Shown here one piece after another: positions 1-64,000 of a stretch of 64,000 nt of DNA. The notes under the pieces were generated by a model that searched no databases, was not told the DNA's origin, and saw only the letters and a program-made list of their open reading frames with translations. The translations under genes were made by a program, and so were the position numbers. Source of the DNA: Butyrivibrio fibrisolvens 16/4 (GTDB lineage: Bacteria; Bacillota; Clostridia; Lachnospirales; Lachnospiraceae). Location of the stretch: the NCBI GenBank assembly GCA_000209815.1, contig FP929036.1, forward strand, positions 477,340 through 541,339, written 5' to 3'. The stretch's first letter is position 1; each line of letters begins with the position of its first letter.

Positions 1-1
1 T

Positions 2-678
2 TCTTCCGAAAAGATTCCTGCTGTTAAGATGGATTTAGATATTGTTTATGAAGACGAGGATATTATTGTGATTAATAAGCCCGCTGGGCTGCCTATACAT
101 CCTAGTCTTAATCACTATGAGGATTCTTTGGCTAACGGGCTGGCATATTACTATGAGCAGCAGGGCAAACCATTTATATTCAGATGTGCTAATAGATTAG
201 ATAAGAACACTTCTGGGCTAACGGTTATTTCCAAGCACCTTGTCAGTGCCAATATCCTTTCTACGATGGTTAAGAACAGAGAATTTCACAGAGAATACTA
301 TGCCATCGTTCGTGGTACTTTAGAGCAGCCTGAAGGCACTATAGATGCACCAATAGGCCGAGTAGATGATTCTATTATTACAAGACAGGTGGATTTCGAA
401 AATGGTGAAAGAGCTGTCACCCACTACAAAGTTATGGACGAAAAAAATGGGCACAGCCTGGTTTCAATTCATCTTGAAACCGGTCGTACCCATCAGATTC
501 GTGTGCATTTTAAATATATTGGTCATCCATTGATTGGAGACCATCTTTATAATCCTGATTTTGAGTATATGCAGAGACAGGCGCTACATTCCCATAGGAT
601 TGAGTTTGTGCATCCCATAACCAAAAAGCAATGGAGTTTGTGGCTCCATTGCCTAATGATATGCAAAGAATATTTTAA
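2..678 (+). CDS. RluA-family pseudouridine synthase, 5' end outside window, frame broken near 3' end
   Basis: This is an rRNA/tRNA uridine isomerase of the RluA family. The reading frame is open from base 2, so the true start, and probably an N-terminal S4 domain, lie upstream of the window. Visible family motifs are the segment VINKPAGLPIHP, the catalytic block RLDKNTSGL (Asp is the nucleophile) and ETGRTHQIRVHF. As written, the last 19 residues (after ITKK, from QWSLWLHC) do not look like the family. The overlapping +1 frame reads MEFVAPLPNDMQRIF and stops at 676-678, which is a normal RluA ending. One extra A in the A5 run at 623-627 joins the two frames. As written the frame runs to 682. 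It converges with the J-domain gene, whose stop lies a few bases away. Substrate position is unknown. Confidence 0.85.
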
Positions 679-684
679 GTAGCC

Positions 685-1149
685 TTAATTCATCTGAGCC
701 TTAAGGTCTTCGTATTCTCTATTGATTTCAGCTACCGTAGCTGTATCGCCAGCGTCCCCATCCGGATGATAAATCTTAATAAGGTCCTTGTAACGCTTTT
801 TAAGAGCCTTTTTATCAGAAACACCAGAGAAGAACATCTCACCCTGGACGACATTATCCGTGGTGGTAACGCCGTAGCTGTACTCTTCCTGGACATTGGA
901 CTGAACATGCTCGTAGAACTTTTTCTTGCGTTCAAACTGCTTTTTATCATCAGCAAGCTGCTGAGTTTCGCGAATGAGCATTTCCCATTTCATCTCAAAC
1001 TGCTTTTCCTGCTGCTCAAGTGTGCGAATTCTCGCATCAACTTCTCTTTTTTCTTTTAATAAATCATTCCATGCTTTTTCTAACTCAAGCTGTCTATCTT
1101 CAAGTGCCTGCATGTCGATTTTACCTTGACATGTGCGTTCTTTTGCCAT
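685..1149 (-). CDS. Coiled-coil protein with C-terminal J domain
   Basis: A 154-residue protein. Residues about 10-95 are charged and heptad-like (many E, K, Q, L), predicting a coiled coil. The last 45 residues contain a J-domain core: ALKKRYKDLIKIYHPDGD with the HPD tripeptide that stimulates Hsp70 ATPase, followed by the helix EINREYEDLKAQM. The zinc-finger and C-terminal domains of DnaJ are absent, so it is a DnaJ-like cochaperone rather than DnaJ. I place the start at MAKERT because GGGAGAG lies 5 bases upstream; a longer frame to 1203 lacks such a site. It follows the GH13 gene on the same strand with a 116-bp gap. The client is unknown. Confidence 0.7.
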   Translation of the reverse strand: MAKERTCQGKIDMQALEDRQLELEKAWNDLLKEKREVDARIRTLEQQEKQFEMKWEMLIRETQQLADDKKQFERKKKFYEHVQSNVQEEYSYGVTTTDNVVQGEMFFSGVSDKKALKKRYKDLIKIYHPDGDAGDTATVAEINREYEDLKAQMN

Positions 1150-1265
1150 ACTAACTCTCCCACTAATTAAAACTAAACATTCTGTTGGGGGATGTTCGCC
1201 CAACTTTTAATAAATTATATCGTAAATTCAATTAGCTTGTAAATTAGAAGAATGGGCTAATATTT

Positions 1266-3299
1266 TTATATTCTCTTGTATACTATGCCGGAATATGCTC
1301 CAACTGTAGTATGAAGGTTTCCTCCTTCAACAGTTATATCGGTCGGCATGATTGAATACCCAACCTCATTACTTAAAATCAATCTCTCCAGCTGACAATT
1401 TAATGGAACTCCAGCTATCCAAACAGGCACATCTACTTCGATTTCATTGCCATTGGAATTTATTATCACAATTATCTGCTCATTTCCAGTAAATCTGCCA
1501 TAGCTGATAAATCCCTGTCCGCAATTCAGGAATACAAAAGAGCCTTCCTTAATAGCCTGACTCTGCTTGTGAATCATAATAATGTCTCTGGTGTAATCTA
1601 CAAGATCGTAGTTAGCATTTCCCCAAGGATATGTGCGGCGTGAATCAGGATCTGTGAACCCGCATACACCAGCCTCATCGCCATAATACAGGGTAGGAGC
1701 ACCTGGCCAGGTGAACTGTACCATCTCGGCCAGCTTCATAACAGGAATGCTAACACCATACTCTGCAGCCTGAGTTCCCTTTGTCTCAATTCGACCAACC
1801 ATATGATTAGTTCTCGTAAGGAATCTGGAATGGTCGTGATTAGAGAGCTGATTCATGGCGCAATACAACGAAGGTGTTTTTAATCTGGCCATAAAATGAA
1901 GCATAGTATTTTTGAAGCGCTCACCATCTCCTAATGCGCTAGGCTGGAATTCATCAGAATGCTTTTCCATACCTGTCAGGAAATATGTAAGAGGCTCCAT
2001 AAATGCATCGTAATTCATTATGGTATCCCACTGGTCGCCCTTTAGCCACTCTGAAGGGTTTCCATAGTGTTCAGCTAGAATGATAGCATTTGGATTAGCG
2101 CTTTTGACAGCCTTTCTGAAATCTGCCCAAAACTTGTGATTAAACTCCTCAGAGTGACCTAAATCTGCCGCCACATCAAGACGCCAGCCATCGCAATTGT
2201 ATGGCTCACTAACCCATTTTTTTCCTATATTCATAATGTATTGATACAGTTCTGGCGAATCCTCGTAATTAAGCTTTGGAAGCGTATCGTGGCTCCACCA
2301 GCCGTCATAGCTCTTGTTATCTGGCCAAGCATCTTCATAAAACTTAAAGAAAGAATTATATGGGCTATCTTTGCTCTCGTAAGCACCAGGAGCATATCCT
2401 TCTTCCTTGGAATAAATCTTTTCTCTATTTAGCCATTTATTAAAGGAACCGCAGTGATTAAACACACCATCAATAATAACGCGGATTCCCTTTTGATGAG
2501 CCTCATTTACAAAATCAGCAAAGAATTTATTACTGGCCTCAAGATTTTCTTTGTTAGTAACACGAATCTTATACTTGCTAGCGTGAGAATTGTCATAATC
2601 GTCTGGATTAAGGCATTCTCCACCATCATTTTTAATAACTGTCAAATGTGGATCGATATAATCGTAATCTGCAGTATCGTATTTATGATTAGATGGGGAT
2701 ACAAATAAAGGATTGAAGTAGATTACCTCTACCCCCAAGCTTCTCAGATAATGAAGCTTCTGACGAACGCCCTCCAAATCTCCACCGTAGAATCTGCCTA
2801 TATCTAAATTTGCTGGCATAGAACTCCAGTCCTTTACACCCTCAACTGGCCCACAAACATAGTGGTATTCATTTGTCTGTACATCATTTGTAGGATCGCC
2901 ATTGCAGAATCTATCCACAAGAATCTGGTACATAACCGCACCTTTTGACCAGGCAGGTGTGGAAAAGCCTGGCATAATAGAAAACTCGTAGTGTTCCCTG
3001 TAATCTCTCCAAAGACCTACTCTGTCGTAAAAGTAGTGATCAAGGCCTCCTACAAGCTCAAAATGATATCTAAATTCCTTTTTGCCCAACTGCACTGTAC
3101 AGGAATAAAAGTCAAACTCGCCTCGGGTTCTATCCAAATGCATACGGATATTAAGATTATCGGTTTTGGACATCAAAAAAACCTGTATATCCTCCTGATG
3201 ATATACACGTATGCTAATAGTAACCAGAGAATTCTCCTCCGGCTCCATAGGATATCTGTATTCAGCTGTTCCATCTGAGTAAATTGCACGGATGTTCAT
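1266..3299 (-). CDS. GH13 alpha-glycosidase (neopullulanase/cyclomaltodextrinase-like)
   Basis: A 677-residue glycoside hydrolase of the alpha-amylase superfamily, expected to cut alpha-1,4 (possibly alpha-1,6) glucosidic bonds in maltodextrins. There is an N-terminal beta-rich domain (about 1-115), then the TIM barrel beginning WSKGAVMYQILVDRFCNG. Conserved regions are VIIDGVFNHCG, GWRLDVAADL (nucleophile Asp), ILAEHYG (acid/base Glu) and QLSNHDHSRF (the NHD region). A C-terminal beta domain follows. No signal peptide is visible, so it is probably cytoplasmic and would act on imported oligosaccharides, such as those brought in by the importer at 34.4-38.1 kb. It lies alone, downstream of the ftsH terminator. 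Exact substrate is not determined by sequence alone. Confidence 0.88.
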   Translation of the reverse strand: MNIRAIYSDGTAEYRYPMEPEENSLVTISIRVYHQEDIQVFLMSKTDNLNIRMHLDRTRGEFDFYSCTVQLGKKEFRYHFELVGGLDHYFYDRVGLWRDYREHYEFSIMPGFSTPAWSKGAVMYQILVDRFCNGDPTNDVQTNEYHYVCGPVEGVKDWSSMPANLDIGRFYGGDLEGVRQKLHYLRSLGVEVIYFNPLFVSPSNHKYDTADYDYIDPHLTVIKNDGGECLNPDDYDNSHASKYKIRVTNKENLEASNKFFADFVNEAHQKGIRVIIDGVFNHCGSFNKWLNREKIYSKEEGYAPGAYESKDSPYNSFFKFYEDAWPDNKSYDGWWSHDTLPKLNYEDSPELYQYIMNIGKKWVSEPYNCDGWRLDVAADLGHSEEFNHKFWADFRKAVKSANPNAIILAEHYGNPSEWLKGDQWDTIMNYDAFMEPLTYFLTGMEKHSDEFQPSALGDGERFKNTMLHFMARLKTPSLYCAMNQLSNHDHSRFLTRTNHMVGRIETKGTQAAEYGVSIPVMKLAEMVQFTWPGAPTLYYGDEAGVCGFTDPDSRRTYPWGNANYDLVDYTRDIIMIHKQSQAIKEGSFVFLNCGQGFISYGRFTGNEQIIVIINSNGNEIEVDVPVWIAGVPLNCQLERLILSNEVGYSIMPTDITVEGGNLHTTVGAYSGIVYKRI

Positions 3300-3341
3300 A
3301 TGAATACCCCTCGCTGATTAGATAATATATTTTTAGATAGT

Positions 3342-3370
3342 AAAAAGACAGCAACGATCGCTGTCTTTTT
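3342..3370 (-). terminator. Rho-independent terminator after ftsH
   Basis: Perfect inverted repeat AAAAAGACAG / CTGTCTTTTT with a 9-base loop. Read on the minus strand the right arm ends in a T5 tract, followed by ACTATC. It lies between the ftsH stop (3513) and the GH13 start (3299), separating these units. The symmetric A/T ends could make it work in both directions. Confidence 0.8.
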
Positions 3371-3512
3371 AGGAGAAGGTATTTTTACTATGGGGTTAGT
3401 AAAAATTATATAATGTATTGGGGGGTTTTTACGATGTTTATTATATGACCCCGCAACACTCAAGTGTGCACAAACATAACAAAAGCTCTACCCATTTTTT
3501 GTGCATATTGCA

Positions 3513-5392
3513 CTACTCACCCCAATTAATACCCTCGACAGCGACGCCATCAAGGATTTCTTCGGTGTTCTCCTGCTTTGGAGCATCACCAAATAATGCC
3601 TCGAATTCATCCTTACCAATCTTTTCTTTCTCTAATAATAGATTAGCACATTTATGAAGAATTGACTCATTCTCTTTTAAAAGTTTCACAGCTTTTTCAT
3701 AACATTCATCGATGATTGCCTTAACCTCATCATCAATGGCCTTAGCTGTGGCCTCTGAATATCCCTTTGTATGAGCTAAATCTCTTCCGATGAAGACTTC
3801 TTCCTCGTCCTCGCCATAATTGATCATACCGATATTCTTGGAGAATCCGTACTTTGTAACCATATTTCTAGCAGTCTGTGTAGCCTGCTTGATATCCTGA
3901 GATGCACCTGTAGTAACATCATCAAAAATAAGCTCCTCCGCTACTCGACCACCCAATGAAACGATAATATCCTGAAGCATCTTGCCCTTTGTATTAAACA
4001 TTTCATCATTTTCATTTATAGGCATGGTATAGCCTGCTGCACTTGCTCCAGTGGGAATAATGGATACTGAATAAACAGGTCCAACATCAGGAAGCACGTG
4101 GAATAAAATAGCATGTCCACTCTCGTGATAAGCAGTGATTTTCTTTTCCTTATCGGAAATAACTCGGCTCTTCTTTTCTTTACCGATACCAACCTTTACA
4201 AATGACTTTTTAATATCATCGTGAACAATATACTGTCTGTCCTGGCCTGCTGCAAGAATAGCCGCCTCATTGAGAAGATTCTCCAAATCAGCTCCAGTAA
4301 ATCCAACAGTTGTCTGAGCAATCTGATGTAAATCTACATCTGAGCCAAGCATTTTATTAGCAGCGTGTACCTTAAGAATTTCTTCACGCCCCTTAACATC
4401 TGGACGACCAACATAGACCTTTCTATCGAAACGTCCTGGACGCATAATTGCGTGGTCCAAAATATCTACACGGTTTGTGGCTGCCATAACGATGATGCCT
4501 TCATTAACACCGAAACCATCCATCTCTACGAGAAGCTGATTAAGTGTCTGCTCGCGCTCATCGTGGCCACCGCCCATTCCAGTACCACGTCGACGTGCTA
4601 CGGCATCTATCTCATCAATAAATACGATACAAGGCGCGTTCTGTTTTGCCTCTGCAAAAAGATCACGTACACGGCTGGCACCAACACCAACAAACATCTC
4701 TACGAAATCAGAACCTGAAATAGAGAAGAATGGAACGCCTGCCTCACCTGCAATAGCCTTTGCAAGAAGTGTCTTACCTGTGCCCGGAGGGCCTACTAAA
4801 ATAACACCCTTTGGAATACGGGCACCAAGCTTTGTATATTTCTTAGGGTCTCTGAGGAAATCTACAAGCTCTTCTACTTCTTCTTTTTCTTCATCAAGAC
4901 CAGCTACATCCTCGAATCTTGTGTGAATATCCTCTTTTGTGCTCATCTTGGCGCGGCTCTTACCAAAGTTCATCATCTTGGCATTAGCACCACCACCTGC
5001 ACTCTGGGCATTCATCAAAATCATAAAGAGAATGAATACTGCACCCAAAACAATAAGCATAGGTAAAAGATCAGATAACCAGCTATCGTGAGGGATATCG
5101 CTAAGAGTATAGGAAATATTACTCTCTGCTAAAGTCTGCTGTAATTCATTTACATCTGATACATATAATGTAACTGTATCGCCGTTTTTAGTTTGATGCT
5201 TGCGGCGCCTGTTGGCACCTCTTCGTTCTGTGTAATGTTCACAGAAGTAATCTTTTCATTTTTAATGGCAGTCTTAAGTTCCGCCATAGAATATGTGGCA
5301 TTTTTGTTGCCCATGCTTGTGTAAAGAATAGCTAAAACCACTGCGACAAAAATACCATAAATAATCATTCCTGAAGCTCTGTTTTTCTTCAA
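3513..5392 (-). CDS. ftsH: ATP-dependent zinc metalloprotease FtsH (frame broken once)
   Basis: Membrane-anchored AAA+ protease that degrades misfolded membrane proteins and selected regulators. The N-terminal part (5392 to about 5185) carries the first membrane helix ([17 protein letters not shown]). The rest holds a second helix ([14 protein letters not shown]), Walker A GPPGTGKT, Walker [10 protein letters not shown], the second region of homology RPGRFDRK and the zinc site HESGH. The frame breaks in a T5 run at 5185-5189 (A5 on the coding strand). With six A the sequence continues as [18 protein letters not shown] and the whole reads as 626 aa, normal for FtsH. It is the last gene of tilS-hpt-ftsH, 10 bp after hpt, a classic Firmicutes order. 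Confidence 0.95.
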
Positions 5393-5401
5393 GGCATCCT
5401 C

Positions 5402-5926
5402 CTAGTCTAGCTCTACAACTCCGATGTAAGGAAGGTTACGATACTTCTGGTCATAATCGAGACCATAACCTACAACGAACTGATCTGGAATTGTAAATCC
5501 TGTGTAGTCAACGTGAACATCAACCTCTCTACGATCTGGCTTGTCAAGCATTGTAACCATCTTTACAGACTTTGCTCCACGGTCCTTAAAAAGCTGACCA
5601 AGGTAATTAAGTGTGTTACCACTATCGATAATATCCTCTACGATGATTACATTCTGTCCTGCTGGATCTAAATCAAGGTCCTTTTTAACCTTTACTACCC
5701 CTGATGATACTGTGCCGCCATCATAGCTTGATGTAGCCATGAAATCGATAATAACTGGCACTGTAATTCTCTTAGCAAGCTCACATGCAAAGAAAGAAGC
5801 TCCCTTAAGGATGCATACCAAAAATACTGTCTCACCCTCATAGTCCTTACTAATCTGCGCTCCAAGCTCCGCAATACGCGCTGCTAACTCATCCTCTGGT
5901 AAAAGGACTCTGATGTTCTCACTCAT
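5402..5926 (-). CDS. hpt: Hypoxanthine phosphoribosyltransferase
   Basis: Purine salvage enzyme that transfers PRPP ribose-phosphate to hypoxanthine or guanine. The PRPP-binding motif NVIIVEDIIDSGNTL is intact, as is the flexible-loop region ATSSYDGGTVSSG, and the length (174 aa) is typical. I choose the start at MSENIRVL because GGAGGA lies 8 bases upstream. The two upstream in-frame ATGs overlap or abut that site. It overlaps the end of tilS by 8 bases and is followed 10 bp later by ftsH, so the three are probably co-transcribed and translationally coupled. Confidence 0.95.
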   Translation of the reverse strand: MSENIRVLLPEDELAARIAELGAQISKDYEGETVFLVCILKGASFFACELAKRITVPVIIDFMATSSYDGGTVSSGVVKVKKDLDLDPAGQNVIIVEDIIDSGNTLNYLGQLFKDRGAKSVKMVTMLDKPDRREVDVHVDYTGFTIPDQFVVGYGLDYDQKYRNLPYIGVVELD

Positions 5927-7281
5927 TTCCATTTCCTCCATAAACTATCTCTAATACGCGAGTGGTATTATTAGAAATTTTATAATATTCGCTGATTCTA
6001 TATCCAACCACCCACATTACGTGGCTACCATCGCATACCAGCATAATGCTGTCTCTTTTGTGACGAGGTATTTTTTCATCCACAAAATAATCCTGAATAG
6101 ATTTATGATTTCCTGCAGAATCAATAGTCAGATAATCCCCCTCAGCACGGGTTCTTATAACAATATTATCCGATATTTTATCACAATCAAACCATTTAGT
6201 ATAGCTTTCAGTAGGGTATTTCATGCCCGGTTCAAGGTCAAATTCACGGTATGAAAATGTACCCTGTGTTTCCTCCTCAGAGGCCTCATCCTGTACATAT
6301 AAATGCTCATAAGAAATAATCAAGGTCTTTTTATATGGTAGCTGAACCTGACGTTCCCCGTCCTCCTGGAGAAGGCCTAAAATGCTTTCTATATGAACAG
6401 CACTAACATCCTTTTGATTTGGCATAAAGCTGCTAAGATATTCCTTTAGCGCCTGACTGGCAATAACCTTTGGTGCAGTAACGAATGCTCTTTTTCTAAG
6501 TTTATTGCCATCTTCTCTGGATATTTCTAAAAGCCCGTGGGCCTCTATAGAAATATAATCCGCAACCTCTGTCAGTCTGTTACACATATCGGCAATATGC
6601 TCCAAGGCCTTAGAATTAATTTCTGAAAGTTCTGGTAAAATATTGTGTCTTATTCTATTTCTATCGTAGCACACCATTGAGTTGGTCTCATCCACGCAGT
6701 ATGAAATCTCATTTTCCTGGATAAATTCCATAATCTCTGCCTTTGGAACCTCTAAAAGAGGTCTAATAATTCTACCTCTTGTTGGAGCTATGCCGCACAT
6801 TCCATCCAGGCCTGTACCTCTAGCCATATGGAATATAACTGTCTCTGCATTATCATCTGCATTATGAGCTATGGCAATCTTTACGTTGTCAGCCTGAGAT
6901 TCCTTTGATAGCTCATCTGCATAGGCCTCAAAAGCCTCGTAACGAGCCATTCTAGCCTCTTCTTCCTCAGAGCGGCCTGTTTCCTTAACCAAGGCCGGAA
7001 TATCAACTCTAACAACCTTTAAAGGTACCTGGTAATCCCTACATATGCTCTCTACATATGCCTGATCTTCATCAGCATCTTCGCCTCTAATACAGTGATT
7101 TACGTGAAGGGCGTGAATATCAAGATTATATTCCTCCCTAAGACCAAGCAACATAAAAAAAGGCATACAGAATCAGGTCCTCCAGATAAACCCAAGACCA
7201 CCCTGTCGCCTTTGTTTAACATGCTATTTTTTCTATAAATTCTCTAATCTTCTTTTTGTTTAAAAATGATCCAATTGTCAT
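5919..7281 (-). CDS. tilS: tRNA(Ile) lysidine synthetase TilS (two frame breaks near the start)
   Basis: TilS attaches lysine to C34 of the CAU-anticodon tRNA(Ile), changing both codon reading and charging. The PP-loop motif LGLSGGPDSVC is present in the DNA at about 7170-7215 but is out of frame with the rest. Adding one base to the A7 run at 7155-7161 joins it to FFMLLGLREEYNLDIHALHVNHCIRGEDAD. A second one-base deficit in the T6 run at 7227-7232 links the upstream segment KKIREFIEKNSMLNKGDRV. The repaired protein is 454 aa from ATG 7281, overlapping the end of divIC by 38 bases; a start at ATG 7223 is the alternative. The C-terminal TilS domain is intact and runs into hpt. Confidence 0.92.
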
Positions 7282-7557
7282 GTGTCAATCCAAGTTTCTG
7301 GGAAGCCTCATTTTCAACATATTCATCACTTCCCACATATTCTTCCTGTTCCTTGAGCTGCTGACTCTTTTCATTAGCTGCATCCAGCTGTGTCTGGAGC
7401 GTTTCTTCTTTCTTTTTGAGCTCTTCGTTTTATCGTGAAGGCGCACAATCTGAACGGTCATTACTCCAATCATAAAGAGCATGATAACAGCTACGTATAT
7501 TCTACCTGTAGAGGTTTTCTTTCGTCTTCCTACTTTTCTTCTCTTATTTCTAACCAT
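7244..7557 (-). CDS. divIC: DivIC/FtsB-like septum formation initiator (frame broken once)
   Basis: Small bitopic cell-division protein. The N-terminus is very basic (MVRNKRRKVGRRKK), followed by one membrane helix (IYVAVIMLFMIGVMTVQIV) and then a coiled coil. As written the frame leaves the family after RLHDK, giving a basic unnatural tail. One extra base in the T4 run at 7428-7431 gives NEELKKKEETLQTQLDAANE, then EEYVGSDEYVENEASQKLGL and DNWIIFKQKED, a textbook DivIC ending of 104 aa with stop at 7244-7246. It lies 3 bp downstream of rqcP, matching the yabO-divIC order of Bacillus. Confidence 0.9.
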
Positions 7558-7560
7558 AAA

Positions 7561-7800
7561 TTACAAATACTTAAATAAGTCTGCCGCAGCATCCTTTTTT
7601 GTAGTGTCCTGAATATCCAGGACCTCAACTTTCACATTTTTGTTTCCAAATGCTATCTCTATTATATCACCAACTTTAACGTCAGTGGAAGCTTTCGCAA
7701 TTTTTCCATTAATTTGAACACGACCGCTGTCACAAGCTTCATTTGCCACTGTGCGTCGTTTTATCAATCTACTTACTTTTAGATACTTATCTAGTCTCAT
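7561..7800 (-). CDS. rqcP: S4-domain RNA-binding protein RqcP (YabO)
   Basis: A 79-residue protein made almost entirely of one S4 RNA-binding fold: MRLDKYLKVSRLIKRRTVAN followed by GRVQINGKIAKAST and a short tail. In Bacillus this protein joins the ribosome-associated quality-control complex and supports C-terminal tailing of stalled nascent chains; that role is transferred by family and by gene order (hup, rqcP, divIC). It is separated from hup by a terminator and by a long hairpin, so it may have its own transcript. Confidence 0.88.
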   Translation of the reverse strand: MRLDKYLKVSRLIKRRTVANEACDSGRVQINGKIAKASTDVKVGDIIEIAFGNKNVKVEVLDIQDTTKKDAAADLFKYL

Positions 7801-7835
7801 TGTCGTTAATTCAACCTCATTCTCTCACAACATAA

Positions 7836-7920
7836 GCTGGTAATTGACAAGCTCTGAGGTTTCTCAAGCGAATCGTGTTAGATGAGCGGAGAAACACTCA
7901 GGCTTGTCAATGTAACCAGC
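7836..7920 (-). other. Long imperfect hairpin in the rqcP leader
   Basis: The arms at 7836-7865 and 7889-7920 are about 30 bases each and nearly complementary, differing by small bulges. The plus-strand left arm begins GCTGGTAATTGACAAGC and the right arm ends GCTTGTCAATGTAACCAGC. A 23-base loop separates them. On the minus strand it lies between the hup terminator and rqcP, ending about 36 bases before the rqcP start. It has no T tract, so it is not an obvious terminator. A structured leader, a processing site or a small palindromic mobile element are all possible. Confidence 0.6.
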
Positions 7921-7941
7921 GTAGGGTTTAGAATAAATAAA

Positions 7942-7963
7942 GGGGCTCGGAAACCCGAACCCC
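7942..7963 (-). terminator. Rho-independent terminator after hup
   Basis: On the minus strand GGGGTTCGGG, TTT, CCGAGCCCC folds into a GC-rich stem with one mismatch, followed by TTTATTTATT. It sits 26 bases after the hup stop. Confidence 0.78.
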
Positions 7964-7989
7964 ATAATGATTCTAAAAAATAATGCTAA

Positions 7990-8262
7990 TTAGTTGATAG
8001 AATCCTTAAGAGCCTTACCAGCCTTAAACTTAGGAGCCTTAGATGCAGGAATCTTCATCTCAGCGCCTGTCTGTGGATTTCTACCTGTACGAGCTGCTCT
8101 CTTAGAAACTTCGAATGTACCGAAGCCAACGAGCTGGATCTTCTCACCCTTCTTAAGCTCTTCTGCTACTACCTCTGTGAATGCCTTTACAGAAGCTTCT
8201 GCGTCCTTCTTTGAAATGTTAGCCTTGCTAGCGATAGCTGCTACTAATTCTGTCTTGTTCAT
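7990..8262 (-). CDS. hup: HU family DNA-binding protein
   Basis: A 90-residue histone-like protein that bends and compacts DNA as a dimer. Family marks are the start MNKTELVAAIASKANISKKDAE, the middle VGFGTFEVSKRAARTGRNP (DNA-wrapping arm with GRNPQTG) and the C-terminal KAPKFKAGKALKD. The length is standard. A strong site (GAGGAGGAATAGT) precedes the ATG, and a consensus promoter and terminator flank it, consistent with an abundant protein expressed from a single-gene transcript. Confidence 0.97.
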   Translation of the reverse strand: MNKTELVAAIASKANISKKDAEASVKAFTEVVAEELKKGEKIQLVGFGTFEVSKRAARTGRNPQTGAEMKIPASKAPKFKAGKALKDSIN

Positions 8263-8328
8263 TACTATTCCTCCTCGAGAATTGTTATTTTTATTTTAGG
8301 ACCGAAATCCTTAATAACTACAATATCT

Positions 8329-8357
8329 TTTATAAGTCTTTTAAATATGGGTGTCAA
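8329..8357 (-). promoter_or_regulatory. Promoter of hup
   Basis: On the minus strand a perfect -35 TTGACA (8352-8357) and a -10 TATAAA (8329-8334) are separated by exactly 17 bases, about 65 bases before the hup ATG. The leader includes a small GGACC/GGTCC hairpin. Bases 8358-8488 upstream are A/T-rich and show nothing else I can name. Confidence 0.75.
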
Positions 8358-8488
8358 CCAAAAACCCCAAAAACCCCCGATTTATAAGGGTTTTATGAAA
8401 TATTACAAATTTCTGACACTATTTTTAACTATAATTACCATTTACAAACCCTTGATTTTCTAGGAAGTTCACAACTTTTTCACACAAA

Positions 8489-9735
8489 TTAGTTCATTAA
8501 GTTGCTTATCAGGTCGGAAATCGTTGATAAATAATCAACTTCGTAGTCATAATCATTCTTAATTGAGCTACCTGCAGTCTCCTCCTCAGCACCATTTTCA
8601 GACTCATCTGTAACATTTTCGTTAGGAGTTGCATTGTCATAATTTTCTTCTACAGTGGAGGTTGTTCCACTTCCATCCTCCGCCTCCATCTCCAATGTGA
8701 TTTCTGCTGATTCAGAATTAACTACCAAGATCTTCTTCCAAGCTTTATATCCTGCACATTTAACCACAAGCTGATGAGCGCCATACTGAACCTTCTGTGG
8801 CTCCGTTACATCCACAGATTTGCCATCCAGATATACAAAGGTATCCGGCACCGTTACAAGGAATGTAAGCAGACAATAGGAAGGTCCCTCCCCCTTCATA
8901 GAATCCAAATTCACCAAAACATTCTCATCCCTGTGAACTGTAATCTCCTGGGAACCGCCCCAACCATTGTTTGCTACAGTTAATAGATATGTTCCTTCCG
9001 GCACCTCAATGGTCTCATTTCCATTTACCATTGTTACTATCTTATCTCCGATAAAAGCCATTGAACCGTCAAACACCGCTGTGTTCACAAGACTTATATA
9101 GCCGTGTCCTGTGGTGATTGCAATGGATATAATTTCCTTATCCTTACCGATTACAGTAATTGCATCGTCCTCGCCGATTGAATCCACCAATATTTTCATA
9201 TGATCTGAATAGACCTTGGTCTTATCCGTAATCTTGTACTTGTGGCCATCTATAACCATTAAATTGTGAGATGTATCTATGGCATATTTTTAATATCCTC
9301 GTACATCCAAACATCTGCTGATTTTTGCACCTGACTCAGTGCCCCAGAAGCTGGCAGCAACTCACCTATAGAAACAACCGAACCCGTAGTGAATTCAGCC
9401 CAGGTGTCATTGCCACCGTATTTATTTAAGAATTTTGTAGTCATATTATATGAATAGCGAATCTGCTGATCCTCGCTAAGGGAATACAGCGCAATAGTCT
9501 CATCCACCATATCCAGGTTTTCTACTATATATAAATCAACCTGTTCGGTCTCAGCCTCCGCCTGATTATCAGTTTCCTCCACCTCACCAGTCTCCTTTCC
9601 TGCGTTTTGAATGGCAGAGCCTGTATAATTGGTGACAGTGGCATTGTTAGCATGGCTACATCCACAAAATGCAGCCACACAGATAACTGACAATAATATT
9701 AAATTAGACCATTTTTTTGTAAAATCCCCACTCAT
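8489..9735 (-). CDS. PEGA-domain lipoprotein (frame broken once)
   Basis: A probable membrane-attached surface protein of 415 aa after repair. The N-terminus has a hydrophobic signal (LILLSVICVAAF) and a lipobox-like CGC. Residues about 30-60 are acidic and low complexity. The C-terminal half carries PEGA-type beta repeats (IEVPEGTYLLTVANNGWGG, TFVYLDGKSVDV, YGAHQLVVKCAGYKAW), followed by an acidic Asn/Thr/Glu-rich tail. As written the frame stops at IKNMP. One extra base in the T5 run at 9287-9291 gives IKKYAIDTSHNLMVIDGHKY and joins both parts. PEGA domains are linked to cell-envelope proteins, but the function is unknown. It lies 20 bp downstream of cca. Confidence 0.75.
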
Positions 9736-9755
9736 AGGTTAATTGTATCACATTT

Positions 9756-11084
9756 TTAGCAATTAACCATACTTCTTGCCTTGTTTAAAAGGGTTTCCCT
9801 ATCATTAAGAGAAGGATTCTCTACCACCTCGTCAAAAATGGCATTTAAAATGGCACCAATCTGCTGACCCTGTGGAACACCCATAGCGATCAAATCCTTG
9901 CCATTTATCTTTAAATCCTTGATTCTGAGGCAGTCGCCTGCTGCAACTATCTCATTATATACACGCTGAAGCTCATCAATGTACGCAAGCTTTTCTTCGC
10001 GGTGATACATTGACTGGGCAAGGGTGTCTGCGCGCTTTACAGCAAGTAAATCATCAAAATTCTCCTGCCCTACTCTGATAATCATTCTGCGAACGTTACG
10101 CTGTGATATTTCAGGTCTGTCATCGTGATTCTTTACCAGATTACACACCTTAGCTACAGTATCGTTATCGAATTTTAGTCTTCGAAGAATCTCGCGGGCC
10201 AAATCGGCGCCCTTAACAGGATGCATCTTGAAATGATTCTGACCGTTTTCATCTGTAGTCTTGCAAACTGGCTTTGCCACATCGTGAAGCATCATAGCAA
10301 GACGAAGCACCTTATCCTCAGGAATAAGACCCATAGCCACAATGGTGTGTTCTCCCACAGTGTACATATGATGTTTGTTTACCTGGTCGCACTCCATCAT
10401 AGTATCGAATTCTGGGAAAAATATCTTTGTAAGACCAGTCTCGTATACATCACGAATGCGCTCTGGATGTGGGGATGTTACCAGCTTTACCATCTCCACC
10501 TGAATACGCTCTGCACTGATACGCTCCAAAGTAGGCGCCAATTCCTTAATAGCCTGATAGGTAGCAGGCTCTATCTCAAAGCCAAGCTGAGCAGAAAAAC
10601 GAAGAGCACGTAACATACGAAGAGCATCCTCTGTGAAACGCTCCGTAGGATTACCAACAGCCTTTATAATTCCTGCCTGCAAATCGGCCTCTCCACCAAA
10701 CAAATCCACCAGGCCCTTGCTCTCATTGTAGGCCATAGCGTTGATGGTGAAATCCCTACGTTTAAGGTCTTCTTCTAGGGAAGCAGTAAATGTTACCTCC
10801 TTAGGATGACGACCATCCTCATACTTTCCATCAACACGATATGTGGTAACCTCGTAACCAACGCCATGCATGAGTACAGTGACAGTACCATGCTCAATTC
10901 CGGTATCAAAAGTCCTATCAAAAAGAGACTTTACCGTTTCAGGCAAAGCCGATGTGGTTATATCCCAATCGTGAGGATTTTTCCCTAGAATGCAGTCACG
11001 GACACAGCCGCCTACTGCATAGGCTTCGTGTCCGTTAGATTCTAAAATATTTATTATTTTTGAAACGTCTGCTGGTAAATTCAT
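9756..11084 (-). CDS. cca: CCA tRNA nucleotidyltransferase with HD domain
   Basis: Adds or repairs the 3'-CCA end of tRNA without a template. The class II nucleotidyltransferase head is clear: YAVGGCVRDCILGKNPHDWDITT with the metal-binding Asp pair, then RDFTINAMAY and the RLLRALRFS-type neck (EDALRMLRALRFSAQLGFE). The C-terminal half contains an HD phosphohydrolase motif (AMMLHDVAKP) and KNHDDRP. The length of 442 aa is typical of Firmicutes enzymes. It starts 2 bases before the proS stop, so co-transcription with proS is likely. Confidence 0.95.
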   Translation of the reverse strand: MNLPADVSKIINILESNGHEAYAVGGCVRDCILGKNPHDWDITTSALPETVKSLFDRTFDTGIEHGTVTVLMHGVGYEVTTYRVDGKYEDGRHPKEVTFTASLEEDLKRRDFTINAMAYNESKGLVDLFGGEADLQAGIIKAVGNPTERFTEDALRMLRALRFSAQLGFEIEPATYQAIKELAPTLERISAERIQVEMVKLVTSPHPERIRDVYETGLTKIFFPEFDTMMECDQVNKHHMYTVGEHTIVAMGLIPEDKVLRLAMMLHDVAKPVCKTTDENGQNHFKMHPVKGADLAREILRRLKFDNDTVAKVCNLVKNHDDRPEISQRNVRRMIIRVGQENFDDLLAVKRADTLAQSMYHREEKLAYIDELQRVYNEIVAAGDCLRIKDLKINGKDLIAMGVPQGQQIGAILNAIFDEVVENPSLNDRETLLNKARSMVNC

Positions 11085-11085
11085 A

Positions 11086-12525
11086 TTAATAAGCTTTACC
11101 CCAATATACTAATTTCTTAGCTGGCTTACCACAGCATGCACATACGTCAGAAATGTGTTCCTGATCATTGAATGGCATACAACGTGAAGTTACAGCTAAA
11201 TCCTCTTTAATCTTGTTCTCGCAAGCTACATCGCCGCACCACATAGCGCGAATGAAGCCTGGCTTGTTGTTAGCGATTTCTGTGAACTCAGCGTAGTTGT
11301 GAGCATCCCAGATATGGCTATCACGGTGAGCCTTTGCTCTTTCAAACATATCCTTCTGGATAGTCTCAAGAAGCTCTGCTACCTTTGTCTCTACCTGATC
11401 AAGTGGGCACTCGATTTTCTCACGTGTATCACGGCGAACAAGTACGCACTTGCCTGCCTCGATATCCTTTGGTCCAAGCTCTACACGAACAGGGATACCG
11501 CGCATCTCTGCCTCAGAGAACTTCCAGCCTGGTGACTTATCAGAATCATCAAGCTTAGCACGCATAGTCTTACCAAGCTTCTCACAAACCTCGCCTGCCT
11601 TTTCAAGTACGCCTTCCTTCTTCTGCTGAATAGGAATAACAACTACCTGTGTAGGTGCGATACGTGGTGGAAGTACAAGACCACTGTCATCACCATGTAC
11701 CATAATGATAGCACCAATAAGACGTGTAGTCATGCCCCATGATGTCTGGTGTACATACTGAAGCTGATTGTTCTTATCTGTGTACTGAATACCAAATGGC
11801 TTAGAGAAGTTCTGGCCAAAGTTGTGAGATGTACCAGACTGTAAAGCCTTACCATCGTGCATAAGAGCCTCGATTGTATATGTAGCTTCTGCTCCGGCGA
11901 ACTTTTCCTTATCTGTCTTCTGTCCACGAACTACAGGCATAGCAAGTACTTCCTCACAGAAATCAGCATAAAGATTAAGCATCTGAACTGTACGCTCCTC
12001 TGCCTCCTCTGCTGTAGCATGAGCTGTGTGGCCTTCCTGCCATAAGAACTCACGCGAGCGAAGGAATGGACGTGTCTCCTTTTCCCAACGAACTACTGAG
12101 CACCACTGGTTATAAACCTTTGGTAAATCTCTGTGAGAATGAATAATATCTTTATAGAAATCACAGAAAAGAGTCTCAGATGTAGGACGAACGCAAAGGC
12201 GCTCCTGAAGCGGGTTAAGACCACCATGTGTAACCCATGCTACTTCTGGTGCAAATCCCTCAACGTGATCCTTCTCAACCTGAAGAAGACTCTCAGGAAT
12301 GAACATCGGCATGTACACATTCTGTACTCCTGTTTCTTTGAATCTTCTGTCTAACTCGTGCTGGATGTTTTCCCAAATAGCATACCCATCGGGCTTGATA
12401 ATCATGCATCCCTTTACTGATGAATATGCAATCAAATCAGCCTTAACAACAACATCGGTATACCATTGTGCGAAATCCTCTGACATTGAGGTAATCGCTT
12501 CTACCAGCTTTTTTTCCTGTGCCAT
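11086..12525 (-). CDS. proS: Prolyl-tRNA synthetase, short (eukaryote/archaeal-like) type
   Basis: Charges tRNA(Pro). At 479 aa it lacks the inserted editing domain of the long bacterial form and ends in a zinc-type tail ([18 protein letters not shown]), placing it in the ProS type 3 group common in clostridia. Class II motifs include the motif 2 stretch [20 protein letters not shown], and the family block [19 protein letters not shown] is present. It begins a unit of proS-cca-PEGA lipoprotein. The start has GGAGAT in good register 5 bases upstream. Confidence 0.95.
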
Positions 12526-12592
12526 TTTAATCTCCTTTTTTTATTTATTAATATTTATAAGCTTTCCCATTTTATAACAAAACATAAAACAA

Positions 12593-12616
12593 GTCCACCC
12601 CTTTAGAGAGGTGGAC
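12593..12616 (-). terminator. Terminator between the GGDEF/EAL gene and proS
   Basis: GTCCACC and GGTGGAC form a 7-bp stem with a 10-base loop. On the minus strand it is followed by TTGTTTTATGTTTTG. It lies directly after the upstream gene's stop at 12630. Confidence 0.65.
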
Positions 12617-12629
12617 CTAGGTATTTTCC

Positions 12630-14911
12630 TTATAGATATAACTCCTCGAACTTCTTCACCGGAAGCGGTTTATTGAAATAGTATCCCTGAAGATAATCAG
12701 CACCGGTACCCTTCAGATAATTCAGCTGATCTTCGTTTTCTACTCCCTCAATTACAACCATCATTCCAAGTGCCTTTGCAAGAGTAATGATTGTATTTAC
12801 AATCTTTCGACCTCTATTGATATTCTTGTCCATAGTAAGGAATGCCATATCCATCTTCAAAATGTCTGCTGGAACTTCCTTTAACATATTAAGAGATGAA
12901 TAACCACTTCCAAAATCGTCAATCTCGATAAGGAAGCCATACTCCTTTAAGGAACTAAGTATATCTATCTGACGCTCTTTTTCCGTCATAAAGATTGATT
13001 CTGTAATCTCCAGCTTTAATCTGGCTGGATCTACATGATATTTTCCACGTAAGAAACCAGTGTCTCGTATATATCAATATAATAGAAATCCTTAACTGAT
13101 ATGTTTACTGAAATAGATAGCTCCTCGTGGTCCAGGGTAGACCAATAAGCAAGTCTTCTAACAGCCTGTTCCCAGATGTATTGATCCAGTTTATATATAT
13201 AGCCCGTCTTTTCCAGCAAAGGGATAAATGACGGTGGAGCTATAATTCCCTTGTCTGGATGAATCCAGCGGACCAAAGCCTCGCAAAGAGTAGTTCTTCC
13301 ATCAACAGTAACAACCGGCTGCAGGAACATAGCAAACTGACCGGTCTGAAGAGCAGTCTCGAACTCTGCCAAAATCTTTTGCTCGCTCATATACTCTCTG
13401 CGGAGCATATCTCCATAGTAAGCAATAGAATTTTTGAAGCTGTCCTTGATAGAATCAATGGCGAGGAATGCTCCATCACACATTCCTACAATAGGTACAT
13501 CTCTATCGAAAATATCATAAACACCTGCCAGAATAACCATACGATACTGGCTATTATCCAGAGAATGACTTATCTGATTCATCCCCGTCATAAACAGCTC
13601 CTCGCTGTAGCGACTCTTAGGTAAAAGAACAGCAAAACGATCTGCCTCAAGTCGGGCAAACGCTGCTCCATTTGTAATCTTATCCCTGATAGTGTCTGCA
13701 CATCTAACTAAAAGCTCATCGCCCTTATCTACACCAAACACATCATTTATCAGCTTAAATCCCTTGATGTTACAGCAAACCATTACATAATCGATTTCTG
13801 GATTTTCATCAAGGATACGTCTGGCCTCTTCATAGAAGCTGTCTCTATTAAGAGCGCCTGTAAGAGCATCATGTGTAGAGCGATATTTCTCCTCCTCGTA
13901 TGCCAAGAAATCCCCTGTTACATCATAGAATGAGAAATAACATCCACAATAAAAGCCCCTCTTGTCGTAAACCTTATTAAAGTGAACATCAAAGCGATAT
14001 TCTTCACCATTGAAATTATAAATTTCACTCCAGTTTGTATTGGAAATGGAATTTGTCTCTCGCCCTTCTCTCCACATTTTAAAGCGATTTTCAATCATCT
14101 TTTTATCGCCACTAGGAGAAAAGATTCTATTGGCCTGCTGATTTGAATATATGCAGTTATCATTCTCATCAAATGAAATTAGAGCACATTCCATTCTCTC
14201 GGTAATAGTGGTAAGCATATATTCCACGAAGGTTTTTGGATTGTAAAGCAACGTATAGTAGCTTACAAATAATGCTGCGATGGAATAGAGACAAATGGAA
14301 ATATCTACTGGATATCCAAAGAACAAATAGGCAATATCCAAAAGAATGATTCCTACAAAAATAACCAAAATTGATAAATATCTATTTCTGTGGAAGCCGC
14401 TTGTAAGATATGATTTCTGGATAAAAATCATAATTATCATAGCCACCAGTATGTAGCAAAAAACCAGGTGGACTACATAATAATCATTGATTATAAATCC
14501 ATAGAAATGATCCCCATCAAGACTGTTATCAACAAGGTAAAATCCGTGATGCCACTTGTAATTGAAAAACAGACTCACATTATCCAGCACTGCAATAGTT
14601 GTGGTGATTACCGTGGATGCATATTGCTCTGCCCAAATCTTTGTATACTGTCTGGCATAAAACATGAAGGTAATCAGAATCCAGTCTATGGCCATGAAAT
14701 AAAATGCATAAGCAAACTCTGCTTCCCTGGTATTATTGGCTGAAATTGCACGGCTGTAAGAAAGGCAGGCAAATATACCAACTGTAAGCAGTTGCATAAT
14801 GGAGATATTTAGTTTGTTTTGTTTTATCGTGTGCTTCGTTGCAATGTAGACCCCACATACCAGCATAATAAACGCTGTCAGCACGAAGACCGATACATAA
14901 AGCTTAATCAA
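12630..14911 (-). CDS. Membrane GGDEF/EAL cyclic-di-GMP protein (frame broken once)
   Basis: 760 aa after repair. About 7 membrane helices fill residues 1-225 (sensor-type N-terminus), followed by a PAS-like segment (about 230-330), a GGDEF domain (about 345-490) and an EAL domain (about 510-755). The GGDEF signature is degenerate (ARLEADRFAVLL), so cyclase activity is unlikely. The EAL domain keeps EALVRW and DDFGSGYSSLN, so c-di-GMP hydrolysis is plausible. The frame stops early at YVENIM. One extra base in the T4 run at 13041-13044 gives YVEKYHVDPARLKLEITES and restores the missing ELTES-like region. It is the last gene after the kinase, regulator and RluA genes, 21 bp after the RluA stop. 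Confidence 0.88.
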
Positions 14912-14932
14912 TTGAACCCCCTGATTTTACAA

Positions 14933-15589
14933 TTAACCTGCTATTTTACTATCGTGAAAATCCTCTCCCTTTGGCTTCACCTGGAATGTGACCGGCTTGC
15001 CGGAAGTAGGATGAGTAAATCCGATTGAATAAGAACACAATGCCAAATTATGTCCAGTAGAAACTCCACCGTATTTTACATCTCCTAAAATAGGTGCTGT
15101 TCTGCTGGCCAGCTGTATTCTAATCTGATGATGACGTCCTGTGAAAAGCTCTATATCAAGAAGCTTTCTATCGTCCCATTCATCAACAGTATGATATTTT
15201 AACGATGCCTTTTTGGCTCTTGGGTCGCTTTCCTTAACAACCTTTGAAAGATTAGTACGATTGTCCTTCACCAGATAATCTACCAAATCTCCCTCTTCTG
15301 GAAATGACTCTCTTGTAATAATGGCATAATAATGTTTCTTAAAGCTGTGGTCTGCAATCTGTCTTGTAAGATTATTTGCAGCCTCCTTTGTCTTTGCGAA
15401 AACCATAACGCCTTCAACAGGCTGATCCAACCTGTGAACCACATGTATCTCAGGGCTTTCTCCCTTTGATTTAAGATAATTAGAAAGCTCGCTTTCCATA
15501 TCCTTTTCGCCGATATTTCTTGTCTGAGTAGCAAGCCCCGCAGGCTTGTACACTACTACAATGCTGTCATCTTCATATAAAACTTCCAT
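14933..15589 (-). CDS. RluA-family pseudouridine synthase
   Basis: A 218-residue RNA uridine isomerase, intact. Motifs: VVVYKPAGLATQ, the catalytic VVHRLDQPVEGVM, FTGRHHQIRIQL and LCSYSIGFTHPTSGK. There is no S4 domain, which fits small RluA/TruC-like members that act on tRNA or 23S rRNA; the target is not determinable here. It sits between the response regulator (34 bp upstream) and the GGDEF/EAL gene. Confidence 0.9.
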   Translation of the reverse strand: MEVLYEDDSIVVVYKPAGLATQTRNIGEKDMESELSNYLKSKGESPEIHVVHRLDQPVEGVMVFAKTKEAANNLTRQIADHSFKKHYYAIITRESFPEEGDLVDYLVKDNRTNLSKVVKESDPRAKKASLKYHTVDEWDDRKLLDIELFTGRHHQIRIQLASRTAPILGDVKYGGVSTGHNLALCSYSIGFTHPTSGKPVTFQVKPKGEDFHDSKIAG

Positions 15590-15623
15590 ACATTACACCC
15601 CCTCAAGTGATAATTATATTTTA

Positions 15624-16313
15624 TCAGACTTTGAAGCGATAACCAACACCCCAGATAGTCTCGATATACTGAGGCTTTGATGTGTTAAGCTCGATTTTCT
15701 CGCGGATTTTATTTACGTGAACAGTTACTGTGGAAATATCTCCGATGGATTCCTCTCCCCAGAGTGTTTCAAACAGCTGCTCTTTTGAATAAATTACGTT
15801 TGGATTTTCTGCTAAAAATGTGAGTAAATCGAACTCCTTAGCAGTAAATGTTTTCTCTTCGCCATTAATCCAAACTCTACGGCTGGCCTTGTCTATTCTA
15901 AGACCGCGGATGCTAATTTCATCCTTTTGGATATTAGGAGACTGCACCAGTCTTTCGTATCTGGCCAAATGTGCCTTTACACGGGCAACAAGCTCGCTTG
16001 GTGAGAAAGGCTTAGTGATGTAATCATCTGCTCCTAATCCCAGGCCACGGATTTTGTCAATCTCCTCTTTTTTAGCTGTAACCATAAGAATTGGTACATT
16101 CTTGACCTCACGAATTCTCTTGCAAAGCTCGAATCCATCTATTCCTGGAAGCATTAAATCCAAAATGTACATATCATAATTTCCAGCAAGCGCCTTCTGC
16201 AGGCCCTTTTCTCCGTCAGCCTCTATATCTACTTCAAAGTTTGAAAGCTCTAAGTAATCCTTTTCAAGCTCAGCAATCGCTTCCTCATCTTCGATGATTA
16301 ATATTCTACTCAT
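15624..16313 (-). CDS. OmpR/PhoB-type response regulator
   Basis: A 229-residue two-component regulator. The receiver domain has the acidic pair IEDEE, the phosphoacceptor region YILDLMLPGIDG and KPFSPSE. The C-terminal winged helix shows RRVWINGEEKTFTAKEFDLL and VTVHVNKIREKI. It overlaps the end of the kinase gene by 8 bases (kinase first, regulator second), so the two are coupled. The stimulus is unknown. Confidence 0.95.
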   Translation of the reverse strand: MSRILIIEDEEAIAELEKDYLELSNFEVDIEADGEKGLQKALAGNYDMYILDLMLPGIDGFELCKRIREVKNVPILMVTAKKEEIDKIRGLGLGADDYITKPFSPSELVARVKAHLARYERLVQSPNIQKDEISIRGLRIDKASRRVWINGEEKTFTAKEFDLLTFLAENPNVIYSKEQLFETLWGEESIGDISTVTVHVNKIREKIELNTSKPQYIETIWGVGYRFKV

Positions 16314-17460
16314 TGATGACCTCCTCGTTCTCGATGAATTTTCTAATTACGAAATACATGGTTGTACCTTGATTTTCCTTGCTGGTAACCCAGATTTTTC
16401 CACCGTGGTCTTCCACAATTTTTTTGACGATGGAAAGACCTATACCGCTACCGCCAGCTGCGGAATTTCTAGATGTATCAGCTCGATAAAATCTATCAAA
16501 AACATATGGCAAATCCTGAGTGGCAATACCCTTGCCATTATCAGAAATCTCTATCTGCACAAAATCCCCCACATCCTTAACTATAATTCCTATGCGAGAT
16601 GGAACGTCAGCTCGCATATATTTAACAGAATTGCTAACGATGTTGTGAATGATACGTCCAAGCTGCTCTGGATCTGCAATAATCAACACCTCTGGATCCA
16701 CAAAATTAGAGTAATCCAATCTGATATGCTGATTTTCCAAATCCATTCCAAGCTCCTCGATACAATCAGTAAAATATGAGCTGAGGTTCAGCTTTTGGAA
16801 GTTGTAAGGAATCTTGTTAGTATCAATATTTGAATACAATGTAAGCTCGTTGATGAGAGTGTTCATCTCGTTTGCTTTATTGTAGATTGTTCGTATATAT
16901 TTCTCCTGCTTTTCAGGTGTGTCTGCCACGCCATCGAGCATACCTTCTGCGTATCCCTTTATAGCAGTGATTGGTGTCTTTAGGTCGTGGGCGATATTTG
17001 AAATAAGAGCCCTTTGTTCCGCTTCATCCTCTAATCTATCCTTGGCATTATTTTTAAGGCGGACCCTCATATCCTCGAAGGAATTGCACAGGTCACTCAT
17101 TTCATCTGTACCAGTGCTCTCAATGCTGAAATCCAGATTGCCTTCTTTAATGTTATTTGCGGCCACTTTTAATATCTTTAATTGTGGAGCAATGCCCCTA
17201 TAAATCCAGGCAATCATAATAACTGCTGTTAGGAGCAATATTACAAATTCTGCTATGCAAAAATTTATTACAAGCTGATCGAATTTACCGGAATCATCCA
17301 TGTAGTTTTTTACAGAATGGATGATTTCATTGGTGAGAATTTGTTCCTCTGTGGCCTCTTTTACAATTCCCTTCAGGCCTAGCATAAGGGAACTAAAGAT
17401 AGCTACCGGGACGATTGTGATTATTAAGAATGAAATTATAAGTCGGTTTTTAAGTTTCAT
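16306..17460 (-). CDS. HAMP sensor histidine kinase
   Basis: A 384-residue membrane kinase that should phosphorylate the adjacent OmpR-type regulator. Two membrane helices (about 5-30 and 68-88) enclose only a short external loop, so it may sense membrane or intramembrane signals. A HAMP segment follows, then the dimerisation box LISNIAHDLKTPITAIKGYAEG (His is the phosphate acceptor), then the N, G1 and G2 boxes (HNIVSNSVKYM, EISDNGKGIA, GGSGIGLSIVKKI). The Shine-Dalgarno site GAGGG belongs to the dispersed repeat element that abuts the gene. Confidence 0.93.
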   Translation of the reverse strand: MKLKNRLIISFLIITIVPVAIFSSLMLGLKGIVKEATEEQILTNEIIHSVKNYMDDSGKFDQLVINFCIAEFVILLLTAVIMIAWIYRGIAPQLKILKVAANNIKEGNLDFSIESTGTDEMSDLCNSFEDMRVRLKNNAKDRLEDEAEQRALISNIAHDLKTPITAIKGYAEGMLDGVADTPEKQEKYIRTIYNKANEMNTLINELTLYSNIDTNKIPYNFQKLNLSSYFTDCIEELGMDLENQHIRLDYSNFVDPEVLIIADPEQLGRIIHNIVSNSVKYMRADVPSRIGIIVKDVGDFVQIEISDNGKGIATQDLPYVFDRFYRADTSRNSAAGGSGIGLSIVKKIVEDHGGKIWVTSKENQGTTMYFVIRKFIENEEVINE

Positions 17461-17466
17461 GATATA

Positions 17467-17513
17467 CCCTCATCAGTCAGCTGCGCTGACAGCTTCCCCC
17501 AAAGGGGGAAGCC
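17467..17513 (+). repeat. Dispersed two-hairpin element, copy 1
   Basis: A 47-bp element starting CCCTCATCAGTCAGC and ending GGGGGAAGCC. It contains two stems: GTCAGC/GCTGAC with a TGC loop and GCTTCCCCC/GGGGGAAGC with an AAA loop. Two further copies lie at 36743-36787 and 36814-36860. On the minus strand it ends in GATGAGGG, which supplies the ribosome-binding site of the histidine kinase. Confidence 0.85.
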
Positions 17514-17520
17514 TATTAAA

Positions 17521-17549
17521 AAAAGCAGCCACATCATGTGACTGCTTTT
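17521..17549 (-). terminator. Terminator of metK
   Basis: On the minus strand AGCAGTCACAT and ATGTGGCTGCT form a stem followed by a T7 run and TAATAGG, 22 bases after the metK stop. Confidence 0.85.
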
Positions 17550-17570
17550 ATTATAGCATATTTGACAATT

Positions 17571-18752
17571 TTAAAGATATTTCTTTAATGCCTCAGCTTT
17601 ATCTGTCTGCTCCCAAGGAAGCTTGACATCTGTACGGCCGAAGTGACCATATGCTGCTGTTGGACGGTAGATTGGACGACGAAGGTCGAGCATCTTGATA
17701 ATTCCAGCTGGACGAAGATCGAAGTTCTCGCGAACGATTTCGATAATCTTTTCATCTGAAAGCTTTCCTGTGCCGAATGTGTCTACCATAACTGATGTAG
17801 GCTCTGCAACGCCGATAGCGTATGAAAGCTGAATCTCGCACTTTTCAGCAAGACCTGCTGCAACGATATTCTTTGCAACGTAACGTGCTGCATAAGCACC
17901 TGAACGGTCTACCTTTGTGCAATCCTTACCTGAGAATGCACCGCCACCGTGACGAGCATATCCACCGTAAGTATCAACGATAATCTTGCGGCCTGTAAGA
18001 CCTGCATCACCGTGTGGTCCACCGATAACAAATCGGCCTGTTGGATTGATGTAGAACTTTGTCTTGGCATCAATCATGTCCTTTGGAAGGACTGGGTCGA
18101 AGACATATTTCTTGATGTCTTCGTGAATCTGTTCCTGAGTAACATCTTCATCATGCTGAGTAGATAAAACTACAGCTTCAAGTCTAACTGGCTTGCCAGC
18201 CTCGTCATACTCTACAGATACCTGTGTTTTTCCGTCTGGACGGAGGTACGATAATGTACCGTCTTTGCGGACATTTGCAAGCTGTAGAGCAAGTCTATGA
18301 GCAAGAGAAATAGGATAAGGCATGAGCTCTTCTGTTTCGTTAGTAGCGTAACCGAACATCATACCCTGGTCACCGGCGCCTGTATCCAGGTCGTCTGTAA
18401 GTGAGCCTTCCTTTGCCTCAAGAGCCTTGTCAACACCCATTGCAATGTCTGCGGATTGTTGATCAAGAGCGACCATAACAGCGCAAGAATTTCCATCAAT
18501 GCCTTTCTTTCCATCGTCATAACCGATTTCAAGAAGAGTCTTGCGAACAATAGCTGGAACATCGAGCTGAGCCTTTGTTGTGATTTCTCCAGTAACAAGT
18601 ACGAAACCTGTACATGAAGCAGTCTCACAAGCTACTCTACTCATAGGATCTTCAGCTAAGCAAGCATCGAGGATGGCATCAGATACGGCATCACATACCT
18701 TATCTGGATGGCCTTCTGTTACTGACTCTGAAGTAAAAAGTAACTTTTCCAT
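17571..18752 (-). CDS. metK: S-adenosylmethionine synthetase
   Basis: Makes SAM from methionine and ATP. Hallmarks: [25 protein letters not shown] at the start, [12 protein letters not shown], the loop [36 protein letters not shown] and GAFSGKD. The length of 393 aa is typical. I set the start at MEKLLFTS because GAAAGAGAG lies just upstream; the open frame continues further but its extra residues are not family-like. A promoter and 5' hairpin precede it. No SAM-I riboswitch is recognisable in the leader. Confidence 0.97.
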
Positions 18753-18793
18753 TTTCGACTCTCTTTCTATGAAATTTTTAAAAAATGAAACTA

Positions 18794-18848
18794 ACCTAAG
18801 CACATACTTAGGTAAAGATAGTATACTCCCCAAATCAACCTTTAACAA
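18794..18848 (-). promoter_or_regulatory. metK promoter with 5'-terminal hairpin
   Basis: On the minus strand -35 TTGTTA (18843-18848) and -10 TATACT (18820-18825) are 17 bases apart. The expected start near 18813 falls at the beginning of a hairpin, ACCTAAG/CTTAGGT with a 6-base loop (18794-18813), leaving about 40 unstructured bases before the ATG. A 5'-end stem of this kind often stabilises mRNA; a SAM-responsive role is only a possibility. Confidence 0.6.
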
Positions 18849-18922
18849 CAACTATATTGCTGTTTTTGTCTTATTTCACGGACAATTCACAAGTTTTAAT
18901 TTTGTAACTACTGTGAAAAATA

Positions 18923-18951
18923 TTGAGTTTAGATTTTTCAATAATTATAAT
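18923..18951 (+). promoter_or_regulatory. Promoter of the HD-GYP gene
   Basis: -35 TTGAGT (18923-18928), a 17-base spacer and a perfect -10 TATAAT (18946-18951). The predicted start is 25 bases before ATG 18983, with a GAGGT ribosome site in between. It diverges from the metK promoter. Confidence 0.75.
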
Positions 18952-18982
18952 TAAATTGTATATACAATAGTGAGGTTATTAT

Positions 18983-20170
18983 ATGATTACATTAACCGTA
19001 GACAAACTAGAACCTAATATGATTGTTGCAGAGCCGGTTGTCACAAAAAGAGGGCAAACCCTTATTAAGGCACAGGAAAAGCTCTCTCCTCAAATGATAG
19101 CAAAGCTTTCATTCTACAAGATTGAATCTGTCACTGTTGAAGATATCGCTGAAGAGGCACCTGAAGAAGCCCCAATCGAAGAGGCACCTGCGCCTGCTGC
19201 AGAACCAGAAAAACCTAAAAAGACTCTAAAAGAGAAAAAGAAAGAGGCAAGTGAAGCCAAAGAAAAGCAGGATAGGGCTAGTCAGCAGATTCCTTATACT
19301 CAACGCCTAAAGGCGTCTCCTACTTTCCAGAAATTCCAATCTGACTACGCAATCAACATCGCATTCCTTCAAAAGAATTTTGATGACATTTTAGCTGGTG
19401 CAGATGCTTCCTGTACAGATGAGATGCTAAAAAACTGCGAGTCACTTTTTAAGTCAAAAACGACTATCGAGCTTTTAAATATGCTTAGCAATATGAGAAA
19501 TCTAGAGGACCCTTTATATTCTCACTCTTTAAATGTTGGTCTTATTTCCAGAGCCATCGGAAAATGGCTTAAGATGCCGTTAGAGGATGTGAACGTGTTA
19601 ACACTAGCTGGTTTATTGCACGATATTGGAAAAACACAAATTCCAAAGGAGATTCTAAACAAGCCTGGCAAATATACTGAAGCCGAGTTTGAAATAATGA
19701 AGACTCACCCTGTACAGGGAAAGAAGATTTTAAATGACAAGGGTTTTGACCCTCGTATTTTATATGCGGCACTCCAGCACCATGAGAGAGCTGACGGCAG
19801 TGGTTATCCTAGAGGATTAGAGGAAGATGAAATAGATGATTTCGCCAGCATTGTAGCTATTGCCGATGTTTATGATGCAATGACCACAGCCAGAGCCCAC
19901 AGAGATCCTCTCTGTTCCTTCCAGGTAATCAGCGAGTTCGAAAAAGAAGGACTACATACCTTTAATACAAAATTTATCCTTACCTTCTTGGAAAGAATCG
20001 CAAACACATATAACAACAGTCGTGTAATGCTAAATAACGCAAAAACAGGCCGCGTGGTTTATATAAATAAATCCAGTCTTTCGCGACCTGTAATTCAGCT
20101 TGATAATGGCGAAATCATCAATCTTGCTGACAACGCCTTTAGCGATATTTATATTAAATCGATTCTCTAA
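18983..20170 (+). CDS. HD-GYP domain cyclic-di-GMP phosphodiesterase
   Basis: A 395-residue cytoplasmic protein. An N-terminal segment of about 55 residues resembles the DUF3391-type cap (LTVDKLEPNMIVAEPVVTKRGQTL). A low-complexity Glu/Pro/Ala/Lys linker (about 58-105) follows, then the HD-GYP domain (about 170-330) with HSLNVGLISR, LLHDIGKTQIP and HHERADGSGYPRGL. The HD, HDIGK and GYP signatures are complete, so hydrolysis of c-di-GMP is expected. It is the only complete plus-strand gene in the window and stands alone. Confidence 0.92.
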   Translation: MITLTVDKLEPNMIVAEPVVTKRGQTLIKAQEKLSPQMIAKLSFYKIESVTVEDIAEEAPEEAPIEEAPAPAAEPEKPKKTLKEKKKEASEAKEKQDRASQQIPYTQRLKASPTFQKFQSDYAINIAFLQKNFDDILAGADASCTDEMLKNCESLFKSKTTIELLNMLSNMRNLEDPLYSHSLNVGLISRAIGKWLKMPLEDVNVLTLAGLLHDIGKTQIPKEILNKPGKYTEAEFEIMKTHPVQGKKILNDKGFDPRILYAALQHHERADGSGYPRGLEEDEIDDFASIVAIADVYDAMTTARAHRDPLCSFQVISEFEKEGLHTFNTKFILTFLERIANTYNNSRVMLNNAKTGRVVYINKSSLSRPVIQLDNGEIINLADNAFSDIYIKSIL

Positions 20171-20230
20171 AGACCTCTTCGATTCTGGCACATAAACCAG
20201 AGTATCGTTTAGCCTGAGAAACATTATCTA

Positions 20231-22405
20231 TCATTGAATAAAAACATCTGCGTCGCCTACCATGGTGACGCATTTTTTTGCTCTGGTAATAGCCGTATAT
20301 AAAATGTTTCGGTTCATCAACATTTTAGGGCCGTCCATAATCGGCATCACCACAGCTGGGTACTCGGACCCCTGTGATTTATGAATAGTGATTGCGTATG
20401 CCAGCTCCAATTCATCCAGACTGGCAAAAGGATAAACCACCTGTCTGCCTTCTTCAAACTCAACAGTAACTGACTTTGACCAATCATTAATCTCTTTTAT
20501 GATGCCCACATCACCATTGAATACGCCTAAGCCCTTTTCGATAGTGATATTGTAGTTTCCTTTCACTTCCCACTCTAGCTGATAATCATTGCGAATCTGC
20601 ATAACCTTGTCGCCTTCGCGGAAAAGACGGGTATCGCCTTTCCATTCATTCTTGCCCGGTGCTTCTGGGTTTAGGAAACGCTGGAGAATAGTGTTAAGAC
20701 GCTCCACTCCAATCAATCCTTTTCTAGTAGGAGTAAGTACCTGAATCTCACTGATGCCAGCATCAACATACTTTGGCATCTTATCTCGTACCAATGTGAG
20801 CATAACATTAATTATAGTATCAGCATCATCTCTCTTCAGGAAAAAGAAGTCCTTTGATTTGTTATCTAGTACCACATGCTCTCCCTGATGAATCTTATGA
20901 GCATTCATGACAATATCACTTTCCTGAGCCTGACGGAAAATCTTTTCAAGGGTTACAGATGGGAATTTCCCTGATGCTAAAATATCCTTTAATACATTTC
21001 CTGGGCCGACACTAGGAAGCTGGTGCTCGTCACCAACTAAAATCAATCTCGTTCCTGGGGCAATTGCCTTTAGCAAAGCATACATTAAAGAAACATCCAC
21101 CATAGACATCTCATCAATAATAATGACATCACACTCTAGTGGATTGTCCTCGTTTCGCTCGAACTTGGCAAAGCTGGTAACATCATCGTCATCATCTCCC
21201 ATTCGGCCGTTAACTTCAAGCATTCTGTGTATAGTGCGAGCCTCATAGCCTGTAGCTTCACTCATACGCTTGGCCGCGCGGCCTGTAGGTGCTCCAAGGA
21301 AAATGCTGTAACCTTCCTCCTCGAAAATGTGAATCATAGTGGTGATGGTAGTCGTCTTTCCTGTACCAGGTCCACCTGTAAGAACAAATAATCCCTTCTC
21401 CATAGCAGCTATTACAGCATCTTTTTGGAGCTCATCCAGCTGAAAATCTCCGTCCTTTTCTATACGTCGAATAACCTTTTCAAGATCTGCTTTGTCCACC
21501 TTGTAGGTAAGATTCAGCTCTTTAAGCATCCCCGCTATAGCCTCTTCCATACGATAAAAGGTTCTGGAATAAATCTGTCGATTTCCATCAACGTCACGCT
21601 TAATTATCAGCTTTTTCTCCATCGCCAGATTCATTATCTGAGCTTCCACTGATTCCTGATCCACCTTAAGCAAATCCACAGACATTTCCACAAGCTTTTC
21701 TATCGGAAGATAGGTGTGACCATAGCTTGCCCCTTGAGTAAGGACATACATAATACCACCCTTGATTCTAAACTCCGAATCAACCTTTATTCCCACCTGA
21801 CTGGCAATCTCATCAGCTGTTTTAAAACCGATGCCTGCCACCTCATCAGCAAGCTTGTAAGGATTGCTTTGGATTACATTGTAAATATCGTTTCCAAATC
21901 GATTATAGATTTTGATTGCCTTATTTCCATGTAGACCAAATCTATCTAGGAAAATCATAGCGTTTCTAATATCCTTGGCACCAACAATCTGGTCTGATAT
22001 CTCCATGGCCTTGTTTAAGGAAATTCCCTTTACCTCAGCAAGACGCTCCGGCTCTTCCTCTATTATGCGGAAGGTATCATCTCCAAACAGCTTTACAACT
22101 CTGGCTGCAAGCTTAGGGCCAATTCCTCGGATAGCTCCTGAACCTAAGTATCTTTCCATAGAGGCAGCATCTGTAGGAGCTACAGCTTCATAGCTTACCG
22201 CCTTAAACTGTTTTCCATATGTAGGATGATCCACATAATCGCCTCTCAGTAGGAGATTCTCTCCCTCTCCCACTGTAGGAAACAACCCTGTGCAGGTAAT
22301 CAGAAATTCATCTACCACAAAATCCAGCACTGTATAGCCATTATCCGCGTTTCTATATATTATATTTTCTACGTATCCTGTTATTTCTTCCATGGGTTCA
22401 ATCAT
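20231..22405 (-). CDS. recD2: RecD2-type SF1B DNA helicase
   Basis: A 724-residue 5'-3' helicase not associated with RecBC, involved in replication-fork and mismatch-related repair in Firmicutes. It has an OB-like start (ITGYVENIIYRNADNGYTVL), helix-hairpin-helix repeats (IRGIGPKLAARVVKLFG, EVKGISLNKAMEIS, VAGIGFKTADEIA), Walker A TGGPGTGKTTTITT, Walker B IIIDEMSMVD, the RecA2 motifs (LPSVGPGNVLKDIL, LTPTRKG) and the C-terminal IHKSQGSEYPAV and NRNILYTAITRAKK. Start choice is uncertain (22405 or ATG 22393), as neither has a strong ribosome site. It converges with the HD-GYP gene. Confidence 0.95.
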   Translation of the reverse strand: MIEPMEEITGYVENIIYRNADNGYTVLDFVVDEFLITCTGLFPTVGEGENLLLRGDYVDHPTYGKQFKAVSYEAVAPTDAASMERYLGSGAIRGIGPKLAARVVKLFGDDTFRIIEEEPERLAEVKGISLNKAMEISDQIVGAKDIRNAMIFLDRFGLHGNKAIKIYNRFGNDIYNVIQSNPYKLADEVAGIGFKTADEIASQVGIKVDSEFRIKGGIMYVLTQGASYGHTYLPIEKLVEMSVDLLKVDQESVEAQIMNLAMEKKLIIKRDVDGNRQIYSRTFYRMEEAIAGMLKELNLTYKVDKADLEKVIRRIEKDGDFQLDELQKDAVIAAMEKGLFVLTGGPGTGKTTTITTMIHIFEEEGYSIFLGAPTGRAAKRMSEATGYEARTIHRMLEVNGRMGDDDDDVTSFAKFERNEDNPLECDVIIIDEMSMVDVSLMYALLKAIAPGTRLILVGDEHQLPSVGPGNVLKDILASGKFPSVTLEKIFRQAQESDIVMNAHKIHQGEHVVLDNKSKDFFFLKRDDADTIINVMLTLVRDKMPKYVDAGISEIQVLTPTRKGLIGVERLNTILQRFLNPEAPGKNEWKGDTRLFREGDKVMQIRNDYQLEWEVKGNYNITIEKGLGVFNGDVGIIKEINDWSKSVTVEFEEGRQVVYPFASLDELELAYAITIHKSQGSEYPAVVMPIMDGPKMLMNRNILYTAITRAKKCVTMVGDADVFIQ

Positions 22406-22420
22406 AGCACAAAATTAATG

Positions 22421-22458
22421 AAGGCACCATGTTACGCTTTATAGCTACATAGTGCCTT
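22421..22458 (-). terminator. Terminator of the flgF-flgG-flgJ-like unit
   Basis: AAGGCACTATG and CATGGTGCCTT pair over 11 bases (one wobble) on the minus strand with a 16-base loop, followed by CATTAATTTTG. It lies between the rod-binding gene and recD2; the recD2 start falls just beyond it. Confidence 0.6.
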
Positions 22459-22486
22459 CTAATGTCTATCATAAAAATTTTATACC

Positions 22487-22939
22487 TTATGCCTGAACTC
22501 CAGTGACAGTGGTTCCGTTTTGTTTTGCAATATCATCAGATACCCGCTCTGGGTCAAGACCTCCATTTTCCTGCATCTGGCTGGAGGTTCCTGTAATTCC
22601 ATAGTTTCTCATAATCTGGTCTACGAAATCATCTGTTACCGAGCCTCCCAAATCATCAACAAGCTGTGAAGCAATTTCAGTGATTGCCTGGTCAAGGTAA
22701 AGATCCTTGTACATTCCCATGGTGTTGTCTTCTTCCTGTTCCATGGTCATGGTCTTTTTCATCTCTTTCATTACCTTTTCCAACATATAGGTTTCGAAAT
22801 CCTTTACCGCCTTTGTGATTTCCTCTCGAGATGAGTCCTTGGAGATTGCTCCTACGGATTTTGTAGTAGATTCCGCCGCCGCTCTACCCTGATTTGCGTA
22901 TTGAGTTTGTAAATACGTACTCATTCCTGTTACATCCAT
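22487..22939 (-). CDS. Flagellar rod-binding protein (FlgJ N-domain type)
   Basis: A 150-residue protein with the rod-assembly domain of FlgJ but no muramidase domain. The core is EITKAVKDFETYMLEKVMKEMKKTM, then YKDLYLDQAITEIASQL. It would cap or scaffold the flagellar rod. The start at MDVTGM has GGGGACG upstream; a longer frame to 22966 is possible. It lies 80 bp downstream of flgG and closes the flagellar set. Confidence 0.82.
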   Translation of the reverse strand: MDVTGMSTYLQTQYANQGRAAAESTTKSVGAISKDSSREEITKAVKDFETYMLEKVMKEMKKTMTMEQEEDNTMGMYKDLYLDQAITEIASQLVDDLGGSVTDDFVDQIMRNYGITGTSSQMQENGGLDPERVSDDIAKQNGTTVTGVQA

Positions 22940-23019
22940 TTTTTCGTCCCCTTTCGTGACAAACAACTACTATCCCTTTTTAGTTACTTTTTATTTAATA
23001 ATGCTACTATTCAGTATCA

Positions 23020-23838
23020 TTATCTCTTCAGGTTATTTGCCTGCTCCAGCATAGTATCTGAAGTGGTAATAGCCTTTGAATTCATTTCGTATGCACGCTG
23101 TGCAATGATAAGATTAACCATTTCATCAGCTACATTTACATTTGAGCCTTCCAGATACCCCTGTGCAATCTGGCTTCGAGTAACCCCTGCTGTGTTCCAC
23201 TCGCTAATAGGTTCACCTGATGCATCGCTTTCGTCGTAAAGATTCTCGCCAATCTTATTAAGACCAACTCTATTAGTGAACTGATATAAAGCAATGGACT
23301 GTCCTGTTCTGATAATATTTCCTGCCTGATCCTTGTACGAGCATGAGCCATCATCAATATTTACTGCAAAACCAAGCTCGCCAGCTGTTCTAGGAAGTGT
23401 GATTGGTCTTCCAGCCTGGTCTAATACCTGGTAGCCATCAGATGTGGTAAGGACCTTATCACCTGTAGGACCAATAGCCCAAGTAAAGTTTCCGTTTCTG
23501 GTGTAATGTGTTTCTTCTCCATCCTGCACTGCAAAAAAACCTTCGCCGATGATACACATTGCAGTCTTGCTATCGTTAGCCATCTGTGGACCCTGAGTGA
23601 AATTAGCATTTAATGATGCTACTCTGGTTCCAAGGCCAACCTGTGCGCTAGTAGGCTTTGTCTCGCCCTGAGCATTTGTACTTTCAGCCTCCAGTGTCTG
23701 GTAAAGCAAGGTTTTAAACTGAGCTGACTGGCTCTTATATGCCATGGTATTTACATTTGCAAGGTTGTTTGCAATTGTATCAACCTGAACCTGCTGCCCC
23801 TTCATACCTGAAGCGCCTGACCATAAAGATCTTACCAT
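23020..23838 (-). CDS. flgG: Flagellar basal-body rod protein FlgG-like
   Basis: A 272-residue axial protein. The N-terminal block MVRSLWSGASGMKGQQVQVDTIANNLANVNT and the C-terminal block QGYLEGSNVNVADEMVNLIIAQRAYEMNSKAI are the paired helices of rod/hook proteins; the middle is beta-rich. It follows the other rod gene by 18 bp, the flhO-flhP pattern of Bacillus. FlgG versus FlgF naming is by order and similarity, and could be swapped. Confidence 0.88.
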   Translation of the reverse strand: MVRSLWSGASGMKGQQVQVDTIANNLANVNTMAYKSQSAQFKTLLYQTLEAESTNAQGETKPTSAQVGLGTRVASLNANFTQGPQMANDSKTAMCIIGEGFFAVQDGEETHYTRNGNFTWAIGPTGDKVLTTSDGYQVLDQAGRPITLPRTAGELGFAVNIDDGSCSYKDQAGNIIRTGQSIALYQFTNRVGLNKIGENLYDESDASGEPISEWNTAGVTRSQIAQGYLEGSNVNVADEMVNLIIAQRAYEMNSKAITTSDTMLEQANNLKR

Positions 23839-23856
23839 GCTAAATTCCTCCTAGAT

Positions 23857-24660
23857 TTACACTCTTCCAATTTGATTAGCAGTCTTCTCTAACGTTGAGT
23901 CTTCAGCCTGAATCATTTTCTGTCCGGCTTCGTATGCTCTGGCGATTGTAATCATACTAACCATCTCATCAATTACATTTACATTTGAAGCTTCCAGCAT
24001 TCCCTGCTGAACAACAGCCTCACTCTCAACGATGTTTCCTCCCGGTATTAAATCGTAGAGGTTCTCACCATATTTGTTGATATAATCGTAATTATCAATA
24101 TCTATGACACCGATTGTGGTGACTTCCTCCCCATTCTGACGAATGGAACCATCTGTAGCTATAACATATTTAAGATTTGGATCAATCTGAACGTAATTAT
24201 CTTCGCCACCCTGGGAATTCATTGCTCCTTCCTGAGTAAGAACATAATCCCCATCCACTGTTCTTAAATATCCATCTCTATCAACTACAAAAGCACCGTC
24301 TCTGGTATATTTGATAGAAGTTTCTCCTGCCTTATTAGTAAATTCGATTGCGAAAAATCCTCTACCAGCAAGAGCCACATCAGAATCCTTATCCGTAATC
24401 TGGAATGCACCCTGGTCCCAATTTGTATAGGTTTCTCCCACCTTCGCTCCAAGAGATATATAACCGATTCCCTCAGGTGCATTGTGCCAAGATGAAGTAT
24501 CCTTGATTTTAATTGCAAGCCTTTCATCAAATGCCTGGGCTATCATTGCTTCCTTCTTATAACCTGTGGTCGCAGAATTTGCCAGGTTGTTGGTCATAAC
24601 GTCCATTCTTTTCTGTTCATTGACCATACCTGTGTAGGCTGTATAGAGTCCTTTTACCAT
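23857..24660 (-). CDS. flgF: Flagellar hook-basal body protein FlgF-like
   Basis: A 267-residue rod protein paralogous to the next gene: MVKGLYTAYTGMVNEQKRMDVMTNNLANSATTGYK at the start and QGMLEASNVNVIDEMVSMITIARAYEAGQKMI at the end. It lies just after the mreB-like gene but a strong terminator separates them, so it needs either read-through or its own promoter in the 72 bp between. Confidence 0.85.
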   Translation of the reverse strand: MVKGLYTAYTGMVNEQKRMDVMTNNLANSATTGYKKEAMIAQAFDERLAIKIKDTSSWHNAPEGIGYISLGAKVGETYTNWDQGAFQITDKDSDVALAGRGFFAIEFTNKAGETSIKYTRDGAFVVDRDGYLRTVDGDYVLTQEGAMNSQGGEDNYVQIDPNLKYVIATDGSIRQNGEEVTTIGVIDIDNYDYINKYGENLYDLIPGGNIVESEAVVQQGMLEASNVNVIDEMVSMITIARAYEAGQKMIQAEDSTLEKTANQIGRV

Positions 24661-24732
24661 ATGAGCCCCCTACTAAAAAGCAATCTTTACAATATTCTAC
24701 ATCTAGGTTATCGGAGACTTTAAAATAAAAAT

Positions 24733-24767
24733 AACCCCAATCGTTAAAAAAATAAACGATTGGGGTT
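24733..24767 (-). terminator. Strong terminator after mreB/mbl
   Basis: A perfect 13-bp stem (AACCCCAATCGTT / AACGATTGGGGTT) with a 9-base A/T loop, followed on the minus strand by ATTTTTATTTT. It lies 18 bases after the stop. Confidence 0.88.
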
Positions 24768-24785
24768 ATAGGAATTCTAAATTTA

Positions 24786-25766
24786 TTAATCTGAAAGAAG
24801 CTCTACATAACGACCTGTTCCGATAGCTACGCAAGTCATAGCCTCGTCAGCTGTCATTGTATTGATGCCTGTGCGATCCTCGATAAGCTCCTCAAGACCA
24901 CGAAGAAGTGCACCACCACCTGTAAGAACGATACCTCTGTCTGCAACATCGGCTGCAAGCTCTGGTGGAGTACGCTCGAGTACTGAGTGGATAGCCTCAA
25001 CAATCTGCATAGTAGCTTCCTTGAGGGCTTCCTCTGTCTCCTCTGAAGAAACTGTAATAGTCTTTGGAAGACCTGAAACAAGGTTACGACCTCTAACATC
25101 CATAGTCTCTGCCTCGCCAAGTGGGAAGCAACGACCAATCTTAATCTTAATATCCTCGGCTGTACGCTCACCAATAAGAAGATTGTGCTTCTTTCTCATG
25201 TAACGAACGATAGCCTCGTCGAAATCATCACCTGCAACCTTGATAGATGTGCTGACAACTGAGCTACCAAGAGAGATAACAGCGATATCTGCTGTACCAC
25301 CACCGATATCTACAATCATATTTCCCATAGGAAGTGAAATATCAATACCGGCACCGATAGCTGCTGCGATAGGCTCCTCGATGATAGAAACCTCACGAGC
25401 ACCTGCTGCAAAAGCAGCATCCTCTACGGCACGCTTCTCTACCTCTGTAGCACCAGAAGGTACGCAAACTGCAATACGAGGCTTACGATAGCTCTTCTTG
25501 CCCATAGCCTTCTGAACGAAGTACTTAATCATCTTCTCTGTAACTGTGTAATCAGAGATAACACCCTGACGAAGTGGACGAACTGCCACAATATTTCCAG
25601 GAGTACGTCCAATCATAAGACGTGCCTCCTCACCAATTTCCTTGATTTTGTTTGTATCTCTATCAAAAGCCACAACTGAAGGCTCTTTTAAAACAACGCC
25701 CTTGCCCTTTGCATATACAAGAACGCTAGCTGTACCTAAATCGATTCCGATATCTGATCCTGCCAT
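24786..25766 (-). CDS. mreB: MreB/Mbl actin-like rod-shape protein
   Basis: A 326-residue bacterial actin that guides side-wall peptidoglycan synthesis. Phosphate and connect motifs are complete: IGIDLGTASVLVY, MIVDIGGGTADIAVISLG, VAGDDFDEAIVRY and GIVLTGGGALLRGLEE. The position directly before flgF-flgG, with no mreC/mreD, matches the mbl-flhO-flhP arrangement of Bacillus, so it is more likely the Mbl paralogue. Confidence 0.93.
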   Translation of the reverse strand: MAGSDIGIDLGTASVLVYAKGKGVVLKEPSVVAFDRDTNKIKEIGEEARLMIGRTPGNIVAVRPLRQGVISDYTVTEKMIKYFVQKAMGKKSYRKPRIAVCVPSGATEVEKRAVEDAAFAAGAREVSIIEEPIAAAIGAGIDISLPMGNMIVDIGGGTADIAVISLGSSVVSTSIKVAGDDFDEAIVRYMRKKHNLLIGERTAEDIKIKIGRCFPLGEAETMDVRGRNLVSGLPKTITVSSEETEEALKEATMQIVEAIHSVLERTPPELAADVADRGIVLTGGGALLRGLEELIEDRTGINTMTADEAMTCVAIGTGRYVELLSD

Positions 25767-25879
25767 GATAAATTCCTTTCTTTTACTGATTATAGAATAT
25801 GTAATGCCTTAATAGGCAAATTTGCATAATTTTACGTTTCTATTATATACGAAAACTCCCAACTTTCAAGAGAAAAAAA

Positions 25880-25904
25880 GCACCAACGAATCCCTCGCTG
25901 GCGC
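25880..25904 (-). terminator. Terminator of uvrBA
   Basis: On the minus strand GCGCCAGCGA and TCGTTGGTGC pair (with G-T wobbles) around a short loop and are followed by a T7 run. It starts 19 bases after the uvrA stop. Confidence 0.85.
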
Positions 25905-25923
25905 CTCTTTTCATGGTTACTTG

Positions 25924-28745
25924 CTATAAATATTCTTTTAGGTAGTGACCTGTGTAGCTCTTCTTGACCTTTACAATTTCTTCTGGTGTACCCTTGGCAA
26001 TAACTGTTCCACCTCTGTCACCACCGTCTGGTCCCATATCGATTATATAGTCCGCACACTTGATTACATCCAGATTGTGCTCAATTACAACTACTGTATT
26101 TCCTGAATCGGAAAGCTTTCTCATGATTTCCACAAGCTTATTAACGTCATCAAAATGAAGACCCGTAGTAGGCTCGTCTAAGATGTATATAGTCTTTCCA
26201 GTGGCACGACGTGAAAGCTCTGTAGCCAGCTTGATTCGCTGAGCCTCTCCACCTGAAAGTGTGGTAGATGGCTGGCCAAGCTTGATGTATCCAAGGCCTA
26301 CATCATACAGGCACTGTATCTTATTGTAGATGCTTGGTACGTTCTTGAAGAACTCGCAAGCCTCCTCAACAGTCATATCTAAAACATCATAGATAGTCTT
26401 TCCCTTATAGTGAACCTCCAGAGTCTCTCGGTTGTATCTCTTTCCGCCGCAAACCTCGCAAGGTACATAAACATCAGGAAGGAAGTGCATCTCGATTTTG
26501 ATAATACCATCACCTGAGCAAGCCTCGCATCGACCCCCCTTTACATTAAATGAGAATCGACCTTTGTTGTAGCCGCGCTCCTTTGCCTCGGTAGTACCTG
26601 CAAACAAATCTCGAATCAAATCAAATACACCTGTATAGGTAGCAGGGTTTGAACGAGGTGTACGACCGATTGGAGACTGGTCGATATCAATAACCTTATC
26701 AAGTGCCTCTGTACCGATGATATCATCATGCTTTCCGGAAATCTTTCTTGCACGATTAAGACGCTTAGCCAAATCCTTGTAAAGAATCTCATTGATAAGA
26801 GAGCTCTTTCCAGAGCCAGATACACCTGTAACTACTGTCATTATTCCAAGTGGAATATCCACATCGATATTTTTCAGATTGTGTTCTCTAGCACCTTTGA
26901 TTGTAAGCCATCCCTTTGGCTCTCTACGCTCTGATGGGACTGGAATGCATAGCTTTCCGCTAAGATACTGGCCTGTGATGGAATCAGGATTTGCCATGAT
27001 TTCCGCAGGAGTTCCTGCTGCAACTACTTGTCCACCATCCTTGCCGGCGCGGGGTCCGATATCCACAAGATAATCCGCAGCCTTCATGGTATCTGCATCG
27101 TGTTCTACAACAATCAGTGTATTTCCAAGGTCTCTAAGTCCCTTTAAGGATGCTAATAACTTGTCATTATCCTTCTGGTGCAAACCAATAGATGGCTCGT
27201 CCAAAATATAAGCAACGCCAACAAGACCTGAACCAATCTGTGTAGCAAGACGGATTCGCTGAGCCTCTCCACCTGAAAGTGTGGCGGTAGCACGGGCAAG
27301 AGTAAGATAGTCTAATCCTACATCCACCATAAATTTCAATCTATTTCTAATCTCTTTTAATACTACAGCACCAATCTTCTTCTGCTGCTCAGTAAGCTCC
27401 AGATTATCAATAAAATCGTATAGCTCGTGAACAGGGTACTGGGTCATCTCGAAGATGTTTTTATCTGAAATTGTAACAGCAAGGCTCTCCTTCTTAAGAC
27501 GCTGACCGTGACAGCAAGGACACTCGCTATAGAACATATACTCTTCGTATTCACGTTTTTGATTTTCAGAGAAGGTCTCCTTGTACCTGCGATTAATATT
27601 CTCAATCAAGCCCTCGAAAACTGTAGGATATACACCTCTGCCTCTCTGTCCCTCATAGTGAACATCCACTGAACGGTCAAAGCCATGGATGAACATATGA
27701 CGAATATTCTCTGGAAGCTCCTTATATGGAGTATCGAGTGAGAAATCGTACTCTGCTGCCAGTGCCTCCAGCAAAGCATGGGCAAAGCTTCCTTTTTATT
27801 TGAAGACTGCCAACCCATAACCTGAACAGCACCGCCATTAAACGAAAGGCTCTTGTCAGGAATCATAAGGTCCTCGTCAAATTCCATCTTATAGCCAAGG
27901 CCAAAGCACTCTGGGCAGGCACCAAATGGATTGTTGAAGGAAAAGCTACGTGGCTCCACCTCGTCGATACTGATTCCACAATCAGGGCAGGAGAAGCCCT
28001 CAGAAAATCTGATAGGTTCACCATCGATTACATCCACAATCATCAGTCCATCAGCAAGCTTTAAAACTGCCTCAATAGAATCTGTAAGACGCTTCTCAAT
28101 GCCTTCCTTTATAACAAGTCGATCAACTACTATTTCGATATTGTGCTTTATGTTTTTATCAAGGCTGATTTCCTCGGATAAATCGTACACACTGCCATCC
28201 ACGTTTACACGTACATAGCCTGATTTCTTAGCCTTTTCAAAAAGCTTTTCGTGAGTACCCTTTCTGCCTCTTACAACTGGTGCAAGAAGCTGAATCTTAG
28301 TACGCTCTGGAAGAGCCATAACAGCATCCACCATCTGGTCTACAGTCTGCTTGCTGATAGGCTTGCCACAGTTTGGACAGTGTGGAATACCGCATCTGGC
28401 ATATAGAAGACGCATGTAATCATAAATCTCTGTAACTGTACCAACTGTAGAACGAGGGTTATGATTTGTGCTCTTCTGATCAATAGAAATGGCCGGTGGC
28501 ATTCCCTCCATGTGCTCTACATTTGGCTTCTCCATCTGGCCTAAGAACTGACGGGCATAGGAAGAAAGTGACTCCATATAGCGACGCTGACCTTCGGCAA
28601 AAATTGTATCAAAGGCTAAGGATGATTTTCCTGAGCCCGAAAGACCTGTAAGCACCACGAATTCATCGCGGGGTATGTCTATGCTAATGTTTTTAAGGTT
28701 GTGCTCATTGGCACCTTTGATTTTTATGTATTTTCGCTCTTTCAT
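25924..28745 (-). CDS. uvrA: Excinuclease ABC subunit UvrA (frame broken once)
   Basis: Damage-recognition ATPase of nucleotide excision repair, 940 aa after repair. The N-terminal part has Walker [15 protein letters not shown], the zinc cluster CPNCGKPI and the second cluster beginning CPDCGI. The C-terminal part has a second Walker A ([11 protein letters not shown]), zinc cysteines ([14 protein letters not shown] and [10 protein letters not shown]) and two ABC signatures (LSGGEAQRI). As written the first half leaves the family after SNKK. One extra base in the T5 run at 27793-27797 gives [21 protein letters not shown] and joins the halves. It overlaps the uvrB stop by 4 bases (ATGA), so translation is coupled. 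Confidence 0.96.
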
Positions 28746-30721
28746 AATTCCCTCAACATGTTTTTAAGTTCAACCATCTTGTCACGATATTCTGCGGCGG
28801 CTTCGAAATTAAGCTCTGAAGCAGCCTTCTTCATCTTCTTTTGAATATCCTCAATTAGCTTTTCAAGCTCCTGCTTGTTCATTTCTTCAGGATCCTTCTT
28901 GAACTGCATTTCCTTCTTTGCAATATCCTTAGAAATAGAAATAAGCTCGCGAACTGATTTCTGGATTGTCTTTGGAGTGATACCATGGGCCTCATTGTAT
29001 GCCATCTGAATCTCACGACGACGCTCCGTCTCGGAGATAGCCTTCTCCATAGACTCTGTCATAGTATCGGCATACATAATAACGTGTCCCTCGCTATTTC
29101 TAGCAGCACGACCGATGGTCTGAATAAGGGAGCGCTCGCTGCGAAGGAAGCCTTCCTTATCTGCATCCAAAATAGCAACCAGAGTGATTTCTGGAATATC
29201 AAGACCTTCTCGAAGAAGATTGATTCCAACAAGTACATCAAAAACATCCAAACGCAAGTCACGGATGATTTCTGCGCGCTCCATTGTATCGATATCCGAA
29301 TGCATATATTTTACCCTGACGCCAAGCTCTGCCAGATAATCTGTTAAATCCTCTGCCATACGCTTGGTAAGGGTGGTTATCATAACCTTATTTTTCTTTG
29401 CAGTCTCTTTCTTTATCTCGTTGAACAAATCATCAATCTGGCCTTCTACAGGACGAACCTCCACCTCTGGATCAAGCAAGCCTGTAGGGCGGATAACCTG
29501 CTCTGTGCGAAGCATTTCGTGCTCTTCCTCATAGTCTCCAGGAGTAGCAGATACAAACATAATCTGGTCGATTTTCGATTCGAACTCGCCGAAATTTAGT
29601 GGACGGTTATCCAAAGCCGAAGGCAATCTAAAGCCATACTCCACAAGAGTGCGCTTTCTAGCCTGGTCACCTGCAAACATACCCCTAATCTGAGGAAGAG
29701 TGATATGACTCTCGTCTATGATAATAAGGAAATCATCATCAAAATAATCGATCAGGCATTTTGGCGGCTCCCCTGGCTGCTGATTAGTCATGTGCCTACT
29801 ATAATTTTCTATGCCGGAGCAGAAGCCTGTTTCTCGCAGCATCTCTATATCAAAGTTAGTGCGCTCTGCTATACGCTGAGCCTCTATAAGCTTGTCCTCT
29901 GATTTGAAGAACTTTACCCTCTCCTCCAGCTCTGCCTCGATACTGGCACAGGCTGAGTTAATCTTGTCCTGAGGGATAACGTAATGGCTGGCAGGGAAAA
30001 TGGCAACATGCTCCAACTCTCGCTTTACCTGTCCCGTCATAATATCAGTTTCGCATATACGGTCTATCTCGTCTCCGAAAAACTCTATGCGTATTCCATA
30101 ATCGCTGACATTGGCAGGAATAACCTCCAGCACATCTCCACGGACACGGAAGGTACCTCTGTCAAAATCCATATCATTACGCATGTACTGGATATTAATG
30201 AGTTCGTGAATAACATCATCTCTGTCCTTAAAATCTCCTGGACGAAGGGAAACCATCATATTCTGGAAATCATCCGGCTCACCAATACCATAGATGCAGG
30301 AAACAGATGAGACGATGATAACATCCCTGCGCTCTGACAATGATGCTGTGGCCGAAAGACGCAGCTTATCAATCTCGTCATTAATAGAAGAATCCTTAGC
30401 GATGTAGGTATCAGTGCTAGGCACGTATGCCTCAGGTTGATAATAATCGTAGTAGGATACAAAATATTCAACTGCATTCTCTGGGAAAAATTCCTTGAAC
30501 TCGGAATAAAGCTGACCTGCCAGCGTCTTATTATGGGCAATAATAAGTGTAGGCTTGTTCAGCTTTTCAATGACATTGGCCATGGTGAAGGTCTTTCCAG
30601 AGCCCGTAACACCAAGAAGCGTCTGCATCTGATTTCCTTCTTTGAAACCTCTGACCAAATCCTCTATTGCCTGGGGCTGATCCCCAGTTGGTTTGTATTC
30701 TGAATGTAATTTAAAATCCAT
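28742..30721 (-). CDS. uvrB: Excinuclease ABC subunit UvrB
   Basis: Helicase-like DNA-binding core of excision repair, 659 aa. Marks: [20 protein letters not shown], Walker [16 protein letters not shown], the beta-hairpin [51 protein letters not shown] and QTIGRAARN, with a C-terminal UVR motif ([29 protein letters not shown]). I start at MDFKLHSE because AGGTG lies 5 bases before it. First gene of uvrB-uvrA. Confidence 0.97.
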
Positions 30722-30808
30722 ATCAACACCTGAATTCATTGCGTACAATCGTATGTGTTGATTATATCACAGTGGTATAATATGTCAAACATTTGTTCTA
30801 ACAAAAAT

Positions 30809-30828
30809 ACCTGCGGCGAACCGCAGGC
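30809..30828 (-). terminator. Terminator of the chemoreceptor gene
   Basis: On the minus strand GCCTGCGG, TTCG and CCGCAGGT form a compact UUCG-loop stem, followed by ATTTTTG. It starts 16 bases after the stop at 30844. Confidence 0.85.
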
Positions 30829-30843
30829 ATCCTTATTTTTCTT

Positions 30844-32319
30844 TTATACTTTGTTCTGGCTTGCTCGGCTAATCTTCAAAATATCGTGAAGAATTTCCTC
30901 AGTGGCCTTCATATCAGTCTCACATTCTTCGCTGATTGTGATGCTGGATTCTGCTGATGCAGCAACCTCTTCTGAAGTAGCTGATAGATTACTGATTGCA
31001 TCCATAACCTTTGTGTTAGCATCTACGCAGGATTCAACATTATCAGTGATATCGCCTGCTCTATGAGTAAGCTCTGAAACTTTTTCCATAATGACTGTAA
31101 ACTTTTCACCAGTTTCCACAATCATCTCGCCCTGCTGATTTGCAGAATCAACTGAGCGCTTCATATTTTCTGAAGCTACATTTACCTTTCCAATCAAATC
31201 ATCGATTGTGCTGGAAATCTCTTCTGCGGATTCTTTGGTATGTTCTGATAAGGCTCTGATTTCATCAGCAACAACCGCAAAACCTTTACCTGCTTCGCCG
31301 GCTCTGGCTGCCTCTATTGAAGCATTAAGCGCTAACAGATTAGTCTGTCCTGAAATATCCAAAATCGTACCAACAATATCCTTAACTAAATCTGCTGATT
31401 TCTGAAGCTCTGCTGTCATCTCTGCTGTCTCTGCATTAATCTGCGATGCTTCTTCAGACTTTTGTCTTAGTTCTTTTACAAGAGAATTACCATCTGTAAT
31501 ATTCTCTGTAACTTCATCTGCATTTTTACGCATTGCTCTGGATTGATGAGCAATATTATCAAGTGACTCCGTAATGTTGGCATTCATCTCTGTCTGAGTC
31601 TGAATAGCCTCAGCAGTAAGTGTAACTGATTCTGAAATCTGCTGAGCGCTTTCTGCGGAAGATGTAACCTTTCCTGCAAGGCCTTCCATCGCTTCATTGG
31701 CATCCTCTAGCTTTGATGCAATCTGAATTCCAATTTCCTGAACAACCTTTGCTGCCTCTTCCTGTTTTTTTGCACCCTCTTCCAGTTCCTCTACAGTCTC
31801 ATTATTATGACGGCTGTGAAGATGAACATAACAGATAGCCATTAATCCAAGCAAAAGCGCAAATATTACATCAGTAATAACAGCCCAATGTCTATCCTTT
31901 ACCTCAACTGAATACTTATAAAACAGTGGGACATAAAGGAGATTGATAGCCATTACAGCTATTGATGTGGCATAGGTCAATATAGGGTCTGCAAACAAAA
32001 GAACAAGTATCAGCAGGCCGGGACCAAATGCCCACATATAAGTGATGTGAACAGAGCCTAGCATAACTACCAGGTAACTAGACAATCCCGACATCATCAT
32101 CAAATATTTGCCACGATTTCTGTGACTGTATTTCAAATAACTATACACAAATAAGCATGCACAGATAATCTGAAGAACTACCATTATTGTGGTATTCATA
32201 AAACCAACTCGCTGATCTGCGTATGCAACAGTAGCAATCAACTGAAAGAACTGTATGATACTTCCTAATTTAAAAGCTAGTTTATTTCTTTCGTAAATGT
32301 GTCTGTCTTTAAGTTCCAT
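30844..32319 (-). CDS. Methyl-accepting chemotaxis protein with polytopic membrane input
   Basis: A 491-residue chemoreceptor. The input is not a periplasmic sensor: residues about 15-185 form roughly six membrane helices with short loops. No HAMP domain is evident. A long coiled-coil signalling domain follows, with the hairpin tip [37 protein letters not shown] for CheA/CheW contact. It should pass an intramembrane or cytoplasmic cue to the flagellar motor. The start at MELKDRHI has AGGAGG upstream; monocistronic, with its own terminator. Confidence 0.92.
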
Positions 32320-32409
32320 ATTGCCTCCTAATAAAACAAACACTATGCTCCCACTTAAGAATATATTGAAATTTTTTATAGTACAATCGCTTTCACAAAA
32401 TATTCGTGA

Positions 32410-33147
32410 TTACTCCATAAAATCTACTAGTTTTTCTACAGTAATTTCTGTCTGCTCCTCCACGGTAATTGTTGGCTGACCATCCCCTCGCTGAGGACCG
32501 TAATCTCCAAAATATGCGTGACACCCACCAGGGATAACAACCTCTTCATATCCCTCTGGAAGATTCTTTATGCATTCATTATATTTTTTCATATTCATAA
32601 CGCCATCCTGATCTCCTCGAATCAAAATAGCATCAATATCATCGCTACTCATATCGTCTGTTGTATAAGAAGCTAAGAATACTACACCTTCGTATTCATC
32701 ACTATGTCTGGCAGCGTACAGTGATACCATTGCCCCACCCAGGCTATGACCGCCTAAATACCAATTATCAATCTCTGGATACTTAGCCTTGATTCCACGG
32801 GCTCCGTTTGCATCTAAAAATGCCATGTAATGTGGCATTCTGACAATAAAGCATTTTACGCCATGCTCTGCAAGCCTTTCCATTAATGGAGCATAGGCAT
32901 CAGGCTCAACCAATCCACCTGGATAAAAAATAAAGCCGGCTTTGGGATTCTCTGGAGTGAATTCTATATATCTTGTTTTATCAACAACAGTAACACCTTC
33001 TGCTGGATGATTTATATACTCCAGGGCCCTGTCAGTAGCCTTATATGCTGTCTGAAAAACCAAAGTTATCTTTACTATTAAAACAATCCATAAGAGTATT
33101 ACTATAAATGCTTTTCTAATTATTGCCCAATTAAAAAACTTCCTCAT
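32410..33147 (-). CDS. Membrane-anchored alpha/beta hydrolase
   Basis: A 245-residue protein with one N-terminal membrane helix (FIVILLWIVLIVKITLVFQ). The alpha/beta-hydrolase domain follows: FYPGGLVEPDAYAPLMERLAEHG, the nucleophile elbow GGHSLGGAMVSLY and late acid/base residues near IRGDQDGVMN and IPGGCHAYFGDYG. The same-family chlorophyllase/carboxymethylenebutenolidase-type proteins vary widely in substrate. It lies 3 bp after larB, so the two are co-transcribed; a functional link is not established. Confidence 0.85.
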   Translation of the reverse strand: MRKFFNWAIIRKAFIVILLWIVLIVKITLVFQTAYKATDRALEYINHPAEGVTVVDKTRYIEFTPENPKAGFIFYPGGLVEPDAYAPLMERLAEHGVKCFIVRMPHYMAFLDANGARGIKAKYPEIDNWYLGGHSLGGAMVSLYAARHSDEYEGVVFLASYTTDDMSSDDIDAILIRGDQDGVMNMKKYNECIKNLPEGYEEVVIPGGCHAYFGDYGPQRGDGQPTITVEEQTEITVEKLVDFME

Positions 33148-33150
33148 TAA

Positions 33151-33810
33151 TTATCTTTCCGCCAATCTATTAATCTGTGTTGCAATGTAGCCTGCCCCAT
33201 AACCATTGTCGATATTAACAACCGAAATCCCATTTGCGCAGGAATTAATCATGGTAAGAAGTGCTGAAAGTCCACCGAAGCTGGCACCATATCCTACGCT
33301 TGTTGGAACTGCAATAACAGGAACCTTTACAAGTCCCCCAACTACCGAGGCCAAAGCTCCTTCCATACCTGCAACAGCCACAACGCAATTTGCTTCATTT
33401 AATACGTCTACACTGGATAAAACCCTGTGAATTCCGCTAACTCCCACATCATACACACGATTTACTTTGCCGCCGAAATACTCCGCTGTCTGTGCTGCTT
33501 CCTCAGCCACAGGAATGTCCGCTGTGCCGGCAGTAACTACAGCGATATTTCCAATCAATTCCTCTTTAGGCGCCACCTTAGGATTTACTTTTAAAATCTT
33601 ACTGATTTTGTCATAAGTAACATTCTCTAATACCGCATTTACGATATCGTATTGATGCTCAGTGGCTCTTGTTCCAAAAACCCTGCCATCTCTTTCGTAC
33701 ATTTGCTTATATATATCTACCAGATAATCATCTGGCTTGCCCTGGCAAAATATTACTTCTGGAAATCCTGTTCTATTTTTTCTGTCAAAATCCAAATTCG
33801 CAAAATCCAT
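33151..33810 (-). CDS. larB: LarB, nickel-pincer cofactor biosynthesis carboxylase/hydrolase
   Basis: A 219-residue protein of the LarB family, which carboxylates and hydrolyses nicotinic acid adenine dinucleotide as the first step to the nickel-pincer nucleotide of lactate racemase. The PurE-like C-terminal half is clear (IAVVTAGTADIPVAEEA, VVAVAGMEGALASVVGGLV, AVPTSVGYGASFGGLSALLTMINSCA). No larA, larC or larE is nearby, so partners must be elsewhere if the pathway works. A strong AGGAGGAGG site precedes the ATG. Confidence 0.9.
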   Translation of the reverse strand: MDFANLDFDRKNRTGFPEVIFCQGKPDDYLVDIYKQMYERDGRVFGTRATEHQYDIVNAVLENVTYDKISKILKVNPKVAPKEELIGNIAVVTAGTADIPVAEEAAQTAEYFGGKVNRVYDVGVSGIHRVLSSVDVLNEANCVVAVAGMEGALASVVGGLVKVPVIAVPTSVGYGASFGGLSALLTMINSCANGISVVNIDNGYGAGYIATQINRLAER

Positions 33811-33862
33811 GTAAGCCTCCTCCTAGGTGCTTTTGTGGTCATATTATAACATAAAACGGGGA

Positions 33863-33900
33863 GACGCACCTATTTAAATGCGCTGCGCGCCAGGTGCGTC
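33863..33900. repeat. GC-rich inverted repeat upstream of larB
   Basis: GACGCACCT and AGGTGCGTC (9 bp perfect) enclose a 20-base middle containing GCGCTGCGCGCC. It is GC-rich against A/T-rich flanks, and lies between the DUF1292 terminator and larB. No function is assigned. Confidence 0.6.
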
Positions 33901-33909
33901 GTAGATAAC

Positions 33910-33939
33910 AAAAAGAACTAGCTTTCGCTAGTCCTTTTG
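33910..33939 (-). terminator. Terminator of the DUF1292 gene
   Basis: On the minus strand AAAGGACTAGC, GAAA and GCTAGTTCTTT form a stem capped by a GNRA loop and ending in a T5 run, 8 bases after the stop at 33948. Confidence 0.85.
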
Positions 33940-33947
33940 TCATCTTA

Positions 33948-34208
33948 TCAAATCATTTCCATATATGCTTCTGCCACTCTATTGTAGTCAATTTGGTTTG
34001 TGATTTTTTCTACCTTGAAATCTTCCTCTCCAACCTTAACACGATAGATGAAACAACCCTCATCGCTAACGGTGTCCCCATCGACAAGTGCTGCTGCAAC
34101 ATAACCTTTGTTTTCAAACTCGAACTGGTCAATGACTGCCATTTCAACTTCATTGCCATCTTTGGTCTTTACGACAAAAGTAATATACTCTTTAAATTCA
34201 TTGTTCAT
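33948..34208 (-). CDS. DUF1292 (YrzB-type) protein
   Basis: An 86-residue acidic protein: FVVKTKDGNEVEMAVIDQFEFENKGYVAAAL, then GCFIYRVKVGEEDFKVEKI. This matches the small DUF1292 family, widespread in Firmicutes and of unknown function. It stands alone with its own ribosome site (AAGGAGGG) and terminator. Bases 34209-34465 upstream hold three GC-rich hairpins and no convincing gene. Confidence 0.8.
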   Translation of the reverse strand: MNNEFKEYITFVVKTKDGNEVEMAVIDQFEFENKGYVAAALVDGDTVSDEGCFIYRVKVGEEDFKVEKITNQIDYNRVAEAYMEMI

Positions 34209-34320
34209 TGCGGGTGCCCTCCTTAAAAGTACTAGGATTTCAAATCCCCCCGTTGTATGTCAGTATATTACAACATAATTGTGTAAAGAGTAAGCAAAAA
34301 ATATGAAATATATAAGAATA

Positions 34321-34338
34321 GCGCCCACACTTGGGGCG
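34321..34338 (-). terminator. Probable terminator of the mal-type operon
   Basis: GCGCCC/GGGCGC with a 6-base loop (ACACTT on the plus strand); on the minus strand it is followed by a U-rich tail (TATTCTTATATATTTC). A second hairpin (AGCGCACC/GGTGCGCT, 34384-34422) lies between it and the malG-like stop, so the exact end point is uncertain. Confidence 0.5.
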
Positions 34339-34465
34339 CAATTCACAGTACTAACATATAATTATTCTCAAAGTCGACGGGAAAGCGCACCATTATAATT
34401 GCCTGCGGCAAAGTGGGTGCGCTGTGGGAAACATTTTGTCATCGCAAGCTCGACAAAAAATTTCC

Positions 34466-35308
34466 TTATCCCTTTACAGCTCCTCCAGTTACACCTTCTA
34501 CGTAGAACTTCTGCATAATGATGAAGAGGATAGAGATTGGTACTGCAATCATCAAGCCACCGCAACAGAAGTATGCGAAGTACTGGTTAACAAGGGCACG
34601 CTGTAACAAATTGAAAAGTCCAAGGGCCATTGTCCAGTCAGCTGCGTTCTTTGACTTAATCATAAGACGAACCATTACGAAGTCCATCCAAGGATTAAGG
34701 AAGGAATTGATTACTGTGTAAACAATCATAGGCTTTGAAAGTGGTACAACAATCTTTGCGAAGATTGTTGCCTCTGAAGCACCCTCAAGCTTTGCAGCTT
34801 CGTGAAGTGATGTAGGGATTGTATCAAAGAATCCCTTCAAAATCAGGTAGCCAAGACCAGATGCACCTGAATAAAGGATAATAAGTCCTACAACACTATC
34901 AGTAAGTCCAAGCATCTTCAAAATGAAATACATTGCAATCATTGAAAGAACGCCTGGGAACATACCAAGGATTAATGAAAAGCTCATAAGCTTCTTTCTA
35001 CCCTTGAATTCAATAAATGAAAATGCATAAGCTGTCATAATTACAAATATTGATGAAATAAGACAGCTAAAAACACCAATAATCATAGAATTCTTGAACC
35101 AAGCAGGGAAATTTGCTGCTGCATCTGGCTCAAAGAAAAGCTGATGATAATTTGCAAGTGTCCAGTGTGCTGGGAAGAAGTGATTTGTATTAATTCCCTT
35201 TTCCACACCAAATGTTGTTACCACAAGCCAAAATACTGGTATCAACCAAATAAATGCAAGTACTGCAAGAAAGACATGTCTTCCGACTATTTTCCATGTT
35301 TTTTTCAT
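34466..35308 (-). CDS. Maltose-type ABC transporter permease (MalG-like)
   Basis: A 280-residue inner-membrane permease with six predicted helices, starting MKKTWKIVGRHVFLAVLAFIWLIPVFWLV. The EAA loop that docks the ATPase is present: LHEAAKLEGASEATIFAKIVVPLSKP. It overlaps the preceding permease stop by one base. No ATPase gene is in the operon; a shared MsmX/MalK-type ATPase elsewhere is usual in Firmicutes. An A7 run at the start (35299-35305) is intact here, unlike in many other genes of the window. Confidence 0.92.
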   Translation of the reverse strand: MKKTWKIVGRHVFLAVLAFIWLIPVFWLVVTTFGVEKGINTNHFFPAHWTLANYHQLFFEPDAAANFPAWFKNSMIIGVFSCLISSIFVIMTAYAFSFIEFKGRKKLMSFSLILGMFPGVLSMIAMYFILKMLGLTDSVVGLIILYSGASGLGYLILKGFFDTIPTSLHEAAKLEGASEATIFAKIVVPLSKPMIVYTVINSFLNPWMDFVMVRLMIKSKNAADWTMALGLFNLLQRALVNQYFAYFCCGGLMIAVPISILFIIMQKFYVEGVTGGAVKG

Positions 35309-36720
35309 TATCTGTATACCCCCTCTTTATCTCCACCTATCATTCTTGAGAAAGTAAGAAGTGAAAGGGCTGCACAAACTACGAATGTTACAATACCAAT
35401 TACTGATGCCATCTTGAAGTTACTGTACTCATTAGTCAATCTGAATAACCAGGTAATAAGTAAATCAACCTCATTGGCATGTGAATTGGCCATAGCCATA
35501 TTTGTTGTCTTGTAATTGTATGTCAGCAAATAAATAACGTTGAAGTTATTAATATTAGCGATAACTGACTGAATAAGTGATGGGCCTGTAATAAACATTA
35601 CATAAGGCATTGTTATCTTCCAGAATATCTGGAACTTATTAGCACCATCAATCTTTGCAGATTCAATCTGATCAGATGGAATATTCATAAGGATACCTGT
35701 TGCAACAAGCATCTGATAAGGAATACCTACCCAAATATTAACAAGAATAATTGTTGCATGTGCCCAGCCTGGACGTGATAAAAATGGGATAAATGAATCT
35801 CCCGCATTAAGTAATCCAATATTCTTGAAGAAATCAAGGATTCCTACATTTGAACAAAACGTATTTACGATACCATTATCACCAAACATCTTACTGATAA
35901 GAAGAAGTGTAACGAACTGTGGAATACCGATTGTGATTACAAAAAGTGTTCTCCACATTCCCTTGAATTTAGTATCCTCATGGTTGATAAACTGAGCAAG
36001 AAGAATACCACCAAGGAAGGTTGTTGCTGTTGCAAGAACAGCCCAAATCAATGTCCAAATTAATACTCTTACAAATGCATAGCCAAATGTGATTGTCTGG
36101 CTTGTTGTAAAAAGATTTACGAAGTTTTTAATACCAACCCATGTAAACAAATATGTAGGTGGCTGATGATTTTCATCATAATTCGTAAATGCGATACATA
36201 CCATAAATAAAATAGGTATGATGTTGATAAGAATTACGCCTAAGCTTGGAAGTGTAAGGAGGGTAATGTGGAATCTTTCATTTTTGAATGAAACAATATC
36301 ATCCATAAATGTATTTAACTTTTCACCATTCTCCTGCATCTTCTGAAGGCGATATGTTGCTTTAATATTACCAATATATAATGCGATAAATGCAATAATT
36401 ACAAGAATTCCGATGATTCCATAAAGCAGAATCAAAAGTGAGTTATCATAATTATTTACAGTTTTTTTCATAGTAACAATATCAAAGATCTCTTCTCTTT
36501 GAACTGTTCCAAGAGTATTGAGCTTTGACATATAAGGTGCGAAAACACCAAAAATTGATGCCAGCACTCCTACCTGGAGTAATGTCATCAGAATACCACG
36601 CATAAGCTGCTTTCTTCCAAAGTAGCCTGCGCCCATTATGATAAGTGAAAGCTTTACCCAGATGTCGCCGTGTGCTATTGCATGCCCAAAGTCTTTAAAG
36701 TAATTACCGATTTTCTTCAT
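35308..36720 (-). CDS. Maltose-type ABC transporter permease (MalF-like)
   Basis: A 470-residue permease, long for the family because of an N-terminal extension of about 150 residues with two extra helices (GILMTLLQVGVLASIFGVF and ILLYGIIGILVIIAFIALYIG), a pattern known for MalF. The C-terminal permease core has the EAA loop QIESAKIDGANKFQIFWKITMPYV. It pairs with the MalG-like gene, whose start overlaps its stop. Confidence 0.92.
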   Translation of the reverse strand: MKKIGNYFKDFGHAIAHGDIWVKLSLIIMGAGYFGRKQLMRGILMTLLQVGVLASIFGVFAPYMSKLNTLGTVQREEIFDIVTMKKTVNNYDNSLLILLYGIIGILVIIAFIALYIGNIKATYRLQKMQENGEKLNTFMDDIVSFKNERFHITLLTLPSLGVILINIIPILFMVCIAFTNYDENHQPPTYLFTWVGIKNFVNLFTTSQTITFGYAFVRVLIWTLIWAVLATATTFLGGILLAQFINHEDTKFKGMWRTLFVITIGIPQFVTLLLISKMFGDNGIVNTFCSNVGILDFFKNIGLLNAGDSFIPFLSRPGWAHATIILVNIWVGIPYQMLVATGILMNIPSDQIESAKIDGANKFQIFWKITMPYVMFITGPSLIQSVIANINNFNVIYLLTYNYKTTNMAMANSHANEVDLLITWLFRLTNEYSNFKMASVIGIVTFVVCAALSLLTFSRMIGGDKEGVYR

Positions 36721-36742
36721 ACATAGTCCTCTTCATATAAAA

Positions 36743-36787
36743 GGCTTCCCCCTCTGGGGGAAGCTGTCACGCAGTGACTGATGAGGG
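36743..36787 (-). repeat. Dispersed two-hairpin element, copy 2
   Basis: Minus-strand copy of the element at 17467. Its small stem reads GTCAC/GTGAC where copy 1 has GTCAGC/GCTGAC, and its large stem is GCTTCCCCC/GGGGGAAGC with an AGA loop. It lies just before the MalF-like gene and faces copy 3. Confidence 0.85.
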
Positions 36788-36813
36788 CTGTATCTTGATT
36801 TTTTTAATATCTA

Positions 36814-36860
36814 CCCTCATCCGTCAGCTCCGCTGCCACCTTCCCCCAAAGGGGGAAGGC
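36814..36860 (+). repeat. Dispersed two-hairpin element, copy 3
   Basis: Plus-strand copy, 26 bp from copy 2 and in opposite orientation. Its large stem is CCTTCCCCC/GGGGGAAGG, a compensated change from copies 1 and 2. It begins 8 bases after the end of the binding-protein gene in the direction of transcription. Confidence 0.85.
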
Positions 36861-36868
36861 TTCCTTAA

Positions 36869-38149
36869 TTATTCAACAGGCTGTGTAATACCTGCTACAG
36901 CATCATCAAGTACCTGCTGGCTTACCTTGCCCTCAAGGATGTTCTTTCCAAGTGACTCTGCTGGTGTCCAGTAGTTGCCACCAACTCTCTGAAGCTCTGC
37001 GAACTCAGACTGTGCTGCAAGTGCATCAAGTGCTGGAGAAGAAGCCTTTGCAAGTGCCTCTGTGTTTGAAGGACCCTCACCTGTTGCTTCGTAAACAGCT
37101 TCCTGAGAAGTTGCATTTGTAAGGTACTCAGCAAGAAGCATTGACCAACCTGTGTTCTCTGCGTATGCGTTAACACCTACGAACTTGTATCCTGAGTAAG
37201 AAGCCATCTGCTTAGCCTCGCCATTTACTTCGAATGTAGGAAGCTTTGTAGCTGCATAGCCATCACCATAAGCTTCTGAGAATGCATTTACATTCCATGT
37301 ACCAGAAACATAAGCTACAACCTTGCCATCGTTAAGGTTTGCAAGAAGGTCATCGTTTCCGTAGCTCTTGTATGCCTTTGAAGATGCAATCTTCTGAAGT
37401 GACTCAGCTGCTGCAAGACCTGTCTCATTGTTCCAATCACAGTTGTTTGACTGATCTTCGTTCTCTGTAAGGTTGCAACCAGCACCCTTGAAGAATCCGT
37501 ATAAGTACCAGCCGTTTGCTGTCTCACAACCAACTTCCTTACCAAGCTCCTCAGCCTTTGCTGTAAGTGCTTCCCAAGAAGCTACATCTTCGTCTGAAAG
37601 CTGATTCTTATCATAGTATAAGAAATATCCGTTAGAAGCTGTGAATGGATAGCCATACTGCTTTCCATCATACTGAGCAGCCTCAACAGTTGCAGGTGTA
37701 TCTGTCTCATTCATATCGTATGTGTACTGAGCTGCCACTTCGTTAAGAGCTCCGGCCTTAACAAGTGCCTCAAGCTGATCATCTGGGAATACGAATACAT
37801 CAGCTGCTGCCTCAACATCCTCTAACACTCTATCTTTCATATCAGCTTCTGAAACAGCACCAAGTGTGATGTTGAAATCTACATCTGGATACTGAGCTGC
37901 AAAATCATCGCAAAGCTTCTTCATAACTGTCTGATATTCTTCTGTCTCTGAGCACCAAAGGTCAATATTTACTGTTCCCTCTGTTGCTGCAATAAGGTTT
38001 GCAATTGCATCATCTGTAGATGCCTCTGCTGTTTCCTCTGTAGCCTCTGTTGCAGGCTCTGTTGTCTCCTCAGCTGCTGCCCCACATCCTACAAAAGCTG
38101 AAACTGCCATTGTAGAAACAAGAAGTGCTGAAACTAACTTTCTCTTCAT
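36869..38149 (-). CDS. Maltose-type extracellular solute-binding lipoprotein (MalE-like)
   Basis: A 426-residue substrate-binding protein. The signal peptide ends in a lipobox (AVSAFVGCG, Cys22), then an acidic Thr/Glu linker ties the protein to the membrane. The mature domain starts GTVNIDLWCSETEEYQTVMKKL, typical of family 1 sugar-binding proteins, with aromatic residues in YGYPFTASNGYFLYYD and GNYWTPAESLG suited to stacking on oligosaccharide. First gene of the importer operon, under a LacI-type operator. Maltodextrin is the likely ligand but is not proven. Confidence 0.93.
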   Translation of the reverse strand: MKRKLVSALLVSTMAVSAFVGCGAAAEETTEPATEATEETAEASTDDAIANLIAATEGTVNIDLWCSETEEYQTVMKKLCDDFAAQYPDVDFNITLGAVSEADMKDRVLEDVEAAADVFVFPDDQLEALVKAGALNEVAAQYTYDMNETDTPATVEAAQYDGKQYGYPFTASNGYFLYYDKNQLSDEDVASWEALTAKAEELGKEVGCETANGWYLYGFFKGAGCNLTENEDQSNNCDWNNETGLAAAESLQKIASSKAYKSYGNDDLLANLNDGKVVAYVSGTWNVNAFSEAYGDGYAATKLPTFEVNGEAKQMASYSGYKFVGVNAYAENTGWSMLLAEYLTNATSQEAVYEATGEGPSNTEALAKASSPALDALAAQSEFAELQRVGGNYWTPAESLGKNILEGKVSQQVLDDAVAGITQPVE

Positions 38150-38198
38150 GATTATTCCTCCATTTTTACATAGATATTTATACTCCCTGGCCGCAATT

Positions 38199-38253
38199 GT
38201 GCAACCGGTTGTTCTACATACATAATCCTATCCCTTGTAGCTTTGTTCGTCAA
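38199..38253 (-). promoter_or_regulatory. Promoter and LacI-type operator of the importer operon
   Basis: On the minus strand -35 TTGACG (38248-38253), a 17-base spacer and -10 TAGGAT (38225-38230). The palindrome GAACAACCGGTTGCAC (38199-38214) lies at the expected start site, where a bound repressor would block initiation or elongation. Its core resembles the site upstream of the regulator gene. Confidence 0.75.
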
Positions 38254-38299
38254 CTAAGCAATTTTAACGACTATTTTGAGATTATTTTGTGAAAATATA

Positions 38300-39289
38300 C
38301 TAAGTTGTGCTGTCGCGCATCTGAATATTAAAGTCTGTCACAATTACATTTGTGACACTTTCTCCATCTAAGTTGCGCATAAGCATCTCAAGACATTCTG
38401 CTCCTAGCTTTTTTGCATCAAAATAAAGACTAGTGATAGCAGGCTTTGATGTGGATAGTAAATTAGAATCATAAAACGAGCACAGTTTAACATCCTCAGG
38501 TACAGATATACCATCATTGTGAAGGCAATTTAGGGCAGAATTACAAAGCATATCGTCCATACAAACGATACACTCCGCCCCTTCCGAAATCACCTGGCGC
38601 AATACAGAATCCATTCTGGCACTTTTATGCATGTTTAAGAAAATTAGACTTTCGTCCACTTTTAGACCTTTATTTTTGAATCCATCTCTGAATCCCTGTA
38701 ATCTGCTGTGGGTAACATTAATATTTTCACCACCACCGATTAGAGCCATACGATGAATACCTCTATCTATGAGGGTCTCAATCATTCTGGCTGCTGCGCC
38801 ACGGTTGTCGTGATCTACATATAATACGTCATCATCCATAGGATTTCCCACAACAATATAAGGAATGTTTGATTCCTTTAGAAAATTGATAACCTTGGAA
38901 TCTCTCTCACAACGGCTGACAATAACCGCATCAATCTTGCGGTTTTGAACTGCGTGTTTTAATGGGCTGATTCCATCGTTATCTGCAAGAAGAATAAGGA
39001 CATCATAATCATAATCCATAGCTCTTTCGCAAACACCTGTCATAAGTGTCTGGAAGTATGGCATTTCACCAAGGGCTGAATCCGCAGGCACTACCAAACC
39101 TACGTTGAAAGTGCGATTGGCCGCAAGAGAGCGAGCCACAGCACTAGGTCTGTAGTTTATCTTCTTGATATAATCATTAACTTTTTGTCTTGTTTCCTCG
39201 GAAATTCTGCCTTTGCCTGAAATTGCACGACTAACTGTGGTCTTTGAGAGACCAAGTTCCTTGGCTATTGAATCTAAAGTATGTCCCAT
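38300..39289 (-). CDS. LacI/GalR-family transcriptional regulator
   Basis: A 329-residue repressor. The helix-turn-helix is HTLDSIAKELGLSKTTVSRAISGKGRISEETR with the hinge helix YRPSAVARSLA, followed by a periplasmic-binding-protein-like domain (NVGLVVPADSALGEMPYFQTLMTGV, VVGNPMDDDVLYVDHDNRGAA). It lies immediately upstream of the importer operon on the same strand, and matching palindromes lie before both genes, so it probably controls the importer and itself (MalR-like). Confidence 0.92.
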   Translation of the reverse strand: MGHTLDSIAKELGLSKTTVSRAISGKGRISEETRQKVNDYIKKINYRPSAVARSLAANRTFNVGLVVPADSALGEMPYFQTLMTGVCERAMDYDYDVLILLADNDGISPLKHAVQNRKIDAVIVSRCERDSKVINFLKESNIPYIVVGNPMDDDVLYVDHDNRGAAARMIETLIDRGIHRMALIGGGENINVTHSRLQGFRDGFKNKGLKVDESLIFLNMHKSARMDSVLRQVISEGAECIVCMDDMLCNSALNCLHNDGISVPEDVKLCSFYDSNLLSTSKPAITSLYFDAKKLGAECLEMLMRNLDGESVTNVIVTDFNIQMRDSTT

Positions 39290-39368
39290 TTATACACCTC
39301 ATCTGCCCTTCGGGCACCTCCCAATAGGAAGGCTTTTATCAAGAAAAAGCTATCACATAATGCCATCC

Positions 39369-39386
39369 ATTGCAATCGGTTGCGCA
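39369..39386 (-). promoter_or_regulatory. LacI-type operator before the regulator gene
   Basis: ATTGCAATCGGTTGCGCA, a near-palindrome sharing the core GCAAYCGGTTG with the importer operator. About 80 bases before the regulator ATG, suggesting autoregulation. It also resembles a weak cre (CcpA) site, so carbon catabolite control is possible. Confidence 0.6.
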
Positions 39387-39408
39387 ATTTTTGTAAAAAA
39401 ATACAAAA

Positions 39409-39436
39409 AGAGCCTCTGATTTTCGTCAGAGACTCT
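39409..39436 (-). terminator. Terminator of the dCache/HAMP gene
   Basis: On the minus strand AGAGTCTCTGA and TCAGAGGCTCT pair (one G-T), with a 6-base loop, followed by TTTTTGTATTTTTTT. It lies 26 bases after the stop at 39463. Confidence 0.85.
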
Positions 39437-39462
39437 AAATATATTTATTGTGATATTAATTT

Positions 39463-40917
39463 CTAAAAATCATCTCGATAGTCGTCTAAACCACTATCTT
39501 CACTAACATTATTAGTGTAATCAACAGGCTTTGGACCACCTGGCATAGTGATAAATCTGGAGGTCTTTTCCATCAGCGCATTTGCTTCTGCGGAAAGCTC
39601 CTCGAAAATCATCTTCATTTCATCCATATCAGTAGTTTCATTAATTCCCATAGCATAGCTTTGAAGATTAATAGCCGAGAACTGAATGTCTGAAATAATA
39701 TCATTAAAGGTATCCTTAATAGAATTAACAGATGTTGCAATCTGATTTAATTCTCCAGGGAAATTCTCAATATCTTCTACTACAAGATTTCCCTTTTCCA
39801 TCTCAGAAAGCACATAATTCTGCTTATTGATAACCTTTGATAAGGACGACAATACAACAGCCAATTCATTTTGCAAATCACCAATTTCATCATTTGCCTC
39901 TGCAAAGTTTAGATTGGTAGAGAAATCGCCCTCTACTATTCTTTGCATTGCTGGATTAATTTTATCCAAAGGCTTAAGTACTCGTCTAACTGTAACAGCT
40001 ATATCTCCTACAGCTAAAAAGGCACAGACAAGTGCTACAAATATGCTGATCCTGATTCCTCTATCAACGTGTGAGAGGAAATTTGATTCTGGGTAAGCCA
40101 CCGCAATAGTCCACTTACTACCTGCTAATCTCTTAGCCGAATAAACCATTCTGGTGCCTGTGTAATCCTTAGCTGTTACATACTCATCCTGTGTGGATGT
40201 TGATAAAATATCATCGAGCTCAGGCATAACATCCATTGCAGAAGTAATATCACCATTCTTTGGACTAAAATCTGCATTTGGATGGGCAATTATATTATTA
40301 TTGCTATCCAATAAAAATCCATAAGAGCCTTCTTCAAAATCAATGGAATTAATAAAATCCTGAACAGATGCTATATCTGCATCAACCGCTACTACACCAA
40401 CTAGCATTGTTCCCCAATAGACAGGGGTAGCTACTGTAACCATCATAATATCTGGTCGGGAAGCACTGACATATGGATCTATAACAACAGTATGACCTAG
40501 GGCCTCGGCAGTCTTATACCATACACGTTCTCTAGGATCTACACCCTCTGCAAACTGAACTCCTCTAGCCATTGTTGCATTGCCAAGCTTATCAGAGAAA
40601 TATACATAATAAAACTCTGGATGATTTAGGGCTACCCTATCTACAACCGCACGTACAGTGGTTTCGTTTAAATCACCTAGCGCTGTAAGGGTGCTGGCCA
40701 TGTCTTCCGTAACGGTGGCCATATCATCAATCCAACTCTCCACCTCTCCAGCACACATTTGGGTGGCTAGTTCCAGTTTCATCTCCTGCTGCTCTATAAT
40801 TCTTCGAGACAAATACACAAGATTTACAATGGTCATAACAGTAATAGTTATGGCAATTGCAATCACAACATGCCTCGTTATTCTACTTTTTACGGTTGTA
40901 CGCTTATTCTTTTTCAT
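39463..40917 (-). CDS. dCache sensor with HAMP, no chemotaxis output domain
   Basis: A 484-residue membrane sensor. Residues about 16-36 form a membrane helix. About 40-275 form a double-Cache extracellular domain (FYYVYFSDKLGNATMARG, DPRERVWYKTA, ATPVYWGTMLVGVVAVD, GYGFLLDSN-like). A second helix (IFVALVCAFLAVGDIAVTV) and a HAMP (VLKPLDKINPAMQRIVEGDFS) follow, then a HAMP-like repeat and about 70 residues ending SGLDDYRDDF. The long methyl-accepting hairpin with its conserved tip is absent, and so are kinase, GGDEF and phosphatase domains. The end looks natural rather than frameshifted. Output is unknown. Confidence 0.8.
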   Translation of the reverse strand: MKKNKRTTVKSRITRHVVIAIAITITVMTIVNLVYLSRRIIEQQEMKLELATQMCAGEVESWIDDMATVTEDMASTLTALGDLNETTVRAVVDRVALNHPEFYYVYFSDKLGNATMARGVQFAEGVDPRERVWYKTAEALGHTVVIDPYVSASRPDIMMVTVATPVYWGTMLVGVVAVDADIASVQDFINSIDFEEGSYGFLLDSNNNIIAHPNADFSPKNGDITSAMDVMPELDDILSTSTQDEYVTAKDYTGTRMVYSAKRLAGSKWTIAVAYPESNFLSHVDRGIRISIFVALVCAFLAVGDIAVTVRRVLKPLDKINPAMQRIVEGDFSTNLNFAEANDEIGDLQNELAVVLSSLSKVINKQNYVLSEMEKGNLVVEDIENFPGELNQIATSVNSIKDTFNDIISDIQFSAINLQSYAMGINETTDMDEMKMIFEELSAEANALMEKTSRFITMPGGPKPVDYTNNVSEDSGLDDYRDDF

Positions 40918-41040
40918 CTTTGCCCTCTTCTTCTAAAAAATACGCATACTACTTTTGTTATATACCATAGATTTTAGTATAAAAATAAGGGTTTTCCGTG
41001 AACAAAAAATGTCATTTGATGAATTATACACAAGGATTTT

Positions 41041-41730
41041 TTATCTTGCGTAAACCATGCAATCGTATCTTATGGCTTTACCTTCTAGACTATAGCTAGG
41101 TTTTCTGTCTGCAAGATATGGTCCCTTAAGCGGACGTTTGATTACTATTCGCTTTGGTTCTGCTGCCTCAGCTGCATTAAGCAATTCTATTTCTGTGCTA
41201 CAAGGACTTTCCAGTCGCTGTATAAGCTGGAATTTCTTCTTTATCAAAGCGCTTTTTTGTCTGGCCGGAAACATAGGGTCAAGCAGTACAATATCTGGCT
41301 TGTAATCAAGATTCTTCATTCCTGCAACACTATCTCCACATACAAGCTCCATACGGCCAACAGCATCCTTTAGCTCTGGAATTTCTGCAGCCCTTTCCAT
41401 ACAATCCTGTAAAAGCACAGCTATTATTTCATCAAATTCGTAAAGACGAACCTTGAAACCTGCTGCAGCTAAAATAAGAGAATCCTCACCAAAGCCTGCC
41501 GTGGCATCCACTAAAAGCTGAGGCATTTCCTGCCCCTTTATTCTGGCAGCCTTCACCAGCATCTCCCTTTGAAGATTACTTTGCTTTAGTCGAGGAAGCA
41601 TCTCTCTAAAATCTGCCATGATAGAAAGCTCGCCATCGGTGAGCTTTAGCCCCTCAGCAGTATGCTCAAGGGCCAAGCCGATACCGGCGAGCTTATTATT
41701 ATATTCCTGTAGTTTCTCTTTTGATATCAA
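41041..41730 (-). CDS. rsmJ: RsmJ-like SAM-dependent rRNA methyltransferase
   Basis: A 229-residue class I methyltransferase. The SAM site LLVDATAGFGEDSLILAAAGF and the block DIVLLDPMFPARQKSALIKKKFQL match the RsmJ/YhiQ family, which methylates G1516 (E. coli numbering) of 16S rRNA. The C-terminal IVIKRPLKGPYLADRKPSYSLEGKAIRYDCMVY also fits. It is 2 bp downstream of pncB. RsmJ is better known from gammaproteobacteria, so the exact target in this host is inferred. Confidence 0.82.
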   Translation of the reverse strand: MISKEKLQEYNNKLAGIGLALEHTAEGLKLTDGELSIMADFREMLPRLKQSNLQREMLVKAARIKGQEMPQLLVDATAGFGEDSLILAAAGFKVRLYEFDEIIAVLLQDCMERAAEIPELKDAVGRMELVCGDSVAGMKNLDYKPDIVLLDPMFPARQKSALIKKKFQLIQRLESPCSTEIELLNAAEAAEPKRIVIKRPLKGPYLADRKPSYSLEGKAIRYDCMVYAR

Positions 41731-41732
41731 TC

Positions 41733-43235
41733 TTATTTATCCTCTTTGCGTAAGAGTTCCATCTTCATATTGTAGTAATCTGGGGTCATGTCCAGATAAT
41801 GCTTGTGAGGATTCTCGAATCGCTGCTCCTCAGGCCATACACTAGTCTGCAGCTGTGTTTGTACACGAGCTCTGATAGTCTGCATGTCTTCATCCTCACA
41901 GGCTGCCTTTCCGCCTCTGATTAGTGGCTTCTGTAGAAGCTCTGCTGTGCAGTTTTCAAAAACATGAGTGCTCTTCCAAGGCTGTTCTGGATCCACAAAT
42001 CGGTAGCCTCCTGGCACATTCATATCTACCTTTTCGCCCTTTATGGCAAGCATATCTGCAACTGCTCTGCCGTGCTCATCCTTAATACGGTAAACATCCT
42101 TAAGACCTGGATTTGTAATCTTCTCAACAGTCTCTGAAATCTTAATCTTAGGAATAGTCTCACCTGTCTTTGCATCAGTAACAGCGCAAAGCTTATAAAC
42201 TGCACCAAAAACTGGCTCTGATTTGGCAGTGATGAGACGCTCGCCTACACCAAAGGAATTAACCTGTCCACCCTGCTGAAGGATAGATGTGATAGTATAC
42301 TCGTCTAGTGAATTACTTACGATAATTTTTGCATCTGGGAATCCTGCATCATCAAGCATCTTTCTTGACTTCTTTGTAAGATAAGCCAAATCACCAGAAT
42401 CTATTCTGATACCAAAGCTCTTTGATTGAATTCCAGCATCCTTCATTTCCTGGAACACCTTTATGGCATTAGGAACACCAGACTTTAAAACATTGTAAGT
42501 ATCAACAAGCAAAATGCAGTTATTTGGATAGCTCTTTGCGAAGCTTCTAAATGCTGCAAGCTCTGATGTACGATAATCATTATCATCGCTTGTAAAATAC
42601 ATAACGTAGCTGTGAGCCATTGTTCCGCCGATTGGAATGTTGAAATACTGACCGGCTGATACTGTAGCTGTACCTGCTGCACCACCAATATATGCTGCTC
42701 TTGCGCCGTAGATAGCAGCGTCATTATTATGGGCACGTCTTGCACCAAAATCTGATACTGCACGACCTGCTGCAGCCCTTACAATACGGCTGGCCTTTGT
42801 AGCTATAAGTGACTGATGATTTACCTGAGCAAGAATCTCTGTCTCCACAAGCTGAGCCTCGATAATAGGAGCTGTAACTGTGATGATAGGCTCGTTTGGA
42901 TACATAATAGTTCCCTCTGGGAAAGCATCCACATCACCTGTAAATTTAAAGTTCTTAAGGTACTCTAAGAAATCCTCTGTGAAATGACCTACACTTCTAA
43001 GATATGCAATATCCTCATCAGTAAAATGCATATTTAAAAGGTAATCCTTTATCTGCTGAAGGCCTGCAAATATTGCAAAACCGCCTCCATCTGGATTTAC
43101 TCTGTAAAATACATCAAAGCTAACTTTTGTGTTTGGGTCGATAGTAGGATCATTAAAGTACGCATTGGCCATAGTCAGCTCGTACTCATCCATCATCATT
43201 GTTAAATTTCGTTCTTTATCTTGTGTCTGTTTCAT
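41733..43235 (-). CDS. pncB: Nicotinate phosphoribosyltransferase
   Basis: A 500-residue enzyme of NAD salvage converting nicotinate and PRPP to nicotinate mononucleotide. Marks: LTMMMDEYELTMANAYF, FGARRAHNNDAAIYGARAAYIGG (with the phosphate-binding and catalytic His region), FGIRIDSGDLAYLTKKSRKML and IIVSNSLDEYTI. The length fits the long Firmicutes group. It lies between a CDF transporter (28 bp upstream) and rsmJ (2 bp downstream), probably one transcript. Confidence 0.93.
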   Translation of the reverse strand: MKQTQDKERNLTMMMDEYELTMANAYFNDPTIDPNTKVSFDVFYRVNPDGGGFAIFAGLQQIKDYLLNMHFTDEDIAYLRSVGHFTEDFLEYLKNFKFTGDVDAFPEGTIMYPNEPIITVTAPIIEAQLVETEILAQVNHQSLIATKASRIVRAAAGRAVSDFGARRAHNNDAAIYGARAAYIGGAAGTATVSAGQYFNIPIGGTMAHSYVMYFTSDDNDYRTSELAAFRSFAKSYPNNCILLVDTYNVLKSGVPNAIKVFQEMKDAGIQSKSFGIRIDSGDLAYLTKKSRKMLDDAGFPDAKIIVSNSLDEYTITSILQQGGQVNSFGVGERLITAKSEPVFGAVYKLCAVTDAKTGETIPKIKISETVEKITNPGLKDVYRIKDEHGRAVADMLAIKGEKVDMNVPGGYRFVDPEQPWKSTHVFENCTAELLQKPLIRGGKAACEDEDMQTIRARVQTQLQTSVWPEEQRFENPHKHYLDMTPDYYNMKMELLRKEDK

Positions 43236-43263
43236 AAAACCTCCTGGTCTGACTATGCTATTT

Positions 43264-44403
43264 TTAATCAGTTACGTCTACGTCAGCCGCAATCTGTATA
43301 TCATAGTCTGGGTACTCTGAAAGCACCTCTTTATATATGATTTCAGTTCCTTCAGTATGATTAATTTCAAAACTGAGTACAACATCAAATCTCATTTCTT
43401 TTGTGCTTGTATTTACATAAAAGCCGTGAAGCTGTAAAGCCCAATCGTGCTGTTTAACAATTTCTAATGCTCTATTTCGTATGCGGGCAGCCTCGTCGTC
43501 TTTGGTGTTGTAAGAATACACACCTACGCCCGTAAGAACCACGCCTGTTTCATTGTATACCTTTTCCTGTATACGTCTTGTAAGATTATCTACGTCTTCA
43601 ACAGTCATTACATCTGGAAGCTCTACGTGAACTGAGCCAAGGAATTTGTTAGGGCCATAGTTGTTAAGGACTAAATCATATGCTCCGCGAACCTCTGGCT
43701 CTTCGCAAATTAATCTTTTGATTCCAACTGTAAGTTCTCTGTCAGGGCGACGACCTAAAATATCATCCAGGGTATCTGACATCATTTCCCAACCTGCTTT
43801 TACGATGATTACTGAAATGAGCACACCAACCCAGGCCTCCAAAGATAATCCAAAGGCAAGATAGATAATAGCCGAAGCCAAAACAGATGCTGAAATAATA
43901 GCATCAAAACTTGCATCAGCACCTGATGCTATAAGCGCGCTGGAATTTACCTTTTCGCCAGTGGCCTTCACATATCTGCCAAGGAAGAACTTTACAATAA
44001 TAGCTGCTACAAGAACAACAAGTGTAAGTGTCTCGTACTCTACCTCTGTAGGATGAATAATCTTTAGGATTGATTCATTCAAGGATGTAAGACCGGCATA
44101 TATAATGATTGCCGCTACCAATAAGGCGCTAAGATATTCTGCTCTGCCATGGCCTAAAGGATGCTCCTTATCTGGCATCTTTGCACCAAGCTTGGTACCT
44201 ATTATTGTAACTACAGATGACAAAGCATCTGATAGATTGTTTACTGCATCAAGAATAATCGCTATAGAGCCTGATAAGAAACCTACCAGTGCTTTGAACC
44301 CAGCTAAAAGCAGGTTTGCCACTATTCCAATAATGCTGGTTCTTACTATTACTTGGTTTCTGTTGTCTACGGCTTTTGCAACGTTCATATTAGTATTTTT
44401 CAT
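43264..44403 (-). CDS. Cation diffusion facilitator family transporter
   Basis: A 379-residue divalent-metal/proton antiporter. The transmembrane part carries the CDF signatures SGSIAIILDAVNNLSDALSSVV (metal-site Asp residues) and GHGRAEYLSALLVA, plus the second site SSALIASGADASFDAIISASV. A cytoplasmic domain (YDLVLNNYGPNKFLGSVHVELP) follows. The start at MKNTNMN has GAGGT 6 bases upstream. Metal specificity (Zn, Mn, Fe or Co) is not visible. First gene before pncB-rsmJ. Confidence 0.93.
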   Translation of the reverse strand: MKNTNMNVAKAVDNRNQVIVRTSIIGIVANLLLAGFKALVGFLSGSIAIILDAVNNLSDALSSVVTIIGTKLGAKMPDKEHPLGHGRAEYLSALLVAAIIIYAGLTSLNESILKIIHPTEVEYETLTLVVLVAAIIVKFFLGRYVKATGEKVNSSALIASGADASFDAIISASVLASAIIYLAFGLSLEAWVGVLISVIIVKAGWEMMSDTLDDILGRRPDRELTVGIKRLICEEPEVRGAYDLVLNNYGPNKFLGSVHVELPDVMTVEDVDNLTRRIQEKVYNETGVVLTGVGVYSYNTKDDEAARIRNRALEIVKQHDWALQLHGFYVNTSTKEMRFDVVLSFEINHTEGTEIIYKEVLSEYPDYDIQIAADVDVTD

Positions 44404-44437
44404 ATAACACCTCATCCACCACTTTATTTATAAAAAA

Positions 44438-44467
44438 GAACCTTAGACTTTTTATCGTCTAAGGTTC
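44438..44467 (-). terminator. Terminator of ptsH-ptsI
   Basis: On the minus strand GAACCTTAGAC and GTCTAAGGTTC pair perfectly (11 bp, 8-base loop), followed by TTTTTTATAAATAAAG. It lies 28 bases after the ptsI stop. Confidence 0.88.
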
Positions 44468-44495
44468 ATTATATCATTTCTTGATTTAATTCACA

Positions 44496-46199
44496 TTATT
44501 TTGCTGAAGCCTTAAGAAGAGCAACAACCTCAGCCTCTGTTGTAAGGCTAAGTACCTTCTCAGCTAAAGCATCTGCCTCAGCCTTTGACCACTTAGAAAT
44601 AATGCTACGTGCTGTGAGTACGAGAACTGGGTTCACTGAGTACTCATCAAGTCCGAATGACATAAGAAGTGGAATCATGAGTGGATCTGCTGCTGCCTCA
44701 CCACACATACCAACTGGAATACCAGCTTCATTACCTGCCTTGATAATGTTCTTGATTGAACGAAGAACAGCTGGCTGGAATGCTGAGTAAAGGTATGCAA
44801 CATTAGCATTTCCTCTATCAACACTCATTGTGTACTGTGTTAAGTCGTTAGTACCGATTGAGAAGAAGTCTGCTTCCTTTGCAAGAAGATCTGCAATAAG
44901 AGAAGCTGCAGCTGTCTCTACCATGCAACCAACTTCGATGTTCTCATCGTACTTGATTCCCTCTGCCTTGAGCTCATTCTTGCACTCTTCAACGAGAGCC
45001 TTAACAGCACGAACTTCGTCAACACAAGTAACAAGTGGTACCATGATCTTAACTTTACCGTATGCACTAGCTCTGAGAAGACCTCTGAGCTGTGTCTTGT
45101 AAATATCCTTATTAGCTAAGCAGTAACGAACTGCTCTGTAGCCTAAGAATGGATTCTCTTCCTTCTCGAGACCGAGATAAGGAATATCCTTATCACCACC
45201 GATATCAAGAGTACGGATGATAACTGTCTTTCCAGCCATAGTCTCAACAGCCTCTTTGTAAGCCTCGAACTGCTCATCCTCTGTTGGAAGATGTGGCTTG
45301 TCCATGAATAAGAATTCTGAACGGAAAAGACCGATACCCTCGCCGTCACATTCAACAGCTTTCTTTGCATCCTTAGGTGTTCCAATGTTGCAGAAGAGCT
45401 CTACTCTGTCGCCATCAGCTGTAACTGTCTCCTTACCGAAGAAGTTCTTAAGCTCGGCCTGTGCACGAATAAACTCCTCACGCTTGATAACGTACTTCGA
45501 AACTACGTCACCATCTGGATTAATATATACATCACCCTCTGTACCGTCGACAATAGCAGTATCCTTGTCCTTAACAAGTTCTGTAATACCAGGAACTGAA
45601 AGAACAGCAGGTATCTCTAATGCTCTAGCAAGAATAGCAGAATGCGAAGTCTTACCTCCAACCTCTGTGATAATACCAACAACATTCTCTTTTACAATCT
45701 GTGAAGTCATAGATGGTGTAAGATCGTGAGCAACTAAAACTGTGCCTGGTGCAACCTTACTAATATCTACATCCTCTACCCCAAGTAAAATTTTAAGCAA
45801 GCTAATTTTAATATCAGAAATATCTGATGCACGCTGACGCATCATATCATCTTCCATCTTAGAGAACATGCCAATGAACATGTCGCAAACAGCTGTAACT
45901 GCTGCTTCTGCACACTGACCAGCCTCAATCATCTTTGTCATTTCACCAGCCATTGTTGGATCATTGATCATAGCTAAGTGACCTTCCATGATTTCAGCCT
46001 CTTTTGGACCGATATTCTTTCTGATATTCTCTGCCATTTCAGCAGTCTCAGCCTTGAACTTGTCGATAGCTGAGTTAAATCTTGCTTTTTCTGCATCTGT
46101 ATCATCGATGTGCTTTGACTCGAAAGATAAGTCACGCTCTACGATAAGGCAAATGCTACCAATACCTATACCCCTAGATGCTTCTATGCCTTTGTACAT
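44496..46199 (-). CDS. ptsI: PTS enzyme I
   Basis: A 567-residue phosphotransferase that moves phosphate from PEP to HPr. The phospho-histidine region is TEVGGKTSHSAILARALEIPAV, the PEP-binding domain has GIGLFRSEFLFMD, GYRAVRYCL, FFSIGTNDLTQYT and GMCGEAAADP. It lies 48 bp after ptsH and is closed by a terminator; with ptsH it forms the general PTS unit just downstream of the fructose operon. Confidence 0.97.
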   Translation of the reverse strand: MYKGIEASRGIGIGSICLIVERDLSFESKHIDDTDAEKARFNSAIDKFKAETAEMAENIRKNIGPKEAEIMEGHLAMINDPTMAGEMTKMIEAGQCAEAAVTAVCDMFIGMFSKMEDDMMRQRASDISDIKISLLKILLGVEDVDISKVAPGTVLVAHDLTPSMTSQIVKENVVGIITEVGGKTSHSAILARALEIPAVLSVPGITELVKDKDTAIVDGTEGDVYINPDGDVVSKYVIKREEFIRAQAELKNFFGKETVTADGDRVELFCNIGTPKDAKKAVECDGEGIGLFRSEFLFMDKPHLPTEDEQFEAYKEAVETMAGKTVIIRTLDIGGDKDIPYLGLEKEENPFLGYRAVRYCLANKDIYKTQLRGLLRASAYGKVKIMVPLVTCVDEVRAVKALVEECKNELKAEGIKYDENIEVGCMVETAAASLIADLLAKEADFFSIGTNDLTQYTMSVDRGNANVAYLYSAFQPAVLRSIKNIIKAGNEAGIPVGMCGEAAADPLMIPLLMSFGLDEYSVNPVLVLTARSIISKWSKAEADALAEKVLSLTTEAEVVALLKASAK

Positions 46200-46247
46200 A
46201 GATGTTCCTCCTTAACAGTTTAAGTAAAGAGAGTTTAAATAAATGGA

Positions 46248-46511
46248 TTAGTCTCCAAGTCCACTCTCAACGAGCTCTACTGCCTTAGCAAGTGCTGCTT
46301 CTTCATCAGAACCATTGCAGATGATCTCGATCTCGGCACCACACTTAATGCAAGCTGCCATAAGCATCATAACGCTCTTTCCATCGTACTGCATACCATT
46401 GTAACCAATCTTAACATCTGACTCGAATGGTGTAACAGCTGCGCTGAAAACTGTAGCTGGACGCATATGCATACCCTGCTCGTTTGTAACCTTAACTACT
46501 TTTGAAACCAT
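46248..46511 (-). CDS. ptsH: Phosphocarrier protein HPr
   Basis: An 87-residue phosphocarrier. His15 lies in GMHMRPATVF, the enzyme I site; Ser46 lies in DGKSVMMLM, the HPr kinase site used for CcpA-mediated catabolite control in Firmicutes. Both regulated residues are kept. Met16 replaces the usual Ala after His15. The start at MVSKVVKV has AAAGGAG upstream. A terminator separates it from fruA. Confidence 0.95.
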   Translation of the reverse strand: MVSKVVKVTNEQGMHMRPATVFSAAVTPFESDVKIGYNGMQYDGKSVMMLMAACIKCGAEIEIICNGSDEEAALAKAVELVESGLGD

Positions 46512-46655
46512 AATATACTCCTTTCGTTTCAACGTACAATTCATCCCTAAAAAAAGTACCTATATACTTTATAGAAAAACAAATCATTTGTCTATTATTG
46601 TTTCTCTAAAAAAAATACAAGTTTTCGTGAATTACTAATAAAAATAAACAAAAAC

Positions 46656-46686
46656 CCATTCCGAGAGGAAATTCCCCTCGGAATGG
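46656..46686 (-). terminator. Terminator of the fruRKA operon
   Basis: On the minus strand CCATTCCGAG and CTCGGAATGG pair perfectly around an 11-base loop, followed by GTTTTTGTTTATTTTT. It separates fruA from ptsH. Confidence 0.88.
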
Positions 46687-46714
46687 TAAATTATCTTATA
46701 AATTAATTGATGAA

Positions 46715-48619
46715 TTAATCCTCAACTGTCTTCTTTAATAAACCAAGAAGTAAGCAGCTAACTGCTGAACCAATAGCAAGTGCTACAAGGTAAAGTACAG
46801 CATTACCAACTACTGGGAATACGAAGATTCCACCGTGTGGAGCCATAAGTGTGCACTTGAATGCCATTGAAAGGGCACCAGCAACACCTGAACCAACCAT
46901 AAGTGATGGGATTACGTGAAGTGGATCTGCTGCTGCGTAAGGGATAGCACCCTCAGTGATGAAGCAGAAGCCCATGATAAAGTTAACAGGACCAGCCTTT
47001 CTCTCAGCTACTGTGAACTTCTTAGGGAAGATAAGTGTAGCAAGTGCGATTGCGATAGGAGGAACCATACCACCAACCATAACTGCTGCCATAATCATCC
47101 AACCTACTTCGTTCTGCTCTGCAAGAGCTGCTGTACCAAATACGTATGCTGCCTTGTTAAGTGGGCCACCCATATCTGTAGCCATCATAGCGCCAAGGAT
47201 AATTCCAAGTGGAATAAGTGATGTTGTTCCCATTCCTGTAAGAACACCAGAAATCCAAGCGTTAAGGGCACCAACGATTGGGTTGATTGCGCACATAACA
47301 ATACCGATTACTGTAATACCGCAAAGTGGGTAAATAAGTACTGGCTTGATACCTTCAAGAGACTGAGGAAGCTTGTCGCAAACCTTCTCGAGCCACTTCA
47401 TAAAGTAACCAGCAGCGAAACCTGCTACTAATGCGCCAAGGAAAGCTGATGGAATAGCTCCACCTGGGTTAGCAAATGTAGCACCACTTGCTGCAAGAGC
47501 ACCACCTACGAAACCAACTGCAAGACCTGGTCTGTCAGCGATTGACTGAGCAATAAATCCTGCGAGGATTGGAAGCATAAATCCGAATGCTGCACCACCG
47601 ATTGTCTTGAACCAAGCAGCTACAGGTGTGTTTGTACCAAAGTTGCTAGGATCGATTGAATAATCATCAAGTAAGAATGCGATAGCGATAAGGATACCAC
47701 CACCAATAACGAATGGAAGCATGTGAGATACACCATTCATAAGGTGCTTGTAAAGCTGACGTCCAAGTGTTTCATTAGAATCATCAGATCTCTTTGTAAC
47801 AGCTCCTGTGTGATGATATACAGCTGCTGTCTCAGCCTTCTCGAAAAGCTTTTCAGGTGTGTGAATAGCATCCTTTGTAGATGCAAGTACTACCTTCTTG
47901 CCATCGAATACACTCATATCAATATTTTTATCGCAAGCTACAATAACTGCATCTGCCTCTGCGATTTCGCTAGAAGTAAGAGGATCCTTAGCTCCTGCTG
48001 AACCATCCTTCTCTACTCTAAATGCAATGCCAAGCTCCTTAGCCTTCTGCTCGAGAGCCTCAGCTGCCATAAATGTATGAGCAATACCTGTTGGGCAAGC
48101 TGTAACAGCAACGATTTTCTTATTGCCTGTAGCTGCCTTCTCTGCAGGAGTTCCTGCATATCTCTCTTCTTCCTTCTTATCGATAAGACCGATAAACTCT
48201 TCAACAGTCTTAGCCTGAACAAGAGACTTGCAGAATGCTGCATCCATAAGGATAGTCATGAGCTTAGAAAGTACTTCGAGATGTGTATCTGCTGCACCTT
48301 CTGGAGCTGCAATCATGAATAAAAGATTTGTTGGGTTACCATCGAGAGCCTTGTAATCAACGCCTGCTGGGCATGTGATTGCTGTAACTCCTGCCTTTGA
48401 AACTGCAGAAGACTTTCCGTGAGGAACAGCAATACCGTTTCCGATTGCTGTTGAACCCTTTGCCTCGCGGGCAAGAATAGCCTCCTTAAAACCTGCTTCA
48501 TCATTCAAGTTTCCTACAGAACTATGAAGTGAAATGAGCTGGTCGATTGCTTCATTCTGGTCAGCACATGCTACCTGAAGCTTGATCCCTTTTGGATCGA
48601 TGAACTCTGAAATTTTCAT
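46715..48619 (-). CDS. fruA: Fructose-specific PTS enzyme IIABC
   Basis: A 634-residue permease-kinase that imports fructose as fructose-1-phosphate. IIA (about 1-150) has the phosphohistidine in NGIAVPHGKSSAV. IIB (about 165-265) has the phosphocysteine in VTACPTGIAHTFMAAEAL. IIC (about 285-630) is the membrane channel (SHMLPFVIGGGILIAIAFLL, GFITEGAIPYAAADP-like, LMAPHGGIFVFPVVG). All three are fused in the standard order. It follows fruK by 44 bp. Confidence 0.96.
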   Translation of the reverse strand: MKISEFIDPKGIKLQVACADQNEAIDQLISLHSSVGNLNDEAGFKEAILAREAKGSTAIGNGIAVPHGKSSAVSKAGVTAITCPAGVDYKALDGNPTNLLFMIAAPEGAADTHLEVLSKLMTILMDAAFCKSLVQAKTVEEFIGLIDKKEEERYAGTPAEKAATGNKKIVAVTACPTGIAHTFMAAEALEQKAKELGIAFRVEKDGSAGAKDPLTSSEIAEADAVIVACDKNIDMSVFDGKKVVLASTKDAIHTPEKLFEKAETAAVYHHTGAVTKRSDDSNETLGRQLYKHLMNGVSHMLPFVIGGGILIAIAFLLDDYSIDPSNFGTNTPVAAWFKTIGGAAFGFMLPILAGFIAQSIADRPGLAVGFVGGALAASGATFANPGGAIPSAFLGALVAGFAAGYFMKWLEKVCDKLPQSLEGIKPVLIYPLCGITVIGIVMCAINPIVGALNAWISGVLTGMGTTSLIPLGIILGAMMATDMGGPLNKAAYVFGTAALAEQNEVGWMIMAAVMVGGMVPPIAIALATLIFPKKFTVAERKAGPVNFIMGFCFITEGAIPYAAADPLHVIPSLMVGSGVAGALSMAFKCTLMAPHGGIFVFPVVGNAVLYLVALAIGSAVSCLLLGLLKKTVED

Positions 48620-48663
48620 ATTCCCTCCTACATTAAAAACTAAAAATTATATAAAACATTGAT

Positions 48664-49569
48664 TTACAATGTTTTGAACAATGTATCGATGTCAGCAGCC
48701 TTAGCTAATCCGTCTGAGAATGCTGTAGCGGAACCTGCTGCTGTACCCATCTTAAGTGCTGTATCGTAATTCTGTGTTTTCATATATCCGGCAACAAAGC
48801 CTGCTACCATTGAATCACCAGCACCTACTGAATTTCTAACCTGTCCCTTTGGCACGCCGATACGATATCTCTCGCCGTTTTCATCAACAAGCATCGCACC
48901 TGCGCCTGCCATAGAAATAAGAACATTTCTTGCTCCCATTTCCTGAAGCTTTAAAGCTCCCTCATATATCTCATCATCTGTTTTAAGTACCTTACCAACG
49001 ATTTCACCAAGCTCGAAATTGTTTGGCTTGATAAGGAATGGATGATACTTAAGAACGTTTGTAAGCAAATCCTTTGTTGCATCAACAACAAATTTGATTC
49101 CCTTTCCATCCAGCATTGAAAGGATCTTTTCATATACATCATCTGGAAGAGAATTTGGAATTGAACCTGCAAGAATAAGAACATCTCCTTCAACCAGCTT
49201 AGAAAGCTTATCGAAAAGTTCCTTCTGTGACTGTTCATCAATCTTTGGTCCCTGAGCATTAATCTCAGTTTCCTCTGTTCCTTTAAGCTTCACATTGATT
49301 CGTGAAATGCCATCCTTAAGATGGATAAAATCTGTATCGATGCCAGCTTCCTGAACGCCATCCTCGATAGCTCTACCTGTGAATCCTGCAACAAATCCTA
49401 ATGCTGTGCTCTTTACACCAAGCTCAGCCAATACCATGGATACATTGATACCCTTTCCACCAAAATAATATTCCTCGCTAGCAGAACGGTTTGTCATACC
49501 TGGGAGTAAATCTCCGTCCATTCGTACTACATAATCAAGTGCAGGGTTAAATGTAACCGTATAAACCAT
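48664..49569 (-). CDS. fruK: 1-phosphofructokinase
   Basis: A 301-residue PfkB-family kinase that turns fructose-1-phosphate into fructose-1,6-bisphosphate. Marks: VTFNPALDYVVRMDGDLLPG, EEYYFGGKGINVSMVLAELG, LIKPNNFELGEIVG and the anion hole/catalytic base NSVGAGDSMVAGFVAGY. Second gene of fruR-fruK-fruA, 17 bp after fruR. Confidence 0.96.
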   Translation of the reverse strand: MVYTVTFNPALDYVVRMDGDLLPGMTNRSASEEYYFGGKGINVSMVLAELGVKSTALGFVAGFTGRAIEDGVQEAGIDTDFIHLKDGISRINVKLKGTEETEINAQGPKIDEQSQKELFDKLSKLVEGDVLILAGSIPNSLPDDVYEKILSMLDGKGIKFVVDATKDLLTNVLKYHPFLIKPNNFELGEIVGKVLKTDDEIYEGALKLQEMGARNVLISMAGAGAMLVDENGERYRIGVPKGQVRNSVGAGDSMVAGFVAGYMKTQNYDTALKMGTAAGSATAFSDGLAKAADIDTLFKTL

Positions 49570-49586
49570 TGCTTTACCTCCGTTTT

Positions 49587-50339
49587 CTAATCATCACATA
49601 CTTTTACCGTAGTGTTGCTCACATATTCTTTTGATGGAGTTTTATCTGTGATAATGATGCAGTCATTAATATCTGCAAAGGTCACAGAATTAATCTCATC
49701 AAACTTTGTATGGTCAGCCAAGATGTATGATTTGTATGCATGTCTAATGGCTGCCGTTTTAATCATCGCCTCATCGGCGTCAGGTGTAGTAAAGCCTGCG
49801 TGGACTGAAATACCATTTGTACCCATAAAGGCCTTTGTGAAATGGTACTTGCGAATAAAATCTATGCAATCCGGACCAACCACCGCCTCGGTAGAAGCCT
49901 TTAGTCTGCCGCCAATCATAATAACCTCCAGACCCTTGTCCATAAGAATCTTGGCGTGAACAACACCATTAGTGATGTATTTTGCCTTGTGATTATTAAT
50001 GTATTCAAGCATGGCTAGTGTAGTTGTACCTGCATCAATGTAAACAAAATCGCTGTCCTGAATAAGACCTGCTGCATAGCGGCTGATGTTAACCTTTTCG
50101 TTGACATTCTTCTGAGCCTTTTGCTTTACTGCATCTTCTTTAGTGATAACATCTCTTCCTGAAATGGATGTTGCCCCTCCGAAAACTTTAATGAGCTTTT
50201 TTGCTCGATTAAGCTCGGTAATATCACGACGGATTGTAGCAGCTGATGTGTCCAAAAGCTCTACCAGCTCATTGACAGAAACCGCCTTTTTTTCGTTTAC
50301 TATTTCAATTATTCGTGCCCTTCTCTCTTCTGTTAGCAT
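49587..50339 (-). CDS. fruR: DeoR-family regulator of the fructose operon
   Basis: A 250-residue repressor. The N-terminal winged helix is RIIEIVNEKKAVSVNELVELLDTSAATIRRDITEL. The C-terminal sensor domain has the phosphosugar-binding IDAGTTTLAMLEYI and MIGGRLKASTEAVVGP. Fructose-1-phosphate is the expected inducer. First gene of the operon, with a phased repeat array in front of it, so autoregulation is likely. Confidence 0.92.
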   Translation of the reverse strand: MLTEERRARIIEIVNEKKAVSVNELVELLDTSAATIRRDITELNRAKKLIKVFGGATSISGRDVITKEDAVKQKAQKNVNEKVNISRYAAGLIQDSDFVYIDAGTTTLAMLEYINNHKAKYITNGVVHAKILMDKGLEVIMIGGRLKASTEAVVGPDCIDFIRKYHFTKAFMGTNGISVHAGFTTPDADEAMIKTAAIRHAYKSYILADHTKFDEINSVTFADINDCIIITDKTPSKEYVSNTTVKVCDD

Positions 50340-50402
50340 TTACCCACCCCTGAGCATTTCTGCTCGAATATGATTATTATAATCAGAATATAACATTAGT
50401 TT

Positions 50403-50448
50403 TATTCAATATCAATCACATCTAATCATATTCAATCACGAATAATCA
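50403..50448 (-). promoter_or_regulatory. Five phased half-sites upstream of fruR (putative FruR operator)
   Basis: On the minus strand five 6-bp units, TGATTA, TGATTG, TGATTA, TGATTG and TGAATA, start at exact 10-bp steps (plus-strand positions 50443, 50433, 50423, 50413, 50403). The spacing is one helical turn, so all units face one side of DNA. The array overlaps a plausible -35 (TTGATA), with TATATT 17 bases downstream, as expected for a repressor site. Confidence 0.7.
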
Positions 50449-50491
50449 AATTCTGTCACTTTACACATTTTTGGGGTATGTTTTTTGTTAA

Positions 50492-53400
50492 CTATTGCTC
50501 CTTTTTATGCTGTTCTTTCTCCGCATACATTCCCTTATCCGCTGCATCCAAACAGTCTCTTAAGTTCCCATAGTCAGAGTAAATTGCCATTCCGATAGAA
50601 AGCTGTACCGTAATAGAAACCCTGGCCATCTGATTAGCGCGATTTAATTCAGCTAGTATTTCAAATTTTATGCTTTCCAGTTCAGCTTCGTTTTTGTGTT
50701 GATGAAGAATAACAAATTCATCACCGCCTAAACGAAATACTACGCTATTTTCAGATGCAACCTGCTTCAGGATATGACTTATTTTCGTCAGTACTATATC
50801 TCCATAGTCGTGGCCATATAAATCATTGATCTGCTTGAATTTATCAATGTCAATCATCAGTAATGCAAAATCAGTTTTGTCTGTTTTATACTGATTCATG
50901 AATTTTTCTACTATCTCTGAAAAAGCACGGCGATTGTATAATCCTGTAAGAGCATCTGTCATAGTAAGCAATTCTAGCTTCTCTTGTTCCTTTAGCTCAT
51001 CTGTGACATCCTTGAAATAACCCACCAATCCTACTATTTTTCTATCTACTACATATGGCTGTTTGCTGGCAGCTATCTTTCTTACCTTACCTTTTACAAT
51101 GCACTCACCGCGCACATTTTCTATGGTTTTTCCGTTATTTATGACGTCTAGCTCATCTTTTTAAAGGCATCCGGATTAATATGCCATCCCATATCCTCAT
51201 CAGTTTTTCCTATTATTTCCTGTACTGACTGGAAGCCATAATAGTCAAGAAACATTTGGTTTGCACCAAGGAATCTTCTCTCTTTATCCTTCCAGAAAAC
51301 GCCTACCGGAATCAGCTGTAAGATGTTTTCAAATGTAGGATTAATTCTTTTAGCAATCTCAGTGTTTGTATTATCTGTGCTTCTACGCCTCTGGGTCTGG
51401 CTATTTGACATACGTCTGGCTATTTCAGTAGGAGCCTCGTTTACACAGCAAAGAAGACAATCATTATTTTCAAAATGCATTATAGAAAGGGTTACCATCT
51501 TCCAGACATAATTGTGTCTCGAGTCTAGAATCCTGTAAAATCCAACTGTTGCGCCGCAAGGTTCTTCTGCAATTCTTTGTTCTATGGTGTCCATATCGAA
51601 CATCTGCCTGAAATATACCCTGTCATCTTCATGAACCAGTTTCTCGCATATTCCGTTTATAATATCCGATGATTTTCTTTTTCCTTCATCAAACTCCTTG
51701 TAAATACGGCTGTCACTCAAATATATATTTTCATAGAAATCATCATGTATTCCAAATAAATCCACGCTCTCATATATAGAAAACAGGGAGCGGCTAATCG
51801 CTGTAATTCTATTATCATAATTTGAATTTCTAAAGCGTGACAACAGTCTGAATGAAATCATATAGGCATCTCGGACATCGCCTTTAGATCCACCCATGTG
51901 ACGAACTCTCATATTTACAATTCGTCCATTGTTTATGTAGTCCATACTCTCTGATTTGTGCTCTTCTTTACTATGGGCACATATATCTAAAAAGTGATGA
52001 TATTGTAGCCATCGAGTATGTTCCCTATTTAGCATAAGCTCAACATCAGCCTCACCCTTATACCCAAAGAGACTTATGGTATTCAAAAATTCTTCGTTAG
52101 TATATTTAAAACTCCAAACACCAGCTTCGTGCACCACTACCGCAAGAGGAAGCGCACTGTCATCATCTGGATGTTCAACATTTTGCAGAGGATTCTGTCT
52201 TAAAATATCAATCTTTCCGATTTCATCATTAAAAAGACGTTCCTCATAGGTCTCCAATGTTCTTCCGTTCTTTTTAATACTATCCAGACCTTCCAAATAT
52301 GGCATTGGCTTTGCAATTAGGTATCCCTGTATCATTTCGCACCCAATGCTCTTCATAAAATCAAACTGCTCCTGAGTCTCCACGCCTTCGATTAATGTGT
52401 GGGCGCCAAGGTTTTTTATCAGGGAAACCATATGCTTAAGAATGATTTTGCTATTTTCAGATACCTCAAAATCTTTTAGAAAATCCATATCGATTTTTAC
52501 CAGGTCAAACTGGTATGTCTTTAAAAGATTAAGCGAAGAATAACCGCTGCCGAAATCATCCATCCATACTTCATAGCCATTCTGACGAAGCTTGGTAACC
52601 TGATGCATAATATTTTCCGTATTTTCCATCAGAGCGCTTTCCGTAATCTCTAAATGGAATAAGTTTTTAGGGCATCTATACTGGCGAATCTTTTCCTCAA
52701 AAAACTCTGGTAGATTCATAACCTCAAAATCAATTCTTGATAGGTTTATAGAAACGGGAACAGCCGGCATCTTCCCCTCAACCTCGTTATGATATCGAGA
52801 AAATACTTCATCGATTACAAACATATCTATCTTATGAATCAGTCTGTATTCCTCCAGAACTGGAATAAATTCATTTGGGTACACAACGCCCTTTATTGGA
52901 TCCTGCCAGCGTACCAATGCCTCCCAGGCGCAAACCTCCCCTGTAAAGGAGCGTACTATCGGCTGATAATAGACCTTGATATATCGCTTCGCAATGGCCT
53001 CATCCAATCTATCCAGTATATCCTGCTTACGCTGAAGACTTCCTCCCAATTCCTTATCGTAAACACGATAACCAACATCGTATTTTTCTTAATGCTAATA
53101 CAGGCCATACGAGCTTTATCGCAGCATTTAATTACATCCTTCTCCTCACCGTCATAGATGTAAATGCCAGCCTTCAGCTCGATACTGGCGCTTTTTCTTA
53201 TTAATTTAATTCTCTCGCGAACAGATTTTATTGTTTGAATAACCTGAATTGTATTGACACAGGCCACAAAATGGTCACCTGTGAAATGGGCGAGCAACTG
53301 GCCTTCAAATTCGTCTTTTAGAATATATGCAATGGATACTAATAGTTCGTCACCTATCTCATATCCATAGTTTGCATTAAAGATTTTAAAATTTTCTACA

Positions 53401-53537
53401 TCAAAGAAAATAAATGCATACTCCTGCCCATAATGAGCAGTATCTATCAAATTTTGGGCGCAAACAAAGAAGGTCTGCTTGTCCAACAAACCGGTCAGTT
53501 CATCTGTAGACATTCTGACTTCTCGAAAGTCCCCCAT
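50492..53537 (-). CDS. GGDEF-EAL-PAS-GGDEF cyclic-di-GMP protein (frame broken twice)
   Basis: 1015 aa after repair. Order: degenerate GGDEF (about 1-165; HFTGDHFVACV instead of GGDEF), EAL (about 175-420; EALVRW, LEITESALM, MDDFGSGYSSLN all intact), two PAS-like regions (about 430-700 and 720-830), then an intact GGDEF (RLGGDEFVILHQ, about 840-1010). No membrane helix, so cytoplasmic. Breaks: T5 run at 53083-53087, where six bases give SIKKKYDVGYRVYDKELGG, and T5 run at 51158-51162, where six give DAFKKDELDVINNGKTIENV. The protein may both make and degrade c-di-GMP. It is preceded by an unusual structured leader. Confidence 0.88.
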
Positions 53538-53649
53538 AAGTTTTATCCCCTAATACTTCCATTCTGAGTCATTTCATTTTATCATTCAAAAGTGAACGTT
53601 CTATCAAGTAATTGTGAATTAGTTTGGGCTTGGACGTAAAATGAGCTGC

Positions 53650-53858
53650 CTCCCGATTCCGGTTTGTAATCGAAAAGCAGCTCCTAAGCGAAAACTGTAG
53701 CAATCATTATTTAGTTCCTTTCTGCTGAATCATCATTCAAAGTTACATTCCCTTCGCATCACCCGATAAGACCTTTGCCAAACCTGATAACGGAGAATTG
53801 GTCCGCTTGCTTTGATGGACAATTCTGTTTTTGTTTTGTTACTTTTATTATCGGATGA
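53650..53858 (-). other. Structured leader or non-coding RNA region, unassigned
   Basis: The gap between the GGDEF-EAL gene (start 53537) and the XRE gene holds no gene but strong structure. On the minus strand CATCATCCGATAA (53841-53853) pairs over 13 positions, one G-U, with TTATCGGGTGATG (53758-53770), enclosing a second hairpin (AGAATTGTCC / GGACCAATTCT). Further down are a possible 7-codon frame (ATG at 53705-53707, after AAAGGAA) and a GAGCTGC/GCAGCTC hairpin (53643-53683) with no clear T tract. I recognise no known riboswitch consensus. Confidence 0.5.
53794..53838 (+). terminator. Plus-strand terminator-like hairpin inside the leader region
   Basis: AGAATTGGTCC and GGACAATTCT pair with one bulge, and are followed on the plus strand by GTTTTTGTTTTG. 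There is no plus-strand gene nearby to terminate, so it may end an antisense or small RNA, or be part of the minus-strand structure. Confidence 0.45.
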
Positions 53859-53900
53859 TGAGGTGGAAAGTTTATATGTAACGGAAATATTTTTTATTAC

Positions 53901-54240
53901 TTACTTTTCTCCTAACAAAAACTTAGCATAGGACAATAGATGTTTTTGTTTTCTTTATCTGCAGCACGGAATAATTCAACAACCTGACTTTCCTCTTCTG
54001 AAAGGTAATATCTATATTTACCTTCACCTTTTTCTGTTTCGTCTAGCTCAAACAATTCTGAAGATGAAATATTTAATACTCTGCAAATCGCGGGAATTTT
54101 GTCTGCACCCGGGTTAAATTTTTTATGCTTCCAATCACTAATGGTGCTCTCAGAAATGCCTGTAAGAGCAGAAAATTCCTTCTGAGTCATTCCCTTCGCC
54201 TGCAATAATTCAAATATTTTTCATAAACCTGTTTTTGCAT
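53901..54240 (-). CDS. XRE-family helix-turn-helix regulator (frame broken twice)
   Basis: A 113-residue DNA-binding protein after repair. The helix-turn-helix is clear: GMTQKEFSALTGISESTISDWKHKKFNPGADKIPAICRVL. The repaired N-terminus is MQKQVYEKIFELLQAKG from ATG 54240, with AAGGA upstream, requiring one base more in the T5 run at 54217-54221. The repaired C-terminus is KENKKHLLSYAKFLLGEK, requiring one base more in the T5 run at 53943-53947. Without these changes the gene has no ATG start and a shortened, unnatural tail. Targets unknown. Confidence 0.8.
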
Positions 54241-54301
54241 ATAGGATTCCTTCTGATATCTCTTTTTAATGATTCCTATTATAGCGTAAAAACACATTAT
54301 A

Positions 54302-54794
54302 TTACCAATTAACTGACAAGTTTTTATTTAATTGATACCAATTTTTAGAACCGCCAAGTGCAAGCCATAACCTTCCATCTTCATTAAGGAGAATGTTTTT
54401 ATCATCTATGATTGTTTGTCCTAGCAATACACTAAGAGACTCAAGAAGTATTAAAAGCTCCTGCGAATTACTGTATTTGAACTTTTTTGCAAATAAATCG
54501 ATATCAGAAGCCATCCCATTTTTCTCACAATATTCTGCCAGTTCTTTTACAGTCCTAACGTTTTTATCGCTAATATATTTTAAATAAAAGCTAACCTCTT
54601 CATCGGCAGGCAAAAAGAAGTACTAAATATTCCTCCAGTCAACTCATAATGATCAATATCAAGGAATTTATCGAATTTAACCAAATAGATTTACCTGATT
54701 TACGTGGGCCACATAGGTTAACGTTTCTACAATATAATGATTGCAGATATTCTTCACTAAATACACTTTTCATAATCATTCCTGGTTTACTCAT
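54302..54794 (-). pseudogene. Remnant of a P-loop ATPase gene
   Basis: From ATG 54794 (GGAGAA upstream) the reading gives MSKPGMIMKSVFSEEYLQSLY and then a P-loop, NLCGPRKSGKSIWLN, before a frame break. Another frame then gives KFDKFLDIDHYELTGGIF. A third frame supplies a 100-residue helical C-terminus (SFYLKYISDKNVRTVKELAEYC, FAKKFKYSNSQELLILLESLS, NILLNEDGRLWLALGG). The A5 run at 54612-54616 explains one break; the other is less clean. The ATPase core after the P-loop is much too short, so this is a decayed, internally deleted gene. Confidence 0.55.
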
Positions 54795-54849
54795 TTCTCC
54801 TATATAATTTTCTATATCCGATATATCGGATTGTTTTTAAAAATAAAAA

Positions 54850-54865
54850 CACCTTCCTATAGGTG
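54850..54865 (-). terminator. Terminator of the toxin-antitoxin pair
   Basis: On the minus strand CACCT, ATAGGA and AGGTG form a short stem followed by TTTTTATTTTT, 10 bases after the toxin stop. Confidence 0.65.
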
Positions 54866-54875
54866 CACCATCCCA

Positions 54876-55292
54876 CTACATTTCATTTGCAATCATATCT
54901 ATCATTTGTCTAGGAGTTAAGACATATCTCTTTTCCGGAAAATGTTTTATATTACCAGTTACAAGCTTTGCATCAAACTCCTCTCGCGCTTTCATTGTTA
55001 CTTCATAAAAAACTATATCTTTAGGATCAACAAAATAATCATCTACCGGCTTTCCTGATAGCTCAATTCCATAATCCTTTATACCTTTTACAATATTCTC
55101 AATTTCATACTCGTAAATACCAAACTTTGGTCGCCTCAAAACCTCCTCATACTCAGTTATAATCTGATTATTATATATTGGAACAATTTTACCAGTAAAA
55201 ACCAATTCCACCATTGTCCCTGGAATTGAATTCATTTTTAGTAATGCAGATACAACCACATTGGTATCTATAACAGCGTAGTACTTATTCAT
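54876..55292 (-). CDS. PIN-domain putative toxin ribonuclease
   Basis: A 138-residue PIN-fold protein. The acidic residues expected for metal binding are in place: Asp9 in AVIDTNVVVSALL, Glu47 in ITEYEEVL and Asp89/Asp92 in VDPKDIVF, with the TGN motif (VTGNIKHFP). It resembles the PF13470-type subgroup of toxins that cut RNA. It overlaps the antitoxin gene by 4 bases (ATGA), the usual coupled arrangement. Single-copy target unknown. Confidence 0.85.
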   Translation of the reverse strand: MNKYYAVIDTNVVVSALLKMNSIPGTMVELVFTGKIVPIYNNQIITEYEEVLRRPKFGIYEYEIENIVKGIKDYGIELSGKPVDDYFVDPKDIVFYEVTMKAREEFDAKLVTGNIKHFPEKRYVLTPRQMIDMIANEM

Positions 55293-55576
55293 TTATTCCG
55301 ACGTACCTCCTGAATCTCAGCATTAATCTCTTCCAATGACATATCTGCAATTCCATTTTCTTCCGCGCGTCTACTAATGTCTCGCATTGTTCGAAGTGCC
55401 TTATTTTCTTCAATTTCATCAACATTCATACTAAATGGTATTCCATTCTCAGAAATAAGACGAGACAAACACATTCTTAAATATGCTTGCAAATTAATTC
55501 CAAGCTTTTCACATATCTTTATTGCCTCTATCTTTTCAATATCATCAGCGCGAAATTGAATTAATGTACTAGCCAT
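55289..55576 (-). CDS. RelB/DinJ-type antitoxin
   Basis: A 95-residue protein. The N-terminal ribbon-helix-helix is TLIQFRADDIEKIEAIKICEKLGINLQAYLRMCLSRLI, typical of RelB/DinJ. The charged C-terminal half (EENKALRTMRDISRRAEENGIADMSLEEINAEIQEVRR) should wrap the toxin. The gene has AGGAG upstream and precedes the toxin, as is usual. Partner type is unusual: DinJ antitoxins commonly pair with YafQ/RelE toxins rather than PIN proteins. Confidence 0.85.
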   Translation of the reverse strand: MASTLIQFRADDIEKIEAIKICEKLGINLQAYLRMCLSRLISENGIPFSMNVDEIEENKALRTMRDISRRAEENGIADMSLEEINAEIQEVRRNK

Positions 55577-55646
55577 AATTGATCTCCTTTCATTTATTTC
55601 TATATAATCACTATATCACCATTTGAAATCATCTGCAATCATTTGA

Positions 55647-56240
55647 TTACACTTCCGCAAAACATTTTGCCCCAAAATCTTCAAATTGCACCCAGTAATT
55701 ATCCAGATGATTATTCCCATTATTCTTTCTAATATAAAGATCGAAGTCCATCTTGTCCATTCCTAGCGCACGAAGATGCTCGCGGTAAAACATGCAACCT
55801 TCCCGCATGGTTCGACGCTGAAAAAACTGATTGAAGCTGCCATAGGATACACCAAGCTTTGCCAATTCCCAAGGATACAGTTGTCCCTTGCTTAGGTCCT
55901 CAGCTTTAATAAGCTCTCGCTCTTTTATTTCAAAATCTATCAGTGGAGTGTCTATGTAATATAAGATTCCTTTAAGATTATTGATTAATCTAACTTCTGC
56001 CATAGCTGCTTCGAAAGTACGATAGTTATCACGATAATAATCGTGCTCAAACAATCCCATACCGTTATCGAAAATTAAAGGTATCTGATATTCTCCGTTG
56101 AGCGAATTATAGAATAATCCAAAGTTTCTAGTATGCCTATCCACATTACCAATCAAGCAGTCTAATACCGCTAGATTCAGCATATATCGCTCAGCTTCCC
56201 CATGGGACTTTACGCAAAAGGAATTAGATAAACAAATCAT
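55647..56240 (-). CDS. HipA-like kinase C-lobe, N-terminally truncated
   Basis: A 197-residue fragment of a HipA/CtkA-type kinase. The catalytic loop LDCLIGNVDRHTRNFGLFYN and the metal-binding IPLIFDNGMGLFEH are intact, as is the following helical C-lobe. The N-lobe with the ATP-binding glycine loop is missing; the first residues (MICLSNSF) lie in the tail of the neighbouring ATPase gene, which ends 17 bases inside this frame. A complete HipA is 300-440 aa. It looks truncated by insertion or deletion; activity is doubtful. Confidence 0.65.
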   Translation of the reverse strand: MICLSNSFCVKSHGEAERYMLNLAVLDCLIGNVDRHTRNFGLFYNSLNGEYQIPLIFDNGMGLFEHDYYRDNYRTFEAAMAEVRLINNLKGILYYIDTPLIDFEIKERELIKAEDLSKGQLYPWELAKLGVSYGSFNQFFQRRTMREGCMFYREHLRALGMDKMDFDLYIRKNNGNNHLDNYWVQFEDFGAKCFAEV

Positions 56241-57641
56241 CTAAAGTAATCACAGCCTGTATATTTCCTGAATAGCTGTTATTTACCATTCCATAGGTAG
56301 TTACCAATGTAGGATAAATTGCATATTTAGTCTTTGTCGCCTTTTGAAAATCTTGGATTTTCTCCCTAATATCAGAATCCACTTCTGCTGTTACAGTGTA
56401 ATCAGTATTTGAATACTTCATTTCGCAAAGATTTATTACCTGATCCTTTCTTACAATCAGCAAATCAATCTGCGCACCTTTTATTCCTTTATCTGCGTCT
56501 GCCTTGCAATACCAAGAATTTACTTCTGTCTGGACACCAGAAATCCCAAGCTTTTGCTTCATCTGATTTACATGCTCCAAACAAACTCTTTCAAAAGCTA
56601 AACCCTGCCAAGTATTTATTGAAGGCGTATTTATTTGATTTGTCCAAAAATGCTCATCTGTTGGTTTACTAGAAAGAAACTGATAATAAAATAATGTGTA
56701 ATTATCAATGAGCTGATAGACAGCATTTTTCTTTTTCATACCATACGCATCATATTTTCTTATGAATCCACAGCTTTCCAACTCTTCGAGTCTGGTGGTC
56801 AGTTCCCCCGAATTAGCAAGACCAGAATTCTTTATAATTTCCTCACGGGTCATACCAACCTTTTTAGTGGCCAGCGCGCTAATGATTTTGATGTAGTTTT
56901 CTGGATTTTTAAAAATAGAGGCATATAAATATTTGAATTCATCGACCAATGGTGCATTTTTTGCAAATAAAATCTGATCAATATTCTGCTGTATGCTTAA
57001 CCCCTTCTCAAGAAATCCCCAATAAAAAGGTATTCCTCCAAAGACCATGTAATAATGCAAAATCTGGTTTCTTGTGAAAGCCATACCTTTTGATTTCACA
57101 TATTCTTCGCACTCAGCCAAAGAAAAGCTTTCCAGATGTATCTGCTCTGTCAATCTGTTATAAAGCCCACCTTTGTTGTGCACTACCTTTGATAACATCC
57201 AAGAAGTAGCGGATGCGCATACAATAAGAACAACATCTCTTCGTGCTGAAGCCCACCCATTCCAGAAATTCTCCAAAGCCACCATCAAATCACTATTCTG
57301 TGTATCCATCCATGATAGCTCATCAATAAAAATAATCTTCTTTTTCTCGGATGACGAACGAATTACATCCTTTAAATCTTCAAAAGCTTCAAGCCAATTC
57401 TTACGTTTTTTGTTGGATTTCCTCCAGCATCCCTTATTGAAGCCTCAAATGCAAAGAGCTGTTCCTTCAATCCCCCCTCTGACAGTCCAGAATGCTGAAA
57501 TGTAAACCTATAATTAAAGACTTCTCTTATAAGGAAAGTCTTTCCTATTCTTCTACGTCCGTAAATGGCTACAAAATGAGAATAATCATCCTGAATTGTG
57601 CTGTTTAGAATATCGATTTCTTGTTTTCTTCCAATTATCAT
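56224..57641 (-). CDS. ATPase of the ATPase_2/DUF234 type with nuclease-like tail (frame broken once)
   Basis: 472 aa after repair. The N-terminal P-loop domain (ATPase_2, PF01637) has IYGRRRIGKTFLIREVF and Walker B IIFIDELSWMD. A winged-helix region (LTTRLEELESCGFIRKYD-like) follows. The C-terminal DUF234 part has GLAFERVCLEHV, QIDLLIVRKDQVINLCEMKY, which reads as a PD-(D/E)XK nuclease-like core. The frame breaks in the T6 run at 57406-57411; seven bases give NPTKKRKNWLEAFEDLKDVI. I choose ATG 57641 since GGAG lies 9 bases upstream. These proteins are patchily distributed and often sit in mobile or defence-rich DNA. Role unknown. Confidence 0.8.
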
Positions 57642-57645
57642 ATCG

Positions 57646-57664
57646 TTCAACTCCGCTTAATCTC
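57646..57664 (-). repeat. 19-bp repeat, copy 1, over the ATPase ribosome-binding site
   Basis: GAGATTAAGCGGAGTTGAA on the minus strand, identical to two upstream copies. It includes the GGAG ribosome site of the ATPase gene and ends 4 bases before the chosen ATG. Confidence 0.85.
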
Positions 57665-57687
57665 ATTATTTTAATGTCTTTAAGCTA

Positions 57688-57716
57688 ATTCTAACACCGT
57701 TTTTTATCCATTTCAA
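57688..57716 (-). promoter_or_regulatory. Promoter of the ATPase-nuclease gene
   Basis: On the minus strand -35 TTGAAA (57711-57716), a 17-base spacer and -10 TAGAAT (57688-57693). It lies between repeat copy 1 and copies 2/3, so all three repeats frame it. Confidence 0.7.
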
Positions 57717-57728
57717 CCGTAAATGCGC

Positions 57729-57776
57729 TTCAACTCCGCTTAATCTCGTTTTACGTGGAGATTAAGCGGAGTTGAA
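57729..57776. repeat. Perfect 19-bp inverted repeat (copies 2 and 3)
   Basis: 57729-57747 and 57758-57776 are perfect reverse complements (GAGATTAAGCGGAGTTGAA unit) with a 10-bp spacer. No T tract follows on either strand, so it is not a plain terminator. It lies upstream of the -35 of the ATPase gene. Confidence 0.85.
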
Positions 57777-57849
57777 TGGTTTGAAATTTTGTTTTTTTAT
57801 AAACGCCTTTTGAGGACCAGTCAATATGTACATCTTCGACATCAATAAA

Positions 57850-59870
57850 CTATAGCACATCCTTAATATCTGTCATCCTTCCAAAAAATGTGTCTTCGAT
57901 AACAAGTCTTTTAAAATCTTCATCATCTATTTGTATTTTTCCTATGAGAGATAATAATCCTTCATCTAATTGCTTATTAATTATACGCAACTCTTTTGGT
58001 ACAATTTCAAGATAATCTTCTACATATTCTATTATGCCCTGCTGCATTTTCTGGGCACATTTAATATTCTCAGGGCTTCTAGTTTCTTTTGCATATACAG
58101 GATTACCACACTCGTCAAATTCATCCACCGATGGCATTGGTGATGTGAGTATTGTTTCTAAGATGTAATAATTATCAAATATTACACTCCTATCTCGCTC
58201 CTCCTCCGTATAAAATGACTCAATTTCCACGCCTTTATCAGCCATAAATTCCGGCTCTAGCTGTAGGAAATATAGCCCCTTAAGTTGTTGTTTCATTATC
58301 TTTTGGAGGAATAGTTGAGTTGTTCCTTTTGCGACAAAGTCAAACACAGCAGTTGTGCCATCGCTAAGATTTAGCTTTGATATATATTTTTGATAATTCA
58401 ATCTTTGGAATTTTGCCTTATTAATAATTGCTGCATTTCTATCCTCACCTTCATTTAAACTTATGCCAAATCGTGCAAGTAAGCTTTCTTCCTGGCTTCC
58501 AAAAAACTTCATGCTGTCGACATAAGCTATGTCATCCTCGTTTTCGATACCTGCACGTATTGCAGATGTGCGGGAAGTTAGGAAATATACCGAATGCACT
58601 TCCGAATCGATTCGCTCAAATATTTTCTTTAGCAAATATCCATCTCTAGCGCATAACAAAGCATTTTCAGCACCAATTTGTTTTATCTTATCTTCAAACC
58701 AAAAGGCAAAATCTAAAACCATTGGCCCACAGATGAAATATCCTATGTCTTTTGCGTTATTTATTGATATCTTTTTGTTTAATGTTTCAAACTGGAATGG
58801 ATTAGAAAAAAATTTTGATAACGCTAATCCCACCTTCACATTATCGGAGTAGGAATTAATATTCGATGATAATCCAAAGGCATCTACTTCATCAAATATA
58901 TCTTTCACTCCGTATATACGATAGTTATTAAGACCATACTCTGAAGCCTTCTCTACATCTACATATTCATCATCGCCTATATGAAGAATACTTTTGTCCC
59001 TATTGTCATTTGTAACTATTTCAAATAATTCATTAGCTTTAGAAACATTATATTCGCTGGATACATACACTTTATCAATGTGTTCATATCCCATCAGCGA
59101 TAACAATTCCTCAATCTGCTGTTTGCTATAATATGTATCTGTGGTTACTACAATCCTCTTTCCTAAAGTAGCTATTTCAGATAATAAATCCTTCATACCA
59201 TCGCGAGTATACATGATAGACTTATCAATTTGCCACTCTATTTCGGCTAATTCATTGGAAGAAAGATTACATTCTGGATGCTGACTAATCACCCAATCAT
59301 AAATATTACTGAGTTTTGGAGCTGCAGTCTTTGACAGCTCTTTTTCCGCAGCAAGTCTTAGCTTTGAGAATTCAGGTATATAAATTTTTTGCTCGCGCAA
59401 TTTAGCATCAATTAGCTCGAATATATCTGTATAATAAAGCACTTTTCTAGCTACTAATGTATCAAATAAATCAAAGCTAATTACATCCGACTCTTCCACT
59501 TTCGCCAATAAATCAGACTTCGTATATACGTTAATATTTCTAAAATCATATGATACTTTTGTCTCAGCTAACAAATTATTTCCACGAACATCATAAACAA
59601 GTATACCGTTAGCTTGGCATACTTCTTTTATTCTTTTTGCTATTACTTTGCACGAGCCTGGGCGAGCTACAACTATAATAGCTTCCACCTTGGAGTCCAC
59701 AGCCTGCTGCATGGTAATGATAGGATATCCAAAGGCATCACCAGATTTCTTAAAACCATCTAAAAGTCCAACTATTTTAGGCCCACTTCTCCACTGGGAA
59801 ATGAGCCTTTCTGTTTCGGTGCCAAGACCGTAGAGTGCTATGGTTTTATATTCATTAATTTTTTTTCCAT
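57850..59870 (-). CDS. HAD-superfamily surface-glycan cluster protein (frame broken at start)
   Basis: 673 aa after repair. The N-terminus (about 1-100) is a nucleotide- or sugar-binding Rossmann-like region: KTIALYGLGTETERLISQW, KIVGLLDGFKKSGDAFGYP. The HAD domain has motif I VISFDLFDTLVARK and later TTDTYYS and HIGDDEYVDVEKA. A second part of about 330 residues (YFICGPMVLDFAFWFEDKI, LLCARDGYLLKKIF) is typical of large HAD proteins in polysaccharide loci (COG5610-like). The first in-frame ATG as written is 59712. Adding one base to the T8 run at 59859-59866 lets it start at ATG 59870 (MEKKINEYKTIALYG). Substrate unknown. Confidence 0.75.
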
Positions 59871-59875
59871 GCAGA

Positions 59876-60388
59876 TTAATCTTTATGTTTATTTCTTATA
59901 TCTGATATGACATTGCTCCATTTTTTATTACAATCTATAAGTATTCCCCTAACAGGAGCCTCTTTACATATCGCTATATCTCTCTCTTTATCACCTATAG
60001 CAATACTTTTTGACATATCAATATCAAAATCTTTTTGTGCCTGCCAGAATAGTCCGGTGTTAGGTTTACGACAGTTACACTCACATCGATATTTTTTCAC
60101 TAAAGCCTTTGGATGATGAGGGCAATAGTACGATGCTGTAATATTTACTCCTCTAGACTTCAAATCATCCTTCATCCATCGGTCTATTATTAGATAATCA
60201 TCTTCTGAATAGAATCCTCTCGCGATTCCTGATTGATTTGAAATTACAATCAATAAATACCCCATATCTTGTAATTGCTTTAGGGCCTCGACAACGCCTG
60301 ATATATATTCAAAGTCCTCAATTTTATATAGGTAGTCTTTGTCTATATTTATTGTGCCATCTCGGTCTAGAAAAATAGCCTTATTCAT
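59876..60388 (-). CDS. gmhB: D-glycero-manno-heptose-1,7-bisphosphate 7-phosphatase
   Basis: A 170-residue HAD phosphatase. Motif I AIFLDRDGTINIDKDYL, motif II VISNQSGIARGF, the zinc-binding CPHHP..CECNCRKPNTG and motif IV IGDKERDIAIC are all present. It removes the 7-phosphate to give heptose-1-phosphate for activation by HldE. It overlaps the gmhA stop by 8 bases, as expected for a coupled operon. Confidence 0.9.
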   Translation of the reverse strand: MNKAIFLDRDGTINIDKDYLYKIEDFEYISGVVEALKQLQDMGYLLIVISNQSGIARGFYSEDDYLIIDRWMKDDLKSRGVNITASYYCPHHPKALVKKYRCECNCRKPNTGLFWQAQKDFDIDMSKSIAIGDKERDIAICKEAPVRGILIDCNKKWSNVISDIRNKHKD

Positions 60389-60950
60389 AATCTTCCTCTG
60401 CTATTTCACAGATAATATGACCAATCATGATATGAGATTCTTGTATTCTCGCTGTATTATTTCCAGGAACCACAATAGCTATATCTGCCACTTCGTTAAT
60501 CTTTCCACCATCCTTACCGAGCAACCCAATAGTAGTAGCACCATGTCGTTTTGCCTCCACAAAAGCTCGATAGACATTCTCAGAATTGCCACTAGTGCTT
60601 ATACCAATCAAAGCATCTCGTTCATGAACAATTCCACTAAGAATCCTTTCAAAGACTTGCTCATAACTATAATCATTGGAAATCGCAGTTAAGGCAGCTA
60701 TATCTGCATTTAGAGATAGCGCTGGTAATGATTTACGTTCCTTTTGAAAACGTCCTGATAGCTCCGCCGCAATATGAATAGAATCCGAAGCAGATCCGCC
60801 ATTTCCGCATAGAAATACATTTCCACCATTTTCAAAGGTTTTCTTCACTTTTTGGCCCGCTTTATTAATTAATTCAATCAAAGTTGTATCATTGAGAATG
60901 TTTTCTTTTACTTTAATACTTTCTATTATTCTATCCTCTACAATCCCCAT
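60381..60950 (-). CDS. gmhA: Phosphoheptose isomerase
   Basis: A 189-residue SIS-domain enzyme converting sedoheptulose-7-phosphate to D-glycero-manno-heptose-7-phosphate, the first step of nucleotide-heptose synthesis. Marks: NVFLCGNGGSASDSIHIAAELSGRF, LIGISTSGNSENVYRAF, ARIQESHIMIGHIICEIAE. Length is standard. It begins 2 bases before the hldE stop region ends, in a tight operon. Confidence 0.93.
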   Translation of the reverse strand: MGIVEDRIIESIKVKENILNDTTLIELINKAGQKVKKTFENGGNVFLCGNGGSASDSIHIAAELSGRFQKERKSLPALSLNADIAALTAISNDYSYEQVFERILSGIVHERDALIGISTSGNSENVYRAFVEAKRHGATTIGLLGKDGGKINEVADIAIVVPGNNTARIQESHIMIGHIICEIAEEDYE

Positions 60951-60952
60951 GG

Positions 60953-62382
60953 CTAGCTCCTTTTCATTTTCTCAACGATTCTTGTTGTAGACTTTCCTTC
61001 AACGAAATCTATGATTTTAACTTCGCCTCCATTTGCTATTACATAATCAGCACCAGCTATTTCTTCTGGTTTATAATCTCCACCCTTTGCTATTATATCA
61101 GGTTTGATTTTCTCTATAAGACTAGCCGGCGTATCTTCTTTAAATTCCACTACATAATCCACAAAATCCAATGCAGCAAGTACAGCCATTCTATCTTCGC
61201 AACTATTAATTGGCCTAGATTTACCCTTTAATCTTCTAACAGAATCATCGCTGTTAACTCCAACAATAAGTATATCTCCAAGTTTTTTTGCATTCCTCAA
61301 ATATGTAATATGGCCAACATGAAGGATATCAAAACAACCATTGGTAAAAACTATTTTCCGACCATTCATTTTTGCTCTTTCGATTGGAGACAATCCACCT
61401 TCGTTATAGTAATCTAACACTCTAGCCTCATTTGAGCGTCCTGCTTCATGCATAGCTGCAAATACTTCTTCTGGATAAACAATGCTGGTTCCAACTTTAG
61501 ATACCTGAACTCCAGCTGCATAATTTGCAACAATCATAGCTTGCTCTATATCTGTGCCTTTTACTATTTCAGCTGCTAAATATGCTATTGATGTATCTCC
61601 TGCACCAGTTACATCAAACACTTCTCGTGCCATACTTTTGACCGAACTAATCATATTATTCTCATCTACAAGAATCATTCCATCAGCACCAAGTGTCGCT
61701 AGCACATATTTGCATTCCGCATCTTTACAAAGCTTTTTTGCTGCTTCAATAGCTTTTTCTACTGTGTCTGTTGGTTTGCTAGAAAGTTCAGAAAGTTCTT
61801 TACGATTTGGTTTTAGTATTGTAGCTCCTCTATACTTTTTAATATTCTTATCTTTAACGTCAATAATAATTGGAATCTTATTATCGTTTGCAAATTTAAT
61901 AATTCTCTGTGTTGACTCTTCGGTAAGAAATCCTTTTAAATAATCAGATAATACTACTAATCCAACTTCTTCAATTACAGTTGAAAGATTATTTAATAAT
62001 AAGTTTATACTCCCTATATCAACACCAACTATATCTTCAGTATCTACTCGCAAAATCTGCTGGTTGCCAGGTCCTATATATCTTAGTTTTGATATTGTCC
62101 TATAATCACTTTTGTAAATTATATAATCAATTTCAACATCTGATTTCAAAAGCTCATTTGTTAGTAATCGACCATAGTCATCTTCACCAATAAGTCCTGA
62201 GAAAATAGTTTCCACACCAATAGCAGCGACATTTACAGCAACATTTGCCGCTCCTCCTGGTGAATATTTACGTTTCCCCTTTTCCAAAAAACAGGCACCG
62301 GTGCTTCTGGCGATATTCTATTAACATCACCAAAATGATATGAATCTATCATTGCATCGCCAATTACTAGTATTTTTTTCAT
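60953..62382 (-). CDS. hldE: Bifunctional heptose kinase/adenylyltransferase (frame broken once)
   Basis: 476 aa after repair, the normal HldE length. The PfkB-type kinase half starts [20 protein letters not shown] and has [18 protein letters not shown] and [15 protein letters not shown]. The C-terminal half is a nucleotidyltransferase: [25 protein letters not shown] and [21 protein letters not shown]. The frame breaks in the A6 run at 62286-62291; seven bases give [19 protein letters not shown]. The start at 62382 has AAGGAGAAGG upstream. It makes heptose-1,7-bisphosphate and then the activated nucleotide-heptose. Confidence 0.93.
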
Positions 62383-62399
62383 TCCTTCTCCTTAATTGC

Positions 62400-63787
62400 C
62401 TATTCTTTAACTATTTTTTCTATTTCAGTCATTACCATATCTATTGTAATTTTATCCATACATCTTGGATTAATTTCGCCCTTAGGACAAACAGATAGCC
62501 AATCAGCTGTTGTCCATTCACAAGACTCACACGCAGAAGAATTGATATATATATTTTCAGGGTATTCATGATTCTCTGAAGACGTAGGCCCCATTAAAAC
62601 TATGCTTTTCCCACCAACCATATGATTTACATGAATTAATCCACCATCATAGTCAATATGTATCAGTGCATGTTTTAAAACAGTTGCTATTTGCTCTAGA
62701 TTTGTTTTTCCATTTAAGTGTACGTCAGCAGGAATATCATCTTTTTCACTTACCTTCAATCCCACTTGCACTATTTTGATTTCAGGATATTCTGATTTAA
62801 TATATTTAGCTAATTCTTCCCACTTTCCAAATGACCACTCTCTAGTATTTGATTTATTCATATACTCATTATTCAGTCCAGTATTTAGCGTAATATATGT
62901 TTTAGCATCTAACCCAATACTATTAATGAACTCTTCCTCATTATGTCTCTCTATACAAATTTTAGTTTTATCTGAATCTGATGCACCCAAATCACCAAGT
63001 ACGTCATATGCCGTATGATATAATGTTCTTTCTTTTTGAATAAAAAATTTTTGGAGAGTTTTATGATAATCTCGCGCAGTATAAAATCCCCTATTATAAT
63101 TCTTTTGGCATAATTCTTTTAGTCTGAAGAAATAATCCCTTAGTCCTTCGTTTAAGCATGATAAACCATCTTCTGACACTGCTAATATTTCTGGAATAAT
63201 ACAAAATCGTAGAATAACCGTATAATTATTGAATAAGACCTTTTTGCTAAAATCGTCTATTGATAATATACTTACGAAATCATTATATTCCCTAAATATC
63301 AAAGCTGCGTCCACCATATTTGATTCAGAAAAATAGAGATCCACTTTAGATTTGTTTAATTCGTATTTACGAATTAACTTATCGATCCACATCTTCGCGA
63401 CTAATAAGTCACCAATGCCCCCATATATAATGATTGCAATAGAATCTGATGATAGTTCTGACAAAAACTGAAGCTTCTTTTTCTCAATCCACTCTTCGTC
63501 TGAGATAATGTCAAACGCATCCTGCAAATCTATGATTTTTTCTCTGCAAAAACCATTGCTTACCAACCTTTCTATAATCCCCGAAATATTTGATGGTGTC
63601 AGAACTATATAATCAAAATCATAATCATTAAAGTTTCTTATATCACGGATTTCTTCACCTAATACTCTTTTTCCAATTTTTTTGACATCTCCATCCGCAA
63701 CTCCAATCACTTCATAGCACTGATGAATCTCATATGAAGAAAATATGTAGTTATTTCCTGCACCATATACCACTATCTTTTTTTCAT
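62400..63787 (-). CDS. Family 9-like glycosyltransferase (heptosyltransferase-like; frame broken at start)
   Basis: 462 aa after repair. The N-terminus (KKIVVYGAGNNYIFSSYE, CYEVIGVADGDVKKIG) is a Rossmann-like sugar/nucleotide domain. The second part has GT9 features: IIIYGGIGDLLVAKMWIDKL, YITLNTGLNNEY, IKIVQVGLKVSE, HIDYDGGLIHVNHMVGGKSIVLMGPTS. Cysteines near the end (ACESCEW, LSVCPKGEINPRCM) fit a family subset. The frame as written begins with a GTG; one more base in the T7 run at 63778-63784 allows ATG 63787 (MKKKIVVYGAG). It is 17 bp before hldE, so heptose is a likely donor. Confidence 0.8.
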
Positions 63788-63788
63788 T

Positions 63789-64000
63789 CTATACAGTCTT
63801 TTGCACCACTATTTCGATTTGATACTCACCATCACTTTGCTTTAATGGTTCCGTAATTGTATGTCCCTCTTTACATTCCTTAGCATAGATTATTTTATAG
63901 CTAGCTATACTATTTTCTATTTCTTCGAGAATATCTAGTGTATCAGGCTCCTCTGCTTTTCCTAGCAAGAAAAAATGCTTATGATCACCATTCCATCTCG
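63789..64000 (-). CDS. C-terminal part of an unidentified protein (5' end outside window)
   Basis: An open minus-strand frame runs from the window edge to a stop at 63789-63791, giving about 70 residues (KHFFLLGKAEEPDTLDILEE, then IIYAKECKEGHTITEPLKQS). The stop overlaps nothing and the next gene starts 2 bases later, so it belongs to the glycan operon. I do not recognise the family. Confidence 0.55.
   Translation of the reverse strand, partial: RWNGDHKHFFLLGKAEEPDTLDILEEIENSIASYKIIYAKECKEGHTITEPLKQSDGEYQIEIVVQKTV

Follow-up and report, generated by a model that had tools for sequence, protein, structure and literature searches.

The frame-broken genes in the window, by which is meant the whole stretch of 64,000 bases analysed here (bases 477340 to 541339 of a one-contig genome of 3,164,379 bases, 3.16 Mb), are very probably artefacts, with A/T homopolymers recorded one base below their true length, more often in longer runs and above all where the consensus is locally poor. 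Homopolymer under-calling, named as the simplest cause by the first-pass annotation, stands because the one-base A/T losses are one-sided in the window, length-dependent, partly non-coding and local, because long A/T runs are depleted in the sampled part of the genome, and because the relatives are intact and selection on the broken genes is not relaxed. The genes are most likely intact in the living organism, and their apparent breaks most likely a data error and not biology. The short runs would have arisen during sequencing or base calling, probably of long reads, the probability of shortening would climb with run length, and low depth or missing polishing at particular places may have produced the patches.

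The deficits, their sign, their length dependence, the non-coding cases and the patchiness were all observed relative to related genomes. The CCA-transferase protein of the window (GC about 40%) led to 15 loci of Pseudobutyrivibrio, a genus of rumen bacteria, at 82 to 88% identity (L009-L023), and these are the nearest named relatives. The comparison set consisted of these loci, four genomes with long matching stretches (G003, G005, G009 and G011) and G008. Reading frames of the relatives were searched against the window by tblastn, and at least two relative genomes had to show a break before it was accepted; L021 and G008, whose contigs have the same length, may count twice among the supporters. 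Since its contig is as long as that of G009, L010 was excluded as a reference in both the control and the window tblastn tests, and L010 and L014 in the comparison of DNA gaps. Rows with a single supporting relative were left out of the counts (minus-one/plus-one: window 7/6, G009 10/7, G005 4/9, G003 11/3, G011 5/6). Two window rows, 7230 and 7537, were removed since they lie on the strand opposite to the genes, and the run at 7227 was confirmed on the DNA instead. The sites, with run lengths as written in the assembly, are as follows.

623-627, plus strand: RluA-family pseudouridine synthase gene; A5, one base short against 2 relatives by tblastn and 6 in the DNA comparison
3342-3346, no strand: between genes; A5, one base shorter than in 10 of 10 relatives (15 of 15 in another comparison)
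5185-5189, minus strand: ftsH; T5 (A on the coding strand), one base short against 16 relatives
7155-7161, minus strand: tilS; A7 (T on the coding strand), one base short against 16 relatives and by alignment
7227-7232, minus strand: tilS, N-terminal part; T6, one base short, with a DNA gap against 8 relatives and in 12 of 12 aligned relatives
7428-7431, minus strand: small protein gene upstream of tilS; T4, one base short against 16 relatives
8381-8383, no strand: between genes; T3, one base shorter than in 7 of 7 relatives (9 of 9 in another comparison)
9287-9291, minus strand: gene with a weak PEGA-domain match; T5, one base short against 18 relatives
13041-13044, minus strand: GGDEF-EAL protein gene; T4, one base short against 16 relatives
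20240-20244, minus strand: recD2, near the 3' end; A5 (T on the coding strand), one base short against 12 relatives by tblastn and 11 in the DNA comparison
27793-27797, minus strand: uvrA; T5, one base short against 5 relatives
51158-51162, minus strand: GGDEF/EAL gene, first site; T5, one base short against 4 relatives
53083-53087, minus strand: the same GGDEF/EAL gene, second site; T5, one base short against 4 relatives
53943-53947, minus strand: Cro/C1-type HTH gene; T5, claimed short, no relative across the site
54217-54221, minus strand: start of an HTH gene; T5, claimed short, consistent only, with one weak relative (L111, 52% identity)
54612-54616, minus strand: gene without a family match; A5, claimed short
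57406-57411, minus strand: ATPase_2/DUF234-type ATPase gene; T6, one base short against G003, G005 and G009
59859-59866, minus strand: gene downstream of the run; T8, start codon out of register with the body, consistent only, with G003 and G009 starting in register
62286-62291, minus strand: hldE; A6 (T on the coding strand), one base short against 2 relatives
63778-63784, minus strand: GT9-like gene; T7, start codon out of register with the body, consistent only, with L113 starting in register

All 17 runs that the first-pass annotation had listed as one-base deficits are present at their positions. At 50% identity, tblastn showed ten of them to be short against 2 to 18 relatives each (623, 5185, 7155, 7428, 9287, 13041, 27793, 51158, 53083 and 62286); at 57406 (midpoint 57409) the three relatives were found at a lowered identity limit. 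With 7227, 12 of the 17 are thus one base short against at least two relative genomes and three (54217, 59859 and 63778) are consistent only, while 53943 and 54612 belong to neither set. Comparison with close relatives had been proposed as a check, and the relatives are intact at these 12 sites, which lie in 10 of the 13 genes said to be broken; the full 13 were not confirmed. The list was also incomplete, as it had missed the run at 20240 in recD2 and those at 3342 and 8381 between genes. The confirmed total in coding regions of the window, with recD2 included, is 13 sites in 11 genes. The 11 break midpoints given by tblastn on the gene strand (625, 5187, 7154, 7415, 9290, 13041, 20243, 27807, 51158, 53086 and 62282) are all minus one. 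The uvrA gene is split into two pieces that match positions 3-323 and 323-941 of the 943-position UvrA profile, the HldE profile match of the hldE piece begins at position 48, and all 5 relatives compared have one base more in the pure run at 53083. The small protein encoded at 7428 had no Pfam match and is presumably DivIC-like, judging by its position upstream of tilS.

The claim that every deficit is minus one held at each of the 13 sites confirmed in the window (P = 2.4e-4, two-sided sign test) and failed elsewhere in the genome, where two breaks, L130:4370 and L148:5274, are plus one; the deficits are thus overwhelmingly short and not long, as under-calling predicts. The written run length is 4 to 6 bases at 12 of the 13 sites and 7 at the other. 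If the true length, which we infer, is set one base above the written one, the confirmed short calls amount to 0 of 585 runs at length 4, 2 of 208 at 5, 7 of 53 at 6, 3 of 27 at 7 and 1 of 2 at 8, a rate that rises with run length as it should under under-calling. Long runs are depleted as well: the 550.6 kb of own-genome DNA sampled from the 3.16 Mb contain 11 A/T runs of at least 8 bases against 39.9 expected from the rate in the relatives (P = 6.6e-8), a rate for which the G003 stretches L151 and L215 share 12.4 kb. Where cleanly aligned A/T runs of at least 6 bases in the relatives served as the starting point, 137 comparisons found the own run shorter 38 times and longer twice; in the relative-versus-relative control the corresponding numbers were 12 and 1 of 180. 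When own runs of at least 6 bases were taken as the start, the contrast was weaker, with 10 longer and 5 shorter runs in the relatives among 110 comparisons; in all three sets each site was counted once per relative, and the counts are not independent.

Non-coding runs are affected like coding ones, on the evidence of two sites. In the first 20.5 kb, comparison with at least four relatives was possible for 265 runs, and two of these, at 3342 and 8381, differ from all relatives compared; both are one base short and both lie between genes. The same treatment of 15 relative loci yielded a single unanimous difference, which is in L015 and amounts to two bases. Differences of both signs appear when fewer relatives support them.

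Breaks of this kind are rare in the control genomes. With G009, G005, G003 and G011 as targets, tblastn at 55% identity detected no break in the 441 kb covered, and at 50% 618 kb yielded 5 rows, which mark 4 places (L218:10741, L220:13883 on both strands and L119:2918 plus-one; L233:14580 minus-one by remainder), compared with 11 breaks in 57.9 kb of the window at the same limit. One of these control rows, L220:13883, is a plus-one break in the relative G003 against three relatives. G008 as a target showed a single minus-one break over 55 kb, at L124:1359, which three relatives support. Elsewhere in the own genome, of which about 0.55 of the 3.16 Mb was sampled and the relatives cover part of the sample, the breaks are unevenly spread. 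No break was found in the 50.7 kb covered in three 20-kb stretches (L136, L144 and L147); L130 holds one plus-one break, L132 one minus-one and L134 one minus-one in 1.9 kb covered, the last being one and the same break as that of L189. L148, picked because a reference-free frameshift HMM had marked it, has seven breaks in 19.0 kb, of which six are minus-one and the seventh is plus-one. Within the window, only 1 of the 13 sites falls between 20.3 and 51.1 kb (P = 0.03, with limits set after seeing the data). Given this patchiness, with three 20-kb stretches free of breaks, a uniform error rate is the wrong description. The patchiness counts against the artefact reading, as do the two plus-one breaks outside the window, the minus-one break at L148:16714, which no run adjoins, the modest contrast of 10 versus 5, and the differences of both signs that appear at lower support.

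The cluster at L148:2044-9965 (G000:C1 about 2846044-2853965), mostly minus one, lies about 2.3 Mb from the window. The plus-one break at L130:4370 (G000:C1 about 162370) stands beside a G7 run and is seen against all four relatives; it reflects either over-calling or a G tract that truly varies. The frameshift HMM was rejected for counting as too noisy: it also called shifts where neighbouring genes overlap, and in four control genomes its rate was 21.5 to 25.5 calls per 100 kb. Its minus-one to plus-one calls were 76:41 in 20 own stretches, 13:7 in the window and 70:63 in the controls together.

It is very unlikely that the short runs are real mutations of the strain, such as recent frameshifts from a mismatch-repair defect or the decay of dispensable genes. 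Such mutations would strike non-coding runs too, but tilS, uvrA, recD2 and hldE would all have to be broken in one cell, in one direction within the window and in patches. The broken genes also show no raised dN/dS, with 0.063 against 0.078 in intact genes for G009, 0.063 against 0.085 for G005 and 0.079 against 0.088 for G003 (nine broken genes for G009 and G005 and eight for G003; 15, 19 and 17 intact genes, respectively). Decay is not apparent in the broken genes, but breaks of very recent origin would leave dN/dS unchanged and escape this comparison. That essential genes are hit had been put forward with ftsH and tilS as examples. The ftsH argument was dropped: besides the window gene (3513-5392) the genome has an intact FtsH-like paralogue, a frame of 650 amino acids at G000:C1 about 234 kb (L001), labelled from its AAA match, so that the ftsH break need not be lethal and could be survived by a real mutant. 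The argument thus rests on tilS, which is essential.

That the short runs are real and that transcriptional slippage on poly-A or poly-T tracts restores the frames is extremely improbable. Conserved genes whose A/T runs lack a single base are what one would expect under slippage, and the first-pass annotation, which had offered it as an alternative, noted that most runs are A on the coding strand. This is so at 10 of the 13 confirmed sites but does not exceed the background (P = 0.13), and the strand bias was rejected as a sign of slippage; the other three are T runs on the coding strand. Slippage would further call for tracts of about 8-9 bases or more and for deficits confined to transcribed genes in need of rescue, but nearly all runs are far shorter, the breaks are patchy, and slippage does not explain the short runs at 3342 and 8381, which are intergenic and have no protein to rescue. 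The sections of the Escherichia coli and Buchnera study that bear on this point describe slippage insertions that rise exponentially with run length and report no restored frame (PMC5574713). In Blochmannia, for which slippage has been proposed, coding poly-A tracts of at least 9 bases number 114 to 153 according to the corresponding part of its description (PMC3017870), whereas the own genome has few runs of at least 8. As far as these accounts go, the poly-A frameshifts of Blochmannia and Buchnera resemble the present ones as single-base indels in A/T runs of conserved genes, but occur in reduced, AT-rich genomes full of tracts of at least 9 bases (PMC3017870; PMC5574713). The present genome, by contrast, has 3.16 Mb and a moderate GC content in the window, its affected runs are mostly 4 to 6 bases long, and non-coding runs are affected too. 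Equally hard to credit is the variant in which the short runs are real and confined to segments, and the proteins are still made through efficient slippage or frameshifting on runs of 4 to 6 bases. It would imply frame rescue on tracts much shorter than in any case known to us.

Under-calling of homopolymers, the preferred reading, has close parallels. Such errors are described, in the portions of the reports that concern them, for a nanopore rumen assembly (PMC6785717) and for other long-read assemblies (PMC9262707; PMC12007338), where, as measured by IDEEL or Kastor, they are likewise mostly false deletions, many of them in A/T, that split genes while the relatives are intact; the errors found here differ from those accounts in being concentrated in patches of one contig. 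Automatic annotation would list tilS, uvrA, recD2, hldE and further genes as truncated, and counts of pseudogenes or lost genes in the species would come out wrong. A one-contig genome scored as 100% complete, as this one is, can still hold local patches of poor consensus.

Copies of rRNA were considered as a translation-free test and rejected, as the own genome gave no 16S or 23S match; this absence means nothing, because both the own genome and the surroundings of rRNA genes in the relatives contain stretches of N. The own-genome N stretches lie in L133, L138, L140, L141, L143, L145 and L185, four of them being 2664 to 2686 bases long. A heptose gene cluster with GmhB-like, SIS-domain, HldE and GT9-like members occupies a lower-GC stretch of this Lachnospiraceae genome at window positions 59876-63773.
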